Virus record (IMG/VR): IMGVR_UViG_3300025914_000017
Coordinates: 1-48,634 of that record
Length of the DNA: 48,634 nucleotides
Source of the DNA: a virus
Direction: 5' to 3' (one strand)
A model generated the notes under the pieces. It saw only the letters and a list, made by a program, of their open reading frames with translations. It did no database searches and was not told the origin of the DNA. This document shows positions 1 to 48,634 of the stretch, in pieces. Each line of letters starts with the position of its first letter. The stretch's first letter is position 1. The position numbers were made by a program, and so were the translations under genes.

Positions 1-100
1 CAGTGGGTCCAACACCACCTCCACCACCACCACCACATCCTCCTGGATCTACTGTTGGTAAAGAATCTGGATCATCATATGCATTAGGATATTTAGTCAT
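1..100 (-). CDS. Fibre or appendage protein, N-terminal fragment (runs off the window)
   Basis: Only the first 33 codons are in the window. The protein starts MTKYPNAYDDPDSLPTVDPG and then enters a Gly-rich tract. The start matches the divergent neighbour, which begins MTKYP and has D and SLP at equivalent positions. The shared N-terminus probably attaches both proteins to the same virion component, which is inference. The gene continues beyond position 1. The Gly-rich run suggests a flexible or collagen-like stalk. Confidence 0.75.
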   Translation of the reverse strand, partial: MTKYPNAYDDPDSLPTVDPGGCGGGGGGGVGPT

Positions 101-172
101 ATTTAGTACCTACACGTTATACTTTAGTATACTAAATTTTTAGTATATAATAATATTAGAGGTATAAAACTT
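101..172. promoter_or_regulatory. Divergent promoter region between the two fibre genes, with a 14-bp palindrome
   Basis: This 72-bp AT-rich gap separates two divergent genes and must hold both leaders. It contains the perfect palindrome TTTAGTATACTAAA at 123-136, followed by a second TTTAGTATA at 139-147. A weak Shine-Dalgarno (AGAGG, 158-162) lies ahead of the rightward gene. The palindrome could be an operator or two overlapping -10-like elements; no choice can be made from sequence alone. Confidence 0.45.
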
Positions 173-3100
173 ATGACTAAATATCCCGCTCAATTAGACA
201 ACTCTTCAAGTCTACCTATTATTTTAGATGATTCTCTTATTAATGGAAGCATTTATAATACATTGAGAGGGGCTGTTATTGCAATAGAACAAGAATTAGG
301 GGTTAAACCAAGTGGAGTTTATTCTACTTTAAGAAATAGAATTGAAGTTTTAGAAGCAAGTATAGGGCAATCTTCAGGAGTTCAATTAAATAAGGATTTA
401 GGTGGTACTCTTGAACTTCCGACAGTAATAGGATTACAAGGAAGACCCATAAGCGAAACAGATCCTTCAATAAATGATATTTTAACTTGGAATGGAGTTG
501 CTTGGATACCTCAAGCTGGAACTGGAGGTCCTACAGGACCAACAGGACCTGCTGGCGCAGATGGAGCAATAGGACCTACAGGTCCCACAGGTCCTGCTGG
601 AGCAAATGGAATTACAGGACCTACTGGACCTACAGGACCTATAGGTCCTACAGGACCCGCTGGTGTAAATGGAGATCCAGGACCAATTGGTGCTACAGGA
701 CCCGCCGGACCAATTGGTCCCATTGGTCCCGTTGGTCCAGGAGGACCAGGTGTTGATGAAAGATCTCCAAGAACTAGTGTTAGAGTTAAAGCAACAACTA
801 ATTTAAATATAGCTGGTTTGGTTAGTAGAACGCAAGATGGTGTTACTTGTACTGAAAATCAAACTATTTTATTAGGATCACAAACAAATCAAAGTGAAAA
901 TGGTATTTATATATTTGGAACAGCTTCTGCTGGCAATGCTCCTCTTATAAGAATTGATAGTCCATTTTCTAGTTGTTATGCTACTGGTTCTGGTTTTAGA
1001 ATTATGGTAAGAGAAGGTACCGTTAATGCAAATACTCAATGGACAATAAATAGTAGTAAACTCGTATCTAGTGCAACTCCAGTTGGATTATCAGCTACTG
1101 ACGTAGATATTGAAGATTTTTATATTACAACTGATGGAAATGATTATTCGCCTGCCTGGCATAGAATGCAAGGAGCAATGCGTTGTAATAATGCTATAGG
1201 TACATGTTTTATAAGAAGAAAATCTTCTTATAGATTTGCGACACCATTATTATTAACACAAGCTATTGCCATAAAGAGTAATGGTGGTACATTAAAGAAC
1301 GGACCTCAATTAAATTTTGCTAAATCTGGTATTTGGGTAATTGGTGGAAATAGAGAAAGTGATGGCGGATTAACTAATGCTGGCGGCACTGTAATGGATG
1401 AATTGCTTTTGCTTGGTCCAGGCTATAATACAGCAAATTTTTGGTGTGGTATTAATGCCACTTGTCAAATTTTTGCAAACAATGTATCAGTGCAAAGTTT
1501 TCCTGGACGAGGGGTTAATTTATATGGATCAACAAGTCATGATTATGACAGTATAAATACAACTACATCAGCTAATTTTACTGTTCCAAGTGCTGGAACT
1601 ACAGTATCCATTTCTTTTACAAATGGTGCTTCCATAAATACTGGAACAACTTTAAAAATTGCTGGTGCTGGATATTATTATGTTGAAGCCGTTTTAGGTG
1701 GCGGAACATTTACGTGTCAAAATATTGGATTTGCTAGCGATACAGCATATGCAGTTGCTAATGCTGTAGCTGGAACCGTAATATCATCAGGGGCAGTTAC
1801 ACGTGGCGTATTCGGAAATGTTGATATCTCAAGTATAACTGGTGGAGCTATGTTACAAAATGGATTATCTGGATTATACATATCTGGTGATAATTCTAAT
1901 GCCAGCTATTTTCTTGGTGTAAATATTACAGATAATGGGAAAAGACAGATAAAAGATGATAATCATGGTGCAGTTGATGCATCATTTTTAGGTAACACCT
2001 GGATTATGATGCAAGCAGCCTCAAATACTGATCATGTTCCTTTAGGAATTCAAACTGCAGCTAATTTTAATTTGCCAGCAGAATCATATGGTACTACTGA
2101 TTATGATAACACAAACTCACTTGGGGCGGCGGGATTACCAACTGTTACCTTAACTTTAACTAGTGTTGCTGGAATATCAGTTGGTGATAGAATAGCTATT
2201 GCTGCTGCAGGAACCATAGCAGTAGTTGCTACCCCGAGCACAAACGTACATCTTGCATCTAATCAAATTAAAGCTAATTTTTTGAGACATACATTGGCAG
2301 ATGGTTATTTAATCACTAGCGGTAAAGATTTATTATGGCCAGCATATGCTTACTTATGTGAAGGATCTGGAGCTGACTCTGCTTATGTGGGATGTTATTC
2401 AGAATCTTCCGATGTTAGTAAAATTGATTTACCTTCTCAAGTTTTAAGCGGAAGAGTCGGAAATATAGGAACTGCTGGTCGAATAACTTCTACTACTGCA
2501 GCTACTGAACCTAATACTATGTTTTGGAGAACTAGGGGCAAACAACAACCATATTTTGGAACTGGTTTATTAGGATCTAATCAAGTCTTTTCATTTGGTT
2601 GTGATGCTGGAAGTGATGGAGGTAATGGATATACATTTGAGTGGGATGAAACAAATAAGTTTTATAACTTTTTATATGCTGGCAAAATAGCATCTTATTT
2701 TACAGGCAATAGTTTTGCTCCTAGTGGAAAAGCTTATGGAGCTGGTTTTACTAGTTTTCCTAGAGGTCACCTATTCGGATCACATCGCTTTCATTCTTCA
2801 ACTGTTGCTAACGTACCAACAGTAAGTTCAGCATCTGATAATTGGGAAGTTGGAGATGTTATTATTAATAGAGATGCTACAGGACCATGGATGTATCGTT
2901 GTACATCTAAAGTTTCTAATAATTTAACATTTGCTTCTGATAGAATATCTTTAAAAAATCAAACTTGTAATTTAGGATCTTCTGTTGCAGCATCTACAGC
3001 TGGAACCACAGTTACTAAAACTTTAACTGGAGCGGAAGTTGGAGATAATGTTATTTGGAATTTAAGAGGAGCCCCTATAGCTGGAGTAACTTTTTATGTT

Positions 3101-3205
3101 CGTATTTCAACTACAGATACTGTAGAAATTATTGCATGGAATGGAACAAGCTCACCTCAGGACTTATCAGCCACCATTTTTGATTTTACTGTTATAAAAA
3201 CATAA
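173..3205 (+). CDS. Collagen-like tail fibre / receptor-binding protein
   Basis: This 1010-residue protein has three parts. Residues 1-117 form an N-terminal domain (MTKYP start) shared with the divergent gene and likely anchor it to the particle. Residues about 118-194 are roughly 25 Gly-X-Y triplets, mostly GPT, GPA and GPI, a collagen-like triple-helix stalk. The remaining 800 residues are rich in Gly, Ser, Thr and Asn and look like beta-helix or receptor-binding repeats. Collagen-like stalks are well known in phage fibres. No chaperone or self-cleaving tail domain is evident. Host specificity is inferred to lie in the C-terminal part. Small ORFs on both strands over the triplet repeats are shadows. 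Confidence 0.85.
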
Positions 3206-3265
3206 TACATTAAATTTGTAATAATATCATTGCAAGTCATGTTAAATCTATTAAAACTAATTTTA

Positions 3266-3296
3266 TTGATTTAAGTTTGATTTTAATTGATATAAT
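3266..3296 (+). promoter_or_regulatory. Possible sigma70-like promoter for the FAD gene
   Basis: A perfect TATAAT (3291-3296) lies 30 bp before the start at 3327. A TTGATT (3266-3271) sits upstream with a long 19-bp spacer. In DNA this AT-rich such matches arise often by chance, so this is a candidate only. Confidence 0.3.
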
Positions 3297-3326
3297 ATTC
3301 GATGCTAACTAAATATTAGGAAAAGC

Positions 3327-4538
3327 ATGAATAATTTTGATGTTGGAATCATAGGTGCCGGAGTAGCAGGAGCATTTGCGGCTTTAAAAATTTCTAAAGA
3401 TTATAAAGATGTAAAAACTATTTTATTTGATTTAGGTCGCCCCCCAATGAAACGTCGACGCCAGCTTGAAGGTTGGTTAGGTTGTCTTCCAAATAGTGAT
3501 GGAAAATTTTATCAAACAGATGTAGATAAAGTTGCCACCTTAGTTGGAAATAAAAAAATTAAATCTGCCAAAACCTTTGTTAACAAAGCACTATTGGATG
3601 TAAATGACTTTAACCTTTATAAAGATAAAGGTCCAACACAATCAGCTATTAAAAAAATTAATAAAAATGGCTTTAATGTTATTTTAAATGATTATATTCA
3701 ATTATATCCAAAAGATATTCATTTGTTATCTAAATTAATGGCTGAATTTATTGAAAGTAATTCTAATATATCATTTAGTTTTGATAATGAAGTTAGAAGA
3801 ATACATAAACAAAAAAATATGTTCGTTATTACTACAGATGAGCAAGAATATCGCTGTAAAAAGATTATTTTTGCTGTAGGTAGAAGTGGATGGCGCTGGG
3901 CGCATGATGTTTATTCTAATTTTGGAATTATTGATGATAACAATACCGCTCGATTTGGAGTAAGAGTAGAGGTCAATGCGGCTAATTTAAAAGATTTTAA
4001 TAAATCTAATTGTACTATATTAAAAGATGATGATTTAGAAATTGGACCATTATCTTGGAATGGTACAATTATTCCGGAAGATCATGTAGACTTAGCAATA
4101 TCTGCATTTAGATCAAATGAAAATAGATGGAAAAGTGATAAAGTAAGTTTTCAATTAATTAAAAATATTAATTTTCCCAATGAAGGATTTCAGCAAACAG
4201 ATCGAATTGGAAAATTAACATTTGTTTTATCAAATGATAGAATTATTAAAGAAAAAGTTTCTACTATTTTATCAGATAAAAGTAAAATATCTATTATTCC
4301 TGAATATGATTGGTTAAAAGATAGTTTTAATCAATTAGAAACAATTATGCCAGATATTTCAAACAAATCATACTTTCATGTTCCTACTATTGTGCCAATG
4401 GCGCCTAAAATATTATTAGGTCAAAATTTAGAAAGTGAAATAGAAGGAATGTTTGTTGCAGGTGAGAGTGCAGGAATAACAGGAATATTATCTGCCGCTT
4501 TAATGGGAGTTATAGCAGGAGAATCTGCTTGTAAATAA
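3327..4538 (+). CDS. FAD-dependent dehydrogenase-like protein
   Basis: This 403-residue protein has an N-terminal Rossmann motif GAGVAG (residues 10-15) for the ADP part of FAD. Its C-terminal block, FVAGESAGITGILSAALMG, is the typical second FAD-binding segment of the uncharacterised NAD(FAD)-utilising dehydrogenases (COG2509-like). Residues near 50-60 (GWLGCLPNSDGKF) match that family's substrate-side loop. The start has an AGGA Shine-Dalgarno. The substrate is unknown. It is unusual in a phage and sits between fibre genes and a cluster with glycosyltransferase-like and HAD genes, so a role in modifying a surface or nucleotide-linked compound is possible but unproven. Confidence 0.75.
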   Translation: MNNFDVGIIGAGVAGAFAALKISKDYKDVKTILFDLGRPPMKRRRQLEGWLGCLPNSDGKFYQTDVDKVATLVGNKKIKSAKTFVNKALLDVNDFNLYKDKGPTQSAIKKINKNGFNVILNDYIQLYPKDIHLLSKLMAEFIESNSNISFSFDNEVRRIHKQKNMFVITTDEQEYRCKKIIFAVGRSGWRWAHDVYSNFGIIDDNNTARFGVRVEVNAANLKDFNKSNCTILKDDDLEIGPLSWNGTIIPEDHVDLAISAFRSNENRWKSDKVSFQLIKNINFPNEGFQQTDRIGKLTFVLSNDRIIKEKVSTILSDKSKISIIPEYDWLKDSFNQLETIMPDISNKSYFHVPTIVPMAPKILLGQNLESEIEGMFVAGESAGITGILSAALMGVIAGESACK

Positions 4539-4548
4539 TGAGGATAAC

Positions 4549-4896
4549 ATGTCAGACAAAGGTAGTGATTCTAATCAAACAATATCTGAGGAATTTAAGG
4601 ATCAATCATCTAAACATACGTTAAATAAATTTGAATATGATTTATATCATGAAGAAGATGATGTTGCTTTCAAAGTAATTAGAGTTAAACATATAGGTCT
4701 TCCTAATAAAGGTGATAAATGGAAGATTATGGAAGATAATAAAAGTATTTTTATAATTGAAGGAAACAAATTAACAAAAAAAGAAAAAGATTTTTTAAAA
4801 ACAGTTGATGGCATGAACTTTCTTATTTCACAATATAAGACTGGATTAAAATCTCTCAATTATTTAAAAAATGAAATGAAGAAAATTTTAAAATAA
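4549..4896 (+). CDS. Hypothetical charged protein, 115 aa
   Basis: I do not recognise this protein. It starts ten bases after the FAD gene with an in-place Shine-Dalgarno (GAGGATAAC before ATG), so the two are probably co-transcribed. The N-terminal 30 residues are polar and likely disordered. The middle has beta-strand character (FKVIRVKHIG) and the last 35 residues are a Lys-rich helix. There are no cysteines and no membrane segment, so it is probably a small cytoplasmic accessory protein. Confidence 0.7.
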   Translation: MSDKGSDSNQTISEEFKDQSSKHTLNKFEYDLYHEEDDVAFKVIRVKHIGLPNKGDKWKIMEDNKSIFIIEGNKLTKKEKDFLKTVDGMNFLISQYKTGLKSLNYLKNEMKKILK

Positions 4897-4956
4897 TAAA
4901 GCTTGACATAAATATTTTCATGTTTAAACTAAAGCAGCTAAAATTTAGGAGGCATG

Positions 4957-5574
4957 ATGAATAATTACGTTATTTACGTAGCAGATACTGAAACTACTGG
5001 TCTTGATGATAGAGTTTATGATATTATTGAGTTATCTCTTTATCGATTATCTGATGAAACTCAAAAAACTTGGTTTCTTAAGCCAACAAATGTAGATCAT
5101 ATTGATGATGGCGCATTAAGAATTAATGGTCATAAAAAAGAAGATCTATTACATCAAACTAAATATGGGAGAGATACTTATTTAGATTCTAGTAAAGTTA
5201 TTGTGGATATTGAAAATTGGATGATGGAAGATGGCGTTCCACACACTAATAGAATTTTAGTTGGTCATAATGTTTCATTTGATCGTTCTTTTATGGAACA
5301 ATTATGGATTAAATGTCAATCAAAAGATTCTTTTCCATTTGGTAGAAGATTTTTAGACACTATGACCGTTGAACTATTTTTAGACTTTTGCAAAGGAGAA
5401 ATGGCAGAAGGTTATAGCTTAAATAATTTAACTAAAAAATATGGTGTAAAAAATGAAAAAGCACATAGTGCAGCAGCAGATACTAAAGCAACTAGAGAAA
5501 CTTTTGGTAAACAAGTAGATTATTTTAAAAAGATTTTAAATGTACATAATAAAAATTTAAGTTTAGATGTATAA
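4957..5574 (+). CDS. DnaQ-like 3'-5' exonuclease (DEDDh family)
   Basis: This roughly 205-residue protein carries all three Exo motifs: DTETTG near residue 10 (Exo I, metal-binding D and E), GHNVSFDRSF (Exo II) and HSAAAD (Exo III, with the DEDDh histidine). It should be a metal-dependent 3'-5' exonuclease acting on DNA or RNA ends. The AGGAGG at 4947-4952 is 4 nt from ATG 4957 but only 1 nt from ATG 4954, so I prefer 4957. A second, clearly distinct DEDDh enzyme lies at 17457-18095. Fusion to a polymerase is absent, so proofreading in trans or RNA trimming are both open. Confidence 0.85.
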   Translation: MNNYVIYVADTETTGLDDRVYDIIELSLYRLSDETQKTWFLKPTNVDHIDDGALRINGHKKEDLLHQTKYGRDTYLDSSKVIVDIENWMMEDGVPHTNRILVGHNVSFDRSFMEQLWIKCQSKDSFPFGRRFLDTMTVELFLDFCKGEMAEGYSLNNLTKKYGVKNEKAHSAAADTKATRETFGKQVDYFKKILNVHNKNLSLDV

Positions 5575-6541
5575 AATATTATATGCTGCTAATAATACGC
5601 TTAATTCTATAATTCAATTAAATAGATTTTTAAAGGCTATTGAAAATAAACCATTTACTATAAAAATAGCAGCATATAAAAACTCTATTAAATCATCTAA
5701 TGTGGATTGGACATTAAATTGTTTGCATAATTACTTTGATAAAGATAAATTAAGTTTAGATAATGAATATTTTATAAATTATTACAATAGCATTAAATCA
5801 TTTAATCCAGATTTAATTATTAGTGATTTAGAATATTTTACATCTTTTGCTGCCACCGATTTAGGAATACCACTTTGGCAGTGTAGCTCATCTTTATTGA
5901 ACTATGCTTTGCCATGGAGAGAAAAATATAGTTTAAATGTATTTTCTAATTATTCATATTTATTATATAGAAGATCTAATCAAAAATATGTAAACATAAT
6001 AAATAATTCAGATCTAAATTTAGTTTATTCTCATTTTGGTGATACAAAAGATCCTCCAAAGCTCAAACAAAATTTTGAATGGATTAGACCATATGCTTAT
6101 ATTGGTAACAAATCTGTTCCCTGTAAACATAATATTGTAGGGGCACTTTTATCTAATAATAAAAAAATATTTAAAAATTTAAATAATATTTATGATACTA
6201 TTGCCTTTACGCCCCATATAAATGAAAAATATTCAAATTTAAAATTAAAAGATATAGATGATAATGAAGAATATCAGTGTAACGTGAAAAATTGTAATTT
6301 ATTTTTGTGTGAAGGACAAACTAGTTTTTTAGCGGATGCATTTTATAATAATAAATTTGCTTTAGTTGTACCGAATTTGCATGATACTGAATGTATTGTA
6401 AATAGTATGTATTCTGAAAAAATCGGATTAAGTAAAAATATCTATAATGATATAAATCTATCTAAAATAGATTATCAAGAAATTAATTATTCTTTAAATG
6501 ATAAAGTTTATTACCTTCATGAAAGGTTAGATCAAATATGA
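5567..6541 (+). CDS. GT-B type glycosyltransferase-like protein
   Basis: This 324-residue protein begins with a Rossmann-like segment (KILYAANN). In the C-terminal half it has a donor-binding-like block, LFLCEGQTSFLADAFYNNK, followed by VVPNLHDTE, which resembles the G-x-x-S/T...EA...P...DQ motif of UDP-glycosyltransferases and MurG-like enzymes. The acceptor is unknown. The gene overlaps the exonuclease by 8 bp and the next gene by 4 bp (ATGA), so all three are translationally coupled. It could glycosylate virion proteins, phage DNA or host surface sugars. Confidence 0.6.
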   Translation: MYKILYAANNTLNSIIQLNRFLKAIENKPFTIKIAAYKNSIKSSNVDWTLNCLHNYFDKDKLSLDNEYFINYYNSIKSFNPDLIISDLEYFTSFAATDLGIPLWQCSSSLLNYALPWREKYSLNVFSNYSYLLYRRSNQKYVNIINNSDLNLVYSHFGDTKDPPKLKQNFEWIRPYAYIGNKSVPCKHNIVGALLSNNKKIFKNLNNIYDTIAFTPHINEKYSNLKLKDIDDNEEYQCNVKNCNLFLCEGQTSFLADAFYNNKFALVVPNLHDTECIVNSMYSEKIGLSKNIYNDINLSKIDYQEINYSLNDKVYYLHERLDQI

Positions 6542-7227
6542 AATATGTAGCGTTTGATATTGGTGACGTTTTATGTCATTGTTTCGAAGACAAATTTTTA
6601 AATGCAGTTTCAGAAAGCGCCAATATATCTATTGATGATGCTTTGAGATTTTTTAAAAGATTTTGGGAGCATCATGACTTAGGATTTACAACTATTGAAG
6701 ATGAACTCAAAGACAAATTGAATATCAAATCAGAAATAACTATTAAAAAACTTACTGATATTTGGATGGATACCTTAGTTCCTAATAGGGAGATGTTTCA
6801 ATTTTTAATACAAAAAATGTATACATATAAATCTATTTCTTGTAGTAAAAGAACTGATTTACAAGTAGCTTTATTATCTAATATTGGTAAGGAACATGCC
6901 GCTACTCTAAAAGAAAAGTTTGATAATCAAACGTATACTTGTAGTTTTGGGTTATTTGATGATTGTATAAAGCATTTAAGTTTTGAGGTAGGGGCTAGAA
7001 AACCATCTTTAATATATTATCAAAGTTTCTTATCTCTACATCCAGAATTTACTGGGTGTGTATATGTAGATGATAGAGAAGAAAACCTTATAACTGCTGA
7101 AAAACTAGGATTTCATCCATTTAAATTTAGCTTAAAAAATTATACAAAAGATAATTATGTTAATTTTAATGATGAAAATAAAATGAAGGCAAAATTACTT
7201 GAACTCGATAAACTTATTTCAGCTTGA
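6538..7227 (+). CDS. HAD-superfamily hydrolase
   Basis: This 229-residue protein has HAD motif I FDIGDV (nucleophile Asp in the first strand), motif II ALLSN, the motif III lysine in GARKPS, and motif IV VYVDDRE. Those positions match the YihX-like phosphatase subgroup, where the nucleophile is followed by a Gly rather than the general-acid Asp pattern DxDGT. The substrate is probably a small phosphorylated metabolite. Its ATGA overlap with the glycosyltransferase-like gene suggests a joint pathway, for example dephosphorylating a sugar phosphate, which is inference. Confidence 0.75.
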   Translation: MKYVAFDIGDVLCHCFEDKFLNAVSESANISIDDALRFFKRFWEHHDLGFTTIEDELKDKLNIKSEITIKKLTDIWMDTLVPNREMFQFLIQKMYTYKSISCSKRTDLQVALLSNIGKEHAATLKEKFDNQTYTCSFGLFDDCIKHLSFEVGARKPSLIYYQSFLSLHPEFTGCVYVDDREENLITAEKLGFHPFKFSLKNYTKDNYVNFNDENKMKAKLLELDKLISA

Positions 7228-7265
7228 TATATAATCGTTTGTACTTCACATAACTAGGAAAATAG

Positions 7266-7742
7266 ATGGAAACCACAAACAAATTTCAAGCTCACGGGAA
7301 TATAAAAGTAATTAATGGATCTATTTTAAATCCACATAATGCCGGATTAAGATTTGTATTATCTTTCAATAATCTAGCTGGCAAGCCTGAAGGAAACCCA
7401 CTCTTACCTGTTTTTGATAAAAAATGGAAAAAAGTTAGAGAAGAAAGTCGTGGCTGGTTTACCAATAAAACTGGCGCTTATAAGTTAGGCGCTATTAATA
7501 CTACAGCTGTACAGTCAGACGTTTGGGTAGTTCATTTGCTTTGTCAAGATGATGCGCTTAAAGTAGATTTAAGGGGATTAAAAAACGCCTTAAAAGCCAC
7601 AGCTAAATTAGCTAAATATGAAAAAGCTACAATTCATGTTTCTGATATTTTAATTAAAACTGTTCCAGAATTATCTCAATTATTAGAAAGTACTGTTATA
7701 TCAAATGGTATTTCTGTATCTTTTTATCAAGAGCCAGTGTAA
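7266..7742 (+). CDS. Macro-domain-like protein (tentative)
   Basis: This 158-residue protein has GSILNPHNAG near residue 18 and YKLGAINTTAV...WVVHLLCQD further on, followed by a helix and a strand. That order recalls macro domains, which bind or hydrolyse ADP-ribose derivatives. The canonical catalytic Asn-Gly loop is not obvious, so the call is weak. AGGAAAA before the start is a good Shine-Dalgarno. It sits just after the HAD gene with a 38-bp gap. An NAD or ADP-ribose processing role would fit the neighbours but is not shown. Confidence 0.45.
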   Translation: METTNKFQAHGNIKVINGSILNPHNAGLRFVLSFNNLAGKPEGNPLLPVFDKKWKKVREESRGWFTNKTGAYKLGAINTTAVQSDVWVVHLLCQDDALKVDLRGLKNALKATAKLAKYEKATIHVSDILIKTVPELSQLLESTVISNGISVSFYQEPV

Positions 7743-7759
7743 TAATCTAGTATTATTGA

Positions 7760-8143
7760 ATGGCAAGACTGAAAGCTGGAGATCGTGTAAGCTGTAAGTT
7801 GAAAGAATCTAAAATCACAAGTCCATATGCTGACTTTGATGATATTAAAACATTTGAAATTATAGGTATTGATGAACATCTAAATGGATATTATTTATAT
7901 ATTCCATCTTATATTTTTGTTAAAGACTGTTTAAAAGTTGATAATTATAATTATAAAAAATTTAATGTAGCCGCCAAATATATTGGTGATGACTATGTTT
8001 TTATCGAAGAAAAATTAGTACATCAGGTTGTTTTTATTCTCGAAGGTACCTGTTGTTTCCGTTGCAAAGAATTTTTTGATTATGTACAAAACACTGATGA
8101 AAAGTGGCTTTGTTATTCTTGCAATAAAGACCCTTATAGATAA
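7760..8143 (+). CDS. Hypothetical protein with C-terminal zinc ribbon
   Basis: This 127-residue protein has an N-terminal beta-rich domain starting RLKAGDRVSCKL, which looks like an SH3-like barrel. A C-terminal C-F-R-C...C-Y-S-C pair (about residues 97-119) looks like a four-Cys zinc knuckle. It has no recognisable family. It is placed 17 bp after the macro-like gene and 17 bp before the M23 peptidase. No Shine-Dalgarno is clear. Confidence 0.7.
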   Translation: MARLKAGDRVSCKLKESKITSPYADFDDIKTFEIIGIDEHLNGYYLYIPSYIFVKDCLKVDNYNYKKFNVAAKYIGDDYVFIEEKLVHQVVFILEGTCCFRCKEFFDYVQNTDEKWLCYSCNKDPYR

Positions 8144-8160
8144 TAATTTGTCATAATTAC

Positions 8161-8838
8161 ATGGCATACTCTAACGATATGGATTTGCAAGGTTTGTTGC
8201 ATGAAATGGTTGATCTTATTAAAGGAAATAAGAGTCAATCAGTTACATCAATAAATCCAGCTTCTCCAGTTATTGGATTTCAATCACCTATTAAAGGTAA
8301 CTATTATAATTCTGGTAATTTTTCACCAAATACAGCCACTGATGCTAGACATGCGGGCGGGCACCAAGGCATAGATTTGAGAGCTAGTGGTGGTACACCA
8401 ATTTATTCTATTGGACCAGGCATCGTTACATCTGTTGGTACCGACCCCAAAGGTGGTAATGTTATAAATATTTCTCATCCCCAGGGCATCAAATCATACT
8501 ATGCTCACTTAGGAACGGTTAAAGTTCATAAAGGAGATAGAGTTGGGATGGATACTCAAATTGCTACTATTGGAAATTCTGGAAATGCTAAAGGCACTTT
8601 TCCTCATTTACATATTCAAGTGTGGAAAGACGGTCAATTAATTGACCCTGGCACATTATTTCATGTTCCAAAGTATTCTAAAGTTGATTCAACTAAAGAA
8701 AAAGTATGGTTATCGGATCAAGCAAAAATACAAGCTGCTAATTTTGATATGAAATCTCATAAAGAACAAAAGCTTGCATATCATCAACATGGTGAACTGA
8801 TGGCTCTAGCTGATATGTTTGAAAATTTAACTAAATAA
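8161..8838 (+). CDS. M23 family peptidoglycan endopeptidase
   Basis: This 225-residue protein has a LytM/M23 domain at about residues 65-165. The zinc ligands are visible as H68-x3-D72 (HQGID) and H151 of HLH (149-151), with H116 in YAHL as the second catalytic His. It should cut peptide cross-links in Gram-negative-type peptidoglycan, either for lysis or from the virion during entry. It has no signal peptide. The final 55 residues form a charged helix. The 3' end overlaps the convergent gene by 8 bp, so the two stop codons interlock. Confidence 0.85.
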   Translation: MAYSNDMDLQGLLHEMVDLIKGNKSQSVTSINPASPVIGFQSPIKGNYYNSGNFSPNTATDARHAGGHQGIDLRASGGTPIYSIGPGIVTSVGTDPKGGNVINISHPQGIKSYYAHLGTVKVHKGDRVGMDTQIATIGNSGNAKGTFPHLHIQVWKDGQLIDPGTLFHVPKYSKVDSTKEKVWLSDQAKIQAANFDMKSHKEQKLAYHQHGELMALADMFENLTK

Positions 8839-9145
8839 AAGATAATAATTTTATTTTTCTTTTAAATTCTTCAGTATTTTTACATTCTATCTTCTTGCCT
8901 TCATACCAGTATTCATAAATACTATTTTGTCTATTAAGATAGAATTCATCAATGACAGCTGGACCATCTATTCTGTGTCTTTTGCCATTTGAATAAAATT
9001 CAACTCTACCACTATTCCAAATAACTGCAGGAGCATCATCTCTATGAATTTTACCTTTATATAAATAAATGTATTTAAAGTCTAAATCTTCTCTTGAAGT
9101 ATACCACCATTTCTTTATAATACTAAAAAGAGTATAAATTTTCAT
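8831..9145 (-). CDS. HRxDGPA-repeat small protein with C-terminal F-x tail
   Basis: This 104-residue protein contains two MORN-like units, KIHRDDAPAVI and KRHRIDGPAVI, with aromatic-rich strands between. Such units occur in many phage and bacterial proteins of unknown function. It ends KRKIKLLSFI, the tail with penultimate Phe shared by many small proteins here. The ATG at 9145 is preferred over the TTG at 9154 because it leaves a 2-bp gap after the upstream stop. It ends in TAG and overlaps the M23 gene tail to tail. Confidence 0.7.
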   Translation of the reverse strand: MKIYTLFSIIKKWWYTSREDLDFKYIYLYKGKIHRDDAPAVIWNSGRVEFYSNGKRHRIDGPAVIDEFYLNRQNSIYEYWYEGKKIECKNTEEFKRKIKLLSFI

Positions 9146-9147
9146 AG

Positions 9148-9435
9148 TTACCAAAATGCTTTTAATTTTAAAAGTTTTTCAAACTCTTCTTGAGAAGAAC
9201 AATTTAATTTATTTCCTTCAATCCACCATTCTTTTTTATAACTATAACTAACGGCAGGACCAACCAAACTATGTTTGTAAGAGTCCTTAATGCCATTCTC
9301 ATATGTTATGATTTTTGCACAAATAAAATCACCATTTGAATACTCAAACTTTTGAGTATCATCGTCATAATTAATTAGTACAAATCCATTACCATTTGGA
9401 TTAGTATAATCTCTTACATCAGAAATCTGTTTCAT
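9148..9435 (-). CDS. MORN-like small protein ending KLKAFW
   Basis: This 95-residue protein contains degenerate versions of the same unit (HSLVGPAVSY) and a WWIEGNKL strand, and ends in LLKLKAFW. The TTTTGGTAA that ends the gene is repeated at the ends of the genes at 18399 and 21901. It lies 3 bp downstream of folA and is probably in the same leftward operon. Its function is unknown. Confidence 0.7.
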   Translation of the reverse strand: MKQISDVRDYTNPNGNGFVLINYDDDTQKFEYSNGDFICAKIITYENGIKDSYKHSLVGPAVSYSYKKEWWIEGNKLNCSSQEEFEKLLKLKAFW

Positions 9436-9438
9436 TTA

Positions 9439-9906
9439 TTATATTCTTTTATATATACAATATTTTAATGTAGGAGCATCATAAAGATATTCCCAAGAAT
9501 CTAACTTAAAAACTGTTGGATCTATCCATGGAAACTTGACTGAATTAGAATTTTTTTCTTCATCTGGAGTAATAGTTAAATGAATCTCTTGTGCATATTT
9601 CATGCCTTCTTGATATATCTGAGCTCCACCAATTAACCAAATTTCTGCACTATGATTTAAATTATCTAATGCTGTAAATAAAGATGGATATACTTCTATA
9701 TTTTCAATAGGTGTCGAACTAACAACTATATTTCTTCTTTTAGGCAGAGGCTTTCCTATACTCTCAAAAGTTTTTCTACCCATAACTACTATAGAATTAA
9801 TAGTAAGACTTTTAAAAAGTTTCATGTCAGCAGGATAATTGAAGGGAATTTTACCATCCACACCAATTACTCCATTACTAGTTACAGCAGCAATCATTTT
9901 AATCAT
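9439..9906 (-). CDS. folA: Dihydrofolate reductase
   Basis: This 155-residue protein is of standard bacterial DHFR length. It shows MIAAVTSNGVIGVDGKIPF at the N-terminus, the NADPH-site VVMGRKTFESIG, and IWLIGGAQIYQ in the second half. It regenerates tetrahydrofolate consumed by thymidylate synthase, which is encoded one gene upstream on the same strand. The first ATG (9906) aligns with the usual DHFR start. Pairing folA with thyA is common in large phages for dTMP synthesis. Confidence 0.95.
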   Translation of the reverse strand: MIKMIAAVTSNGVIGVDGKIPFNYPADMKLFKSLTINSIVVMGRKTFESIGKPLPKRRNIVVSSTPIENIEVYPSLFTALDNLNHSAEIWLIGGAQIYQEGMKYAQEIHLTITPDEEKNSNSVKFPWIDPTVFKLDSWEYLYDAPTLKYCIYKRI

Positions 9907-9912
9907 ATTAGC

Positions 9913-10242
9913 TCACATAAATATTAAAAGTTTTCTATATTTTTCTACTTTTTCTTGAAATTCATCCCACCATTCAGGGCATTCACTTCTACATTTTACA
10001 GTATAGTTTTTTAAATTTAAAACAAGGTTATTATAAATAATTACTTCAGGATTTATATTATGTCTTGCTTTATTGGCGGATTCACTTAAAAAGAAATATT
10101 TAAATAACAGTTCAACAAAGTTTTGAACTGTGCCTTTACATATAATTATTTTATCTTTATAAACATTCACTTCAGCAGATTCATCAGAAGAAAGTATAGT
10201 AAGATATTCATTATGTGCTGAATATAATATAACTGACTTCAT
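9913..10242 (-). CDS. Hypothetical protein, 109 aa, F-x tail
   Basis: I do not recognise this protein. It sits between folA and thyA and starts inside the end of thyA (ATGA overlap), so it is translationally coupled. It has hydrophobic strands at the N-terminus, one Cys pair spread across the chain, and a C-terminal helix ending EKYRKLLIFM. That ending is the same type of tail as in the zinc-ribbon proteins, although there is no zinc motif. Confidence 0.65.
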   Translation of the reverse strand: MKSVILYSAHNEYLTILSSDESAEVNVYKDKIIICKGTVQNFVELLFKYFFLSESANKARHNINPEVIIYNNLVLNLKNYTVKCRSECPEWWDEFQEKVEKYRKLLIFM

Positions 10243-11144
10243 ATTGCCATAACTGCTTTAATGGCTGGATGGCTTATATATCCGTTTATTTTAAAATCTT
10301 CAAAAGACAATAATTCAATATCTGCTACTGAATTTAAATCTTTATTAATTTCTAACATAGGAAACGCATAAGGCTCCCTAGATATTTGTTCATTTACTTG
10401 TTCTTGATGGTTTAAATAAATATGAGTATCACCGCCACTAAATATTAATTCTTTAGATATTAAGCCTACTGTTTTGGCTATAATATGATTCATTATAGCA
10501 TAGCTCATAATATTAAATGGTAAACCTAAAAAGGTATCAACTGAACGCATATAAAAATGAGATGATAGTTGTCCATTATCTACATAGTATTGAGCGAGGA
10601 TATGACATGGCGGAAGTGCCATTTGTTCTAATTGGTTTGGATTCCAAGCAGAGATAATGTGACGCCGTCCGTTTGGATCTTTTTTAAGACCATCTATTAG
10701 ATTAGCTAATTGATCAGTTCCATCAAAAGACACAGCTGTGTAATGTTTGTTGCCTTCAAAACATACTTTGTGGGCGCCTCCATCAAAATTACGCCATTGA
10801 TATCCATAACCTTTACCCATATCACCTTCTGGTAAGTGAGTTAGCCCACGCTTATCTAAAAATTCTCTGGTAGTATTACCTTTCCAAATATTAACTCCCT
10901 TAGCCTCTAATTGCTTGGTGTCTGTATCGCCCCGTAAGAAAAATAATAGTTCCTCAATAACTCCCTTAGAAAACATTTTCTTGGTAGTTAACATTGGAAT
11001 TTTATTATTTTTTAAAGAGAAGCGCAATTGAGTTCCAAAGATAGAACGAGTTCCAATGCCCGTTCTATCTTTTCTCTCAGAACCATTCTCAACAATATTT
11101 TTTAATAATTTTAAATATTCTTTTTCTTCAAAGCAATCTTGCAT
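10239..11144 (-). CDS. thyA: Thymidylate synthase (ThyA type)
   Basis: This 301-residue protein converts dUMP to dTMP using methylene-tetrahydrofolate. It has the folate and dUMP-site RTGIGTRSIFG at residues 27-37, the catalytic cysteine at about residue 180 in ALPPCHILAQYYV, and SVDTFLGLPFNI for dUMP binding. It lies in a leftward operon with folA downstream, and its start overlaps the preceding small membrane gene by one base (TAATG). No intron or intein is present, although thymidylate synthase genes of phages often carry one. Confidence 0.96.
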   Translation of the reverse strand: MQDCFEEKEYLKLLKNIVENGSERKDRTGIGTRSIFGTQLRFSLKNNKIPMLTTKKMFSKGVIEELLFFLRGDTDTKQLEAKGVNIWKGNTTREFLDKRGLTHLPEGDMGKGYGYQWRNFDGGAHKVCFEGNKHYTAVSFDGTDQLANLIDGLKKDPNGRRHIISAWNPNQLEQMALPPCHILAQYYVDNGQLSSHFYMRSVDTFLGLPFNIMSYAIMNHIIAKTVGLISKELIFSGGDTHIYLNHQEQVNEQISREPYAFPMLEINKDLNSVADIELLSFEDFKINGYISHPAIKAVMAI

Positions 11145-11350
11145 TATCTTTCTCTTTCTTTACTCAAAGAATCTGAATAAACAGAAGCAAAGGAAATTAA
11201 AGCCGTAGCAAAAGCACAAATAATTAATGTTACAATCCAATCAGCCCCAAATGATCTAGCGGCACCTGCAACTATTACATTAATACCAGCATGATATGCA
11301 AAAATTATTAAAAATAATATTAAGTATTTAGTTAACTTACTCTTTATCAT
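11144..11350 (-). CDS. Small membrane protein, two predicted TM segments
   Basis: This protein of about 68 residues starts MIKSKLTKY. I reject the longer reading to 11395 because it runs 59 bp into the neighbouring gene. Two hydrophobic stretches, YLILFLIIFAYHAGINVIVA and IVTLIICAFATALISFA, flank a short loop. The C-terminus is charged and predicted to be cytoplasmic. It is co-transcribed with thyA. Its function is unknown; a holin-like role is possible but not supported by any motif. Confidence 0.6.
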   Translation of the reverse strand: MIKSKLTKYLILFLIIFAYHAGINVIVAGAARSFGADWIVTLIICAFATALISFASVYSDSLSKERER

Positions 11351-11534
11351 TATTTTTACCGAAAAAATACAAAAAATCTTTGTAAACAAAAACACTAGTT
11401 CCTAGTGCAATCATAAAACAAACCAAAACCATAATTGGAATTTTAACTACTATTCCCCAGACAAAACCAGCTACTAGGGCAAGAAAAGTGATAAGTGTCA
11501 ATATAGCTAATACTACTCTAAAATATGTATTCAT
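11337..11534 (-). CDS. Small membrane protein, two predicted TM segments
   Basis: This 65-residue protein has two hydrophobic segments, at about 8-30 and 33-50, and a charged C-terminus ending NNDKE. It overlaps the next membrane gene by 14 bp and follows the IMPDH/GMPR gene by 9 bp. The pair of adjacent two-TM proteins may act together. No family is recognised. Confidence 0.6.
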   Translation of the reverse strand: MNTYFRVVLAILTLITFLALVAGFVWGIVVKIPIMVLVCFMIALGTSVFVYKDFLYFFGKNNDKE

Positions 11535-11543
11535 TTTTATACC

Positions 11544-12569
11544 TCATAATTTAACATCGTGTGGAAGAGATTCTCTCAAACCAGCATTCGTAATTCTAAC
11601 AAACTGTGGATCTTCTTTTAATTGTGTCAAGTTGGAAGATCCTTGATAAGAGCATCCGGAACGAACACCCTCTAACAACTTATTTAAAACATCTTTAAAT
11701 TTACCCTTACAATCAACAAAAGCCGCCACCCCCTCTATATGGTTGGCTTTGTGAGTTGAGCTTCCCACATATTGTTTGTGTGGAGTTCCATTAACCAATA
11801 TAATTTCTCCTGGAGTTTCTTCACAGCCTGCAAAAAGATTCCCAGACATTACCATATCTGCAAAACATAATGCTTTGGTGAGATCTCCGGAATTTTTAAT
11901 TCCACCATCAGCAATAAAAGGAAAATCTCTATTTAATCCAGCAGCCCTAGCACGAACAATCATTTGTTTTTTAACTTCAGCCACTTCCATAATAGCTGTT
12001 AATTGAGGCACACCATTACCTGTTTCAATTCTTGTAGTACAAAGTGAACCTGGACCCACCCCAATTTTTATTACATCAGCTCCAGCTTCCCATAAATTTC
12101 TAGCCCCAGAACCAGTAGCAACATTTCCTGCAATTACAATAGTATCGGAATATTTATTTTTAATCCAAGAAATCATTTCCACACAATGAGAAGAATCTCC
12201 ATGAGCAATATCAATGCAAATGATCTTAACTCCAACCTCACTAAACATATCAACAATCTCTCTGTCATTACTTTTAACGCCAACCGAAACTCCGATATAT
12301 TGCGGTCCATAACGATGGATTAAATCTTTTGTTATTCTTATTTGATCTTCTAACGGCATGAATCTATGAAGAATGGCTAATCCTTTAGTTTCAGCAATTT
12401 GTGCTGCCATTTCCATTCCAGTGATGGTTTTCATATTAGCTGGAATAATTGGATGTTCGTAAGTATAATTACCAATTTTAACTGATATGTCTACCTGTGA
12501 ACGACTTTTTAATGTTGAATGTTTAGGGACCATTAAAACATCATCAAATACAAGACCGTCTTTAATCAT
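11544..12569 (-). CDS. IMP dehydrogenase / GMP reductase family protein (no CBS domains)
   Basis: This protein of about 341 residues has the catalytic loop [11 protein letters not shown], with the nucleophilic Cys near residue 177, plus the phosphate-binding [12 protein letters not shown]. It lacks the CBS pair found in most IMPDHs, as GMP reductases do. [10 protein letters not shown] resembles the GMPR flap region, but the C-terminus [16 protein letters not shown] is IMPDH-like, so the reaction direction cannot be fixed from sequence. It acts in guanine nucleotide balance. I start at ATG 12569, which has GGAGAG upstream, rather than 12611. Confidence 0.85.
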
Positions 12570-12721
12570 TAAACTCTCCGAATTGTGACACCAGGAAAGA
12601 TATATCATCATCTTATTTTTGCAATAGATTCAATATATTATAAAATATCTAACTATAATTTAAAATAATTAATTAACAAAAATTAATTATATGGCTTTCA
12701 TTGCATTTTTATGAGGTTATT
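12570..12721. promoter_or_regulatory. Divergent intergenic region, AT-rich
   Basis: This 152-bp gap lies between the leftward IMPDH/GMPR operon and the rightward protease operon and must contain both promoters. It is extremely AT-rich, with several TATAAT-like words, for example at about 12652-12658, and the inverted pair TTAATTAAC / AAAATTAATTA near 12668-12690. No single promoter can be chosen reliably. Confidence 0.35.
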
Positions 12722-13051
12722 ATGATAAAAGGAACCATTATATTATTATCTTTATTTGCTCTGCATGATTGTACTCCAACAATTGGATCAGATCCTGTAC
12801 CGCCTAAACCAACTCCAATTCCTACAGATACCGGAATGTGTCAATCAGCAGAAGATCATTTAACACAAATGTGTAAATCTGACCCACAAACAAATTCATA
12901 TTGTTGTGCAGTAGTTGCTCCAACTAAAAAGGGTAAATCTTTTAGTCAATTTTGTCAAGATAAACAAAATGATGGCGTATCATTAAATCCAAAATGTTTA
13001 TCTGAAGTTAAATCTTGTGGGGAAATAGATTCTTGTACTGGATCAAAGTGA
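12722..13051 (+). CDS. Secreted or lipoprotein-like Cys-rich protein
   Basis: This 109-residue protein begins MIKGTIILLSLFALHDCTP, a short signal peptide. The Cys at residue 17 could be lipidated, but Asp just before it is unusual for a lipobox. A Pro-rich linker (PPKPTPIPT) follows, then about ten cysteines that likely form disulphides. ATG 12722 has GAGG 5 nt upstream, so I reject the TTG at 12701. The next gene, a papain-like protease, follows 7 bp later. An inhibitor or partner of the protease is a possible role. Confidence 0.65.
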   Translation: MIKGTIILLSLFALHDCTPTIGSDPVPPKPTPIPTDTGMCQSAEDHLTQMCKSDPQTNSYCCAVVAPTKKGKSFSQFCQDKQNDGVSLNPKCLSEVKSCGEIDSCTGSK

Positions 13052-13058
13052 GGATAAC

Positions 13059-13880
13059 ATGATGAAATTAAATGGCTGCATATTTGTAAAAGACCACACT
13101 AACCCACATCACCCTCTAGCTGTTCAAAGAGATGCTAAAATAGAGACTTTTGTACCCAGTGATACTTTAAAGAAATTAGGGGCAAGTAATACATCAGATT
13201 TATATATGATTCCCGAGTATACTCCAATTAGTGATCAAGGACCCCTTAGCTCTTGTGTTGCCAATGCTACCGCAGATGCTTTTGAAATTATCAAAGGTTT
13301 AGAAAATCCAAATAAAGTAAAACAATTAAGCAGATTGTTTATCTATTGGAATGCTCGCTTATATAGCAAAGATACAGATAAAGATGAAGGCACATACGTT
13401 ATGTATGCCATGGATTCTTTATCTCAATATGGTGTTTGCGAAGAAACAACTTGGGGATATGATCCTAACAAAGTATTTGCTCAACCTAATATTGTGTCTT
13501 ATAAAGAAGCAGATGATAATACATTAAAGATCGATAATTATTATAAAATAAGAACCTTAGATCAATACAGATTAAATGATATTGAAACTGCTTTACGAGC
13601 AAATCATCCAGTTATTTTTGGAACTAAAGTAAATCAAGATTTTGCTAACTTTGGTGGCGGCGACGATGCTTTTCCTGAACCTACCAATTATGTAGGTGGG
13701 CACGCAATGGTTATCGTAGGAGTTAGAACCAAGAACAATAATAAAGAGTTTTGTATTAGAAATTCTTGGAGCAGTAGCTGGGGAAATAGTGGTCATGCAT
13801 GGTTAAGTAGCAATTATATTACTTCTAATTATACAGATGACCTTTATGTTCCTACAATAATGCCAGATTTGTTAAAGTGA
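13059..13880 (+). CDS. Papain-like cysteine protease (C1 family)
   Basis: This 273-residue protein has the C1 catalytic set in order: Q60 (oxyanion hole, SDQGP), C66 (nucleophile, SSCVA), H215 (GGHAMVI) and N235 (IRNSWSSSWG). The first 45 residues may be a short propeptide. There is no clear signal peptide. C1 proteases are occasional in large phages, with roles in virion maturation, cell entry or host protein cleavage. It has a GAGGATAAC Shine-Dalgarno and neighbours in the same orientation within 7 bp on both sides. Confidence 0.85.
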   Translation: MMKLNGCIFVKDHTNPHHPLAVQRDAKIETFVPSDTLKKLGASNTSDLYMIPEYTPISDQGPLSSCVANATADAFEIIKGLENPNKVKQLSRLFIYWNARLYSKDTDKDEGTYVMYAMDSLSQYGVCEETTWGYDPNKVFAQPNIVSYKEADDNTLKIDNYYKIRTLDQYRLNDIETALRANHPVIFGTKVNQDFANFGGGDDAFPEPTNYVGGHAMVIVGVRTKNNNKEFCIRNSWSSSWGNSGHAWLSSNYITSNYTDDLYVPTIMPDLLK

Positions 13881-13887
13881 GATAATT

Positions 13888-14646
13888 ATGGGTCACTTAA
13901 TACCAGATAGAGATATCAACTGTGTTGGCGGTAAACAATTTATCACTGATAACATTAATGATAATGGACAAAATAGAGAAGATAATATTATAAAAGAGGC
14001 ATTGAAAGGAAATATACCTTCCTTTTTAAGAAATTTTGTTAGCATATCTATTGTTGAAAATACTGATAATATAACTTATTTGGTTATGCCTGATGTCTTT
14101 TCTATTGGTAGTGATGATGATTTTGTTAGAATGCCAATGAACCCATTAACTGCTAAAAAAATATGTGATAAATATAATTGTATTTTGCCAACTAAGAAAA
14201 TGTGTGATCAGATTTGGAAGGCAGCCACTATTAAAATAGAGCCACAACCAAAAGGTCCACCTTATGATATGAGTATGTTAGCCAGCCAAACTTATTTAGA
14301 TCATAATAATAAAATTGAAAAACAATTAATTGGCAAACCACGTGGCGAATTAGTATCTGGACATAAAAAAGACGTTATCTTTGATAAAATTTTATTGACA
14401 AAAAAAGATAATGTTGTTATTTATGGATGGTTTCATCTTAATGGAACCCCCATTCAAGGACCATTACCTAATAGTTCGAGTCATAATGTACACTACCGCG
14501 ACTATTCTCATGGAATAAGATTAATTGCTCAAGATGTAATTGTTAATGGTCAGGTTAAAAATATTTATGATGTGCTAAATGATCCTAGTTTATGTCATTT
14601 AATCAGTCATGAAGGCTCTTATGATGCGAAAGGGTTTTATCAATAA
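13888..14646 (+). CDS. Conserved protein of unknown function with DYSHGIRL motif
   Basis: This 252-residue protein has a central PTKKMCDQIWKAA segment and a C-terminal block VVIYGWFHLNGTPIQ...HYRDYSHGIRL. That block resembles a family of uncharacterised bacterial secreted or cell-wall-associated proteins in which the DYSHG motif is strongly conserved. The His, Asp and Tyr residues in it could be catalytic. It lies directly after the papain-like protease and overlaps the next gene by one base. I cannot assign a reaction. Confidence 0.6.
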   Translation: MGHLIPDRDINCVGGKQFITDNINDNGQNREDNIIKEALKGNIPSFLRNFVSISIVENTDNITYLVMPDVFSIGSDDDFVRMPMNPLTAKKICDKYNCILPTKKMCDQIWKAATIKIEPQPKGPPYDMSMLASQTYLDHNNKIEKQLIGKPRGELVSGHKKDVIFDKILLTKKDNVVIYGWFHLNGTPIQGPLPNSSSHNVHYRDYSHGIRLIAQDVIVNGQVKNIYDVLNDPSLCHLISHEGSYDAKGFYQ

Positions 14647-15038
14647 TGTCTAATGAAAATGTTATTATGGGTAATCCTTATTTACCATCGGATAACCAAA
14701 TTGGTCCTGGACCTAATGGTGCTCCTAAAGGTCCACCAGCAGGATTTAAGCCTTTAACAGCCCCTTCAGCTGAAGTTGCAAGAATAGCCAAATCATTATT
14801 AGGAAATGATTTTGGAACGCTTATCCCTTTTAGCATAGAAGGTATTAAGTATATGGCTAGGTTAGAGCCACACTATCATCCACCAGGATTTAAAGGTGGA
14901 CCAAATGGATGGCATAAGGGAGTTACTGTTTATCAGATCAATGATTCTATAAAAGAACCAAATAATAAAAAAGTTGATCGTCAAAAGCTTTACGATAGAA
15001 TTGATGCTTTTTTAAATGAATTTGGTGATTTTACGTAA
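14646..15038 (+). CDS. Hypothetical protein, 130 aa, PHYHPPG motif
   Basis: This protein starts by TAATG overlap with the DYSHG gene, so the two are coupled. The N-terminal 40 residues are Pro/Gly-rich and probably disordered. The second half has RLEPHYHPPGFKGGPNGWHKG, whose His residues could bind a metal. It shares no recognisable family. Its last 8 bp overlap the convergent gene at 15031. Confidence 0.6.
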   Translation: MSNENVIMGNPYLPSDNQIGPGPNGAPKGPPAGFKPLTAPSAEVARIAKSLLGNDFGTLIPFSIEGIKYMARLEPHYHPPGFKGGPNGWHKGVTVYQINDSIKEPNNKKVDRQKLYDRIDAFLNEFGDFT

Positions 15039-15318
15039 ACACTAGTAGTTTGGCGTATTTTTTAATTATCCTTCCCATATCTGATACATTAAAATCAGGA
15101 ACTTTAATATAGTTATTTGAGCTATCTAACGTAGAAAATATACAAGAATTCGATGAAGTCTTCATTAAGCAAAATTTTTGGTTTTTAGAATACAAATAAA
15201 GAGTATGTTCTTGGGAAGATTTAAATCTCTCAATAACAAAACAATGATGCTTATCCTTACATATAAATCCCTCAAAATACTTTATAGTAAGTTCATTATT
15301 ACAATATGGGCAATTCAT
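15031..15318 (-). CDS. Zinc-ribbon small protein (MNCPYC family), F-x tail
   Basis: This protein of about 95 residues starts MNCPYCNNE at ATG 15318, whose ATGA overlaps the upstream paralogue's stop. C3/C6 and a later C-x3-H-H form a probable C-x2-C...C-x-H zinc site. It ends KKYAKLLVFT, the family tail. It is a distant, inverted outlier of the main array at 24.5-33.9 kb. Confidence 0.7.
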   Translation of the reverse strand: MNCPYCNNELTIKYFEGFICKDKHHCFVIERFKSSQEHTLYLYSKNQKFCLMKTSSNSCIFSTLDSSNNYIKVPDFNVSDMGRIIKKYAKLLVFT

Positions 15319-15617
15319 GTAAATGCTAAAAGCTTTAAATATTTTTCCATATTTCTTTTGCATATTAAAAACGAATCACTAACCTCAAATTTTTCTAATT
15401 TCATTTCCAAGATGGGTAGATTTTTCTCCCATATAGTAAAATAATTATAACGCCCACTAGTTTCTACAGAAAATTCTAAATTTTTACAAAATAAACTTAA
15501 TACATAATCATTTTTTTTAGCATATAGAAAATTATGATTGCTATTTTTACATTCAAGACATTCTATGTTGCTATACATCACTGGTTTCATTTCCGATCCA
15601 CATACCACACAAATCAC
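15315..15617 (-). CDS. Zinc-ribbon small protein (MICVVC), F-x tail
   Basis: This 100-residue protein has CVVC at residues 3-6 and CLEC further on, giving a four-Cys zinc site. It ends EKYLKLLAFT. It is paired with its neighbour by an ATGA overlap and lies 3 bp after the IF-1 gene. The body between the zinc site and the tail is beta-rich and very divergent. Its function is unknown. Confidence 0.7.
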   Translation of the reverse strand: MICVVCGSEMKPVMYSNIECLECKNSNHNFLYAKKNDYVLSLFCKNLEFSVETSGRYNYFTIWEKNLPILEMKLEKFEVSDSFLICKRNMEKYLKLLAFT

Positions 15618-15619
15618 TA

Positions 15620-15844
15620 TTAATTGCCTTTTATTCTATAAACAATACGACCCATAGTCATATCATACTCAGAAACCTCAATTTTAACAGAGTCTCCTAC
15701 TAAAATTCTAACTGAATTTTGTCTTATTTTACCAGATAAGGTACAAAGCACAATATTATTATCTCCAACATCTACTTTGAATCTGCCTTTATTTGAATCA
15801 ACAACAACACCTTCAAGCTCAAGACGTTCTCTTTCAATATTCAT
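15620..15844 (-). CDS. infA: Translation initiation factor IF-1 homologue
   Basis: This 74-residue protein is the length of bacterial IF-1 and aligns along its whole length: LEGVVVDSNKGRFKV, LCTLSGKIRQNSVRILVGD and DMTMGRIVYRIKGN match the S1-like OB-fold motifs, including the SGK-x-R and GD signatures. Host IF-1 binds the ribosomal A site and helps start selection. A phage copy may retune initiation on phage mRNAs, and the window also encodes RF2 and a bL12-CTD-like protein. It overlaps the GIY-YIG gene by 4 bp. Confidence 0.9.
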   Translation of the reverse strand: MNIERERLELEGVVVDSNKGRFKVDVGDNNIVLCTLSGKIRQNSVRILVGDSVKIEVSEYDMTMGRIVYRIKGN

Positions 15845-16464
15845 ATTACTTCCTTATATGTTTGTTTTTTAATAATTCTTCTAATAACTTCCGTCCGTTT
15901 AATCTTAAATTTCATAGCCAATTCTTTATAAGATAATCCTAGATTAAAGTCAATTCTTATTTGTCTTATTTCATCATTTGATAATAGCGCCCGTGGATTA
16001 TCCTCTCCTTGATGTGATAATTTTGCGATATTAGACATTTTAATTTTCGCTTCATCTGAGTGATTTTTTCCAAACATTACATTTCCGCTGCCTGATCTCT
16101 GTTCTGACATTTTTATTTTTGCTTCAGGTGTATGTGTTTTTCCATACATTGGATTTTTATTTCCACTTAATGCTCCTCTACCACCAAAATCTTCATTATA
16201 TCCTTCAATTTTCGAACGGAAAAATTCTATCCAAAACATTTCAGCTTCAATCATATCATTTTCTTCAGAAAATGACTCTATTACCATAAATTTGAAATTT
16301 TCAATACCATACTTATTTATAGCGGCATGAATACTACTATAATTTTTAGATTTTGTATTTTTAACAATTGACCTATGATCACTCCATCGTCTGGCGGAGT
16401 CATTAGTTCTTCCTACATATAATTTATAATTAATTAAATTTTGAATGATATATACATAAAACAT
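15841..16464 (-). CDS. GIY-YIG homing endonuclease with NUMOD3 motifs
   Basis: This 207-residue protein has an N-terminal GIY-YIG nuclease (FYVYIIQNLINYKLYVGRT) with a conserved Arg and a Glu further on. Two NUMOD3 DNA-binding units follow (NPMYGKTHTPEAKIKMS and VMFGKNHSDEAKIKMS), then a C-terminal helix-turn-helix-like region. It is a typical free-standing phage homing endonuclease. It sits between IF-1 and an unknown gene with no visible intron, and its target may be a cognate gene in related phages. Confidence 0.9.
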   Translation of the reverse strand: MFYVYIIQNLINYKLYVGRTNDSARRWSDHRSIVKNTKSKNYSSIHAAINKYGIENFKFMVIESFSEENDMIEAEMFWIEFFRSKIEGYNEDFGGRGALSGNKNPMYGKTHTPEAKIKMSEQRSGSGNVMFGKNHSDEAKIKMSNIAKLSHQGEDNPRALLSNDEIRQIRIDFNLGLSYKELAMKFKIKRTEVIRRIIKKQTYKEVI

Positions 16465-17106
16465 TTATTTAAAAACACTTGATAAATTAGGATAATCCTT
16501 TTTTATCAGATCAATACAAGTTTGGTTTGGTGGTAGTAATGTTAGCCATTGGCTGGCTCGAAGACAAGGGAATGGTATATTTTTTAAATTGTCTAAACTT
16601 AAAAAATATTTAATGTCTGTTTTTGCTGCTATAAACTTTAAATTATTAATACCTAAATGAAGAGTAGAAATTTGATTCCATTCTCCGTCAAAAAAATAAG
16701 TTCTAAAATAATTATCTATTCCTAATAAACAAATATAATTTCTCTCTTCCAAAGTATCATCATCAAATCCGGCACACAAATAGGCTAATTTACTTATCTT
16801 TATCATATTTGATAAAGATAAACCATAGTATAAGTCTGTACAATTAATCTTATCTCTATCCAAAGATAGATCATTATAAATGATTTTGATTTTTTTATTC
16901 TTTGTAATAATGAATGAATTACCAAATTCATCTATCCAATGTCTTTTTAAAACTATTTTTGGATTCCGGTCTTTTAGATAATCAATAGGTACTAATCTAC
17001 AAGATTTAATAATAAATGACAAACCTTTACATTCTGTATAAGATTCAGCGAGTAGTATTTGTTTTTGTATATTATGGTGAATTGATTCCAGACTTAAGCT
17101 TTTCAT
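16465..17106 (-). CDS. Hypothetical protein, 213 aa
   Basis: I do not recognise this protein. It is mixed alpha/beta with a few scattered cysteines and no zinc pair, signal or membrane segment. The start at 17106 (MKSLSL) reduces overlap with the upstream membrane gene compared with 17121. The N-terminal half has KLVPIDYLKDRNPK-like basic patches. It lies immediately upstream of the homing endonuclease. Confidence 0.55.
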   Translation of the reverse strand: MKSLSLESIHHNIQKQILLAESYTECKGLSFIIKSCRLVPIDYLKDRNPKIVLKRHWIDEFGNSFIITKNKKIKIIYNDLSLDRDKINCTDLYYGLSLSNMIKISKLAYLCAGFDDDTLEERNYICLLGIDNYFRTYFFDGEWNQISTLHLGINNLKFIAAKTDIKYFLSLDNLKNIPFPCLRASQWLTLLPPNQTCIDLIKKDYPNLSSVFK

Positions 17107-17455
17107 TAAATTTATCTTCATTTACTAAATAGTAAACTAGGAATGCTAAAAAGTGTGCCCAACCAAAAGATAATAAAATTGAAAACACTACCCTTCTAGT
17201 TATGGTAAAATATGGAGATGAAGATAAACCAGCTGTTATAAACCATACCACTATAGCAACTAATAATCCTATTATAAAAAATCCAAAAGGATTTATAAAA
17301 GTTGCCTTCATTATAATAAATAATATTATTGCGCCCAGCAAAAAATATGGTAAATTATGAATTGATAATTTATTACCAATTACTTGGTTTCCTTGAATGA
17401 TAGTGTTTACTAAAATTAATGAACTTATGACGTGTAATAATAGAAGATAGTGCAT
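17072..17455 (-). CDS. Integral membrane protein, about four TM segments
   Basis: This 127-residue protein is strongly hydrophobic, with segments at about 1-18, 35-50, 55-75 and 90-112, and a short polar C-terminus (NEKLKSGINSP). It follows the exonuclease gene by 1 bp. No family can be assigned. The 3' end overlaps the next gene, so one of the two starts or ends may be adjusted. Confidence 0.6.
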   Translation of the reverse strand: MHYLLLLHVISSLILVNTIIQGNQVIGNKLSIHNLPYFLLGAIILFIIMKATFINPFGFFIIGLLVAIVVWFITAGLSSSPYFTITRRVVFSILLSFGWAHFLAFLVYYLVNEDKFNEKLKSGINSP

Positions 17456-17456
17456 G

Positions 17457-18095
17457 TTACTCTAATAAAGAAAGATCTAAACCTTCTTCATCAGTTGAAG
17501 AGTCTAAGTTAATTGTATGAATTGCTGTTTTAATAAATGGTAAGTAATCTACCTTTTTATTTTCAACTAAATCTTTGTGTAATAGATATGTATTCCTACT
17601 GTCCACTTTTGCGTTATGGGCGTCCGAAAACTTTTTTATCCCCGCAATTTCACAACTTGCATGTAAATTTACTTTGGGTTTAACTAAACCAATTTTTTTA
17701 GCATATTCTCTAGTCAAAGACATAGTGTCTAACCAAAGATCTGCTGGAAATCTTTTTCCCATTTGTTCCCATAAAGCATGAAGGAATTTTCTGTCGAATG
17801 GCGCATTATGAGCTATAATAATGCGATGCGCCGAAGTCAAGCCATCTTCATTAAAAAATTTTTCACATTCTTCTACTACTTCTCCTTTTGTATGTCCCTT
17901 TTCTAAATCAGCTAATGTTTTCTTCGTTATGGCTAAAGCATCAAAATTGGCTCGTTCAGGATATTCTGCTTTAATCTGTCTCCATAATTGTACACGATCA
18001 GTACATCTAATAATACCAATTTCAGTCATTTCGTGATAACCAGATTTTAGCCCTGTTGTTTCCGTATCGATCACATAATATTGTAAATTACTCAT
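17457..18095 (-). CDS. DnaQ-like 3'-5' exonuclease (DEDDh family), second copy
   Basis: This 212-residue protein has Exo I DTETTG (D10, E12), Exo II IAHNAPFDRKFL and Exo III HNAKVDSRNTY. It resembles polymerase III epsilon or RNase T-type enzymes. It differs substantially from the copy at 4957-5574 and is probably not a recent duplicate. Carrying two separate DEDDh nucleases suggests different substrates, for example DNA proofreading versus RNA or nucleotide salvage, which is inference. Confidence 0.87.
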   Translation of the reverse strand: MSNLQYYVIDTETTGLKSGYHEMTEIGIIRCTDRVQLWRQIKAEYPERANFDALAITKKTLADLEKGHTKGEVVEECEKFFNEDGLTSAHRIIIAHNAPFDRKFLHALWEQMGKRFPADLWLDTMSLTREYAKKIGLVKPKVNLHASCEIAGIKKFSDAHNAKVDSRNTYLLHKDLVENKKVDYLPFIKTAIHTINLDSSTDEEGLDLSLLE

Positions 18096-18117
18096 ATTTA
18101 ATTCCTTATTACTTTTT

Positions 18118-18396
18118 CTATTTTATTCTTCTAATGGTGGAAAAACTTAAATTACCTTCACTATAAATAAATGTGATAGTATCTTTATATTTAGATAAAT
18201 GTGAGGAAATATAATTTTTAACTTCTTCTAAACTTTCTTTATCTGCTAAAGAAACAAAATCTGTAGGTAACACATCAGTAATTATAGTCCATTTGCAAGT
18301 ATACCAGCAATATGTCTCCCAATTTATTTCATTTTTATTATTCCAATATTCTTTAGGAATGAGAGATCCGTTTCTTACACCAATAAATGTGGTCAT
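18118..18396 (-). CDS. Hypothetical protein, 92 aa
   Basis: I do not recognise this protein. It starts MTTFIGVRNGSLIP two bases after the upstream stop; a TTG at 18405 would be an alternative start. It is Trp- and Tyr-rich in the middle (WETYCWYTCKWTI), with a Cys pair that may bind metal. It lacks the F-x tail of its neighbours and ends RRIK. Confidence 0.55.
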   Translation of the reverse strand: MTTFIGVRNGSLIPKEYWNNKNEINWETYCWYTCKWTIITDVLPTDFVSLADKESLEEVKNYISSHLSKYKDTITFIYSEGNLSFSTIRRIK

Positions 18397-18398
18397 AT

Positions 18399-18662
18399 TT
18401 ACCAAAATACTTTATTTTTACAAGCTCTTTTCATCTCTTCTTCCGAAAAAAATCTTTGTCCATAAGCCCAAAATTGCACTTCATTAATTTTATCTAAACA
18501 AATAACTAATTCATATCCTGCATAAATGACATTGTCAAGCCTGCAGATTTGATATCCATCCTCATATATATCTAATATATAAGCTTTCCAGTGTGGATAA
18601 TAAGAGGAATGATCGGGATAAAAATAAGTACCTATTTTAATTAAATTAATTATTTCATTCAT
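18399..18662 (-). CDS. Hypothetical protein, 87 aa, ends KNKVFW
   Basis: This protein is beta-rich with many aromatic residues and no zinc pair. It ends in KNKVFW, and the gene end shares TATTTTGGTAA with other tail-bearing genes. It overlaps its upstream neighbour by 4 bp. The tail places it in the same group as the zinc-ribbon and HRxDGPA proteins despite a different body. Confidence 0.6.
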   Translation of the reverse strand: MNEIINLIKIGTYFYPDHSSYYPHWKAYILDIYEDGYQICRLDNVIYAGYELVICLDKINEVQFWAYGQRFFSEEEMKRACKNKVFW

Positions 18663-19048
18663 AAAAATGCTTTTAATTTAAATTTCTTATATTCAATTGA
18701 ATTTAATAGTTCTTCATTAGATTCAACGAGCACCCTATTTCCATCAATATACCATAATTTATTATATGGTTCTATTGTAAATTCCACTGCCGGACCATTC
18801 TCATTATGCAGCTTTGTGTCTCTATACCACTCAACGTAATGTGCATATTTTACACAATAATTTCTAATTATTTTTTCTTTATAGGGAGGATGATATCTCA
18901 TCTGACGGCTCCCACAACCTAAACAAATATAATGAAAATTATCATATAGGCAAATACATTTATATTGTATTTTACAACTATGACATTCAATTATCTTAGG
19001 AAAATAATATTCAATTAAATAGGCTTCTTTATTTAAATCTACACTCAT
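18659..19048 (-). CDS. Chimeric small protein: zinc ribbon plus HRxDGPA-like unit plus F-x tail
   Basis: This 129-residue protein joins the two small-protein families. CHSC (about 22-25) and CLGCG (about 43-47) form a zinc site, then TKLHNENGPAVEF is the GPAV unit of the MORN-like proteins, and the chain ends YKKFKLKAFL. It overlaps the SET gene by 4 bp. It is good evidence that the tail, not the fold, is the common denominator. Confidence 0.7.
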   Translation of the reverse strand: MSVDLNKEAYLIEYYFPKIIECHSCKIQYKCICLYDNFHYICLGCGSRQMRYHPPYKEKIIRNYCVKYAHYVEWYRDTKLHNENGPAVEFTIEPYNKLWYIDGNRVLVESNEELLNSIEYKKFKLKAFL

Positions 19049-19524
19049 TTTTTCATAAAAATATTTGTTATCATAAAAAGCGGAATAATGCCCTTTTGTT
19101 TATATTCCTCTTGTAGTAGAGGGTCTAGATATTGTAAGCCACTAATAACTTTTCTACAATTAAATGAACCACAATTGCATTGCATGGTCCAACTATCTAA
19201 CGTATCAGTAGAACTAGTGGAATAATCAAATGTGATTTCTGTATTTGGCTCAATAACATATGTTGAATATAAAAAGGCTCGTTTGCCTACTATATGTAGA
19301 TAGCAATTGGGGTTACAATTATGTCTAACAGCATCTCCAATATTTCCTGAAGGAGATAAATAATAATTTGGACCTATTTGTAATACTTCTGGTTGAGGTA
19401 TTTTTTTATTATCATGTAAGTCGCCACCAAACTCTAAAACAATTGAATTTGCAGGAATTTTAATATTAGTAAAAACTCCAACACCAGTTTTGGTAAGAAC
19501 TAAAGATAAATTTTGATTATACAT
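19045..19524 (-). CDS. SET-domain protein methyltransferase
   Basis: This 159-residue protein is a minimal SET domain. It shows GVGVF (14-18), the knot motif RHNCNPNCYL (67-76), EITFDYS (96-102) and a post-SET cysteine cluster CNCGSFNC (116-123) that should bind zinc. It would transfer methyl from SAM to lysine. SET domains are common in eukaryotes and scattered in bacteria and large viruses. The target here could be a ribosomal or nucleoid protein of the host, which is inference. Confidence 0.88.
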   Translation of the reverse strand: MYNQNLSLVLTKTGVGVFTNIKIPANSIVLEFGGDLHDNKKIPQPEVLQIGPNYYLSPSGNIGDAVRHNCNPNCYLHIVGKRAFLYSTYVIEPNTEITFDYSTSSTDTLDSWTMQCNCGSFNCRKVISGLQYLDPLLQEEYKQKGIIPLFMITNIFMKK

Positions 19525-19764
19525 TTAAAATAGTTTCCTAATGAATTTAATTAAATTACTACCTGCTGAGTAAACAGCTAATTTTAATTCTTTTTTTCCA
19601 GCTAATTTGTGTTTAACTCCTACTGGGGAGTGATGTTTATATAATTCAGCTGCTTGCTCTGGTGTTTCTGCTAAAACTCTATAAGTAACAGTGGCTGGTA
19701 GCATACATTCAACTTTTACATCAAAATAGAACTTTTGGGGAGGTTGTAATTTATCTTGTTTCAT
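19525..19764 (-). CDS. Hypothetical protein, 79 aa
   Basis: This small alpha/beta protein has a FYFDVKVECMLPATVTYRV strand pair and an AETPEQAAELY helix, resembling small phage proteins that adopt ferredoxin-like folds. It ends in a basic amphipathic stretch LIKFIRKLF. It abuts the SET gene and overlaps the HD gene by 4 bp. Its function is unknown. Confidence 0.6.
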   Translation of the reverse strand: MKQDKLQPPQKFYFDVKVECMLPATVTYRVLAETPEQAAELYKHHSPVGVKHKLAGKKELKLAVYSAGSNLIKFIRKLF

Positions 19765-21326
19765 CTATTATTTATATCATTATACTCATACTTTAAATAA
19801 TGATTATAATAAGTCTCGGGTGTACCCGTTAATTCGTAAAATCTCTTCATAAATAGATCTTTTGCTTGTTGAGGAGGCAATGGATCTATTATAAATGGGT
19901 AGGCTTCTTTTTTTATTTCCCAATCTGAACGAAGAGTTTTAAATAAATCTCTAGCTTCAGTGTATAACATTTTTGTATCGGCAAATTTAACGCTTTGTGG
20001 TTCATTTTGTGATAAACCAAATTTCTTATAAATAGTTTCTTGTAAAGAGTTTTCATATTCTTTAAATATATTAAACTTACCAGATCTTTTTAATGGGCTC
20101 GGTAAATCTATTAAATATGCTTCAGAAGCATCATGCAACAAACCGTGTAATGCATGTGCACTATCACATAAATGACTGACTAAAACAGAATGTTGAGCTA
20201 CAGAGTTATGTGCACCGTAACCTTCAGCAAAATATGTTTTAGAGCTTGTTTCTAAAGCTACTACTTCTTGAACACCAAGATCTTCTATTTTTAGAATCTC
20301 GGACATATTAATGCTATCAAATTCTTTACGCCAATCACCATTTTTTAAACTATTTTTAAAGTTATTTATTAATCTTTTACTTTTAATTTTTCCAAGAGAT
20401 TGTAATTTAGTAAACCATTTACCAGTTAAAGTAATATTTTTACAATTTTTATTTGTTTTATATTGTGAATTGGGCACTTTATTATTATCTAATAATTTTT
20501 TTATTTTGTTTAAAATTTCTCCCTCATTTTGAGCAATTGAAATAACAAAACCTTTCTTTTTTGCTGAAATAGTTGCTTCACCATCAAATATTCCTTCTAA
20601 ATAAGCTAACTCATAATTTAGGGGATCTTCTTTCCACACATCAATAAATTTAAGCATAAATCTTTGTTTGCCTGACTTTACTGCTTTTACAATTCCTTCG
20701 GTTGTTTCCCAAAATTGATTTCTAGATTTTTTAGAACAAATAAGCCAAGGATGTTCAGCAGATGATTTTAAAATAGTTCCATCTGATAAATGAAGGGCAA
20801 ATACATGTCTTTTTATTATGCCTGTATGTAGAACATATGAGTTATCTAATTTTCTACGACTCTCCCTATTATTTTTTTTTAAACCATCAACTCCAGTATT
20901 TTCATCAAATCCAATTAATTGTTCAAAATTTTTAAGTTCGCCCGCCGGCTTCCAAGTTAAATCTGCCGTTAAAACTTTTGTATCTGGAGTAACACAATAA
21001 AATTTTTTAATATGACCAGAAAATCGACATGTCATGGCAAGAGCATGAGCTATATCTTGAATTACAATTGTATCAGGATTTGGATTCAAAGGTGTAAATC
21101 TTAAACCCGTATAAGTTTGAATCCAAGGCTCAGATGGATCATAGTTGAAAGGATCTTGTTCTTTATTTTTTAAATCTGTATTATCATTATAAAACTGTTT
21201 AATTACATCTAATTCTTCTGGTTGAACCAACGGAGAATTTAAATCTTGTGATGCTGTTGATTCCCATTTTATTTTAACTTCGTCAAATTGGGATGGATTA
21301 TTAATTATATCTTGTTTATCTTTCAT
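19761..21326 (-). CDS. HD-domain phosphohydrolase interrupted by an intein
   Basis: The ORF gives a precursor of about 521 residues. Removing the intein joins CRFSGHIKKFY to SVAQHSVLVSHL, which recreates the continuous HD-family sequence expected for YfbR-like 5'-nucleotidases and related phage HD hydrolases. HGLLHDASEAYLIDLP carries the HD pair. The spliced product would be about 257 residues and probably hydrolyses dNMPs or related nucleotides, fitting its place next to dUTPase. I start at ATG 21326 with GGAAAG upstream; longer starts would overlap dut. Confidence 0.88.
   Translation of the reverse strand: MKDKQDIINNPSQFDEVKIKWESTASQDLNSPLVQPEELDVIKQFYNDNTDLKNKEQDPFNYDPSEPWIQTYTGLRFTPLNPNPDTIVIQDIAHALAMTCRFSGHIKKFYCVTPDTKVLTADLTWKPAGELKNFEQLIGFDENTGVDGLKKNNRESRRKLDNSYVLHTGIIKRHVFALHLSDGTILKSSAEHPWLICSKKSRNQFWETTEGIVKAVKSGKQRFMLKFIDVWKEDPLNYELAYLEGIFDGEATISAKKKGFVISIAQNEGEILNKIKKLLDNNKVPNSQYKTNKNCKNITLTGKWFTKLQSLGKIKSKRLINNFKNSLKNGDWRKEFDSINMSEILKIEDLGVQEVVALETSSKTYFAEGYGAHNSVAQHSVLVSHLCDSAHALHGLLHDASEAYLIDLPSPLKRSGKFNIFKEYENSLQETIYKKFGLSQNEPQSVKFADTKMLYTEARDLFKTLRSDWEIKKEAYPFIIDPLPPQQAKDLFMKRFYELTGTPETYYNHYLKYEYNDINNR
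20205..20996 (-). other. Intein with LAGLIDADG-type endonuclease, 264 aa, within the HD gene
   Basis: The intein starts at Cys (CVTPDTKVLT, block A) and has a block B-like SSAEHPWLI. It carries an AYLEGIFDGEATI motif of LAGLIDADG type, and ends VVALETSSKTYFAEGYGAHN with His-Asn, followed by Ser as the +1 extein residue. All splicing residues are present, so it should be active. Only one LAGLIDADG-like motif is clear, so the endonuclease may be monomotif or decayed. It sits within the HD active-site region, a conserved spot typical of inteins. Confidence 0.9.
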
Positions 21327-21327
21327 T

Positions 21328-21840
21328 TTACTTTCCTGTACTACCAAATCCACTAGCTCCACGACTAGCATTCCTATTTTTACACAAGACATCATATTCT
21401 TCATTTGATATTTCTTCAACAATCATTTCTTTTCTTTTGACAGGAATAATTTGCCCCAAGGCATCCCCAAAATTAATTTCTAACTTTTTACTATTACTAA
21501 ATGAAGTTTCATTATTAGTACAAATAATAGCTTCAGGTATATATTGGCAAGCTAATAATAATTCTCCTTCATAGGTTTCATCGATTGTACCATATAAACA
21601 GTGCAATCGTTTTTTACCAAATGTTGAAGATCTTGGCTTTAATTCAAACCACCAACCCTCTGGGCAAAAAGTTCTAAAACCTAATGGAATAATAGCTTTC
21701 TCAAAAGGAGAAAGCGATAAACTTGTGGCTGCTCTTACATCCCATCCTGTGGCATGTGGCTCTGCTTTTGTTGGTAAAAACTCTTTATTATTTTTTAGAT
21801 CTTCTCTTAATGCAAACTTAAAATTTGGAATTTCTGACAT
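21328..21840 (-). CDS. dut: dUTP diphosphatase (trimeric type)
   Basis: This 170-residue protein has all five dUTPase motifs: ATGWDVRA, PRSS, GTIDETYEGEL, GDALGQIIPV and RGASGFGSTG. It hydrolyses dUTP to dUMP, feeding thymidylate synthase and keeping uracil out of DNA. It is slightly longer than the bacterial enzyme because of an insertion around residue 110 (CTNNETSFSNSKK). The HD gene starts 1 bp after its stop. Confidence 0.95.
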   Translation of the reverse strand: MSEIPNFKFALREDLKNNKEFLPTKAEPHATGWDVRAATSLSLSPFEKAIIPLGFRTFCPEGWWFELKPRSSTFGKKRLHCLYGTIDETYEGELLLACQYIPEAIICTNNETSFSNSKKLEINFGDALGQIIPVKRKEMIVEEISNEEYDVLCKNRNASRGASGFGSTGK

Positions 21841-21900
21841 TAATACTTTCCTGTTAATTTGATTCGATCGTCTATATCCTATGAAATTTTTAATTAATTA

Positions 21901-22176
21901 TTACCAAAATGCTTTTAATTCCAAAGGTTTAAACATATTTTGTACAATTATTTGAAAATCATTCAAAGAATTAACATCTATTAAATATCCTTTATAATAG
22001 AATTTAATTTCATCATCTAATTCAATTGCAGGACCATTTATTCTATGTTTTTTGCCTTTTACCCAATATTCTTTTCCACCATCTTTATATTCTACTGCTG
22101 GACCATCTAAACGATGTAATAAGTCATTCTCATAATAATAATCTCCATATTCATCTGTAACTATTCCATTTTTCAT
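21901..22176 (-). CDS. HRxDGPA-repeat small protein ending LELKAFW
   Basis: This 91-residue protein has two clear units, LLHRLDGPAVEY and KKHRINGPAIEL, separated by an aromatic strand. The tail LELKAFW matches the protein at 9148. It is the cleanest member of the HRxDGPA group in the window. Only 28 bp separate it from the divergent gene at 22205. Its function is unknown. Confidence 0.72.
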   Translation of the reverse strand: MKNGIVTDEYGDYYYENDLLHRLDGPAVEYKDGGKEYWVKGKKHRINGPAIELDDEIKFYYKGYLIDVNSLNDFQIIVQNMFKPLELKAFW

Positions 22177-22204
22177 AATTATCCTAATATTTACACATTA
22201 ATTT

Positions 22205-22738
22205 ATGCAATTGCCACCTGCCATCATATTTATAAATTCTGATTTAAATGACACCTCTAAGGCGACATTACGCTCACAACTTTATATTAATCAAATAATT
22301 ACTGGAAAACAATTTGATGATGTAGTAGCAATTGATCCTACTTTTCCAGATCAAATTCATTTAAATGGTGCCAGGGTTCTAGTCATCCGAGATGAATTCT
22401 ACCCTTATCCTAACTATAACCTTGCTGACGTGGTTGTATTTTTAAAACAAAGGCTAGCTACTGTTGAAAAAAATAATTTAGGTCCTCCCAAATTAACTTT
22501 ATCATTAGATAGATTAAATATTTATGCTCTTTTACGTGGAGCTAATTCTCAATATGTTACTATTTTGCCACAATTACCTTGCGGTCCAAGATTAAATTGT
22601 GGATGTTTTTGCCATCAACATTGTAATGGATTTAGAGGAATTATTGGTATTGAATGGTATGCTAATGATACTACTGGCGTACATTGTAAAAATCCTGACA
22701 ATATTTTTAATAATCAAGCCTTTATAAATAGAAAATAA
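22205..22738 (+). CDS. Hypothetical protein, 177 aa, with Cys cluster
   Basis: I do not recognise this protein. The N-terminal 110 residues look like a Rossmann-type alpha/beta domain (AIIFINSDLNDTSK, ARVLVIRDEFY). A compact run C-G-P-R-L-N-C-G-C-F-C-H-Q-H-C near residue 126 could bind zinc or an Fe-S cluster. There is a divergent start with no clear Shine-Dalgarno. Confidence 0.6.
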   Translation: MQLPPAIIFINSDLNDTSKATLRSQLYINQIITGKQFDDVVAIDPTFPDQIHLNGARVLVIRDEFYPYPNYNLADVVVFLKQRLATVEKNNLGPPKLTLSLDRLNIYALLRGANSQYVTILPQLPCGPRLNCGCFCHQHCNGFRGIIGIEWYANDTTGVHCKNPDNIFNNQAFINRK

Positions 22739-22794
22739 AATTTATTTATGGCATAATAAAGTATGTTTTATAAGTTTCATCATAAAGGTGTTTT

Positions 22795-23637
22795 ATGTCA
22801 AAGTTTGATGCATTGTTTAGTAAAGTAGACGTTTATGAAAAATTGTCTATCTATGGAGATAGATTAGACTTTTTACAATCTTTATCTCAAGATTATCAAT
22901 CTGTTTCAGATAAGGATTTAACTGCTAATATCAATTCTGTTAAAAATGCAGTACAAAATTGGATTAATAATGATGCTGAAAAACAAGAAGATCTTCCGGG
23001 TGGTCAAATTCGTGGATTACCTCCAGGGCTACGAAGTCCTTATCAAGTAATTAGATCTATTAATACTTTTGATGCAGATACTTTACCACAAGTATATCAA
23101 GCTTTGCTTCAATTATCAACTGTAAATAATTTAGGTAATATGGGAGGTGATGCTAAATCTGCTTGGTTACAATCAGTATTCCCAGTACTTGGAACAGCTA
23201 TGAAAGTTGTAAAACAACAAATAGATTATATAAAAGCTTGGTCAAATAAATTTCCAGTAGATGATGCACCAACAGAAAATGCAAATTATCATACTAACTC
23301 AGAGCCTACTCCAGTAGCTAATACAAAACATATGGTAAAATCAAAAAATGAAGAAGCAAAGTCATTATCTAAAATATTGAATAATAAAATAGAAAAATTA
23401 CCAAATAGTCCAAATAGAGCTGCTGAACTAAAAAATATTAATGAATATGTAAAATCATTGCAAAATCATTTTAAAGCATTACAACACAACAATGATTTAC
23501 AAAGTTATTTCGCCAGAATGGAAATTGCAAAATCATTACAAAATGCCTACAATACACTCGATTATAATGATCTAGACTTAGTAAGTGCTCTTAATTCTGG
23601 ACGTGGAGTTCCAGAAAATCCTGACTCAAAAATATAA
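22795..23637 (+). CDS. Hypothetical helical protein, 280 aa
   Basis: This protein is almost entirely alpha-helical with Gln- and Asn-rich helices, a Gly/Pro stretch near residue 67 (DLPGGQIRGLPPGL), a polar linker at about 160-180, and a second helical domain. No family is recognised. The composition would fit a virion or scaffold protein, which is a guess. A good terminator follows it. Confidence 0.6.
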   Translation: MSKFDALFSKVDVYEKLSIYGDRLDFLQSLSQDYQSVSDKDLTANINSVKNAVQNWINNDAEKQEDLPGGQIRGLPPGLRSPYQVIRSINTFDADTLPQVYQALLQLSTVNNLGNMGGDAKSAWLQSVFPVLGTAMKVVKQQIDYIKAWSNKFPVDDAPTENANYHTNSEPTPVANTKHMVKSKNEEAKSLSKILNNKIEKLPNSPNRAAELKNINEYVKSLQNHFKALQHNNDLQSYFARMEIAKSLQNAYNTLDYNDLDLVSALNSGRGVPENPDSKI

Positions 23638-23710
23638 AAACATAGAGAATTAGGTTAGTCTCACTATCATATTAGGTTTGATGATAGTTGTTTAATAAAT
23701 ACTTATCTTA

Positions 23711-23739
23711 AAGGCGTTATTTAATCATAGCGCCTTTTT
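23711..23739 (+). terminator. Rho-independent terminator
   Basis: Stem AAGGCGTTA pairs with TAGCGCCTT across a short AT-rich loop, and TTTTTC follows. It ends the transcript of the helical protein gene. Confidence 0.75.
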
Positions 23740-23850
23740 CTTTTAATTAAACGAACTTTTTCTCGACATGTGTTGAGGGGATCTATAGGGGAGTAGACAT
23801 TGATACTGATCATAATAATTTATAAATTATTAATAACCTAGTATCTATTT
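23740..23850 (+). promoter_or_regulatory. Intergenic leader with small hairpin before the zinc-ribbon operon
   Basis: After the terminator, CTCGACATGTGTTGAG (23762-23777) forms a hairpin with one wobble pair. It is followed by GGGGATCTATAGGGGAG, which is unusually G-rich for this region. This is probably the leader of the long operon starting at 23851. No promoter can be fixed with confidence. Confidence 0.35.
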
Positions 23851-24498
23851 ATGAATTCAAAGAAACTTCTAAGATTTGCTATAGCATTCTATTCAATAGC
23901 AATGAAAGAAAAACTACCAGAAAATTCTAAAGATACTTCTAAAATACTTAAAAACTTAGAGGCATTAGAATCATTTAATGCTCGCAAAAGATATGCCAAC
24001 GCCAATTTAAAAAATTTATCTTCCGGCTCATCCAGGATTGTGTACTTGACACCTGATAAAACTATCCTTAAGTTAGCAAAAAATGAAAAAGGATTGGCTC
24101 AAAATGAAGCAGAGTCTAATCCTAAAATGAAATCTAAGTATATTAATAAAGTACTTAAACGAGCTAAAAATGATGCTTGGATAGAGGTTCCATATTTAGA
24201 TAAGATTACTGAAAGAGATTTTAAAAAGATGACAACATTATCTTTTAATGATTTTAGTAATTGTATTAGGTATGGTTTAAAATCAGTATCAGGAAATACT
24301 GATAAAGATAAACCTGACTGTTTTGATAAGGTGTCCAAACATCCTTTGTATGTAGAAATGTTAGAAATAGGTAAAAAATTTAAATTAATGCCCGGTGATT
24401 TATCCAAAATATCATCTTGGGGATCTAAAGATAATAAACCTATTCTTATAGATGCTGGATTGACACAAAAAGTATATGAAGAATTTTATGAATCATGA
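23851..24498 (+). CDS. Protein-kinase-like fold phage protein
   Basis: This 215-residue protein has kinase-like signposts. SSGSSRIVYLTPDKTILKLA resembles a glycine loop followed by the beta-3 Lys, NEAES an alpha-C Glu, GDLSKISSWG a catalytic-loop analogue, and ILIDAGLT a DFG-like metal site. The order and spacing fit a compact atypical kinase seen in several phages, although the classic HRD motif is absent. Activity is uncertain. Its stop overlaps the first zinc-ribbon gene (ATGA), so it heads that operon. Confidence 0.55.
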   Translation: MNSKKLLRFAIAFYSIAMKEKLPENSKDTSKILKNLEALESFNARKRYANANLKNLSSGSSRIVYLTPDKTILKLAKNEKGLAQNEAESNPKMKSKYINKVLKRAKNDAWIEVPYLDKITERDFKKMTTLSFNDFSNCIRYGLKSVSGNTDKDKPDCFDKVSKHPLYVEMLEIGKKFKLMPGDLSKISSWGSKDNKPILIDAGLTQKVYEEFYES

Positions 24499-25043
24499 TA
24501 TTTAATAAAATCTTGGATGGATTATATTATTACGGAACATGTATTTTATGTGATGGTAATATGTCTATAAATAATGATGGATTTAATTACCAACCAGCTT
24601 ATAATAATTGTGGTTTCAATTTAGTATTTAATCTTGACAAGATGGATAGACTTGTTGTAGATCCAATTTCAGAGTCTGTATATATAAATTATGAACCGGA
24701 AGAGTTACTTTTTTATAATAATGATGTTGATGATTTTAAAAATATATATGGATATAATGATTGTTTTACAACTATAATAAAATGTAAGAATTGTGATAAG
24801 TTTGCGTACTCTATAGATATTCATATTGATTTATATGATCAAAAAATATTACATAGTAATTTAAATGATATTACTTGTAATTATAAAGAAAAATATTGGA
24901 TAATGAATAATTATTATCAAAATACAACAACATTATTAAATGATGTTAATGATGAATTGATTAAAGTGCCATTAATTACACTAGAAAAACAAAATATTAA
25001 TTATATTTTTAATCGTTTACAAAAATTAATTATTTTCTCCTAA
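24495..25043 (+). CDS. Zinc-ribbon protein, long member, 182 aa
   Basis: This is the first gene of the array. C16/C19 (TCILC) and C97/C100 (KCKNC) give a four-Cys zinc site split by a large Asp/Asn-rich insert. It ends FNRLQKLIIFS, the common tail. It is coupled to the kinase-like gene by ATGA. Confidence 0.65.
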   Translation: MIFNKILDGLYYYGTCILCDGNMSINNDGFNYQPAYNNCGFNLVFNLDKMDRLVVDPISESVYINYEPEELLFYNNDVDDFKNIYGYNDCFTTIIKCKNCDKFAYSIDIHIDLYDQKILHSNLNDITCNYKEKYWIMNNYYQNTTTLLNDVNDELIKVPLITLEKQNINYIFNRLQKLIIFS

Positions 25044-25059
25044 TGCTATATGTAGTGGC

Positions 25060-25734
25060 ATGTTATCTTCAAATTTTTTAGAGCATGGTAAAACGTGCCC
25101 AATTTGTAATAAAAAATTGTCTTTATATGCAATAGTAGGTGAAATAGGAACTTTTAAATGCAATAACAATTATGTTGCAAATAAAAAAAGAAAACTTAAT
25201 TTTTATCCATTAAGAGATAAAATGTTTTTATTACACTCAAGTGTGAATAAAACTGACAATTTTGTAATTAAATTAATGGATGATAATAAATTTGATTTTA
25301 CTTTCTCTTCTGAGAATTTATTTAAAACTATAATTAAATCTAATATAAGTTTTTTTTATATTTGTAATCTATCTTCATTTTATAATGAAACAAGCTATTC
25401 TATTAATAGCTATAATGTTGACGGGTTTAATGCATGTTATTATAAATTATCCAGTATTCTTTCTTTTAATTATAAAGACGATAATTTAACCCTAACAAAT
25501 TATAATTCAAGTTCATGTCATTTAGAAATGTTCTCTCTATTAGAAGATAATAATAAATATTCTTTGATTTATAATTATGGAACTCAAAAAACTCTATTTT
25601 ATTTTAATGACTCTAAAGAAAACAATATAGAACCATCCTTCTTTAAAGAATTTGATATTTTAGAATATTATCCTGATTTTACTAATCATTCTAAAGTTTT
25701 GAATAAATTTAAATCTTGGGTTCTATTATCATAA
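25060..25734 (+). CDS. Zinc-ribbon protein, long member, 224 aa
   Basis: CPIC at residues 13-16 and a Cys at 34 mark the zinc site, followed by a long beta-rich body full of Asn, Ser and Tyr. It ends NKFKSWVLLS, a divergent form of the tail without the penultimate Phe. It is directly abutted by the next paralogue, whose ATG follows the stop. Confidence 0.65.
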   Translation: MLSSNFLEHGKTCPICNKKLSLYAIVGEIGTFKCNNNYVANKKRKLNFYPLRDKMFLLHSSVNKTDNFVIKLMDDNKFDFTFSSENLFKTIIKSNISFFYICNLSSFYNETSYSINSYNVDGFNACYYKLSSILSFNYKDDNLTLTNYNSSSCHLEMFSLLEDNNKYSLIYNYGTQKTLFYFNDSKENNIEPSFFKEFDILEYYPDFTNHSKVLNKFKSWVLLS

Positions 25735-26229
25735 ATGATTACTATTAATGATTTTATAAATAGCCGAAATCATTGTTTCTGTTGTGGTTCAAATTTAGAA
25801 ATCTGTATAGAAAGTTTTTCTTTACAAAAAACACCTTCTTTATTATTAAAAAACAATATATTATTAATTAATTCATCTTACTTTGATATACATATAGATT
25901 TATTAAATAATTATGTAATAAAAGGTTGCGATAAATCACATTGGGAATTTAAACTGGTATTATTTTGTCCTTTACATAAAGAGTTGCCAAAAGATATATA
26001 TAAGTATGAACTTATTTTTGATATTTATTGTGGAAAAATAGCCAATGAAACGCCTATAGAATACCTAATGACTGATAATTTTATTTTACAGTCATTTCCA
26101 TCTCTAGATGAGATGGAATATGTTAGTTTAAAATCCAACAAAAAAATTACATTTCCTTACTTTGATTATAGTCAGATGTCACTACCAAAGTTAAAGAGTA
26201 AACTAAAGACATATTTGTTAATGCAATGA
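25735..26229 (+). CDS. Zinc-ribbon protein, 164 aa
   Basis: HCFCCG at residues 13-18 supplies the first Cys pair. A later C-P-L-H may complete the site. The tail KLKSKLKTYLLMQ is divergent. Its stop TGA lies within the start of the RF2 gene (ATGA), so release-factor synthesis is coupled to this gene. Confidence 0.65.
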   Translation: MITINDFINSRNHCFCCGSNLEICIESFSLQKTPSLLLKNNILLINSSYFDIHIDLLNNYVIKGCDKSHWEFKLVLFCPLHKELPKDIYKYELIFDIYCGKIANETPIEYLMTDNFILQSFPSLDEMEYVSLKSNKKITFPYFDYSQMSLPKLKSKLKTYLLMQ

Positions 26230-27305
26230 ATACATATCAAAAAATAATGGCTTGTGAAGATAAATTTCAAGCTATCCAAAAAATTATCTCAATAGATGAA
26301 TTTACAAGAAGACTTTCAGAAATTGATCATATTTGTAACGATCCTACTACATGGAATGATCATAAAGCTGCCGCACGTATCATGAAAGAACGGCAAAAAA
26401 TATCTGATGTAATAAGTAAATATACTTACTTTAAAAATTGGGTTCTCTTTTTTAAAGAGATAGTAAATGAACTTCCAGAAGAAATACAATCGTTTAGCCA
26501 AGAATCTTCTACTCTGCTATCAGAATTGTCTGCATTTGAGATTAGTCAGATTTTTAAAGAAGAGTCTGATGATTTGCCTGCTATCCTCTCTATCAATGCC
26601 GGGGCTGGTGGTTTAGAGGCAGCAAATTGGGTTACTATGCTCTTACGTATGTATGCTAGATATGCCAGTAATAATAATTTCAAAGTAGAAATTTTAGACA
26701 CCAAACCATCTGAAGAGCATAGTTCTATTTGTACTGATTCAGTATCTATTAGAATAGAAGGTACTTATGCTTATGGTTTTTTTAAAAGTGAGTCTGGTGT
26801 ACATAGGTTAATACGTAACTCTCCATTTAGTTCAAATGATACTAGACATACATCCTTTGCTGCCGTGTCTGTTATGCCAGATATAGAAGACACTATTGAT
26901 ATTAATATTTTAGATAAGGATTTAGAAATAACTGCAATGCGGGCGGGCGGTAGTGGAGGACAACATCAAAATAAAACTAATAGTGCCGTTAGATTAAAAC
27001 ACTTGCCAACAGGGATTAATATTGCTGTTAGAGGTGAGAGAGATTATCATCAAAATAAAAGAACAGCTATGAAGATGTTGAAAGCTAAATTATATGAAAT
27101 TGAGTTAAAGAAGCAACAAGAAGAAAAGAATAAACATTTAGATGCTATGCAAGATGTAGCTTTTGGTTCTCAAATAAGAACTTATACTATGAGTCCCACT
27201 CAAATAGTAAAAGATCATAGAACAGATTTTGAATGTAATAATACTAATAATGTTTTAGATGGAGAAATTGATGATTTTATTAGTGCCTATTTGCATATGA
27301 TGTAA
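26226..27305 (+). CDS. prfB: Peptide chain release factor 2
   Basis: This 359-residue protein is full length. The stop-recognition tripeptide SPF at residues 199-201 marks it as RF2 (UAA and UGA) rather than RF1. GGQ is at 244-246 for peptidyl-tRNA hydrolysis. The host-type in-frame UGA frameshift near codon 25 is absent, so there is no autoregulation of that kind. It is embedded in the zinc-ribbon array, where many genes end in UGA as ATGA overlaps, so a role in efficient UGA termination is plausible. Release factors are known from huge phages. Confidence 0.93.
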   Translation: MNTYQKIMACEDKFQAIQKIISIDEFTRRLSEIDHICNDPTTWNDHKAAARIMKERQKISDVISKYTYFKNWVLFFKEIVNELPEEIQSFSQESSTLLSELSAFEISQIFKEESDDLPAILSINAGAGGLEAANWVTMLLRMYARYASNNNFKVEILDTKPSEEHSSICTDSVSIRIEGTYAYGFFKSESGVHRLIRNSPFSSNDTRHTSFAAVSVMPDIEDTIDINILDKDLEITAMRAGGSGGQHQNKTNSAVRLKHLPTGINIAVRGERDYHQNKRTAMKMLKAKLYEIELKKQQEEKNKHLDAMQDVAFGSQIRTYTMSPTQIVKDHRTDFECNNTNNVLDGEIDDFISAYLHMM

Positions 27306-27306
27306 T

Positions 27307-27879
27307 ATGAATAAGCTTTTATTAAAAGATTTTATAAAATATAATAGTCCTTGTTTTGTCTGCAATAGTAATATTGAATTAATTGTTAATAATTATGATA
27401 ATTTAACTCAACATAACTCTAGACTACATTGTCATGTTTCATCTAAACAAACTGTTATACCAATTAAAATTAAGTATAGTAATTCTCTAGAGTTAATCAT
27501 TCATCATAAAGATAATAGATTTAGCACTAACAATATAGATGAGTTACTAAAGTATTTTCAAACAAACATTTTGTGGTTAACTAGCCAATGTTCAAATTTA
27601 AAATGTAATTCTGTTATTGTATCCTCTCAAATTGTATTAAATACTAAATTTTTTAGACTTGATCCTCTAACCATACAATATGAACATTTTTACTTAAAAA
27701 ATTCTAATAAAATATCAGCTATAGTAATGACTGATTATAGAAATAATAGTACAGTCATATCTTTAGCTGATGAATTTAATATTATTCTTAATCTATCACT
27801 AACCGCAATGAGTTTGAAAAAATATAAAACTAAAGAACAATTCTTTAAAAAAATGAAAACGTATATTACATTTTCATAA
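27307..27879 (+). CDS. Zinc-ribbon protein, 190 aa
   Basis: C16/C19 (CFVC) and a later CSNLKC pair form a probable zinc site in a long, Asn-rich body. The tail is KKMKTYITFS. It follows RF2 by 1 bp. Its end overlaps the convergent gene at 27874. Confidence 0.65.
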   Translation: MNKLLLKDFIKYNSPCFVCNSNIELIVNNYDNLTQHNSRLHCHVSSKQTVIPIKIKYSNSLELIIHHKDNRFSTNNIDELLKYFQTNILWLTSQCSNLKCNSVIVSSQIVLNTKFFRLDPLTIQYEHFYLKNSNKISAIVMTDYRNNSTVISLADEFNIILNLSLTAMSLKKYKTKEQFFKKMKTYITFS

Positions 27880-28278
27880 AAAAATCTTAAGATTATTAAG
27901 CCTTTTACAGTATAGAATGGTTTCTACTAAATCACGTATCTTTAATTGATGTTCGTTGTTGTCTTTAATCCATTTTTGTTTTTTAAATCTGTAATCTGTT
28001 TTAATATTTATCTCTTTACCTAATTCAAATAATCTAATTTGAAAATGACTAAACTCTCTAAGTTTTTTAGGTTTACAATCGTAAGCGTCGTCAAGAACTA
28101 ATTGTATATTATAATCGCCTACCTTAATAAAGTTATCAAAAATAATCCTTTTATTCTTATTGTAGTAGGTATATAATATAATGTTGTCTCTTAGAGATTC
28201 TTTTATTTTATTTTTAGTAACTTTATTACTAAAATCTAAAATTACGGTTGTTTGTCTAGTTGCTTTAATTAAACTCAT
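27874..28278 (-). CDS. Hypothetical protein, 134 aa, only leftward gene inside the array
   Basis: This protein starts at MSLIKATRQTTVILDF (ATG 28278); the longer start at 28332 would overlap the divergent neighbour. It is Lys-rich with alternating strands and helices, and has no CxxC zinc motif. It ends CKRLNNLKIFL, yet again the F-x tail. It may be an inverted insertion into the array. Confidence 0.6.
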   Translation of the reverse strand: MSLIKATRQTTVILDFSNKVTKNKIKESLRDNIILYTYYNKNKRIIFDNFIKVGDYNIQLVLDDAYDCKPKKLREFSHFQIRLFELGKEINIKTDYRFKKQKWIKDNNEHQLKIRDLVETILYCKRLNNLKIFL

Positions 28279-28308
28279 AATGTATGTTTGTAATGCAGGT
28301 ATATTAAT

Positions 28309-28629
28309 ATGTTTGATGTAAATGATCCACATTGCTTAATTTGTAATAGACAATGTCGTGCTTTTATAGAAAACTTTTACTCCTGTGATCTTATGCCAGC
28401 TCATTATTTTTCAATAATGATCAAAGATAATGTAATTAAACATATTCAAATTAGATTGGAAAATTTTTGCGCAACTTCCAATTATTCTTTGAATAAAACT
28501 TTTATTTGGAAGCATTGTGATAATAATTTAAATTGTTCCAAAATTATTATGTCTCCGGCAATGGAATTTGATTTTAATAATTATATTAAGATGTTAAATA
28601 AATTGAAAACCATAATTAATTTTAGTTGA
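28309..28629 (+). CDS. Zinc-ribbon protein, 106 aa
   Basis: C9/C12 (CLIC) begins the zinc site, and further cysteines lie at FCATS and NLNCSK. The tail is NKLKTIINFS. It is the first short-form member after the inverted gene. Its stop TGA is followed 2 nt later by the next ATG. Confidence 0.65.
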   Translation: MFDVNDPHCLICNRQCRAFIENFYSCDLMPAHYFSIMIKDNVIKHIQIRLENFCATSNYSLNKTFIWKHCDNNLNCSKIIMSPAMEFDFNNYIKMLNKLKTIINFS

Positions 28630-28631
28630 TA

Positions 28632-29024
28632 ATGTTACATATAAAAGTGATATTAAAACAAATGCCAATTAATTGTCCAATATGTAATGGACCCTTAGTC
28701 AATAACTTTAAAGAATATCCCAAAGGTAATACATATGCAATGGATAAAAATTGTTTTCAAGCCAGCCATTACTTTTATTGTGCTTCTACAAAAGGTAAGG
28801 AAGATGAAGTTGCTTTTATTTGTATCGGACTTGATCCATATAAAAAAGTAACGGCAAATTGGTTAGTCTTAGAAAAGAAATTATATATTTATGGTAATGA
28901 GTCTACCAATAATCGAAAAAATATCTCAGAAGTAAAAACGACATATATTCCATATGTTGAACCAGATTTTTCGGATCCTTTTAAATTAATTGACAAAATA
29001 AGATTATATTGTAAATTAATATAA
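28632..29024 (+). CDS. Zinc-ribbon protein, about 130 aa
   Basis: It contains NCPICNGPL and a downstream C-F-Q-A-S-H that may complete the site. ATG 28632 is close to the previous stop, while ATG 28662 would give the family-typical MPINCPIC start. The tail LYCKLI is divergent and lacks the Phe. Confidence 0.62.
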   Translation: MLHIKVILKQMPINCPICNGPLVNNFKEYPKGNTYAMDKNCFQASHYFYCASTKGKEDEVAFICIGLDPYKKVTANWLVLEKKLYIYGNESTNNRKNISEVKTTYIPYVEPDFSDPFKLIDKIRLYCKLI

Positions 29025-29044
29025 TCGTGTTATATGTCCATCAT

Positions 29045-29410
29045 ATGGATGATACTTTGCTGTGTCCTATCTGTGGCAGCAAGATGAGAAACCTTATTAT
29101 GAATGATAAGTTTTGTTATCAAATTGGTAAAGTTCTCTCTTACATAGAGAGATCTTGTCATAATAAAGTAAATCATTATGTTCAAATGATTGTAGACAAG
29201 AGTTCTAAAAAAGTTTTTTGTGTAAAACTTCCTTTGAATCCACAATATTCTAAAACAATAGAAATAAATTTCTATAAAAGTGAATGTATTTTAAATCTTC
29301 TTAAAGATAAAATAAGTTATACTTTAAATATTCCTAAAATAATTGTGCCTGACTTTCCAAATCTAATTAAATTGAAACAACAAGTTAACTTATATTCTCT
29401 ATTTTCATGA
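29045..29410 (+). CDS. Zinc-ribbon protein, 121 aa
   Basis: It starts MDDTLLCPICG; a GTG at 29027 is an alternative start. CPIC and a later C-H-N-K-V-N-H may form the zinc site. The tail is QQVNLYSLFS. A GAGGTGAT element after its stop serves the next gene. Confidence 0.62.
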   Translation: MDDTLLCPICGSKMRNLIMNDKFCYQIGKVLSYIERSCHNKVNHYVQMIVDKSSKKVFCVKLPLNPQYSKTIEINFYKSECILNLLKDKISYTLNIPKIIVPDFPNLIKLKQQVNLYSLFS

Positions 29411-29427
29411 GGTGATATATATAAAGT

Positions 29428-29808
29428 ATGATAAATTGTCAAGTCTGCGGACAAAATCTAGTGAGATCAGGCAATGCAGAAATATATACTTGTATGTCTT
29501 CTTTCCATTGGATTGAAACTTATAATAAATATATAGAATATAAACACTTTGCTTGTCATTTTAAAGATAGTAAAATATTATATAAGGTTGTAACAATCTA
29601 TCCATATTGTTTCAAAATGTTTTATGAAGATAATAAAACTAGAATATCTAAATCCATTGTCAGGTCTGAAATTAAGAAAAATGGTAAAGAGACCGCTTAC
29701 TCTTCTGAAGAAGTTAATATTTTAGAAATTGATTCTATCATAGAATTTCCTTGGTCTAATAAAGATCAAGTGCTTGATAAATTAAAATTATATTCTATCT
29801 TTTCATGA
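29428..29808 (+). CDS. Zinc-ribbon protein, 126 aa
   Basis: MINCQVCGQNL, then a Cys at YTCMSSFHW, gives a C-x2-C...C-x4-H pattern. The tail is DKLKLYSIFS. Its last codons overlap the next start (ATGA). Confidence 0.68.
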   Translation: MINCQVCGQNLVRSGNAEIYTCMSSFHWIETYNKYIEYKHFACHFKDSKILYKVVTIYPYCFKMFYEDNKTRISKSIVRSEIKKNGKETAYSSEEVNILEIDSIIEFPWSNKDQVLDKLKLYSIFS

Positions 29809-30125
29809 ACTATCAATGTCATTATTGTAATAAAAATTTAGAAAGAACCTCAACTGTTACATTGTCTTGTATTGGAACAGGAAATTACATTATTAAATGT
29901 TTAAATTGTTTTAAAACTAAAATAAAATTTAAGGATTATAATATTTTTGATGTAATTCTAGTTGGTAATAATTATAGTTGTCTAAAATTTTCTAATAGTT
30001 TTGATAGTAATAAAAGTTGTATAGAGGTAAATTCTTCCGAACATTTATATTTAAATAAGTGTTTATCTTATGAAGATTGTATATTAATCTTTAAAAAATT
30101 TAACAAAATATCTGCTTTCTTATGA
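29805..30125 (+). CDS. Zinc-ribbon protein, 106 aa
   Basis: MNYQCHYCNKNL and IKCLNC give two complete Cys pairs, making this the clearest four-Cys member. The tail is KKFNKISAFL. There are ATGA overlaps on both sides. Confidence 0.7.
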   Translation: MNYQCHYCNKNLERTSTVTLSCIGTGNYIIKCLNCFKTKIKFKDYNIFDVILVGNNYSCLKFSNSFDSNKSCIEVNSSEHLYLNKCLSYEDCILIFKKFNKISAFL

Positions 30126-30424
30126 TTTGTCCTATTTGTAACTATAATTTATCTAAAAGTGACCTTCATGAAGGCGTCTTTATTTGTCAACAAGAAAAGA
30201 AAGTAAAACATATTTTTATGTGTTATTTTTCTTTATCTGAACCAGATATTCTAGAAGATTATTATATAGAAGTTTCTTCTCTTAATTTAAATATTGATGG
30301 TTACCCCACTGACAATGAAACTCATATAACTTTTAATAAGAATACAATAATTTTCTCATATATAGATTATTGTGACGCCTTAGAACTCTTTAATAAAATA
30401 AAGAAAATGTATATATTTACTTAA
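30122..30424 (+). CDS. Zinc-ribbon protein, 100 aa
   Basis: It has MICPICNYNL, then FICQQEKKVKH, a C-x2-C...C-x6-H pattern. It is acidic in the middle and the tail is NKIKKMYIFT. It is coupled to the preceding gene by ATGA. Confidence 0.7.
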   Translation: MICPICNYNLSKSDLHEGVFICQQEKKVKHIFMCYFSLSEPDILEDYYIEVSSLNLNIDGYPTDNETHITFNKNTIIFSYIDYCDALELFNKIKKMYIFT

Positions 30425-30426
30425 TT

Positions 30427-30747
30427 ATGTTATGTCCCATCTGTAATAATCCATGTTCTCCTAAATTAACTACTAAAAATAATATTATTGGTGTATCTTG
30501 TGAAATAATTACAATTAGTAATTATTATCATATATTTATTTATGCTTCTGAAGACAATTTTATGCTGGCAATATATTACACTACCCTTGAAGAAGAACAA
30601 TTTATAATTGTTGGCTGTTACAATGATAGTAATTCTGTAAATTTTATTTTTTCTATAAAAAATAAAACCTTTTTAATACCACAATTTAATCCCTGTTCTT
30701 CTTTAGAAGTAATAGATAAATATTTAAATATGAAGGCATTTATATAA
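30427..30747 (+). CDS. Zinc-ribbon protein, 106 aa
   Basis: It has MLCPICNNPC, then a Cys in VSCEIIT and a His in YYHIF. The tail is DKYLNMKAFI. Its stop overlaps the next ATG by one base (TAATG). Confidence 0.7.
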   Translation: MLCPICNNPCSPKLTTKNNIIGVSCEIITISNYYHIFIYASEDNFMLAIYYTTLEEEQFIIVGCYNDSNSVNFIFSIKNKTFLIPQFNPCSSLEVIDKYLNMKAFI

Positions 30748-31016
30748 TGTGTCCTATTTGTTTTGAACCTCATCCTTCTCATAAAGTTAGATTTAATCAT
30801 AGGTTTGTTTATATAAATGACTTTCATTGGTCTCTTTCTATACATTATAAAAATACTACTATAGAAATTAGCAGAGAATGTCCTAGTAATGGTTTTAATT
30901 ATAATTATTATGTTTATTTACAGATCGGCTCAAACGAATACCAATTACCAGAATTTGAATTGTGTAATACTTTAGAAGTATTAAATAAATTTATGAAAAT
31001 TAAATCATTTGCATAA
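30747..31016 (+). CDS. Zinc-ribbon protein, 89 aa
   Basis: It has MCPICFEPHPSH with His residues close by, but no distinct second Cys before the body, so the zinc site may be C2H2 or decayed. The tail is NKFMKIKSFA. A 59-bp gap without a gene follows. Confidence 0.68.
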   Translation: MCPICFEPHPSHKVRFNHRFVYINDFHWSLSIHYKNTTIEISRECPSNGFNYNYYVYLQIGSNEYQLPEFELCNTLEVLNKFMKIKSFA

Positions 31017-31075
31017 TTATTTTTAATTGCTTTATCGATTATCATGATTATAGTAGTGCTGATATAAAATTTTCA

Positions 31076-31354
31076 ATGCATTGTCCAATTTGTAATAAAT
31101 TTATAACGCCTGACGCCGATGCCATCAGAGTATGTCGAGGTAATAATCCAGAGGGATTTCATCATTTTTATTTTGAAAACCCAACTAATTTTAGTTTATT
31201 TTTTGAAAATGTAGAACTCCATGCCCTTAATAATAAATATACTTTTATAGTCGAAGAGCCCCGCCAAATAATAAAAATTAATTTAGATAAAATTGAATAT
31301 TGTGAAATTATGGAAATTATAGATAGATATATGAAAATGTTGGTTTTTTCATGA
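31076..31354 (+). CDS. Zinc-ribbon protein, 92 aa
   Basis: MHCPICNKF and RVCRGNNPEGFHHF give C-x2-C...C-x8-H. The tail is DRYMKMLVFS. It is coupled to the next gene by ATGA. Confidence 0.7.
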   Translation: MHCPICNKFITPDADAIRVCRGNNPEGFHHFYFENPTNFSLFFENVELHALNNKYTFIVEEPRQIIKINLDKIEYCEIMEIIDRYMKMLVFS

Positions 31355-31632
31355 ATTGTCCCATTTGTCAGCTATCTATGACACTTATTAAAATAAATAA
31401 TAAAGATGAAAGATTTCGCTGTGAATCAAATAAGCAACATTATTGTGTTTATTATTTAAATGGACTTACTTGGTGGGTGCAACATAATAACATGGAAATT
31501 GAATATGATCATCTATTTGGTTGTAGTTTAATTGTAAATGATGAATCAGGTATAGAACACTATTACAGAATAGATTATAATGTGTCTTTTCAAGATGCAC
31601 CAAAACTTTTAAAATTGAAAGCTTTTTTATGA
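31351..31632 (+). CDS. Zinc-ribbon protein, 93 aa
   Basis: MNCPICQLSM and FRCESNKQHY give C-x2-C...C-x5-H. The tail is PKLLKLKAFL. The junction AAAGCTTTTTTATGAATTGTC with the next gene recurs with silent changes at several junctions of the array. Confidence 0.72.
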   Translation: MNCPICQLSMTLIKINNKDERFRCESNKQHYCVYYLNGLTWWVQHNNMEIEYDHLFGCSLIVNDESGIEHYYRIDYNVSFQDAPKLLKLKAFL

Positions 31633-31937
31633 ATTGTCCAGTTTGTAATCAACCTATGATTTATGTAAAAGAAGATGAAGGTGGTCCGCAAACCTTTAAT
31701 AGAAATAAATGTAACTATCGTCCTGACCATGATACTAGGCATTATGATGATGGTGCCTGGTTTACAAAATTAAATAATATTCAAATAGGACATAATCTAG
31801 ATGATCCTAATCTTTCCAACTTCTATGTAAGAATAATTGGCGAACATGAAACCTCCTTTTTAAATATTGATGCAATATCTTTTGAAGATAGTTATAATTA
31901 TCTTATTAAATTTTCGAAATTGAAAGCCTTTCTATGA
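31629..31937 (+). CDS. Zinc-ribbon protein, 102 aa
   Basis: MNCPVCNQPM and NKCNYRPDHD give C-x2-C...C-x5-H. The tail is KFSKLKAFL, nearly identical to the previous member although the bodies differ. ATGA overlaps lie on both sides. Confidence 0.72.
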   Translation: MNCPVCNQPMIYVKEDEGGPQTFNRNKCNYRPDHDTRHYDDGAWFTKLNNIQIGHNLDDPNLSNFYVRIIGEHETSFLNIDAISFEDSYNYLIKFSKLKAFL

Positions 31938-32218
31938 ATTGCCCCATCTGTAACCATCAAATGGAAGAAAGATATAAATATTTAGCTCCCACAGGAATTT
32001 TCTTTAGATGTATCCAATTCTCACAACAGCATGATACCGTTTTTATTAACGAAAAAGAATGGACCGTTAGATATAACAGTATCATTTTGTTTACAATAAA
32101 TAGTTTGTTTTATTTAAAATTTTCCACCAATAGTCAAAGCATTAATATTCCCAATATTCCTTTTAATGAATCTTTTAAATGTATACAAAAATATCTTAAA
32201 TTACAAAGCTTTACATGA
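31934..32218 (+). CDS. Zinc-ribbon protein, 94 aa
   Basis: MNCPICNHQM and FRCIQFSQQHD give C-x2-C...C-x6-H. The tail is QKYLKLQSFT. Its stop TGA overlaps the ATG of an 18-codon remnant gene. Confidence 0.72.
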   Translation: MNCPICNHQMEERYKYLAPTGIFFRCIQFSQQHDTVFINEKEWTVRYNSIILFTINSLFYLKFSTNSQSINIPNIPFNESFKCIQKYLKLQSFT

Positions 32219-32271
32219 TCTGCCCCTTTAATATTCTGCAACGTTATATTAATTTATCAGCTTTCTTATGA
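32215..32271 (+). pseudogene. 18-codon remnant of a zinc-ribbon gene, first and last segments fused
   Basis: The ORF reads MICPFNILQRYINLSAFL and stops. MICP is the family N-terminus and QRYINLSAFL is the family tail, so the whole body was lost by an in-frame internal deletion. ATGA overlaps persist on both sides, so the relic keeps translational coupling through the array. It could still be translated as a tail peptide. Confidence 0.75.
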
Positions 32272-32638
32272 TTATTCTTTATACTTTTCTCTTGTCTTTA
32301 ATATTAGCAGCTTGGCTTACAGCTACCCCCAAATTACAGCTAATCCCAACTAAACATCTTCTTATATGTCCATTTTGTCTAAAACAATTGGATAAGTATG
32401 CTGTTATGTTTAGAGACTGTAATAATTTCCCTCCCCTGGAAAAATTAATCATGCTTTCTCTATGTTTGCAGAAAATTTCTATCTGATTGTTTATGCTGAT
32501 GTTACTATTAAATTAGAAAAATATTATAATTCATATTTTATCACAATCAATGATAAAATATTTACAATCCCTCCCTTCCAAGTGTGTAATAGTTTAGAGG
32601 TAATGCATAAATATTTAAAATTATTGCCCTTTTCTTAA
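32268..32638 (+). pseudogene. Frameshifted zinc-ribbon pseudogene
   Basis: A 72-codon ORF from 32268 contains LLICPFCLKQLDK, the family zinc start, but lacks an ATG in place (ATA instead) and stops at 32484-32486. In another frame the sequence from about 32470 reads through IPPFQVCNSLEV to HKYLKLLPFS and stop at 32638, the family C-terminus. The two parts are one gene broken by a frameshift. Confidence 0.7.
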
Positions 32639-32682
32639 CAACATACAATATCTCGATCGCAACTTCCCTCGCGCATAAAATT

Positions 32683-32937
32683 ATGAAATGTCCCCTCTGT
32701 TATGATAGCTGTCAAACTCTCTATTCTAATGAATTTAGATGTACTAAGTTTGATCATAGTTTCGTTTTTTCTCATCATGATTGGGCTCTCTATCATATAC
32801 CATCGGATATAATTACTACAACTTATGGGCTATCGTATTATACCAGTAATAATATTATCTCCTTTGAAACGCTAAAATCCCCTGATGCTGCTATTAAAAT
32901 TTTGTTAAAATTCTTAAAAATATCCGCCTTTGCCTAA
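32683..32937 (+). CDS. Zinc-ribbon protein, 84 aa
   Basis: MKCPLCYDSC and FRCTKFDHSF give C-x2-C...C-x4-H. The tail is LKFLKISAFA. This member is intact and lies between two broken ones. The 44 bp before it contain no gene. Confidence 0.7.
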   Translation: MKCPLCYDSCQTLYSNEFRCTKFDHSFVFSHHDWALYHIPSDIITTTYGLSYYTSNNIISFETLKSPDAAIKILLKFLKISAFA

Positions 32938-32938
32938 A

Positions 32939-33084
32939 ATGAATTGTCCCATTTGTCAAGCTAAACTTATAAAATATCTAAGAATCCATTAGAAGAATTG
33001 TCTTGCTATAAAATGAAAATTATCCCGTTTTCAGAGTGTTATCAAACGTTACAACGCTATATCAAGATGTCTGCCTTCCTATGA
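32939..33084 (+). pseudogene. Truncated zinc-ribbon remnant
   Basis: The 5' part reads MNCPICQAKLIKYLRIH and stops. Further on, in another frame, SECYQTLQRYIKMSAFL and a TGA at 33082-33084 give the family C-terminus. The middle is deleted. The TGA still overlaps the next gene's ATG. Confidence 0.7.
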
Positions 33085-33380
33085 AAATTTGTCCCGTTTG
33101 TCATCAGCCACTAATAAAAGAAAAATTAGGTAGTCCCATATTTACTTCTTATTATTGTACCGAATTTGGTCATGTTGCTTCTTGGTCTTCTTCTAACAGT
33201 TGGTCATTATACTGCTATGTTAATGATTATTTATATGCTATTATCGGCTCGGAAGATAAATGTAGTTTTATCACCTTTACTGATAATACAACAAAAGTAA
33301 CAACAACGAATATTTATACTTCTTTTGAAGAGTCTTATCTGTCTATCCAACGAATGGTTAAATTATTAACTTTTATTTAA
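33081..33380 (+). CDS. Zinc-ribbon protein, 99 aa
   Basis: It starts MKICPVCHQPL at the ATGA overlap; a longer reading from 33036 runs through the remnant's tail and is rejected. YYCTEFGHV completes C-x2-C...C-x4-H. The tail is QRMVKLLTFI. Confidence 0.7.
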   Translation: MKICPVCHQPLIKEKLGSPIFTSYYCTEFGHVASWSSSNSWSLYCYVNDYLYAIIGSEDKCSFITFTDNTTKVTTTNIYTSFEESYLSIQRMVKLLTFI

Positions 33381-33381
33381 A

Positions 33382-33687
33382 ATGAATTGCCCCCACTGTA
33401 ATATAATGTGTTCTAAATCTGATCATACTTATGATTGTTTTAAAGATTTTAAACATACTTTTATCTTTTCTAACAAAAACTCTTGGTGGCTTATTATTAA
33501 ATATGATAGTCTAATAGAATATCGTTTGGAAATTCATAATTCTCTTCCTACTTTTTATGTCTTTGCTAATCCTCCCTTTTCTATAGTCTTTGAATATGTA
33601 ATACATGAACCCGTAATAGCAGCAAATGCTAAATCTATAATAGAAAAATATATTAATCATTATAATAAAATGAAAGCCTTTATATGA
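33382..33687 (+). CDS. Zinc-ribbon protein, 101 aa
   Basis: MNCPHCNIMC and YDCFKDFKHTF give C-x2-C...C-x5-H. The tail is NHYNKMKAFI. Its stop TGA overlaps the start of the last, truncated member. Confidence 0.7.
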   Translation: MNCPHCNIMCSKSDHTYDCFKDFKHTFIFSNKNSWWLIIKYDSLIEYRLEIHNSLPTFYVFANPPFSIVFEYVIHEPVIAANAKSIIEKYINHYNKMKAFI

Positions 33688-33920
33688 AAGAATTACCTGT
33701 TAAAAATGATAGTTATTTCTATAATGATAATAATTGGTCTGTTTATTATGTTTTCTGTAATAAATATAAGGTAAGAATTTGCTGCATCTTAGAAAAATGT
33801 TATGTCCATATGTTGAATGAACAATACGTAACGGTAAAATGTATGCCAATTAATTCTTTAAAGTTTGATGATGCAGATTCTTTTGTTAATAGATATTTTA
33901 ATTTAATGGCTTTTTATTAA
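33684..33920 (+). CDS. N-terminally truncated member of the zinc-ribbon family, 78 aa
   Basis: It starts MKELPVKNDSYFYN and lacks the CxxC region, but the body (NNWSVYYVF) and the tail NRYFNLMAFY are those of the family. It is the last gene of the array and may be non-functional. Beyond it no gene is seen for 600 bp. Confidence 0.6.
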   Translation: MKELPVKNDSYFYNDNNWSVYYVFCNKYKVRICCILEKCYVHMLNEQYVTVKCMPINSLKFDDADSFVNRYFNLMAFY

Positions 33921-34226
33921 AATATAATGTCATAGGATGCTGTCAAAGGGAGCAAAGTGTTAGAAAGTGGGAGGGTGTGGGAAGATAGCTGAATTAATGT
34001 CTTTTAATGTTTTGGCTGTCATTTGGGGTGGAATAGGATAGAAAGAGAAGATAAGTTATACTTTGATTTAGAAGGTTTAAGGAGGAAAGTAAGATTTTGG
34101 ATTGGTTTGAACTGTATTATAGAGCTTATAGATGGTTTGATGTGTTTAAAATAGCTGTAGACCGGGTCCCCAGCCGCCTCGGACCGTCAAACTCCCCACC
34201 TTTTCACTGCTGCTACAATACAGGGT
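33921..34226. other. Non-coding boundary: purine-rich block and GC-rich hairpin
   Basis: From about 33930 to 34130 the top strand is dominated by G and A (for example GAAAGTGGGAGGGTGTGGGAAG and AGGAGGAAAG), a strong strand bias with no ORF. Then GGTCC (34165-34169) pairs with GGACC (34181-34185) in a GC-rich segment that stands out sharply. Composition changes from very AT-rich to more balanced across this block. It may be a module junction, a replication-related site or a long leader. I see no gene in it. Confidence 0.5.
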
Positions 34227-34263
34227 TTGGCATACTCTCTGCATTATTCAATTAACATACCAA
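34227..34263. repeat. Palindromic element copy 1 (imperfect)
   Basis: The left half TTTGGCATACTCTCTGCA has GG-N10-GC. The right half ends ATACCAA but has TC where the inner GC should be, so this copy has one broken core position. It is not followed by a box. Confidence 0.6.
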
Positions 34264-34402
34264 TTATTCTTTTATAAGTCTTATTAATTAATTATACTTA
34301 CATTACAATCATTTAATAAACATTATTAATCATTTATGGCATCTTTCTTGCTTTCGCTGTTATTTTGCCTCACTGAACAGCTTTTCAGCCCTTTTAGTAG
34401 TC
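34264..34402. other. Non-coding AT-rich stretch
   Basis: Nothing recognisable is seen apart from short TTAATTAAT and ATTAAT runs. It separates palindromes 1 and 2. It could hold a promoter or an AT-rich unwinding region. Confidence 0.4.
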
Positions 34403-34440
34403 TTGGTACAGTAACTGCAAGATGCAAAGCCTATACCATG
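34403..34440. repeat. Palindromic element copy 2, GG-N10-GC-N5-GC-N10-CC
   Basis: TTGGTACAGTAACTGCA on the top strand and TGGTATAGGCTTTGCA on the bottom strand both have GG-N10-GC. Box 1 follows 32 bp later and opens the small-gene region. Confidence 0.75.
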
Positions 34441-34533
34441 CCATAGCAGTCATTCCAGTTACACTGCACTTACCCATCTTTTAACGGTTAGTACCTGATT
34501 AATGTAGCGGGTAGCTGAGATAAGGAGATTACT

Positions 34534-34725
34534 ATGGCACAATTCAAGATTTTGTCTCAAGTCAATGGTTCTTGGTTGGAGCAGGGGAAAGATCTCGGCG
34601 GTACTACTGTTATGAATCAAGCTGCTCAATTGGAAAAGCAGGGATTGAATGTTCGAGTTTTCCGAACTGATATTCCCAAGTTCATTTATGAAACGGGAGC
34701 AGGATACCACGGAATCTGGTACTGA
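34534..34725 (+). CDS. Hypothetical protein, 63 aa
   Basis: It starts 46 nt after box 1 with a good Shine-Dalgarno (AAGGAG). It is alpha/beta: FKILSQVNGSWLEQ, then a helix MNQAAQLEKQG and NVRVF, resembling small phage proteins with a DUF-like beta-alpha-beta fold. Its function is unknown. It forms a single-gene unit closed by a strong terminator. Confidence 0.7.
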   Translation: MAQFKILSQVNGSWLEQGKDLGGTTVMNQAAQLEKQGLNVRVFRTDIPKFIYETGAGYHGIWY

Positions 34726-34731
34726 AAGAAT

Positions 34732-34758
34732 AAAGGAGCCTAAGGCTCCTTTTCTTTT
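34732..34758 (+). terminator. Rho-independent terminator, symmetric
   Basis: AAAGGAGCC-TAA-GGCTCCTTT is a near-perfect stem followed by TCTTTTT. The A-tract on the left would let it stop transcription from either side. Confidence 0.9.
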
Positions 34759-34765
34759 TATCTTT

Positions 34766-34803
34766 GTGGTATAGGATTTGCTTATTGCAATTAATATACC
34801 AAG
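34766..34803. repeat. Palindromic element copy 3
   Basis: The top strand reads TGGTATAGGATTTGC and the bottom strand TTGGTATATTAATTGCA; both have GG-N10-GC with 5 bp between the inner GCs. It lies right after a terminator and 23 bp before box 2. Confidence 0.8.
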
Positions 34804-34873
34804 ACTTTTTAGATAAAAGAGCTCTACCCATCCTATAACGGAATCAAAGCAGCTATTGTAAGGTAGGTATCAT

Positions 34874-35245
34874 ATGGAATTCACCTATGAGAATGATGAA
34901 GGGGAAGACATTACAGTCACCTTCCCTAGTGTTAAGGTAGTTTGCCCAAGGTGTAAAGGGCACGGAACCCACCTTCACAATGATATTGGTAGCTATGCTT
35001 ACAGCGTAGAAGAATTCCAAGATTCCTTTGATGAAGAAGAACAGGCAGAGTATTTTCGCCATGGTGGAAGATATGACGTTCTCTGCGAACGCTGTCACGG
35101 TAAAAACGTGGTGGATGAGATTGACGAAGAGAAGTGTCAGCAGGATCCGGCTTTGACAGAAGCCTGGCAAGCTTTTTGTCAGAAAGAAAAGGATGATGCT
35201 GATTATGAAAGACTCTGTGAATCAGAGCGGCGCTTTGGTTGCTGA
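34874..35245 (+). CDS. DnaJ-type zinc-finger protein, 123 aa
   Basis: CPRCKGHGTH and CERCHGKNVV are two C-x2-C-x-G units like those of the DnaJ zinc domain, here without J or substrate domains. The N-terminal strand FTYENDEGEDITVTFP precedes them and the rest is an acidic helix ending FGC. It starts 32 nt after its box with AAGGTAGG. It may bind unfolded protein or act as a zinc-dependent adaptor; this is inference from the motif. Confidence 0.7.
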   Translation: MEFTYENDEGEDITVTFPSVKVVCPRCKGHGTHLHNDIGSYAYSVEEFQDSFDEEEQAEYFRHGGRYDVLCERCHGKNVVDEIDEEKCQQDPALTEAWQAFCQKEKDDADYERLCESERRFGC

Positions 35246-35282
35246 TTGAGATCCCATCCTATAACGGATTACTGCTAATAGT

Positions 35283-35495
35283 ATGACAACCCTGCAGAAT
35301 CTCAAGAAGCGTGACTTGTCTTTTGCTTACCAGATTGCAGTGGCAGACTGGAAAAAACTTTCTGCTATGTGTTCTGGGCAGTCAGCTGACGATCTGGCTA
35401 ATGGCTTTCATGGTAAGTCATTGGCTGGAGTGCTGTTTGATTCGGAATTGGCAGTGGATCAGATTGCAGCTAAGCTGGATCGGTTGAATCCTTAA
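35283..35495 (+). CDS. Hypothetical helical protein, 70 aa
   Basis: It starts exactly 15 nt after box 3 with no Shine-Dalgarno. It is mostly alpha-helical and amphipathic (AYQIAVADWKKLSAM, AVDQIAAKLDRLNP). Its function is unknown. It is the last gene before a terminator. Confidence 0.68.
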   Translation: MTTLQNLKKRDLSFAYQIAVADWKKLSAMCSGQSADDLANGFHGKSLAGVLFDSELAVDQIAAKLDRLNP

Positions 35496-35502
35496 GGGAT
35501 TG

Positions 35503-35530
35503 AAAGGGAGGTTTACCTCCCTTTCTTTTT
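35503..35530 (+). terminator. Rho-independent terminator, symmetric
   Basis: AAAGGGAGG-TTTA-CCTCCCTTT is a perfect 9-bp stem followed by CTTTTT. Confidence 0.9.
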
Positions 35531-35538
35531 AATTGATG

Positions 35539-35576
35539 CTGGTATGCCGTTTGCATATTGCAATGTTCGAGCCAAC
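35539..35576. repeat. Palindromic element copy 4
   Basis: TGGTATGCCGTTTGCATATTG on the left and, on the bottom strand, TTGGCTCGAACATTGCA. Both halves keep GG-N10-GC. Box 4 lies 27 bp downstream and opens a non-coding unit. Confidence 0.8.
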
Positions 35577-35618
35577 CGTCATAAAGTTTGCTTTAAACTT
35601 GTTCCCATCTGATAACGG

Positions 35619-35767
35619 ATAGATCCTAATAGTATAGTTTTTCTGAGGGTTCTGACTAAAAGTAAAACCCTCCCCCTTTACGTTGCAAACAGTAACTGTA
35701 GTAGGCAATAAGCTTCCAGTTATATTGTAACAAAGTTTGGCGGTATCTTAAAACCGCCACATTTTTT
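35619..35767 (+). ncRNA. Candidate structured RNA after box 4, with terminator
   Basis: No ORF starts at the usual position: 15 nt after the box the sequence is ATA, not ATG. GAGGGTT...AACCCTC (35645-35672) is a 7-bp hairpin whose loop holds GTTCTGACTAAAA, the same 13 bases found at 38034-38046. GTAACTG...CAGTTA forms another stem near 35689-35722. TGGCGGT...ACCGCCA then T6 (35738-35767) is a Rho-independent terminator. The whole looks like a short non-coding transcript. A decayed gene is the alternative. Confidence 0.55.
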
Positions 35768-35800
35768 AATCCCATCATTTAACGGAAAGGTCTAAGTAAT

Positions 35801-35995
35801 ATGAATACTCTTTTTAAGTTGGTTGTTGTGATGTTGGCATTGTTTGCCGTGACTTTCTTGATTCAAACCTATGCCAATTCTTGGTTTCATCAAGTGGCAT
35901 TCACGGCTCCTATCATTGGAACCATGAGCTATGCAGCTTGTGCCATTGTGGCAGTAGGTTGTGTGTTGCTGTCAAAGCTGCATTGGGGCAAGTAA
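35801..35995 (+). CDS. Small membrane protein, two TM segments, 64 aa
   Basis: It begins 15 nt after box 5. Two hydrophobic helices, FKLVVVMLALFAVTFLIQTY and GTMSYAACAIVAVGCVLL, flank a short loop. Its stop overlaps the next gene's ATG by one base. It may affect the host membrane; there is no family match. Confidence 0.7.
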   Translation: MNTLFKLVVVMLALFAVTFLIQTYANSWFHQVAFTAPIIGTMSYAACAIVAVGCVLLSKLHWGK

Positions 35996-36093
35996 TGTTA
36001 GGTTTCGTGGTGTTTTGCCTGGTAGGTTTTTTTACTGGGCATTGGGTAGTGGGTGGTATTATTGGAATTGTAGTATACGCCCTAAATAAGTAA
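35995..36093 (+). CDS. Single-TM micro-protein, 32 aa
   Basis: MLGFVVFCLVGFFTGHWVVG and a hydrophobic continuation end in YALNK. It is translated by TAATG coupling from the preceding membrane gene rather than from its own box. The two membrane proteins probably act together. Confidence 0.65.
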   Translation: MLGFVVFCLVGFFTGHWVVGGIIGIVVYALNK

Positions 36094-36125
36094 CTCCCAT
36101 CAATAAACGGTTGAATGTTATTGAT

Positions 36126-36302
36126 ATGACATATCATCCCAGTTACCGAGCAGTAGATTCTGTTGGTACTGAATGTGAAACTTTTGAACATGAGTATCAA
36201 GCGGTAGACTATTGGACTGGTGCTCCTACTGGAATTGATATTCAATATTGGAATGGTTCTGAATGGGAAGAATATAATCCTAGGACTTTCACTAAAGATT
36301 AA
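36126..36302 (+). CDS. Hypothetical protein, 58 aa
   Basis: ATG lies 15 nt after box 6 (AAACGG variant). It is beta-rich with many aromatics (YWTGAPTGIDIQYWNGSEWEEY), resembling small phage proteins of a WxGxxW type. Its function is unknown. An upstream TTG start within the box spacer is rejected. Confidence 0.65.
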   Translation: MTYHPSYRAVDSVGTECETFEHEYQAVDYWTGAPTGIDIQYWNGSEWEEYNPRTFTKD

Positions 36303-36338
36303 TTCCCATCAATTAACGGATTGTACCTAGTTATTGAG

Positions 36339-36518
36339 ATGCAAAACCTAAAAGACCGATTGGAAAAGTTAGCAGATTCTTTTAAGGGTACTACCAATTC
36401 TTTTGGTAGGTTTACCGTCACCAATGTAGGTTGCGGGATTCTGAGAGTTGATGGTGAAGGTGTGCAGTATACTCCCGATGTAATATTGGGTTTTCTCAAT
36501 CGACACGGCATTAAGTAA
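36339..36518 (+). CDS. Hypothetical protein, 59 aa
   Basis: ATG lies 19 nt after box 7. A basic helix (MQNLKDRLEKLADSFKG) is followed by strands FGRFTVTNVGCGILRVDG. There is no family match. Confidence 0.62.
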   Translation: MQNLKDRLEKLADSFKGTTNSFGRFTVTNVGCGILRVDGEGVQYTPDVILGFLNRHGIK

Positions 36519-36563
36519 TTCCCATCAATAAACGGATTAGATCTATTAGAAAGGATAAAAAAG

Positions 36564-36668
36564 ATGAAAGCATTCAATTGTTATATTGTCAAGCGCAAGG
36601 GCAAAGTCATCAAGGGTGAGAGTCGCAAGCTGCGCAATGCAGCCAAGCGACAACGTCAAGGTCGCTAA
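36564..36668 (+). CDS. Basic micro-protein, 34 aa
   Basis: MKAFNCYIVKRKGKVIKGES, then a run rich in Arg, Lys and Gln ending RQGR. Thirteen of 34 residues are Lys or Arg, which suggests binding to RNA, DNA or the ribosome. It lies 28 nt after box 8 with AAAGGA as Shine-Dalgarno. A terminator follows. Confidence 0.65.
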   Translation: MKAFNCYIVKRKGKVIKGESRKLRNAAKRQRQGR

Positions 36669-36672
36669 ACCA

Positions 36673-36707
36673 AAAGAATGAGAGCTTAATTGTTCTCATT
36701 CTTTTTT
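36673..36707 (+). terminator. Rho-independent terminator
   Basis: AAAGAATGAGA pairs with TCTCATTCTTT around a 10-nt loop and T6 follows. Confidence 0.88.
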
Positions 36708-36715
36708 AATTGGTC

Positions 36716-36753
36716 TTGGCATATGCTTTGCAACTTGCAATAAGCTTGCCAGG
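36716..36753. repeat. Palindromic element copy 5
   Basis: TTGGCATATGCTTTGCA fits the sigma-54 consensus TGGCAC-N5-TTGCA with one mismatch. The bottom strand TGGCAAGCTTATTGCA is also a match. Box 9 starts 17 bp later. Confidence 0.82.
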
Positions 36754-36810
36754 CGTTATATTTTTATATCCCATCTATTAACGGAAAGACATACTAAGTG
36801 GAGGCTGGTA

Positions 36811-36918
36811 ATGTTCATTAAGATTAAAGCTTTGTTCAAGCTGTATGATCTGGGAATCATTAGCAGCGAACGTTTATCCGAAGCCTTGGTAAAGCTCTCC
36901 CCATCTGATAACGGATAA
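36811..36918 (+). CDS. Micro-protein, 35 aa, helical
   Basis: It starts 26 nt after box 9 with GGAGG upstream. MFIKIKALFKLYDLGIISS then SERLSEALVKL suggests two short helices. Its end runs through box 10 in a different frame, giving SPSDNG before the stop, so box and coding overlap. Confidence 0.62.
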   Translation: MFIKIKALFKLYDLGIISSERLSEALVKLSPSDNG

Positions 36919-36930
36919 AGATTATTAATT

Positions 36931-37134
36931 ATGAATACTCTAGAATTCAGCCGAGCTTGCCGAACAGAGTTTGCTGCTTTGCCGGAAGCCTATCGTAATG
37001 ACGATGTCTTGGAATTCTGGTTTGAGGGTGGGCTTTGGTATTGCCGCCCCAAACTATCAGAAGTAACAATTCTAGGAAACTGGGAATGTTATTATAGTGA
37101 TGGTGTATGGGAGAATCAAGAAGCCCATCTTTAA
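36931..37134 (+). CDS. Hypothetical protein, 67 aa
   Basis: ATG is 16 nt after box 10. It is aromatic-rich with strands LEFWFEGGLWYCRP and WECYYSDGVWEN. The C-terminus ENQEAHL and stop lie inside box 11, read in the +1 frame relative to the P-I-x frame. Confidence 0.65.
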   Translation: MNTLEFSRACRTEFAALPEAYRNDDVLEFWFEGGLWYCRPKLSEVTILGNWECYYSDGVWENQEAHL

Positions 37135-37154
37135 ACGGATGATAGGAGTCTAAT

Positions 37155-37433
37155 ATGAAAGCCAGGACTCAGTATCTGATTAATGTTTATGTCACGTTGA
37201 ATAGTGCTGGTCGTAAGGATCAATTCCGCCGGGGTCGTTACAATGACCCGGAACACTCTGCCATAGCTTGGGGTGGGGTTCATGGTCCTCTTTTGGGCTG
37301 CGAACCTTCCGCTGAGGAATTGCAAGAATTGGTAACAGAGGGTTACATTACAGTTAAGTCCAATGGCGCTGTAACTCCTACAGCTAAAGCTAAGGCGGCT
37401 AGGACTGGAAGCTTAGGCAGTATTAGTCCTTAA
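37155..37433 (+). CDS. Hypothetical protein, 92 aa
   Basis: ATG is 16 nt after box 11. The N-terminus is YLINVYVTLNSAGRKDQF, then a polar, Gly-rich middle, a helix AEELQELVTEGYITV and a low-complexity Ala/Lys end. The ELQELVTEGYI part resembles winged-helix recognition segments, which is weak evidence. Confidence 0.62.
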   Translation: MKARTQYLINVYVTLNSAGRKDQFRRGRYNDPEHSAIAWGGVHGPLLGCEPSAEELQELVTEGYITVKSNGAVTPTAKAKAARTGSLGSISP

Positions 37434-37438
37434 TACCA

Positions 37439-37582
37439 ATGAATAGTTTAGAGCCTAAAGAGACAGAAGATCAACGCAGAGCCCGATTAGCATCAAGAGA
37501 AGATCTAGCGTGTTTAGAGTGCCACCATAGGGTTTGCTTATACTTTTGCTCTAAGAGAGTTAAAAAGCGTCCCATCAAGTAA
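37439..37582 (+). CDS. Small zinc-finger-like protein, 47 aa, ends RPIK
   Basis: It begins MNSLEPKETEDQRRARLASR, an acidic-to-basic helix, followed by C-L-E-C-H-H-R-V-C-L-Y-F-C, a compact Cys/His cluster likely to bind zinc. Its last codons and stop are box 12 read as Pro-Ile-Lys-stop. It has no box of its own and starts 5 bp after the previous stop. Confidence 0.65.
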   Translation: MNSLEPKETEDQRRARLASREDLACLECHHRVCLYFCSKRVKKRPIK

Positions 37583-37600
37583 CGGATTAGTGTATCTAAT

Positions 37601-37828
37601 ATGAAGTACCTAGATGAAAAGTCTGTTACTGCAGTGCGTCGAACTAAGCCTCTAGCAGTTAGGACTAGGTCAGGATATGGGAGTAAACTTCCAACTGATA
37701 TTATGCTGCAATTGAATAAGCGTTGGTATCGGGTCTATGTGATGATCTATTCTAATGCTGGTTCGGCATATATCTTGCAAAAGGGAGAAAAGGTTTTGCT
37801 TGGGTCCTATGATCCTCAACCCATCTAA
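37601..37828 (+). CDS. Hypothetical protein, 75 aa, ends QPI
   Basis: ATG is 15 nt after box 12. The N-terminal 35 residues are basic (AVRRTKPLAVRTRSGYGSK), followed by beta strands RWYRVYVMIYSNAGSAYIL. It stops inside box 13 as Pro-Ile-stop. It could bind nucleic acid, inferred from charge only. Confidence 0.65.
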   Translation: MKYLDEKSVTAVRRTKPLAVRTRSGYGSKLPTDIMLQLNKRWYRVYVMIYSNAGSAYILQKGEKVLLGSYDPQPI

Positions 37829-37840
37829 TAACGGATTCCA

Positions 37841-37870
37841 GGGGAGCTGTAATGGCTCCCTTTTCTTTTT
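37841..37870 (+). terminator. Rho-independent terminator directly after box 13
   Basis: GGGAGC-TGTAATG-GCTCCC followed by TTTTCTTTTT. Box 13 therefore has no gene of its own; it serves only as the end of the previous gene or as a relic. Confidence 0.88.
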
Positions 37871-37876
37871 GGTGGG

Positions 37877-37914
37877 GTGGCAAGGCTTTTGCATATTGCA
37901 AGGCTCGTGCCACG
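37877..37914. repeat. Palindromic element copy 6
   Basis: The bottom strand TGGCACGAGCCTTGCA is an exact match to the sigma-54 consensus TGGCAC-N5-TTGCA. The top strand TGGCAAGGCTTTTGCA is nearly so. Box 14 lies 12 bp downstream. Confidence 0.85.
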
Positions 37915-37941
37915 CCCCAATAACAACCCATCTATTAACGG

Positions 37942-38078
37942 ATTAATAGGTATTATGTATCCGATTGGTTGGCACCTTTTTAGTTAGTAGTGAAACATAA
38001 TTCATTAGCTTTCACTGGCAATTAATGAATTATGTTCTGACTAAAACTAAGGTTCGATTCCTTAGAGTCGGGCTAATT
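37942..38078 (+). ncRNA. Candidate structured RNA after box 14, with tRNA-minihelix-like 3' end
   Basis: Only a 10-codon ORF (37955-37987, MYPIGWHLFS) follows the box. CATAATTCATTA pairs perfectly with TAATGAATTATG over 12 bp. Competing with it, AGTGAAA and TTTCACT could make an H-type pseudoknot. At the 3' end, TCTGACT-AAAA-CTAAGG-TTCGATT-CCTTAG-AGTCGGG forms an acceptor/T-arm-like hairpin with a canonical T-loop and a CTA end. It is a possible RNase P or tRNase substrate or a decayed tRNA. Box 15 follows directly. Confidence 0.55.
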
Positions 38079-38108
38079 CCCATCTAATAACGGTAGAATA
38101 TAATTAAT

Positions 38109-38201
38109 ATGAATCGCACTAAGCAAAACCTAGATTCTGCTAAGATGCTGGTTGCTAAAGCTCTGGCTATTCTGGCGCAAGCTGGTTTGGCTCAACGATA
38201 G
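38109..38201 (+). CDS. Micro-protein, 30 aa, helical
   Basis: ATG is 15 nt after box 15. MNRTKQNLDSAKMLVAKALA is followed by ILAQAGLAQR, a single amphipathic helix rich in Ala. Its function is unknown. The next gene starts 8 bp later with its own GAGAAGACA leader. Confidence 0.6.
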   Translation: MNRTKQNLDSAKMLVAKALAILAQAGLAQR

Positions 38202-38209
38202 AGAAGACA

Positions 38210-38413
38210 ATGAAAAAGCCCAATCAAGAATTGTTTCGGCTGCTTCGTTTTGCCATTCGTTTTCCAGGCTGGCACTCTTACGATTCCAGTGTAGCTAAAC
38301 ATATCAAAAGGGCAGCTGCATTGGAATTTCTGGAAGTTGATACCAAAACCAAACAATTCCGATTGATGCCAAGTCAATGGGCGGAAGACTTTCGCAAAGG
38401 TCCCATCGTTTAA
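38210..38413 (+). CDS. Hypothetical protein, 67 aa, ends GPIV
   Basis: This small basic protein has FRLLRFAIRFPGWHSYDS and a helix AKHIKRAAALEFLEV, then strands. It resembles winged-helix fragments in which a helix-turn-helix is followed by a hairpin (KTKQFRLMP). It stops inside box 16 as Pro-Ile-Val-stop. Confidence 0.65.
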   Translation: MKKPNQELFRLLRFAIRFPGWHSYDSSVAKHIKRAAALEFLEVDTKTKQFRLMPSQWAEDFRKGPIV

Positions 38414-38431
38414 CGGTTGAGGGTATCTAAT

Positions 38432-38647
38432 ATGAATCTCAATAAAAGAATCAAGCTGGATCGTTCCTTCGAACTAGCAGAAGATTCTGCTAAGCCTGAT
38501 ATTACTGGAACCATTGTGGGCTTGGGACATATTGTCGGCATAACAGTTTATATCGTGGAACTGGATCAAGGTTTCTATTCGCCAGATAGGCGAATCTATA
38601 TTAGCAGAATGGTAGTAGCAAGGGAAAGCCTTCGTCCCATCGAATAA
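38432..38647 (+). CDS. Hypothetical beta-rich protein, 71 aa, ends RPIE
   Basis: ATG is 15 nt after box 16. Strands ITGTIVGLGHIVGITVYIVEL and FYSPDRRIYISRMVVA suggest a small SH3- or OB-like barrel. It ends inside box 17 as Pro-Ile-Glu-stop. Confidence 0.65.
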   Translation: MNLNKRIKLDRSFELAEDSAKPDITGTIVGLGHIVGITVYIVELDQGFYSPDRRIYISRMVVARESLRPIE

Positions 38648-38650
38648 CGG

Positions 38651-38805
38651 GTGAAGGTAACTAACTGGGGACTGAAACCCGAGCTGACCGAAAGGAAAAG
38701 CTCCATATAGTATTACTGGATGAGATCCTAATCCGGGTTGTAAAAGAATAACGGTTGGTACCGTTTACAATCATGTCGAAAGACCTTAGGCTGGCGAAGT
38801 AAGTC
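38651..38805 (+). ncRNA. Candidate multi-branched structured RNA between boxes 17 and 18
   Basis: No ORF is present. GGGGACT (38667-38673) pairs with AGTCCCC (38802-38808), closing the element and sequestering the CCC of box 18. Inside, AACCC/GGGTT (38676-38680 with 38735-38739) encloses GAGCT/AGCTC with a CC-GAAA-GG hairpin, plus GGAT/ATCC. Then AACGGT-TGGT-ACCGTT extended by TTGTA/TACAA, and GTC-GAAA-GAC (38775-38784). Several tetraloop hairpins in 140 nt are unlikely by chance. It could be a ribozyme, riboswitch or regulatory RNA. I do not recognise the family. Confidence 0.6.
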
Positions 38806-38835
38806 CCCATCATTTAACGGCGGAAGATTAATAAC

Positions 38836-39078
38836 ATGAGGAAAAACGCTCAAAAGGTTCTGCAAGCTTTCAATGCTGGGCAGGCTGCTAATGAGAAAAC
38901 CATTAGCACCAATGGTAAGGAATTGTTTTCCTACGCCATGTTGATCGCCCGCAAGAATGGCGATAAGGTAGAGCTTATCGATTATAGTAAAGCTCCCAGC
39001 AACACTACCCGCAGTCAGGTTAACGCAGTGCGGCAATTCTTTCCTGCTAGTCAGATTGTGGTAGTGGAGAGTTTCTAA
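38836..39078 (+). CDS. Hypothetical protein, 80 aa
   Basis: ATG is 15 nt after box 18. A helix QKVLQAFNAGQAAN is followed by strand and helix segments ELFSYAMLIARKNGDKVELI and a second helix. It looks like a compact alpha/beta protein; no family is assigned. Confidence 0.65.
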   Translation: MRKNAQKVLQAFNAGQAANEKTISTNGKELFSYAMLIARKNGDKVELIDYSKAPSNTTRSQVNAVRQFFPASQIVVVESF

Positions 39079-39079
39079 A

Positions 39080-39102
39080 AACAAGTTTTCCTAAAACTTG
39101 TT
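39080..39102 (+). promoter_or_regulatory. Perfect hairpin immediately upstream of box 19
   Basis: AACAAGTTTT-CCT-AAAACTTGTT is a 10-bp perfect stem ending one base before the box. Similar AAACTTG hairpins precede boxes 4 and 26. There is no T-run, so it may be a processing or protection element rather than a terminator. Confidence 0.6.
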
Positions 39103-39132
39103 CCCATCCTTTAACGGAATAAGGCTCTTACC

Positions 39133-39327
39133 ATGAGAGTTGGTCCTGCTACACTATCCTACTTGAAACGTTTGGGCGATGAGGAAGCTGCTTTGATGTT
39201 GAAAGCCGGTTCATTGGTTTTCAGTCAAGCTCAAAAAGCAGGTTTGACGCCGGGTTTCTTTTTCATTCAAGGGCAACTGAGAATGGTGCCAGTACCCAAA
39301 ACCTTTGCAGTGAGTCCCATCTTCTAA
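39133..39327 (+). CDS. Hypothetical protein, 64 aa, ends SPIF
   Basis: ATG is 15 nt after box 19. A helix TLSYLKRLGDEEAALMLKAG is followed by TPGFFFIQGQLRMVPV, a hairpin. It stops inside box 20 as Pro-Ile-Phe-stop. Its function is unknown. Confidence 0.65.
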   Translation: MRVGPATLSYLKRLGDEEAALMLKAGSLVFSQAQKAGLTPGFFFIQGQLRMVPVPKTFAVSPIF

Positions 39328-39345
39328 CGGAAGGATCCTTCTAAT

Positions 39346-39501
39346 ATGGAAGAGTTAATGGATCGAGCCCGGGAATGGGTCAATGAGAATTATCCTCACT
39401 TGGAAGGCGATGACTATTCCGCCAAGCTAGAAGAGACACTATGGGATCTGGCGGAGATTGATGGCACGGATCCTATTAACTATCTGACTTATTATAATTA
39501 A
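39346..39501 (+). CDS. Acidic helical protein, 51 aa
   Basis: ATG is 15 nt after box 20. MEELMDRAREWVNENYPHLE then YSAKLEETLWDLAEIDG is strongly acidic and helical, and it ends YLTYYN. Small acidic helical proteins in phages often act as inhibitors or DNA mimics; no specific target can be named. Confidence 0.65.
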   Translation: MEELMDRAREWVNENYPHLEGDDYSAKLEETLWDLAEIDGTDPINYLTYYN

Positions 39502-39637
39502 TTACACTAAAGCAATAATTGAGGTTTAATGATTCGAGCCCCGCCGAGCTAGGCGTCTCTAATGTTTAATAATAGTTGATTGAATTTATAAGATTACAGT
39601 TTGAGAGGAATGGGGAGAAGGCGACCTTCTCCCCATT
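39502..39637 (+). other. Non-coding segment with hairpins and a long terminator-like stem
   Basis: It contains CGCC-GAGCTA-GGCG (about 39542-39555), preceded by GATTCGAGCCCC, which resembles a tRNA T-loop and 3' end. AATGGGGAGAAGG-CGA-CCTTCTCCCCATT (39609-39637) is a perfect 13-bp hairpin. No T-run follows, so termination would be unusual. No gene is seen. Confidence 0.5.
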
Positions 39638-39654
39638 CCAATGTTATACATTGG
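39638..39654. repeat. Short inverted repeat abutting palindromic element 7
   Basis: CCAATGT-TAT-ACATTGG is a perfect 7-bp inverted repeat. Its right arm overlaps the start of palindromic element 7. It occurs at no other copy, so it may be a local operator. Confidence 0.45.
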
Positions 39655-39688
39655 TATAGGCTTTGCATCTTGCAATCCTTATACCAAC
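39651..39688. repeat. Palindromic element copy 7
   Basis: TTGGTATAGGCTTTGCA on top and TTGGTATAAGGATTGCA on the bottom strand; both have GG-N10-GC and the arms are almost perfect complements. Box 21 begins 16 bp later. Confidence 0.82.
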
Positions 39689-39734
39689 CTTGCTATTATC
39701 TTTCCCATCCAATAACGGAAGCATTCAATTAGAT

Positions 39735-39911
39735 ATGACAATTAGTTATCACAAGCGAGACTTGCAACATGCCCAAAAGATTGCAGAAGCAGAAAAGTAC
39801 CATATCCTGAGTTTCAGTGACGGTGCAAACTCCGCGGAGCATCTAGTTCGGGTAGTAGAACTGGAAAACGATCTTCGTCGTATCTCTCAACAATTGAATC
39901 CCATCAAGTAA
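39735..39911 (+). CDS. Hypothetical helical protein, 58 aa, ends NPIK
   Basis: ATG is 16 nt after box 21. It is nearly all helical (LQHAQKIAEAEKYHI, HLVRVVELENDLRRISQQL) and could dimerise as a coiled coil. Its end is box 22 read as Pro-Ile-Lys-stop. Confidence 0.65.
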   Translation: MTISYHKRDLQHAQKIAEAEKYHILSFSDGANSAEHLVRVVELENDLRRISQQLNPIK

Positions 39912-39936
39912 CGGCTAGAGACATAATATAAGAAAC

Positions 39937-40101
39937 ATGGCAAAGTCAAACAAGTACTGTAGGGATTGTGAGTGTTATCATCCGGCAGGCGATTGTAATG
40001 GTAATGATCGTCGGCAAGATCATAAGAAGCGAGAAAAGGTCAAGCAAGCCGAAAGCCCCATGTTCTTCTATGATCAAGATCCAATGTTGATGGATCCATA
40101 A
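39937..40101 (+). CDS. Small zinc-finger-like protein, 54 aa
   Basis: MAKSNKYCRDCECYHPAGDC shows C-x2-C-x-C-x-x-H...C, a likely zinc knuckle, followed by a basic helix RRQDHKKREKVKQ and an acidic Met-rich end. It is probably nucleic-acid binding. ATG is 22 nt after box 22. Confidence 0.68.
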   Translation: MAKSNKYCRDCECYHPAGDCNGNDRRQDHKKREKVKQAESPMFFYDQDPMLMDP

Positions 40102-40125
40102 AAACCTGTTCCCATCTGATAACAG

Positions 40126-40212
40126 TTAATGTAAGTGGTTGTATCATTGAACGCGGCGTAAAAGACTATAATTAATAAGGTTCACGCGGGAAAAAGATAG
40201 TCTTTCCACTTT
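40126..40212 (+). ncRNA. Candidate hairpin RNA between variant boxes 23 and 24
   Basis: Box 23 (TAACAG variant) is not followed by an ORF. AAGACTAT (about 40165-40172) pairs with ATAGTCTT (about 40196-40203) around a 23-nt loop that includes CACGCGG, and GAACGCGG lies upstream. The next box (24) is also a variant (TCCATC). Boxes around non-coding cargo may be less constrained. Confidence 0.45.
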
Positions 40213-40258
40213 TCCATCTAATAACGGCTCCTAGATACTAATTGAAAGAATAAAGACA

Positions 40259-40354
40259 ATGTTTTATGTAACCAAGAATGACGCGCAATACATCATGGCT
40301 GCCCTGCTGATTCCGACCCTGCTGGGCTTTTACTCTCTCTGCCTTTACTTCTAA
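40259..40354 (+). CDS. Single-TM micro-protein, 31 aa
   Basis: MFYVTKNDAQYIMAALLIPT then LLGFYSLCLYF forms one transmembrane helix with a short polar N-terminus. It lies 31 nt after box 24 with GAAAGAATAAAGA upstream. Confidence 0.6.
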   Translation: MFYVTKNDAQYIMAALLIPTLLGFYSLCLYF

Positions 40355-40361
40355 AAACTTA

Positions 40362-40394
40362 ATAGGCAGTTTAGAATAGCTGCCTATCTTTCTT
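40362..40394 (+). terminator. Rho-independent terminator
   Basis: ATAGGCAG pairs with CTGCCTAT around a 10-nt loop and CTTTCTT follows. Confidence 0.75.
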
Positions 40395-40456
40395 CCGGTT
40401 TAGCTCAGTTGGCAGGGAAACATTAATGACAGCTAATTGGTTGCATAATGTTTCCC
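40392..40456 (+). ncRNA. tRNA 5'-end-like remnant fused to a perfect hairpin
   Basis: CTTCCGGTTTAGCTCAGTTG then GCAG matches the acceptor strand, U8 and D-arm of a bacterial tRNA, but the D-stem partner and the rest of the tRNA are missing. Instead GGGAAACATTA (40415-40425) pairs perfectly with TAATGTTTCCC (40446-40456). The last three C are the first bases of box 25. It is a broken tRNA or an RNA element derived from one. Confidence 0.55.
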
Positions 40457-40483
40457 ATCCATTAACGGTTGAAGGTGTCTAAT

Positions 40484-40771
40484 ATGACTTGGAATAAAGA
40501 ACAGATTAGGATTGCCATTCAAACCCGTGATGTTGTGGTAGAGCGTGCCATTGTTGCTATCTATCAACGTCAGACACTAGACGAACAATCCTCAGAAGAA
40601 ACCAAGCATTCTAATGGAGTTGGTTTTAGTGGGGCGCATGCACGTTTGGGCACGTATTATGCCAAGTGGATTCTTCAGGGACGTCACTTAACCGGAAACC
40701 ATCTAGTCAAAGCTCGTGCCATGGCATTGCATTACGTAGGACAATTAGAGCAGATTGCTGCACAAGTTTAA
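40484..40771 (+). CDS. Hypothetical helical protein, 95 aa
   Basis: ATG is 15 nt after box 25. Helices EQIRIAIQTRDVVVERAIVA and LVKARAMALHYVGQLEQIA flank a Gly/Ser loop. GFSGAHARLGTYYAKWI resembles small phage proteins of unknown function found in clusters of this type. Confidence 0.65.
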   Translation: MTWNKEQIRIAIQTRDVVVERAIVAIYQRQTLDEQSSEETKHSNGVGFSGAHARLGTYYAKWILQGRHLTGNHLVKARAMALHYVGQLEQIAAQV

Positions 40772-40813
40772 TTCAAACTTGTTCCCATCTATTAACGGAT
40801 TGATATTACTAAT

Positions 40814-40960
40814 ATGGATTACCTAACTCGTAACATTCAAGACACTGGTAGCAAAACGGTTTTGATGCCAGCCAGCCACGTTCGTGGGAGCACCATTATC
40901 TTTTGGACTTGCTGTGTGTTCTGGACCATTGCCGCCATTGCTTATCACAGCATGCACTGA
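40814..40960 (+). CDS. Single-TM protein, 48 aa
   Basis: ATG is 15 nt after box 26. The polar N-terminal 25 residues are followed by STIIFWTCCVFWTIAAIAYH, a transmembrane helix. The next two genes also encode secreted or membrane products. Confidence 0.65.
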   Translation: MDYLTRNIQDTGSKTVLMPASHVRGSTIIFWTCCVFWTIAAIAYHSMH

Positions 40961-40966
40961 ACCAAG

Positions 40967-41251
40967 ATGCATATCTTCCTGTTAGTCATTATGGCATACT
41001 GTCATGTCTCCTGGGAATCTACCGATAGGGGACAGCCTGTTTATGATGCTAACGGGTATAACTACAGTGACAATGTTATCTCCTGTCATATCGATCCCAT
41101 TGAGGATAATATAACAGAACAACGTCACCATATTACTTGCTGGGGCACTGATAAGCAGGTAGTGGTAGATCGGTCCTTGCATTGTGATAAGCAGCAGATT
41201 GAAGATTACATTGAAGTGCAAAGCTTATTCTTAGGCTGTAAGTATCACTGA
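40967..41251 (+). CDS. Secreted small protein, 94 aa
   Basis: MHIFLLVIMAYCHVSWESTD looks like a short signal peptide. Five cysteines and many His and Asp residues follow, suggesting a disulphide-bonded periplasmic domain. It has no box of its own and lies 6 bp after the preceding gene. Confidence 0.6.
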   Translation: MHIFLLVIMAYCHVSWESTDRGQPVYDANGYNYSDNVISCHIDPIEDNITEQRHHITCWGTDKQVVVDRSLHCDKQQIEDYIEVQSLFLGCKYH

Positions 41252-41332
41252 ATGTTAGGCATTATTCTTGCCGCTGTAATTCCGATAGTAATACCAGTTA
41301 TTATTAATTGTTTGGATTACTTCATAGATTAA
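41252..41332 (+). CDS. Single-TM micro-protein, 26 aa
   Basis: MLGIILAAVIPIVIPVIINC then LDYFID is one hydrophobic helix. It starts directly at the previous stop (TGAATG). Three consecutive envelope-directed products suggest a small envelope module. Confidence 0.6.
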   Translation: MLGIILAAVIPIVIPVIINCLDYFID

Positions 41333-41349
41333 ATCCCATCTGATAACGG

Positions 41350-41516
41350 AGAAGGGTTTGTAGGCATTATCAAGAGGGAATTTATATTACTGAACATTCC
41401 AATATGTTGGAGTTGATTAATCGTTGCAATAAGCTTGCAACCTTACAGACAACTATTACATGGATGTATGTAGTTGTCTGAGTTTATAACGGCACTGTAA
41501 TGGTGCCGTTTCTTTT
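41350..41516 (+). ncRNA. Candidate structured RNA after box 27, with terminator
   Basis: No ORF starts near the box. CAGACAACTA (41446-41455) pairs perfectly with TAGTTGTCTG (41471-41480), with an inner ACAT/ATGT pair. TTGCAATAAGCTTGCAA (about 41414-41431) resembles the right half of the palindromic elements. AACGGCAC...GTGCCGTT then TCTTTT (41488-41516) is a terminator. It is a likely short non-coding transcript of about 150 nt. Confidence 0.5.
41488..41516 (+). terminator. Rho-independent terminator
   Basis: AACGGCAC-TGTAATG-GTGCCGTT, then TCTTTT. It ends the box-27 unit. Confidence 0.88.
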
Positions 41517-41525
41517 ATGCGCGTG

Positions 41526-41563
41526 TTGGTACGTGCTTTGCATATTGCAATAAGCTTGCCAAC
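41526..41563. repeat. Palindromic element copy 8
   Basis: TTGGTACGTGCTTTGCA on top and TTGGCAAGCTTATTGCA on the bottom strand, both GG-N10-GC. Box 28 lies 24 bp downstream and opens the longest multi-gene unit. Confidence 0.83.
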
Positions 41564-41615
41564 CATCCGTCAAGCCAAATTATTATCCCATCTAATAACG
41601 GAAGGATACACGTAA

Positions 41616-41681
41616 ATGAAGCTAAAGTTAATAGGTCAAGGTACACACACTCGTAAGGGTGCCGCAATCTATGGCGACTAA
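41616..41681 (+). CDS. Micro-protein, 21 aa
   Basis: MKLKLIGQGTHTRKGAAIYG then D. ATG is 14 nt after box 28. It is basic and too short for a fold. It could be a leader peptide. A 57-bp non-coding stretch with CTTTAAAAG follows before box 29. Confidence 0.5.
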   Translation: MKLKLIGQGTHTRKGAAIYGD

Positions 41682-41778
41682 TCCACATAGGTTGTTCTGA
41701 TTAGAGAATAGCTTTAAAAGCTCCGAACACTTTAGCTTCCCATCCTATAACGGTTTCATACTCTGATTGAGATACACA

Positions 41779-42147
41779 ATGAAGATCGAATGTACCACTG
41801 AGGAATTGGTAGCGCTGCAACGTACCACGGAACTGGAATCCTTGCAATATGAAGTAGTAGCATTGCGAGAACGGAATTCTTCCCTGGAAGATCGGATCGC
41901 TAACCTGAAGGATCACAACACTGACCTACAGCGGGAATTGGTGAAGCCGGCAGCTACTATTAATGGCGCCAGTATGCAGCAAGTTTCGGATCTGTTCAAG
42001 GTATACTTGGGTGGTGCCAATAGGGAAACCCCTATTGGAGCCCAAAAGATCGCTGCTATCAAAGCCGTTCGTGAAGTTTTCAAGTGCGGATTAAGGGAAG
42101 CCAAGTTTATCATTGAAGGTAACTTGGAAAACGAGCGATACGGCTGA
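41779..42147 (+). CDS. Coiled coil plus ribosomal bL12 C-terminal-like domain, 122 aa
   Basis: Residues 8-55 form a coiled coil (LESLQYEVVALRERNSSLED). Residues 90-114 read KIAAIKAVREVFKCGLREAK then FIIEG, which closely matches the bL12 CTD signature K-x-A-x-IKxVR...GLxEAK-x-x-VE, the surface that recruits IF2, EF-G and RF3 to the ribosome. The coiled coil may replace the bL12 dimerisation domain. With IF-1 and RF2 in the same window, a ribosome-directed role is plausible. bL12 is known to be virus-encoded in some cases. Confidence 0.75.
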   Translation: MKIECTTEELVALQRTTELESLQYEVVALRERNSSLEDRIANLKDHNTDLQRELVKPAATINGASMQQVSDLFKVYLGGANRETPIGAQKIAAIKAVREVFKCGLREAKFIIEGNLENERYG

Positions 42148-42185
42148 ATAAACTTCCCATCCTTTAACGGTTGATTGCATTCAAT

Positions 42186-42368
42186 ATGGATCCTGAGCAA
42201 TTGATTCAGCAAAGCGCGGCTTCTGGGGAAACCATCAAGATTGATTGGAATGTCAAAGTGTTTTCTCACTTGATGCGCCGGTCTCCTATTTACACCGAAT
42301 ATACAACCTTCACGGAATTCCAGGGTAAAGAATTGGATAAGTCCTGGTGTATCCAATTGATACATTAA
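42186..42368 (+). CDS. Hypothetical protein, 60 aa
   Basis: ATG is 15 nt after box 30. A polar N-terminus is followed by IKIDWNVKVFSHLMRR and a strand YTEYTTFTEF. The stop TAA immediately precedes box 31. Its function is unknown. Confidence 0.62.
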   Translation: MDPEQLIQQSAASGETIKIDWNVKVFSHLMRRSPIYTEYTTFTEFQGKELDKSWCIQLIH

Positions 42369-42398
42369 CCCATCCTTTAACGGTTAGAGACACCTAAC

Positions 42399-42593
42399 AT
42401 GACATTCGATAAAGGACAGCGAGTCAACACTCCTAATGGTCTTGGTACTATTAATTACCAAAGGATGGTACCGCCCGATTACAGTGAAGCTATGATAGTT
42501 TCTGTCTTTCTGGATTCTCGCCAATTGGATCGGGACTTGGGAAAGTATTCTGGAACTATCTTTCCGGCAGATGTTGTTACTCCCATCCAATAA
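42399..42593 (+). CDS. SH3/KOW-like small protein, 64 aa, ends TPIQ
   Basis: FDKGQRVNTPNGLGTI resembles the start of a KOW or CarD-like SH3 domain, followed by strands AMIVSVFLDS. It ends inside box 32 as Pro-Ile-Gln-stop. ATG is 15 nt after box 31. Confidence 0.65.
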   Translation: MTFDKGQRVNTPNGLGTINYQRMVPPDYSEAMIVSVFLDSRQLDRDLGKYSGTIFPADVVTPIQ

Positions 42594-42620
42594 CGGACTA
42601 CTAATAATAGTATAAGACAA

Positions 42621-42923
42621 ATGGTAAAAACCAACCACCATAACGAATGGTTTCGACCCGTTACCAAAACCACTTGCTCTTGCGGTCAAAAGAAAACGCA
42701 AGTTTATAGTTGGGGAGAATATGTGTGTGCCAAGTGGCGCACCATTGACTATGTGTGTCAAAACTGTTTTCCGATTGTAAGCGAACGTTTACAGCAGCAT
42801 AAAAAGGAATGCGGCTGTGAATTTAAGCTAATTGGTTATCGCGGCTGTAGTTTGCCTGACTGGCTTAAAATGCCTGTGCAATCTTGCCAGTTTTCCCATC
42901 AAGTAACGGTTGAAGATGTCTAA
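42621..42923 (+). CDS. Cys-rich zinc-binding protein, 100 aa
   Basis: C-S-C-G near residue 20, VCQNC near 46 and ECGCEF near 64 suggest one or two zinc sites. The body is basic. The reading frame passes through box 33 (as FSHQ) and stops at the TAA of the conserved TAAT just before the next ATG, so box and spacer are coding here. Confidence 0.68.
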   Translation: MVKTNHHNEWFRPVTKTTCSCGQKKTQVYSWGEYVCAKWRTIDYVCQNCFPIVSERLQQHKKECGCEFKLIGYRGCSLPDWLKMPVQSCQFSHQVTVEDV

Positions 42924-42924
42924 T

Positions 42925-43101
42925 ATGACTAAGCAACAAGCTCTGCAGGACTTTAAAGAAAACGTACTGCCGGCAGTCAAACAGCAATATCCACATGATA
43001 AGCATGCTGTTATTCAAGCTTGGAATGATTACACTGACAGCTTGTGTAAAGACCGGCAGATTACCGCCAAGCAATACCATAACTGGTCCAATCCTTTTTG
43101 A
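42925..43101 (+). CDS. Hypothetical helical protein, 58 aa
   Basis: ATG is 15 nt after box 33. MTKQQALQDFKENVLPAVKQ then a second helix IQAWNDYTDSLCKD and ITAKQYHNW resembles small helical phage proteins of the head-to-tail ORFan type. Its function is unknown. Confidence 0.65.
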   Translation: MTKQQALQDFKENVLPAVKQQYPHDKHAVIQAWNDYTDSLCKDRQITAKQYHNWSNPF

Positions 43102-43106
43102 GCCTC

Positions 43107-43313
43107 ATGTCTAAGTGTGAACATGTATTTCCACGTGTAGCTAATTACGAGTTATTAGGCACTGGTGGCAAAAGGATTATATGGTCCTGCAATAACTGTC
43201 TTTCCATCAAGGTTCACTTCATTAATGATGTAAAAGTTAATGATAAATGGACTACATATGAAAAAACAGTCATAGTAGACTGTTTAGATTACGATCCTGA
43301 TCCCATCCAGTAA
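43107..43313 (+). CDS. Zinc-ribbon-like protein, 68 aa, ends DPIQ
   Basis: CEHVF at the N-terminus and WSCNNCLSIKVHF later give C-x-H...C-x2-C, a probable zinc ribbon. A strand-rich C-terminus follows. It ends inside box 34 as Pro-Ile-Gln-stop. It starts 5 bp after the previous stop without its own box. Confidence 0.67.
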   Translation: MSKCEHVFPRVANYELLGTGGKRIIWSCNNCLSIKVHFINDVKVNDKWTTYEKTVIVDCLDYDPDPIQ

Positions 43314-43331
43314 CGGTTAGGTACAACCAAT

Positions 43332-43484
43332 ATGACAACTATGTATCTAATACGCGATACCACTGGCAAGATATTGTCGAGTTGCTCTTTCAATTCCGTT
43401 GCAGCTTTATGTGAAGCAGTTAAGGTCTGGCATTATTTGGGCAACATTAGCGCCGATAGCTATGGTGTTGTAGTTATCTTTTAG
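43332..43484 (+). CDS. Hypothetical protein, 50 aa
   Basis: ATG is 15 nt after box 34. Strand YLIRDTTGKILSS, helix SVAALCEAVKVWHYLG and strand YGVVVIF form a small beta-alpha-beta unit. It ends TAG three bases before box 35. Confidence 0.63.
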   Translation: MTTMYLIRDTTGKILSSCSFNSVAALCEAVKVWHYLGNISADSYGVVVIF

Positions 43485-43516
43485 TTCCCATCCTATAACG
43501 GCTAGGTACAATTAAT

Positions 43517-43975
43517 ATGAGCCAGTTATCCGAAGCCCTAAAAAAAGTCGCTGCTATTGCATCTTCTACCTACCTAGGAGAAGAGACTGAAAAGTATAGT
43601 CAAGGCAGCGGTACTTACAAGGTTAATAAGTGGAAAGTAGAATTGTCTTTCCAGGGGCGCCGATATACTTGTCCCTTATATAAGACAGGTGAAGGTCTTC
43701 GAAAGAAAAAGTACAGCTTTAATAGCAAGCTGGGACAATGGGGTAATTTTCCCGTTGCAGGATCAAACCACCCTGATGTAGCTGACGTTATTCATTGTCT
43801 GATTACTGATACTCATTGCGGCATGATGGCATTCGACGAGTATTGCAGCGAGTTTGGACTTGATACTGATTCCCGTGCTGCTTTCAAAGTGTGGGAGCAA
43901 TGCGTGGAAACTGCTGGACCTTTTAGACGGTTTCTAGGTTCGGAGTTTGATCATCTGTCAATGTTGGAACACTAA
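43517..43975 (+). CDS. Conserved phage/plasmid-type protein, 152 aa
   Basis: It contains DVADVIHCLITDTHC...FDEYCSEFGLDTDSRAAFKVWEQC...FRRFLG, a pattern I know from uncharacterised phage and plasmid proteins, where the FxxWCxxFGYDxDSRKA core is conserved. The N-terminal half is a beta sheet (WKVELSFQGRRYTCPLYKTG). The role is unknown. It is one of the few recognisable families in this region. Confidence 0.72.
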   Translation: MSQLSEALKKVAAIASSTYLGEETEKYSQGSGTYKVNKWKVELSFQGRRYTCPLYKTGEGLRKKKYSFNSKLGQWGNFPVAGSNHPDVADVIHCLITDTHCGMMAFDEYCSEFGLDTDSRAAFKVWEQCVETAGPFRRFLGSEFDHLSMLEH

Positions 43976-44211
43976 TGAAAACTTACAGGCTCAAAGAAAA
44001 CCATCCCACCTATCAGAAATTTCTTAAGCTATATAATCTAGCTGAGAAGTTAGGTATCTCTCTTGAATTTATTGGAGATCAATGTTTTTTGGTAGATTTT
44101 GATCTGCCTAAGATACGGTTTCAAGTGAAAGATATAGAGCCTAATCATATCTTAACTTCGTTTCCTTATCCAACGGAATTTGAGATTACATATCAGAAGC
44201 CCCATCCATAG
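43975..44211 (+). CDS. Hypothetical protein, 78 aa
   Basis: It starts by TAATG overlap with the preceding gene. Helix YQKFLKLYNLAEKLGISLEF is followed by strands. It ends inside variant box 36, read as K-P-H-P-TAG, and that box has AGACGG, so the stop is TAG here. Confidence 0.65.
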   Translation: MKTYRLKENHPTYQKFLKLYNLAEKLGISLEFIGDQCFLVDFDLPKIRFQVKDIEPNHILTSFPYPTEFEITYQKPHP

Positions 44212-44230
44212 ACGGAAGTGTGTATTTAAT

Positions 44231-44518
44231 ATGCGCAACTATCAAAGCATGATTGAGCGACGAAAAGCGGAATTCCAAGATCATTTCTCGGATGTTGGAT
44301 TGTCCAAACAGTTCATTCAATATTACGAGAATGGCAAGCGTATCAAGGTGCGGTTTCCCGATGGTCGTACAGAGTGCGGTACCGTTGGAGTTACAACCGG
44401 TTGGGTCCCTTGCTTTCTGCTAATGCATCGCAGTACTGATACTGGAAGCTCTACAGTCTTGGCAGACATGGATAAGATTGTGGGCGTGCAAGTCAGTAAG
44501 AAGTACGTTACGCCGTGA
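44231..44518 (+). CDS. Hypothetical protein, 95 aa
   Basis: ATG is 15 nt after variant box 36. The N-terminus is a charged helix (YQSMIERRKAEFQDHF). GKRIKVRFPDGRTECGTVGVT then reads like an SH3-type barrel seen in small phage proteins. It is the last gene before a terminator. Confidence 0.67.
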   Translation: MRNYQSMIERRKAEFQDHFSDVGLSKQFIQYYENGKRIKVRFPDGRTECGTVGVTTGWVPCFLLMHRSTDTGSSTVLADMDKIVGVQVSKKYVTP

Positions 44519-44521
44519 ATG

Positions 44522-44550
44522 GAAAAGGAGCATCTGCTCCTTTTCATTTT
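44522..44550 (+). terminator. Rho-independent terminator, symmetric
   Basis: GAAAAGGAGC-ATCT-GCTCCTTTTC is a perfect 10-bp stem followed by ATTTT. Confidence 0.9.
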
Positions 44551-44556
44551 GCCCAA

Positions 44557-44594
44557 TATGGTATGTGCTTTGCATATTGCAGCATTCGTACCAC
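44557..44594. repeat. Palindromic element copy 9
   Basis: TGGTATGTGCTTTGCA on top and TGGTACGAATGCTGCA on the bottom strand keep GG-N10-GC. Box 37 follows 24 bp downstream. Confidence 0.82.
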
Positions 44595-44655
44595 TACCTC
44601 CGGGGCAAAAAACAAACTCCCATCACATAACGGGTTGATACTAAAGGTAAGAGAT

Positions 44656-44865
44656 ATGAAAGTTAAAGTGTTTCCCGTCAATGGCAGCTATACTATCTGT
44701 GCGGTTTTACCTAACGGCAGCATGGATCCGCATTATCCTGCTATTACGGATATTGCGCATCATGGTAATGCGCAATACATTGCGGACAGAATCAATGAGG
44801 CTTATCGGGCGGGTGAAACCAATAAAGCCATTGAGATTCGAAAAGTCTTGGGTCTTTTATATTAA
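44656..44865 (+). CDS. Hypothetical protein, 69 aa
   Basis: ATG is 22 nt after box 37 with AAGGTAAGAG upstream. Strand KVKVFPVNGSYTICAVLPNG is followed by helices HGNAQYIADRINEAYRAG and NKAIEIRKVLG. I reject a longer ORF from 44515 that runs through the terminator and palindrome. Confidence 0.66.
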   Translation: MKVKVFPVNGSYTICAVLPNGSMDPHYPAITDIAHHGNAQYIADRINEAYRAGETNKAIEIRKVLGLLY

Positions 44866-44896
44866 TCCCATCTTCTAACGGATGAATGCAATTAAT

Positions 44897-45193
44897 ATGG
44901 CAAAACAATATCCCTGTGATGGTTTTACTCGACTCACAGAAGAATCAGACTTGGTTCCAGGTACCGTGCTTCGCATGGTTAACTTTATCGATAACCCTGC
45001 TGTTAGCGCTCCCTTTTCCGATTGTGTCATTACTAAAGTAGAAGATGGTATTGTCTACCTGAATCGTCCCATGGGATGGTCCAATGGCAAAACTCATACA
45101 GAAGAGTTTTGTGCCTACACTACCAGGGTTGTCAAGTTCTGGCATACTGTACTGACCGCTAGTGGTAAGCCTTATAGTATGTTTGGGGTGTAG
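44897..45193 (+). CDS. Hypothetical protein, 98 aa
   Basis: ATG is 15 nt after box 38. DLVPGTVLRMVNFI and CVITKVEDGIVYLNRP suggest an SH3/PUA-like barrel. It ends TAG two bases before box 39. Similar proteins occur in large phages, with no known role. Confidence 0.65.
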   Translation: MAKQYPCDGFTRLTEESDLVPGTVLRMVNFIDNPAVSAPFSDCVITKVEDGIVYLNRPMGWSNGKTHTEEFCAYTTRVVKFWHTVLTASGKPYSMFGV

Positions 45194-45226
45194 TTCCCAT
45201 CCTGTAACGGAACCAGTATATTAATT

Positions 45227-45409
45227 ATGGATAGATTTACAAGGTGTCTGCTACTAGGTCTATTCTTCTTTGTTCTAAACGTTCTTTTATATAAGATGTT
45301 TAGGTTGGTTTATTGGGAACGTACAGTCATTACCTCTATAGTAGCACTTTATGTCGGTTGGTTTCATGACAGTTGGTTTTTCAAAAAAAGAAATAAACCC
45401 ATCCAGTAA
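45227..45409 (+). CDS. Small membrane protein, two TM segments, 60 aa, ends KPIQ
   Basis: LLLGLFFFVLNVLLYKMF and VITSIVALYVGWFHDSWF are membrane segments; the C-terminus is basic. It stops inside box 40 as Pro-Ile-Gln-stop. ATG is 16 nt after box 39. Confidence 0.68.
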   Translation: MDRFTRCLLLGLFFFVLNVLLYKMFRLVYWERTVITSIVALYVGWFHDSWFFKKRNKPIQ

Positions 45410-45446
45410 CGGATATTATCTTCCTATTGTAAGAAAGTAAAAGACA

Positions 45447-45851
45447 ATGGAAATTCTTTCTCATTCTCGCAGTGTTAAGGTAGAACAATACAGCTTGTGT
45501 TTCGATTATATCGGAGCCAGCAAGCATCATGGTTTCTCGTTTGACTGCAATGCAGCTGGAGAAGTAGATGTTGTGGCTTTGCAGAAAAAGCCGGCAGCAT
45601 ATGATAACTATCTGAAATGTCTGTCAGGCGAGCATAAGGTTCATGCTCCTTACGTTCAGGACTTTTCGCATCGTTATACCGAGCCGGCAGTAGGTCGGTG
45701 TGTCTGCGGCTGCAAAGTAGAATTGGCTCGTTTTACCAATACCTGCGATGGTTGCAATCGGGATTACAATTACAGCGGAGATCTTTTGGCACATAGAAGC
45801 CAATGGGGTGAGGAAACTGGGGAAAGCTACTGTGATATTCAGGACCTGTAA
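45447..45851 (+). CDS. Zinc-ribbon-containing protein, 134 aa
   Basis: The N-terminal 85 residues are mixed alpha/beta. GRCVCGCKVELARFTNTCDGC then NRDYNYSG is a clear C-x-C-x-C...C-x2-C zinc ribbon of the kind seen in small phage proteins, where it precedes L-A-R-S/H-x-x-W-G-E-E-T-G-E (here LAHRSQWGEETGE). That ending is a recurrent phage motif of unknown function. It starts 34 nt after box 40. Confidence 0.72.
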   Translation: MEILSHSRSVKVEQYSLCFDYIGASKHHGFSFDCNAAGEVDVVALQKKPAAYDNYLKCLSGEHKVHAPYVQDFSHRYTEPAVGRCVCGCKVELARFTNTCDGCNRDYNYSGDLLAHRSQWGEETGESYCDIQDL

Positions 45852-46033
45852 TGAAAAAGCGCAATCGCTGTAAGTGTAAAAAGTGTGGTACGATTATTGA
45901 ATCCAAACATCGGCATGACTTTGTTTACTGTAGATGTAAGTCCATTTTCACTGATGGTGGAACTGATTACATTAGAAGGGGAGGAGATCTTTCTTTAATT
46001 GAGGAAGTTCCAGAAGATAACAACATCTCCTAA
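45851..46033 (+). CDS. Small zinc protein with KCG...HRHDFV...DGG motif, 60 aa
   Basis: CKCKKCGTIIESKHRHDFVY then CRCKSIFTDGGTDYIRRGGD matches a small conserved family found in phages and Gram-positive bacteria. Its function is unknown. It starts by TAATG overlap and ends inside the variant box 41 as Asn-Ile-Ser-stop. Confidence 0.73.
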   Translation: MKKRNRCKCKKCGTIIESKHRHDFVYCRCKSIFTDGGTDYIRRGGDLSLIEEVPEDNNIS

Positions 46034-46044
46034 CGGAATATATT

Positions 46045-46338
46045 ATGAGTTACGAACTAAGCTTCAGTGAAACATTCTTCTTCGGCGAATGTGATCCCTA
46101 CGAAACTGACATTACTGCAACACCTACCAGTGTGTATGCTGCTATCTGCTGCTGTAAGGAACTGGATCCTGACAAGTGGCAAGACATTGCAGCGGAAGTC
46201 TTTCAAGTAGAGCCGGATCTATTGACAGAGGAAGCTGTCATGAGAAAGATTCGTAAAACCGACACATGTTCTAACTTGAACGTGCCTGTACGGGTGTGGA
46301 TAGATGAACAGGGTTGGTATAAACTAGAAGTGTATTGA
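46045..46338 (+). CDS. Hypothetical acidic protein, 97 aa
   Basis: ATG is only 8 nt after variant box 41, the shortest spacing seen. Strands ELSFSETFFFGEC, a helix WQDIAAEVFQV, and NVPVRVWIDEQGWYKLEVY at the C-terminus form an acidic alpha/beta protein. Its function is unknown. Confidence 0.65.
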   Translation: MSYELSFSETFFFGECDPYETDITATPTSVYAAICCCKELDPDKWQDIAAEVFQVEPDLLTEEAVMRKIRKTDTCSNLNVPVRVWIDEQGWYKLEVY

Positions 46339-46369
46339 TCCCATCTGATAACGGTGGAGCATATCTAAT

Positions 46370-46588
46370 ATGAAGATTACAGCAGATCGTTTCAGTGAGC
46401 TATCTCTTTCGATTCAAGATCAAGCCACTAGTCTTTACAATAAGGCTTTTCGTTTGGGCTTTAATGCCGAGCTTGGCGCTAAAGATGGTGGCACTGAAAC
46501 TGTCATTAGCATGATTACGGAACTGGAATCTACCTTGCGGGTATTGAAACGACGCCTGCAGGAAACCCTCCCATCCTCTAACGGGTAG
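46370..46588 (+). CDS. Hypothetical helical protein, 72 aa
   Basis: ATG is 15 nt after box 42. Helices FSELSLSIQDQATSLYNKAF and STLRVLKRRLQETL are probably amphipathic. It ends through box 43 in another frame (LPSSNG then TAG). Confidence 0.65.
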   Translation: MKITADRFSELSLSIQDQATSLYNKAFRLGFNAELGAKDGGTETVISMITELESTLRVLKRRLQETLPSSNG

Positions 46589-46599
46589 AGATACTTATT

Positions 46600-46842
46600 A
46601 TGCAAGCCAGTCTTTGTGATTCAGATTGCAGTGAAAATGCTGTCATAGCAATCCTTCAAGGTGAAGGTGCTGCTAAGTTTGCCAAAGAGACATGTCAATC
46701 GCTCAATGGTAGCAACTGGGAATGTGATGGCAATGATTTTGCCTATTGTCTCACGGAAAACTGTCCAAGCTTATTGGAAGAATTCCAAAAAGACTTGGGC
46801 GATATTGAGATAAACGATTCTGAGTATACTCCCATCACATAA
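46600..46842 (+). CDS. Hypothetical acidic protein, 80 aa, ends TPIT
   Basis: ATG is 15 nt after box 43. It is acidic with six cysteines spread along the chain (ASLCDSDCSEN, TCQSL, ECDGN, YCLTENCPS), which may form a metal site. It stops inside box 44 as Pro-Ile-Thr-stop. Confidence 0.65.
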   Translation: MQASLCDSDCSENAVIAILQGEGAAKFAKETCQSLNGSNWECDGNDFAYCLTENCPSLLEEFQKDLGDIEINDSEYTPIT

Positions 46843-46859
46843 CGGATAATAAATATAAT

Positions 46860-47057
46860 ATGTTAACTCAAAAGGGAATGGAAATTCTGTTGAAGATGTA
46901 TTCTCTACATCGCAGCAATTTCTTAGAAACTCATGATGGTTGCAATCGGAATGATTGCGAGCGGGATTTTCTCCATAACATTCTGTCGAAAGTTTCCGGT
47001 AGTTATAACGAAATTGTCTATGCCAAGTTAGCTAACGAGATTGAAAGCATTCGATGA
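46860..47057 (+). CDS. Hypothetical helical protein, 65 aa
   Basis: ATG is 14 nt after box 44. Helix QKGMEILLKMYSLHRSNFLE is followed by a Cys/Asn/Asp loop and a second helix. Its stop overlaps the lipoprotein gene (ATGA). Confidence 0.63.
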   Translation: MLTQKGMEILLKMYSLHRSNFLETHDGCNRNDCERDFLHNILSKVSGSYNEIVYAKLANEIESIR

Positions 47058-47452
47058 AAGCTGTACTACTAGGATTGTTACTGTTAGGTTGCGGAGATCA
47101 TGATAATCCTCCTCCGGAAGCCCCTAAGTTTTGCATTCAACCCGCCGCCACTTATGTAGAAAGTTTTAGTCCGGTCTATGGTAGTTGTCCAGGTTTACCA
47201 TCAGTTTTGATTACCATTCCGGAAGATGGAAGTTTTCCAATCAATACGGATGAAACCTGTCATGTTAAGGTAGATGGTTGCAAGGCAGACAATACTGGGT
47301 GCGTGTATCAGAGTGACGGCTGCACTATCAAGTCTGATACCACTGTCACCTTTAAGGATGATGGTACTGCAGTAGGCTATATGACAGTATCGACAGCTAA
47401 GTGTGGATACGACTGTATGGGTATCTATGAGTTGTACTTAGTTAAGCAATAA
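47054..47452 (+). CDS. Lipoprotein, 132 aa, Cys-rich
   Basis: MKAVLLGLLLLGCGDHDNPP is a short signal with a good lipobox (LLLG-C, Cys at 13), so the mature protein should be lipid-anchored in a Gram-negative envelope. The mature part has eight further cysteines and looks like a small all-beta domain. A phage lipoprotein can block superinfection by masking receptors; this is inference. Confidence 0.78.
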   Translation: MKAVLLGLLLLGCGDHDNPPPEAPKFCIQPAATYVESFSPVYGSCPGLPSVLITIPEDGSFPINTDETCHVKVDGCKADNTGCVYQSDGCTIKSDTTVTFKDDGTAVGYMTVSTAKCGYDCMGIYELYLVKQ

Positions 47453-47454
47453 CT

Positions 47455-47646
47455 ATGGAACTGGTAAAGTTAGGCGCTAAGCAAGGCACAGAATGCTGTA
47501 CCTGTAGAAACAGGATTAAGCATAACGAGATCTGTTATCGAAAACAACGCTTAGCCGAAACTTATCACGAACGATTACATGCTAACGGTAAAGGCATGGT
47601 TCAATGGTACCATCACAAGTCATGCATTGAAAAAATTCCCATCTGA
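47455..47646 (+). CDS. Small zinc protein, 63 aa, ends KIPI
   Basis: KLGAKQGTECCTCRNRIKHN then E-I-C-Y and WYHHKSC resemble a PARP-type zinc finger, in which C-x2-C...H-x-x-C binds zinc and recognises nucleic acid ends. It stops inside box 45 as Pro-Ile-stop (TGA then TAA). Confidence 0.68.
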   Translation: MELVKLGAKQGTECCTCRNRIKHNEICYRKQRLAETYHERLHANGKGMVQWYHHKSCIEKIPI

Positions 47647-47667
47647 TAACGGATACCTACGAGTAAT

Positions 47668-47877
47668 ATGAGTAGCAAATGCACAGTTAAGAAAGCCAAA
47701 GAGTTGAATGCCTATGACATTAAATTCAAGCTAACGCAGGGAGAATTAATTGCATTGTACAATGCATTAAAACGATATTCCTCTGCTTCTACTGGAGGCG
47801 CGGCTGTACACGCTTATCTGTGTAATAGTTTGCAAGAGCTGTCTGTGGAACATGGCGTCAAGTTTCCCATCGACTAA
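47668..47877 (+). CDS. Hypothetical helical protein, 69 aa, ends FPID
   Basis: ATG is 15 nt after box 45. Strand DIKFKLTQGELIALYNALKR enters a helix, and AAVHAYLCNSLQELSVEHG is a second helix. It stops inside box 46 as Pro-Ile-Asp-stop. Confidence 0.65.
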   Translation: MSSKCTVKKAKELNAYDIKFKLTQGELIALYNALKRYSSASTGGAAVHAYLCNSLQELSVEHGVKFPID

Positions 47878-47895
47878 CGGAAGAGCTTATTTAAT

Positions 47896-48405
47896 ATGCT
47901 AAGTATGAAGGTAGAGACGGTTGTTAACGCACTAGTTACTCAATTGCTGTCAACGGATCTATATAATGAAGCAATTCATTTCCACTTGGATTGCCGGCTC
48001 AATTACTTTGAGGATGGCAAGCGTAATTATCGAACGGCACGCGCCTTGCATTTGCTATATCAGCGTCATACGGGAAGCACCTATATCAGTGCCTTTTCTG
48101 CTGTCTTGGATAATCCATTCGATAAGATTGATAAGGTCAAAGATTGGAATCATGAATGCACTCATGACTACTGCTGGCGTAGTGTAAACTGTTTCTCTGC
48201 CGTCTATTTTTCTATGGCAGAAGATATTAATCGTCAGTTGGTAAAAGCTGGATTGTCGGAAGTAGCACCCATTGATATGAGAGAGTTTAACTCTTTTGGT
48301 GGCATTAGCGGAAATGTTTTCCAATTGGTTCCAGTCAAGGTAGAACTGGATCCTACAGACAAGAATCATCATAGAAGGATGATAACAGTTTCTCCCATCC
48401 TTTAA
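47896..48405 (+). CDS. Hypothetical protein, 169 aa, ends SPIL
   Basis: ATG is 15 nt after box 46. It is mostly helical with several His and Asp residues (AIHFHLDCRLNYFEDG, HECTHDYCWRSVNC). HECTHDYC might be a metal site. It stops inside box 47 as Pro-Ile-Leu-stop. It is one of the larger proteins of this region; no family is recognised. Confidence 0.66.
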   Translation: MLSMKVETVVNALVTQLLSTDLYNEAIHFHLDCRLNYFEDGKRNYRTARALHLLYQRHTGSTYISAFSAVLDNPFDKIDKVKDWNHECTHDYCWRSVNCFSAVYFSMAEDINRQLVKAGLSEVAPIDMREFNSFGGISGNVFQLVPVKVELDPTDKNHHRRMITVSPIL

Positions 48406-48439
48406 CGGAATAGTGCTTAGATTATTACCAGGAAAGTAA

Positions 48440-48634
48440 ATGAATTATATTAAATTAAGTGTGTTGCAAACATTGGTTTTCTTGATCTGTGCAGTTGCTT
48501 GTGGGCAAACTCTGCAAACTACAAGCTTCTCCGAAGGAGGCAGTAATTCTGCCATTGGTGGCGAGTCTGGAAACCCAGCTATGCTGTCAATGTCTGGTGG
48601 AGTAGCAGAAGATCCATCTGTCGGGGGCGGCGCA
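48440..48634 (+). CDS. Lipoprotein, N-terminal part (runs off the window)
   Basis: MNYIKLSVLQTLVFLICAVA then C-G-Q gives a signal peptide with a lipobox (AVA-C). The mature part is Gly/Ser-rich as far as the end of the window. AGGAAAG precedes the ATG, which is 31 nt after box 47. It is the second lipoprotein within 1.5 kb. Confidence 0.72.
   Translation, partial: MNYIKLSVLQTLVFLICAVACGQTLQTTSFSEGGSNSAIGGESGNPAMLSMSGGVAEDPSVGGGA

Follow-up and report, generated by a model that had tools for sequence, protein, structure and literature searches.

The right end of a huge phage genome carries a 15-bp box, CCCATC-N3-TAACGG, that recurs in a single orientation ahead of small genes, and judging from sequence we give about an even chance to the view that it is a directional DNA signal, most likely a phage-specific promoter core, at which the 5' ends of short RNAs are set. 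In the window, i.e., the whole stretch of 48,634 nt analyzed here, the exact pattern matched 40 times, always on the + strand, compared with a mean of 0.00 in shuffled sequences. When up to two mismatches were allowed, 47 boxes were found, again all on the + strand (shuffles: mean 1.38, largest 6). The first starts at 34473, none lies to the left of it, and the last occupies 48394-48408. This recount is in full agreement with an earlier note on this DNA, which had listed 47 + strand copies, 40 exact and seven altered, and an empty left 34 kb. While 41 of the 47 boxes are located between ORFs, six formally fall inside an ORF of 40 or more codons that was called mechanically from an upstream ATG. 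The array extends beyond the window, which by sequence match forms the right-hand end of a phage contig of 447,763 bp (G001), a distant relative of Bacillus phage G. With at most one mismatch, G001 contains 90 boxes (79 exact, 11 with one mismatch) at 1.3-76 kb and 433.6-447.5 kb and none in reverse orientation, and 92 of its 111 forward CCCATC copies belong to gene-start boxes. Box direction equals gene direction for all 47 boxes of the window and all 90 of the contig.

The proposed link between the box and small genes holds for 40 of the 47 boxes, which are followed within 80 nt by an ATG that begins an ORF of 30 or more codons; for the other seven, marked in the table, no such ATG was found within this distance. 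The link is not exclusive, as some boxes precede a tRNA or a non-coding RNA. In G001, a box is situated just before tRNA-Leu 12053 and tRNA-Arg 71786 and another before tRNA-Leu 76113, here with a hairpin in between, such that three of the 37 tRNA genes predicted by ARAGORN have a box just upstream. Dozens of tiny genes sit behind boxes, and so do some tRNAs and non-coding RNAs.

An ATG exactly 15 nt past the box, previously reported for 22 copies, was confirmed for 22 of 47, and each of the 22 starts an ORF 30 codons or longer. Measured from the CCC to the first following ATG that starts a 30-codon frame, the distance is 30 nt for 32 of 90 boxes in G001 and for 11 of 52 in a relative with a different box (G021, see below), but for none of 15 in another relative, G008. 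A TAAT ahead of the ATG, also described earlier, is strong in the G001 class with the ATG at 15 nt but weak among the remaining G001 boxes, and by eye no TAAT-like element was seen before the ATG in G008. Likewise, the weak or absent Shine-Dalgarno sequence noted for the 15-nt class applies to G001, where a 4-nt core is present between box and ATG in nine of 36 cases, but not to the corresponding class of G021 (12 of 15). The 30-nt ATG spacing is equally expected of a translation signal.

Table: Boxes, intrinsic terminator hairpins and sigma54-like elements in the window. "No ATG ORF" stands for no ATG ORF of 30 codons within 80 nt.
Feature	Position	Strand	Remarks
box	34473-34487	+	exact
terminator	34732-34752	+	precedes sigma54-like element
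sigma54-like element	34767-34806	+	in inverted repeat, between terminator and box; forward half ends TTGCT, misses strict pattern; reverse half (34786-34801) fits
box	34827-34841	+	exact
box	35253-35267	+	exact; ATG at 15 nt
terminator	35502-35525	+	precedes sigma54-like element
sigma54-like element	35540-35575	+	TGGTATGCCGTTTGCA; 3' half partly palindromic
box	35604-35618	+	exact; no ATG ORF
terminator	35738-35759	+	hairpin and T run; 11 nt before box 35771
box	35771-35785	+	exact; ATG at 15 nt; directly 3' of terminator 35738-35759
box	36096-36110	+	1 mismatch
box	36305-36319	+	exact
box	36521-36535	+	1 mismatch
terminator	36675-36702	+	precedes sigma54-like element
sigma54-like element	36717-36751	+	palindromic 3' half
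box	36770-36784	+	exact
box	36900-36914	+	exact
box	37124-37138	+	1 mismatch
box	37571-37585	+	exact
box	37820-37834	+	exact; no ATG ORF
terminator	37841-37861	+	precedes sigma54-like element
sigma54-like element	37878-37912	+	palindromic 3' half
box	37927-37941	+	exact; no ATG ORF
box	38079-38093	+	exact
box	38402-38416	+	exact
box	38636-38650	+	exact; no ATG ORF
box	38806-38820	+	exact
box	39103-39117	+	exact
box	39316-39330	+	exact
sigma54-like element	39652-39687	+	palindromic 3' half
box	39704-39718	+	exact
box	39900-39914	+	exact
box	40111-40125	+	1 mismatch; no ATG ORF
box	40213-40227	+	1 mismatch
terminator	40363-40386	+	67 nt before box 40454; no sigma54-like element between
box	40454-40468	+	exact
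box	40784-40798	+	exact
box	41335-41349	+	exact; no ATG ORF
terminator	41489-41509	+	precedes sigma54-like element
sigma54-like element	41527-41562	+	palindromic 3' half
box	41587-41601	+	exact; no ATG ORF
box	41739-41753	+	exact
box	42156-42170	+	exact
box	42369-42383	+	exact
box	42582-42596	+	exact
box	42895-42909	+	exact
box	43302-43316	+	exact
box	43487-43501	+	exact
box	44201-44215	+	2 mismatches
terminator	44526-44541	+	precedes sigma54-like element
sigma54-like element	44559-44593	+	palindromic 3' half
box	44619-44633	+	exact
box	44867-44881	+	exact
box	45196-45210	+	exact
box	45398-45412	+	exact
box-like	46022-46036	+	2 mismatches (first block damaged)
box	46340-46354	+	exact
box	46570-46584	+	exact
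box	46831-46845	+	exact
box	47638-47652	+	exact
box	47866-47880	+	exact
box	48394-48408	+	exact

Within 200 nt upstream, terminators were found for 8 of the 45 boxes in one part of G001 and 5 of the 45 in the other (95 and 13 of 1000 random positions, respectively), for 3 of 52 boxes in G021 (random 30/1000) and for 0 of 15 in G008 (random 29/1000); within 110 nt, the numbers were 10 of 90 in G001 and 0 of 9 in G003, a further relative. In nine of the 13 G001 cases and all three in G021, a sigma54-like element is inserted between terminator and box, and two boxes follow a terminator directly, at 11 and 22 nt, without such an element. Bacterial sigma54 promoters have a -24/-12 consensus, start transcription about 12 nt downstream and need an activator ATPase. 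The elements that separate a terminator from its first box match TGGYA-N7-TGCA, with TGG at -24, TGC at -12 and fixed spacing, and are putative promoters; this pattern occurs 16 times in the window on both strands against 0.86 expected, 15 of the matches lying at 34228-44593. They differ from bacterial sigma54 promoters in that most have a palindromic 3' half, and the sigma54 activator domain (PF00158) was absent from all seven family records searched, two of them fragments. Since these elements occupy the operon heads, the operon promoter may be something other than the box, which would rather serve as a second, per-gene start beside them.

Searching related phages with the motif, as the earlier note had suggested, was productive: two diverged relatives, G003 (9 boxes) and G008 (15 boxes), carry the same box, while a third, G021 (52 boxes), has a different one, CTCCCATTCA, in an unchanged layout. 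Seven of the nine G003 boxes have a collinear counterpart in G001, often between poorly alignable flanks. At one locus shared by all four phages, each phage's own box (CCCATCGTCTAACGG, CCCATCAAGTAACGG, CTCCCATTCACAC and CCCATCGCCTAACGG) precedes an RNA hairpin with an anti-Shine-Dalgarno loop; G001, G003 and G021 have flanking orthologues to either side of it, and G008 has them downstream. The box is conserved at collinear loci and differs between sister phages at an orthologous one.

In two further relatives, G027 and G028, the bare hexamer CCCATC forms a dense array on one strand, with regular spacing and a density that peaks and then falls over about 100 kb; G028 holds 352 copies. CCCATC stands 29 before the ATG at 10 of 106 ORF starts in G027 and 14 of 97 in G028, with means per offset of 0.68 and 0.66, and most hexamers fall within ORFs called mechanically, and do so in every frame. 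The reverse complement is nearly missing across the whole G028 genome: on the coding strand, GATGGG was seen four times against 74.7 expected, and at 145-300 kb CCCATC/GATGGG is the most avoided of 2080 hexamer pairs (2 seen, 31.5 expected). Forward CCCATC is also scarce in the late region of G028 (1 seen, 6.9 expected). Avoidance of GATGGG is weak in G027 at 400-452 kb (6 seen, 10.5 expected), and nothing comparable was detected in G008, G021, phage G, G024 or G016; G008 has the CCCATC box, yet its GATGGG counts are close to expectation (39 versus 37.8 and 51 versus 52.7). That G028 avoids the reverse complement suggests a reader of double-stranded DNA. If the hexamers are promoters, theirs would be the densest oriented array of start sites that we know of. 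Only tentatively do we extend this to a family of phage G-like huge phages, which might possess a fast-evolving one-way start code, with sister phages having changed from the 15-bp two-block box to a box of 10-13 bp and to bare CCCATC, each with a cognate factor. The hexamer would then constitute a dense same-strand array of starts or roadblocks, densest where the small-gene region begins and purged from late genes and the other strand, perhaps letting polymerase pull the incoming genome one-way into the cell.

Three models had been put forward for the box, a promoter of a phage-specific RNA polymerase, an RNA signal and a recombination boundary of gene cassettes. The promoter reading is the best supported, by direction gene for gene, by boxes before tRNAs and the conserved hairpin, by the two boxes directly after terminators and by the reverse avoidance in G028. 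Against it stand the scarcity of boxes behind terminators, the small share of tRNA genes with a box, the negative polymerase searches described below, the unavoided GATGGG of G008 and its weak avoidance in G027, and bare hexamers inside ORFs in all frames would be odd for promoters. An RNA-level element is unlikely; here the transcribed box would tag each message so that translation starts on it, or so that it is protected or cleaved into monocistronic RNAs. The favored ATG distance in several phages and the lack of a detected terminator upstream of most boxes would suit this view, and start-associated sequences (SAS), the closest published analogue, are presumed to act in translation (PMC11373665), but the distance is not kept in G008, cutting or misreading would affect the hexamers that G027 and G028 have within ORFs, and G028 points to reading of double-stranded DNA. 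Boxes that precede tRNAs and hairpins, far from any ATG, hardly agree with a signal for translation alone. For T4-like phages, PeSL cassettes comprise a terminator, a promoter-like element and a small gene in a variable region, with a promoter and a stem-loop terminator at each boundary, and related strains gain and lose genes exactly between these units; the cassettes are cited in PMC4503421. Here, a terminator within 110 nt marks only the 10 of 90 boxes given above.

Rather unlikely, too, is a set of oriented roadblocks, at which a two-domain phage protein would bind the asymmetric bipartite site, halt elongation in one direction and shut down the small-gene region. In cluster A mycobacteriophages, stoperators are asymmetric 13-mers that occupy short gaps between genes and point in the direction of transcription; the phage repressor that binds them to stop elongation is a monomer and has two DNA-binding domains (PMC9283540). 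The bipartite box resembles them in asymmetry, siting (formally, six of 47 lie in a mechanical ORF) and orientation; most boxes, moreover, have no terminator upstream and lie in stretches headed by other promoter-like elements, and the arrays of G027 and G028 run within genes. However, roadblocks predict neither the frequent exact 30-nt ATG distance nor the strong reverse avoidance in G028, because reversed stoperators are said to lose repression. Furthermore, no repressor was identified, boxes also precede tRNAs and hairpin RNA, and the counts, 90 boxes for G001 and 352 hexamers for G028, contrast with "more than twenty" stoperator sites. A genome-scale polar motif (Chi- or KOPS-like, or a strand bias against type III restriction) that later became fixed at the gene starts of some phages appears very improbable. 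It would account for the one-stranded, regularly spaced and declining arrays and for the reverse avoidance, but not for the location of most G001 hexamers in gene-start boxes with a second conserved block and a favored ATG distance, nor for the scarcity of the forward hexamer in the late region of G028.

Among known systems, SAS and extended SAS (ESAS) are unrelated to the box in sequence. PMC3203893, PMC12699233 and PMC11373665 describe SAS/ESAS as an asymmetric site of 13 bp that precedes many genes, for the most part in one orientation and away from the structural module. A subset of the sites is preceded by an inverted repeat with a putative promoter, and the repeat sequence of the ESAS varies between subclusters. 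Asymmetry, single orientation and position before many genes are shared by the box, a subset of which also follows an inverted repeat with a promoter-like core after terminators. In contrast to the SAS consensus GGGATAGGAGCCC, which usually lies 3-9 bp from the start codon, the commonest class of boxes ends 15 nt before the ATG, and by eye the box itself contains no Shine-Dalgarno core; boxes also precede tRNAs and hairpin RNA, the putative promoter is sigma54-like instead of SigA-like, sister phages have bare hexamer arrays, and the phage group is a different one (phage G-like, about 450 kb). With the phage-polymerase promoters of AR9 and phiKZ, the box shares a very short consensus at many gene starts of a giant phage; the AR9 late promoter reads AACA-6N-TA/G and has 13 additional internal copies (PMC5312081). 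The box differs in having two blocks with C and G.

Under the promoter reading, a phage factor would recognize the CCCAT block and, in this phage, also the TAACGG block, and RNA would start just downstream, at the GG or shortly after, so that the transcript would bring along a leader, either short (about 15-17 nt) or longer and structured, or else a tRNA or a small RNA. The box links several non-coding RNAs and dozens of tiny genes of this phage into one candidate regulon. It also gives access, through sequence, to the way in which huge uncultured phages operate regions of small, mostly unknown genes. The dedicated phage RNA polymerase of the earlier model was not found in G001 by profile and motif searches: the single-subunit polymerase profile PF00940 gave no match, as in the control genomes, and of three ORFs of at least 150 aa matching the regular expression D.DGD (beta-prime catalytic DxDGD), which is a pattern match only, none yielded a polymerase family in Pfam, nor did this motif reveal a multisubunit phage polymerase. 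Nature has provided a series here, as sister phages kept their gene order while their recognition signal changed, so the search for the reader is tractable as one for a protein whose recognition residues track the box. The only conserved candidate among these phages is a small sigma-like protein, which might act on host RNA polymerase.

The repetition of the box in the window is real. Exact copies (CCCATCNNNTAACGG) number 40, all on the + strand (0.00 in shuffles), and 47 are found, again all on +, when up to two mismatches are allowed (1.38 in shuffles). The counts of the earlier note are thereby reproduced, as is its statement that an ATG lies exactly 15 nt after 22 of the 47 boxes. Each of these 22 ATGs begins an ORF that is 30 codons or longer; the start of an ATG ORF of that length lies within 80 nt of 40 of the 47 boxes, and the remaining seven have none. 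Positions 1-48,629 of the window correspond to the right end of IMGVR_UViG_3300009545_000018 (G001), a phage contig of 447,763 bp, with a 99.994% match, and both may derive from a common sample. G001 carries 90 boxes (79 exact, 11 with one mismatch), all in the forward orientation; they occupy 433.6-447.5 kb and 1.3-76 kb and thin out after a dense beginning. Because G001 starts inside a Sulfatase gene (PF00884, profile match from position 22) and an ORF is still open where the window ends, we infer that the contig ends probably join. Among cultured phages, the closest relative found, judged by the probable major capsid protein, is Bacillus phage G (54% identity over 84%). Window 33921-34458, immediately to the left of box 34473, holds no listed ORF of 60 aa and lies where G+C jumps from about 29% to 41%; this stretch could be a genome end, an origin or a packaging site.

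The search of related phages proposed in the earlier note found the box in two diverged relatives, G003 and G008, and a different box with the same layout in a third, G021. G003 (67,329 bp) is collinear with G001 at about 31.8-95 kb, with protein identities of about 29-85% and isolated matches elsewhere. It has nine exact boxes, none reversed. A collinear counterpart box exists in G001 for seven of them, of which 29600 and 29673 share G001 57130, one has a counterpart with two mismatches (53241), and 364 and 31854 were placed by the downstream gene only, their flanks being unalignable. No box occurs at the collinear G001 places of G003 boxes 17603 and 56689. G008 (327,423 bp) shows collinearity with G001 in about the right two thirds of its length and scattered matches in the remainder, and 191 of its 638 ORFs match G001 (23-84% identity). 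Its 15 exact boxes all read CCCATCGCCTAACGG, with none reversed. Homologous genes follow the boxes at G008 38088 and G001 18888 (40% identity), and a weaker pair follows G008 50839 and G001 21678 (26%). G005, with box positions identical to those of G008, was omitted. Protein A1 as query recovered G001 and G003 only. Nine contigs with a single box and contig G002 were judged to be chance matches and dropped, and the exact box occurred neither in phage G nor in three more distant records.

The exact box was likewise absent from 22 large contigs whose capsid protein is closely related, which were picked from the 80 listed of 102 contigs with a related capsid protein and include G021 (480,838 bp). 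A dyad scan of G021 yielded CTCCCATTCA, 56 times forward and never reversed in 140 kb, often followed by CGG and arranged as in G001, dense then sparse, ahead of small genes. Measured from the initial C of CCCAT, the distance to the first ATG opening 30 codons is 30 nt for 32 of 90 boxes in G001, 11 of 52 in G021 and none of 15 in G008.

Boxes also precede non-coding RNAs. Of 37 predicted tRNA genes in G001, three follow a box and most have none, and several other G001 boxes are followed by leaders of 60-110 nt with stem-like sequence, as seen by eye; Rfam and ARAGORN searches of the window gave no match. In four phages a box is followed by a long-stemmed hairpin with CCCUCCUUU, complementary to a Shine-Dalgarno sequence, in its loop; the loop is kept and the stems have diverged. 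Genes flanking this locus on both sides are common to G001 and G003, G008 shares the downstream gene, and in G021 the hairpin sits between orthologues of two of the flanking G001 genes (upstream gene 31%, lysyl-tRNA synthetase 51% identity). In G001, G003 and G021 the hairpin is followed by a tRNA-Leu; none was detected after the G008 hairpin. The hairpin scan gave one match in each of the four phages and none in other sequences at equal threshold; a looser motif combined with a stricter stem failed to detect the G003 and G021 hairpins and returned two unrelated matches. The RNA may serve as a decoy by binding Shine-Dalgarno sequences. At this locus the sequence of the box has changed while its place before a non-coding RNA has been kept, which argues for a signal setting RNA 5' ends rather than a translation signal.

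Coordinates of features in the window and in related phage records
Feature	Record	Position	Context	z
Sigma54-like elements	window	34228, 34404-34438, 34767-34806, 35540, 36717, 37878, 39652, 41527, 44559
tRNA-Leu	G001	12053	preceded by box 12015
tRNA-Arg	G001	71786	preceded by box 71737
tRNA-Leu	G001	76113	preceded by box 76021, hairpin between
Hairpin RNA, anti-Shine-Dalgarno loop	G001	76036-76112 (L023)	behind box 76021	-4.2
Hairpin RNA, anti-Shine-Dalgarno loop	G003	48351-48480 (L051)	behind box 48336	-3.2
Hairpin RNA, anti-Shine-Dalgarno loop	G008	96958-97070 (L078)	behind box 96943	-5.75
Hairpin RNA, anti-Shine-Dalgarno loop	G021	9053-9190 (L206)	behind own box CTCCCATTCACAC at 9040
IMP dehydrogenase/GMP reductase	window	11544-12611
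Papain-like protease	window	13059-13880
LAGLIDADG protein	window	19761-21422
Peptide release factor	window	26226-27305

In two further relatives, G027 and G028, the dyad scan gave no clear dyad, and the bare hexamer CCCATC was noticed afterwards as the most strand-skewed one in the scanned regions (231:6 over 52 kb and 306:3 over 140 kb, respectively). It reaches a maximum density close to 40 per 5 kb, which then declines over about 100 kb. The gaps are regular with a mode of 100-150 bp, and those below 20 bp number 2 and 1 as opposed to about 24 and 23 in jittered controls. Copies lie between mechanically called ORFs in 35 of 166, 7 of 69 and 60 of 252 cases and otherwise within ORFs in all frames, many of the overlapped ORFs being on the opposite strand and possibly spurious. 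Among offsets before ATG, 29 is overrepresented (10 of 106 starts in G027 and 14 of 97 in G028; per-offset means 0.68 and 0.66). G026, 99.98% identical to G027 over 51 kb, was left out of the counts. No CCCAT array was found in the scanned parts of six further family records (G024, G016, G025, G015, G018 and G023), whose dense region may lie outside these parts.

The whole of G028 holds 352 forward and 4 reverse copies of CCCATC, and its coding strand has 4 GATGGG where 74.7 are expected. At 145-300 kb of G028, none of the 2080 hexamer pairs is more strongly avoided than CCCATC/GATGGG (2 seen, 31.5 expected; forward CCCATC alone, 1 and 6.9). GATGGG is also below expectation in G027 (0 seen, 14.8 expected at 0-80 kb; 6 and 10.5 at 400-452 kb), at 80-430 kb of G001 (20 and 53.9) and in G003 (9 and 14.0). 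Such avoidance is absent in G021, phage G, G024, G016 and also G008, though the latter has the CCCATC box. Avoidance of the reverse orientation suggests that the signal is read directionally from double-stranded DNA, as a promoter is.

Terminators are modestly enriched upstream of boxes, in G001 only. They occur within 110 nt of 10 of 90 G001 boxes versus 18 of 2000 random positions, and of none of nine G003 boxes. Within 200 nt, the numbers are 8 of 45 boxes versus 95 of 1000 random positions in the right part of G001, 5 of 45 versus 13 of 1000 in its left part, 3 of 52 versus 30 of 1000 in G021, and 0 of 15 versus 29 of 1000 in G008. At window 35771 and G001 15177 the terminator nearly abuts the box, the gaps of 11 and 22 nt comprising the T run and at most about 15 further bases, a layout that favours initiation at the box. 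TGGYA-N7-TGCA resembles the sigma54 promoter consensus at -24/-12, and TGGYA-N7-TGC lies between terminator and box in 9 of 13 cases in G001 and 3 of 3 in G021, so operons may start at these elements, with the boxes inside. The window has 16 TGGYA-N7-TGCA matches on both strands (0.86 in dinucleotide shuffles); its sigma54-like elements mostly have a palindromic 3' half and stand at operon heads after terminators, and similar ones occur in G021, G027, G024 and G016. Against simple base shuffles, which may give low expectations, the motif is enriched in dense regions of G021 (9 forward, 0.6 expected) and G027 (13, 0.1) and in parts of G024 (7, 0.8) and G016 (7, 0.7), less so in G028 (4, 1.1), phage G (7, 1.8), G001 20-430 kb (7, 2.4) and G008 100-327 kb (5, 1.6), and not in G003 (1, 0.5) or G008 0-100 kb (0, 0.8).

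It is these elements at operon heads that weigh most against reading the box as a simple promoter. Our best reading is that the box is a promoter core or another DNA signal setting RNA 5' ends, and we give it an even chance of being right. Roadblocks resembling stoperators, the oriented repressor sites of cluster A mycobacteriophages, are an unlikely explanation, and a start sequence acting at the RNA level appears rather improbable. A polar DNA motif of the Chi or KOPS kind is possible for G027 and G028 and very improbable as an account of the box. A signal for translation only is set back by the boxes ahead of tRNAs and the hairpin RNA. Leaderless mRNA starting at the ATG was rejected on the Shine-Dalgarno core that G021 has between box and ATG in 12 of 15 cases. 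A MotA-like arrangement with TAAT as the -10 element was rejected as well, since it would place the start inside the 22 ORFs, and TAAT was not seen by eye in G008. The closest published kind is the asymmetric start-associated sites (SAS/ESAS) of cluster K mycobacteriophages, the role of the SAS being itself unsettled; the one paper listed as containing CCCATC and phage as whole words concerned phi29 replication origins.

A protein with a Sigma70_r4 match above the cut-off was found in each of the eight records searched, which represent phage G, six distinct phages of the family and a near-copy of one of these six. The G001 protein (258405-258842, 145 aa) has its strongest PHROG matches to sigma factor families (best 3.1e-07) and weaker ones to other helix-turn-helix families, and is no more than a candidate for the reader of the box. 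A PF00940 search of G001 for a T7-like polymerase gave no match, nor did it in control genomes. The NADFDGD-type motif of a multisubunit polymerase was absent, D.DGD matches looked like chance, and none of seven family records had a phage sigma54 activator.

Some further observations were made in passing. Phage G (NC_023719) contains strand-biased dyads, e.g., GATAT-N8-TATAA, TATAA-N8-TAAGG and AAAAC-N3-TTACA, which are probably host-type promoters. At 145-300 kb of G028 (reverse-complement coordinates), 22 hexamer pairs are at zero in 155 kb and each of the eight listed contains GGCC, as if a GGCC-cutting restriction enzyme had shaped the genome. G008 294757-299454 (L088) encodes a 1565-aa protein split by an intein with a LAGLIDADG domain; its G001 orthologue has 1153 aa.
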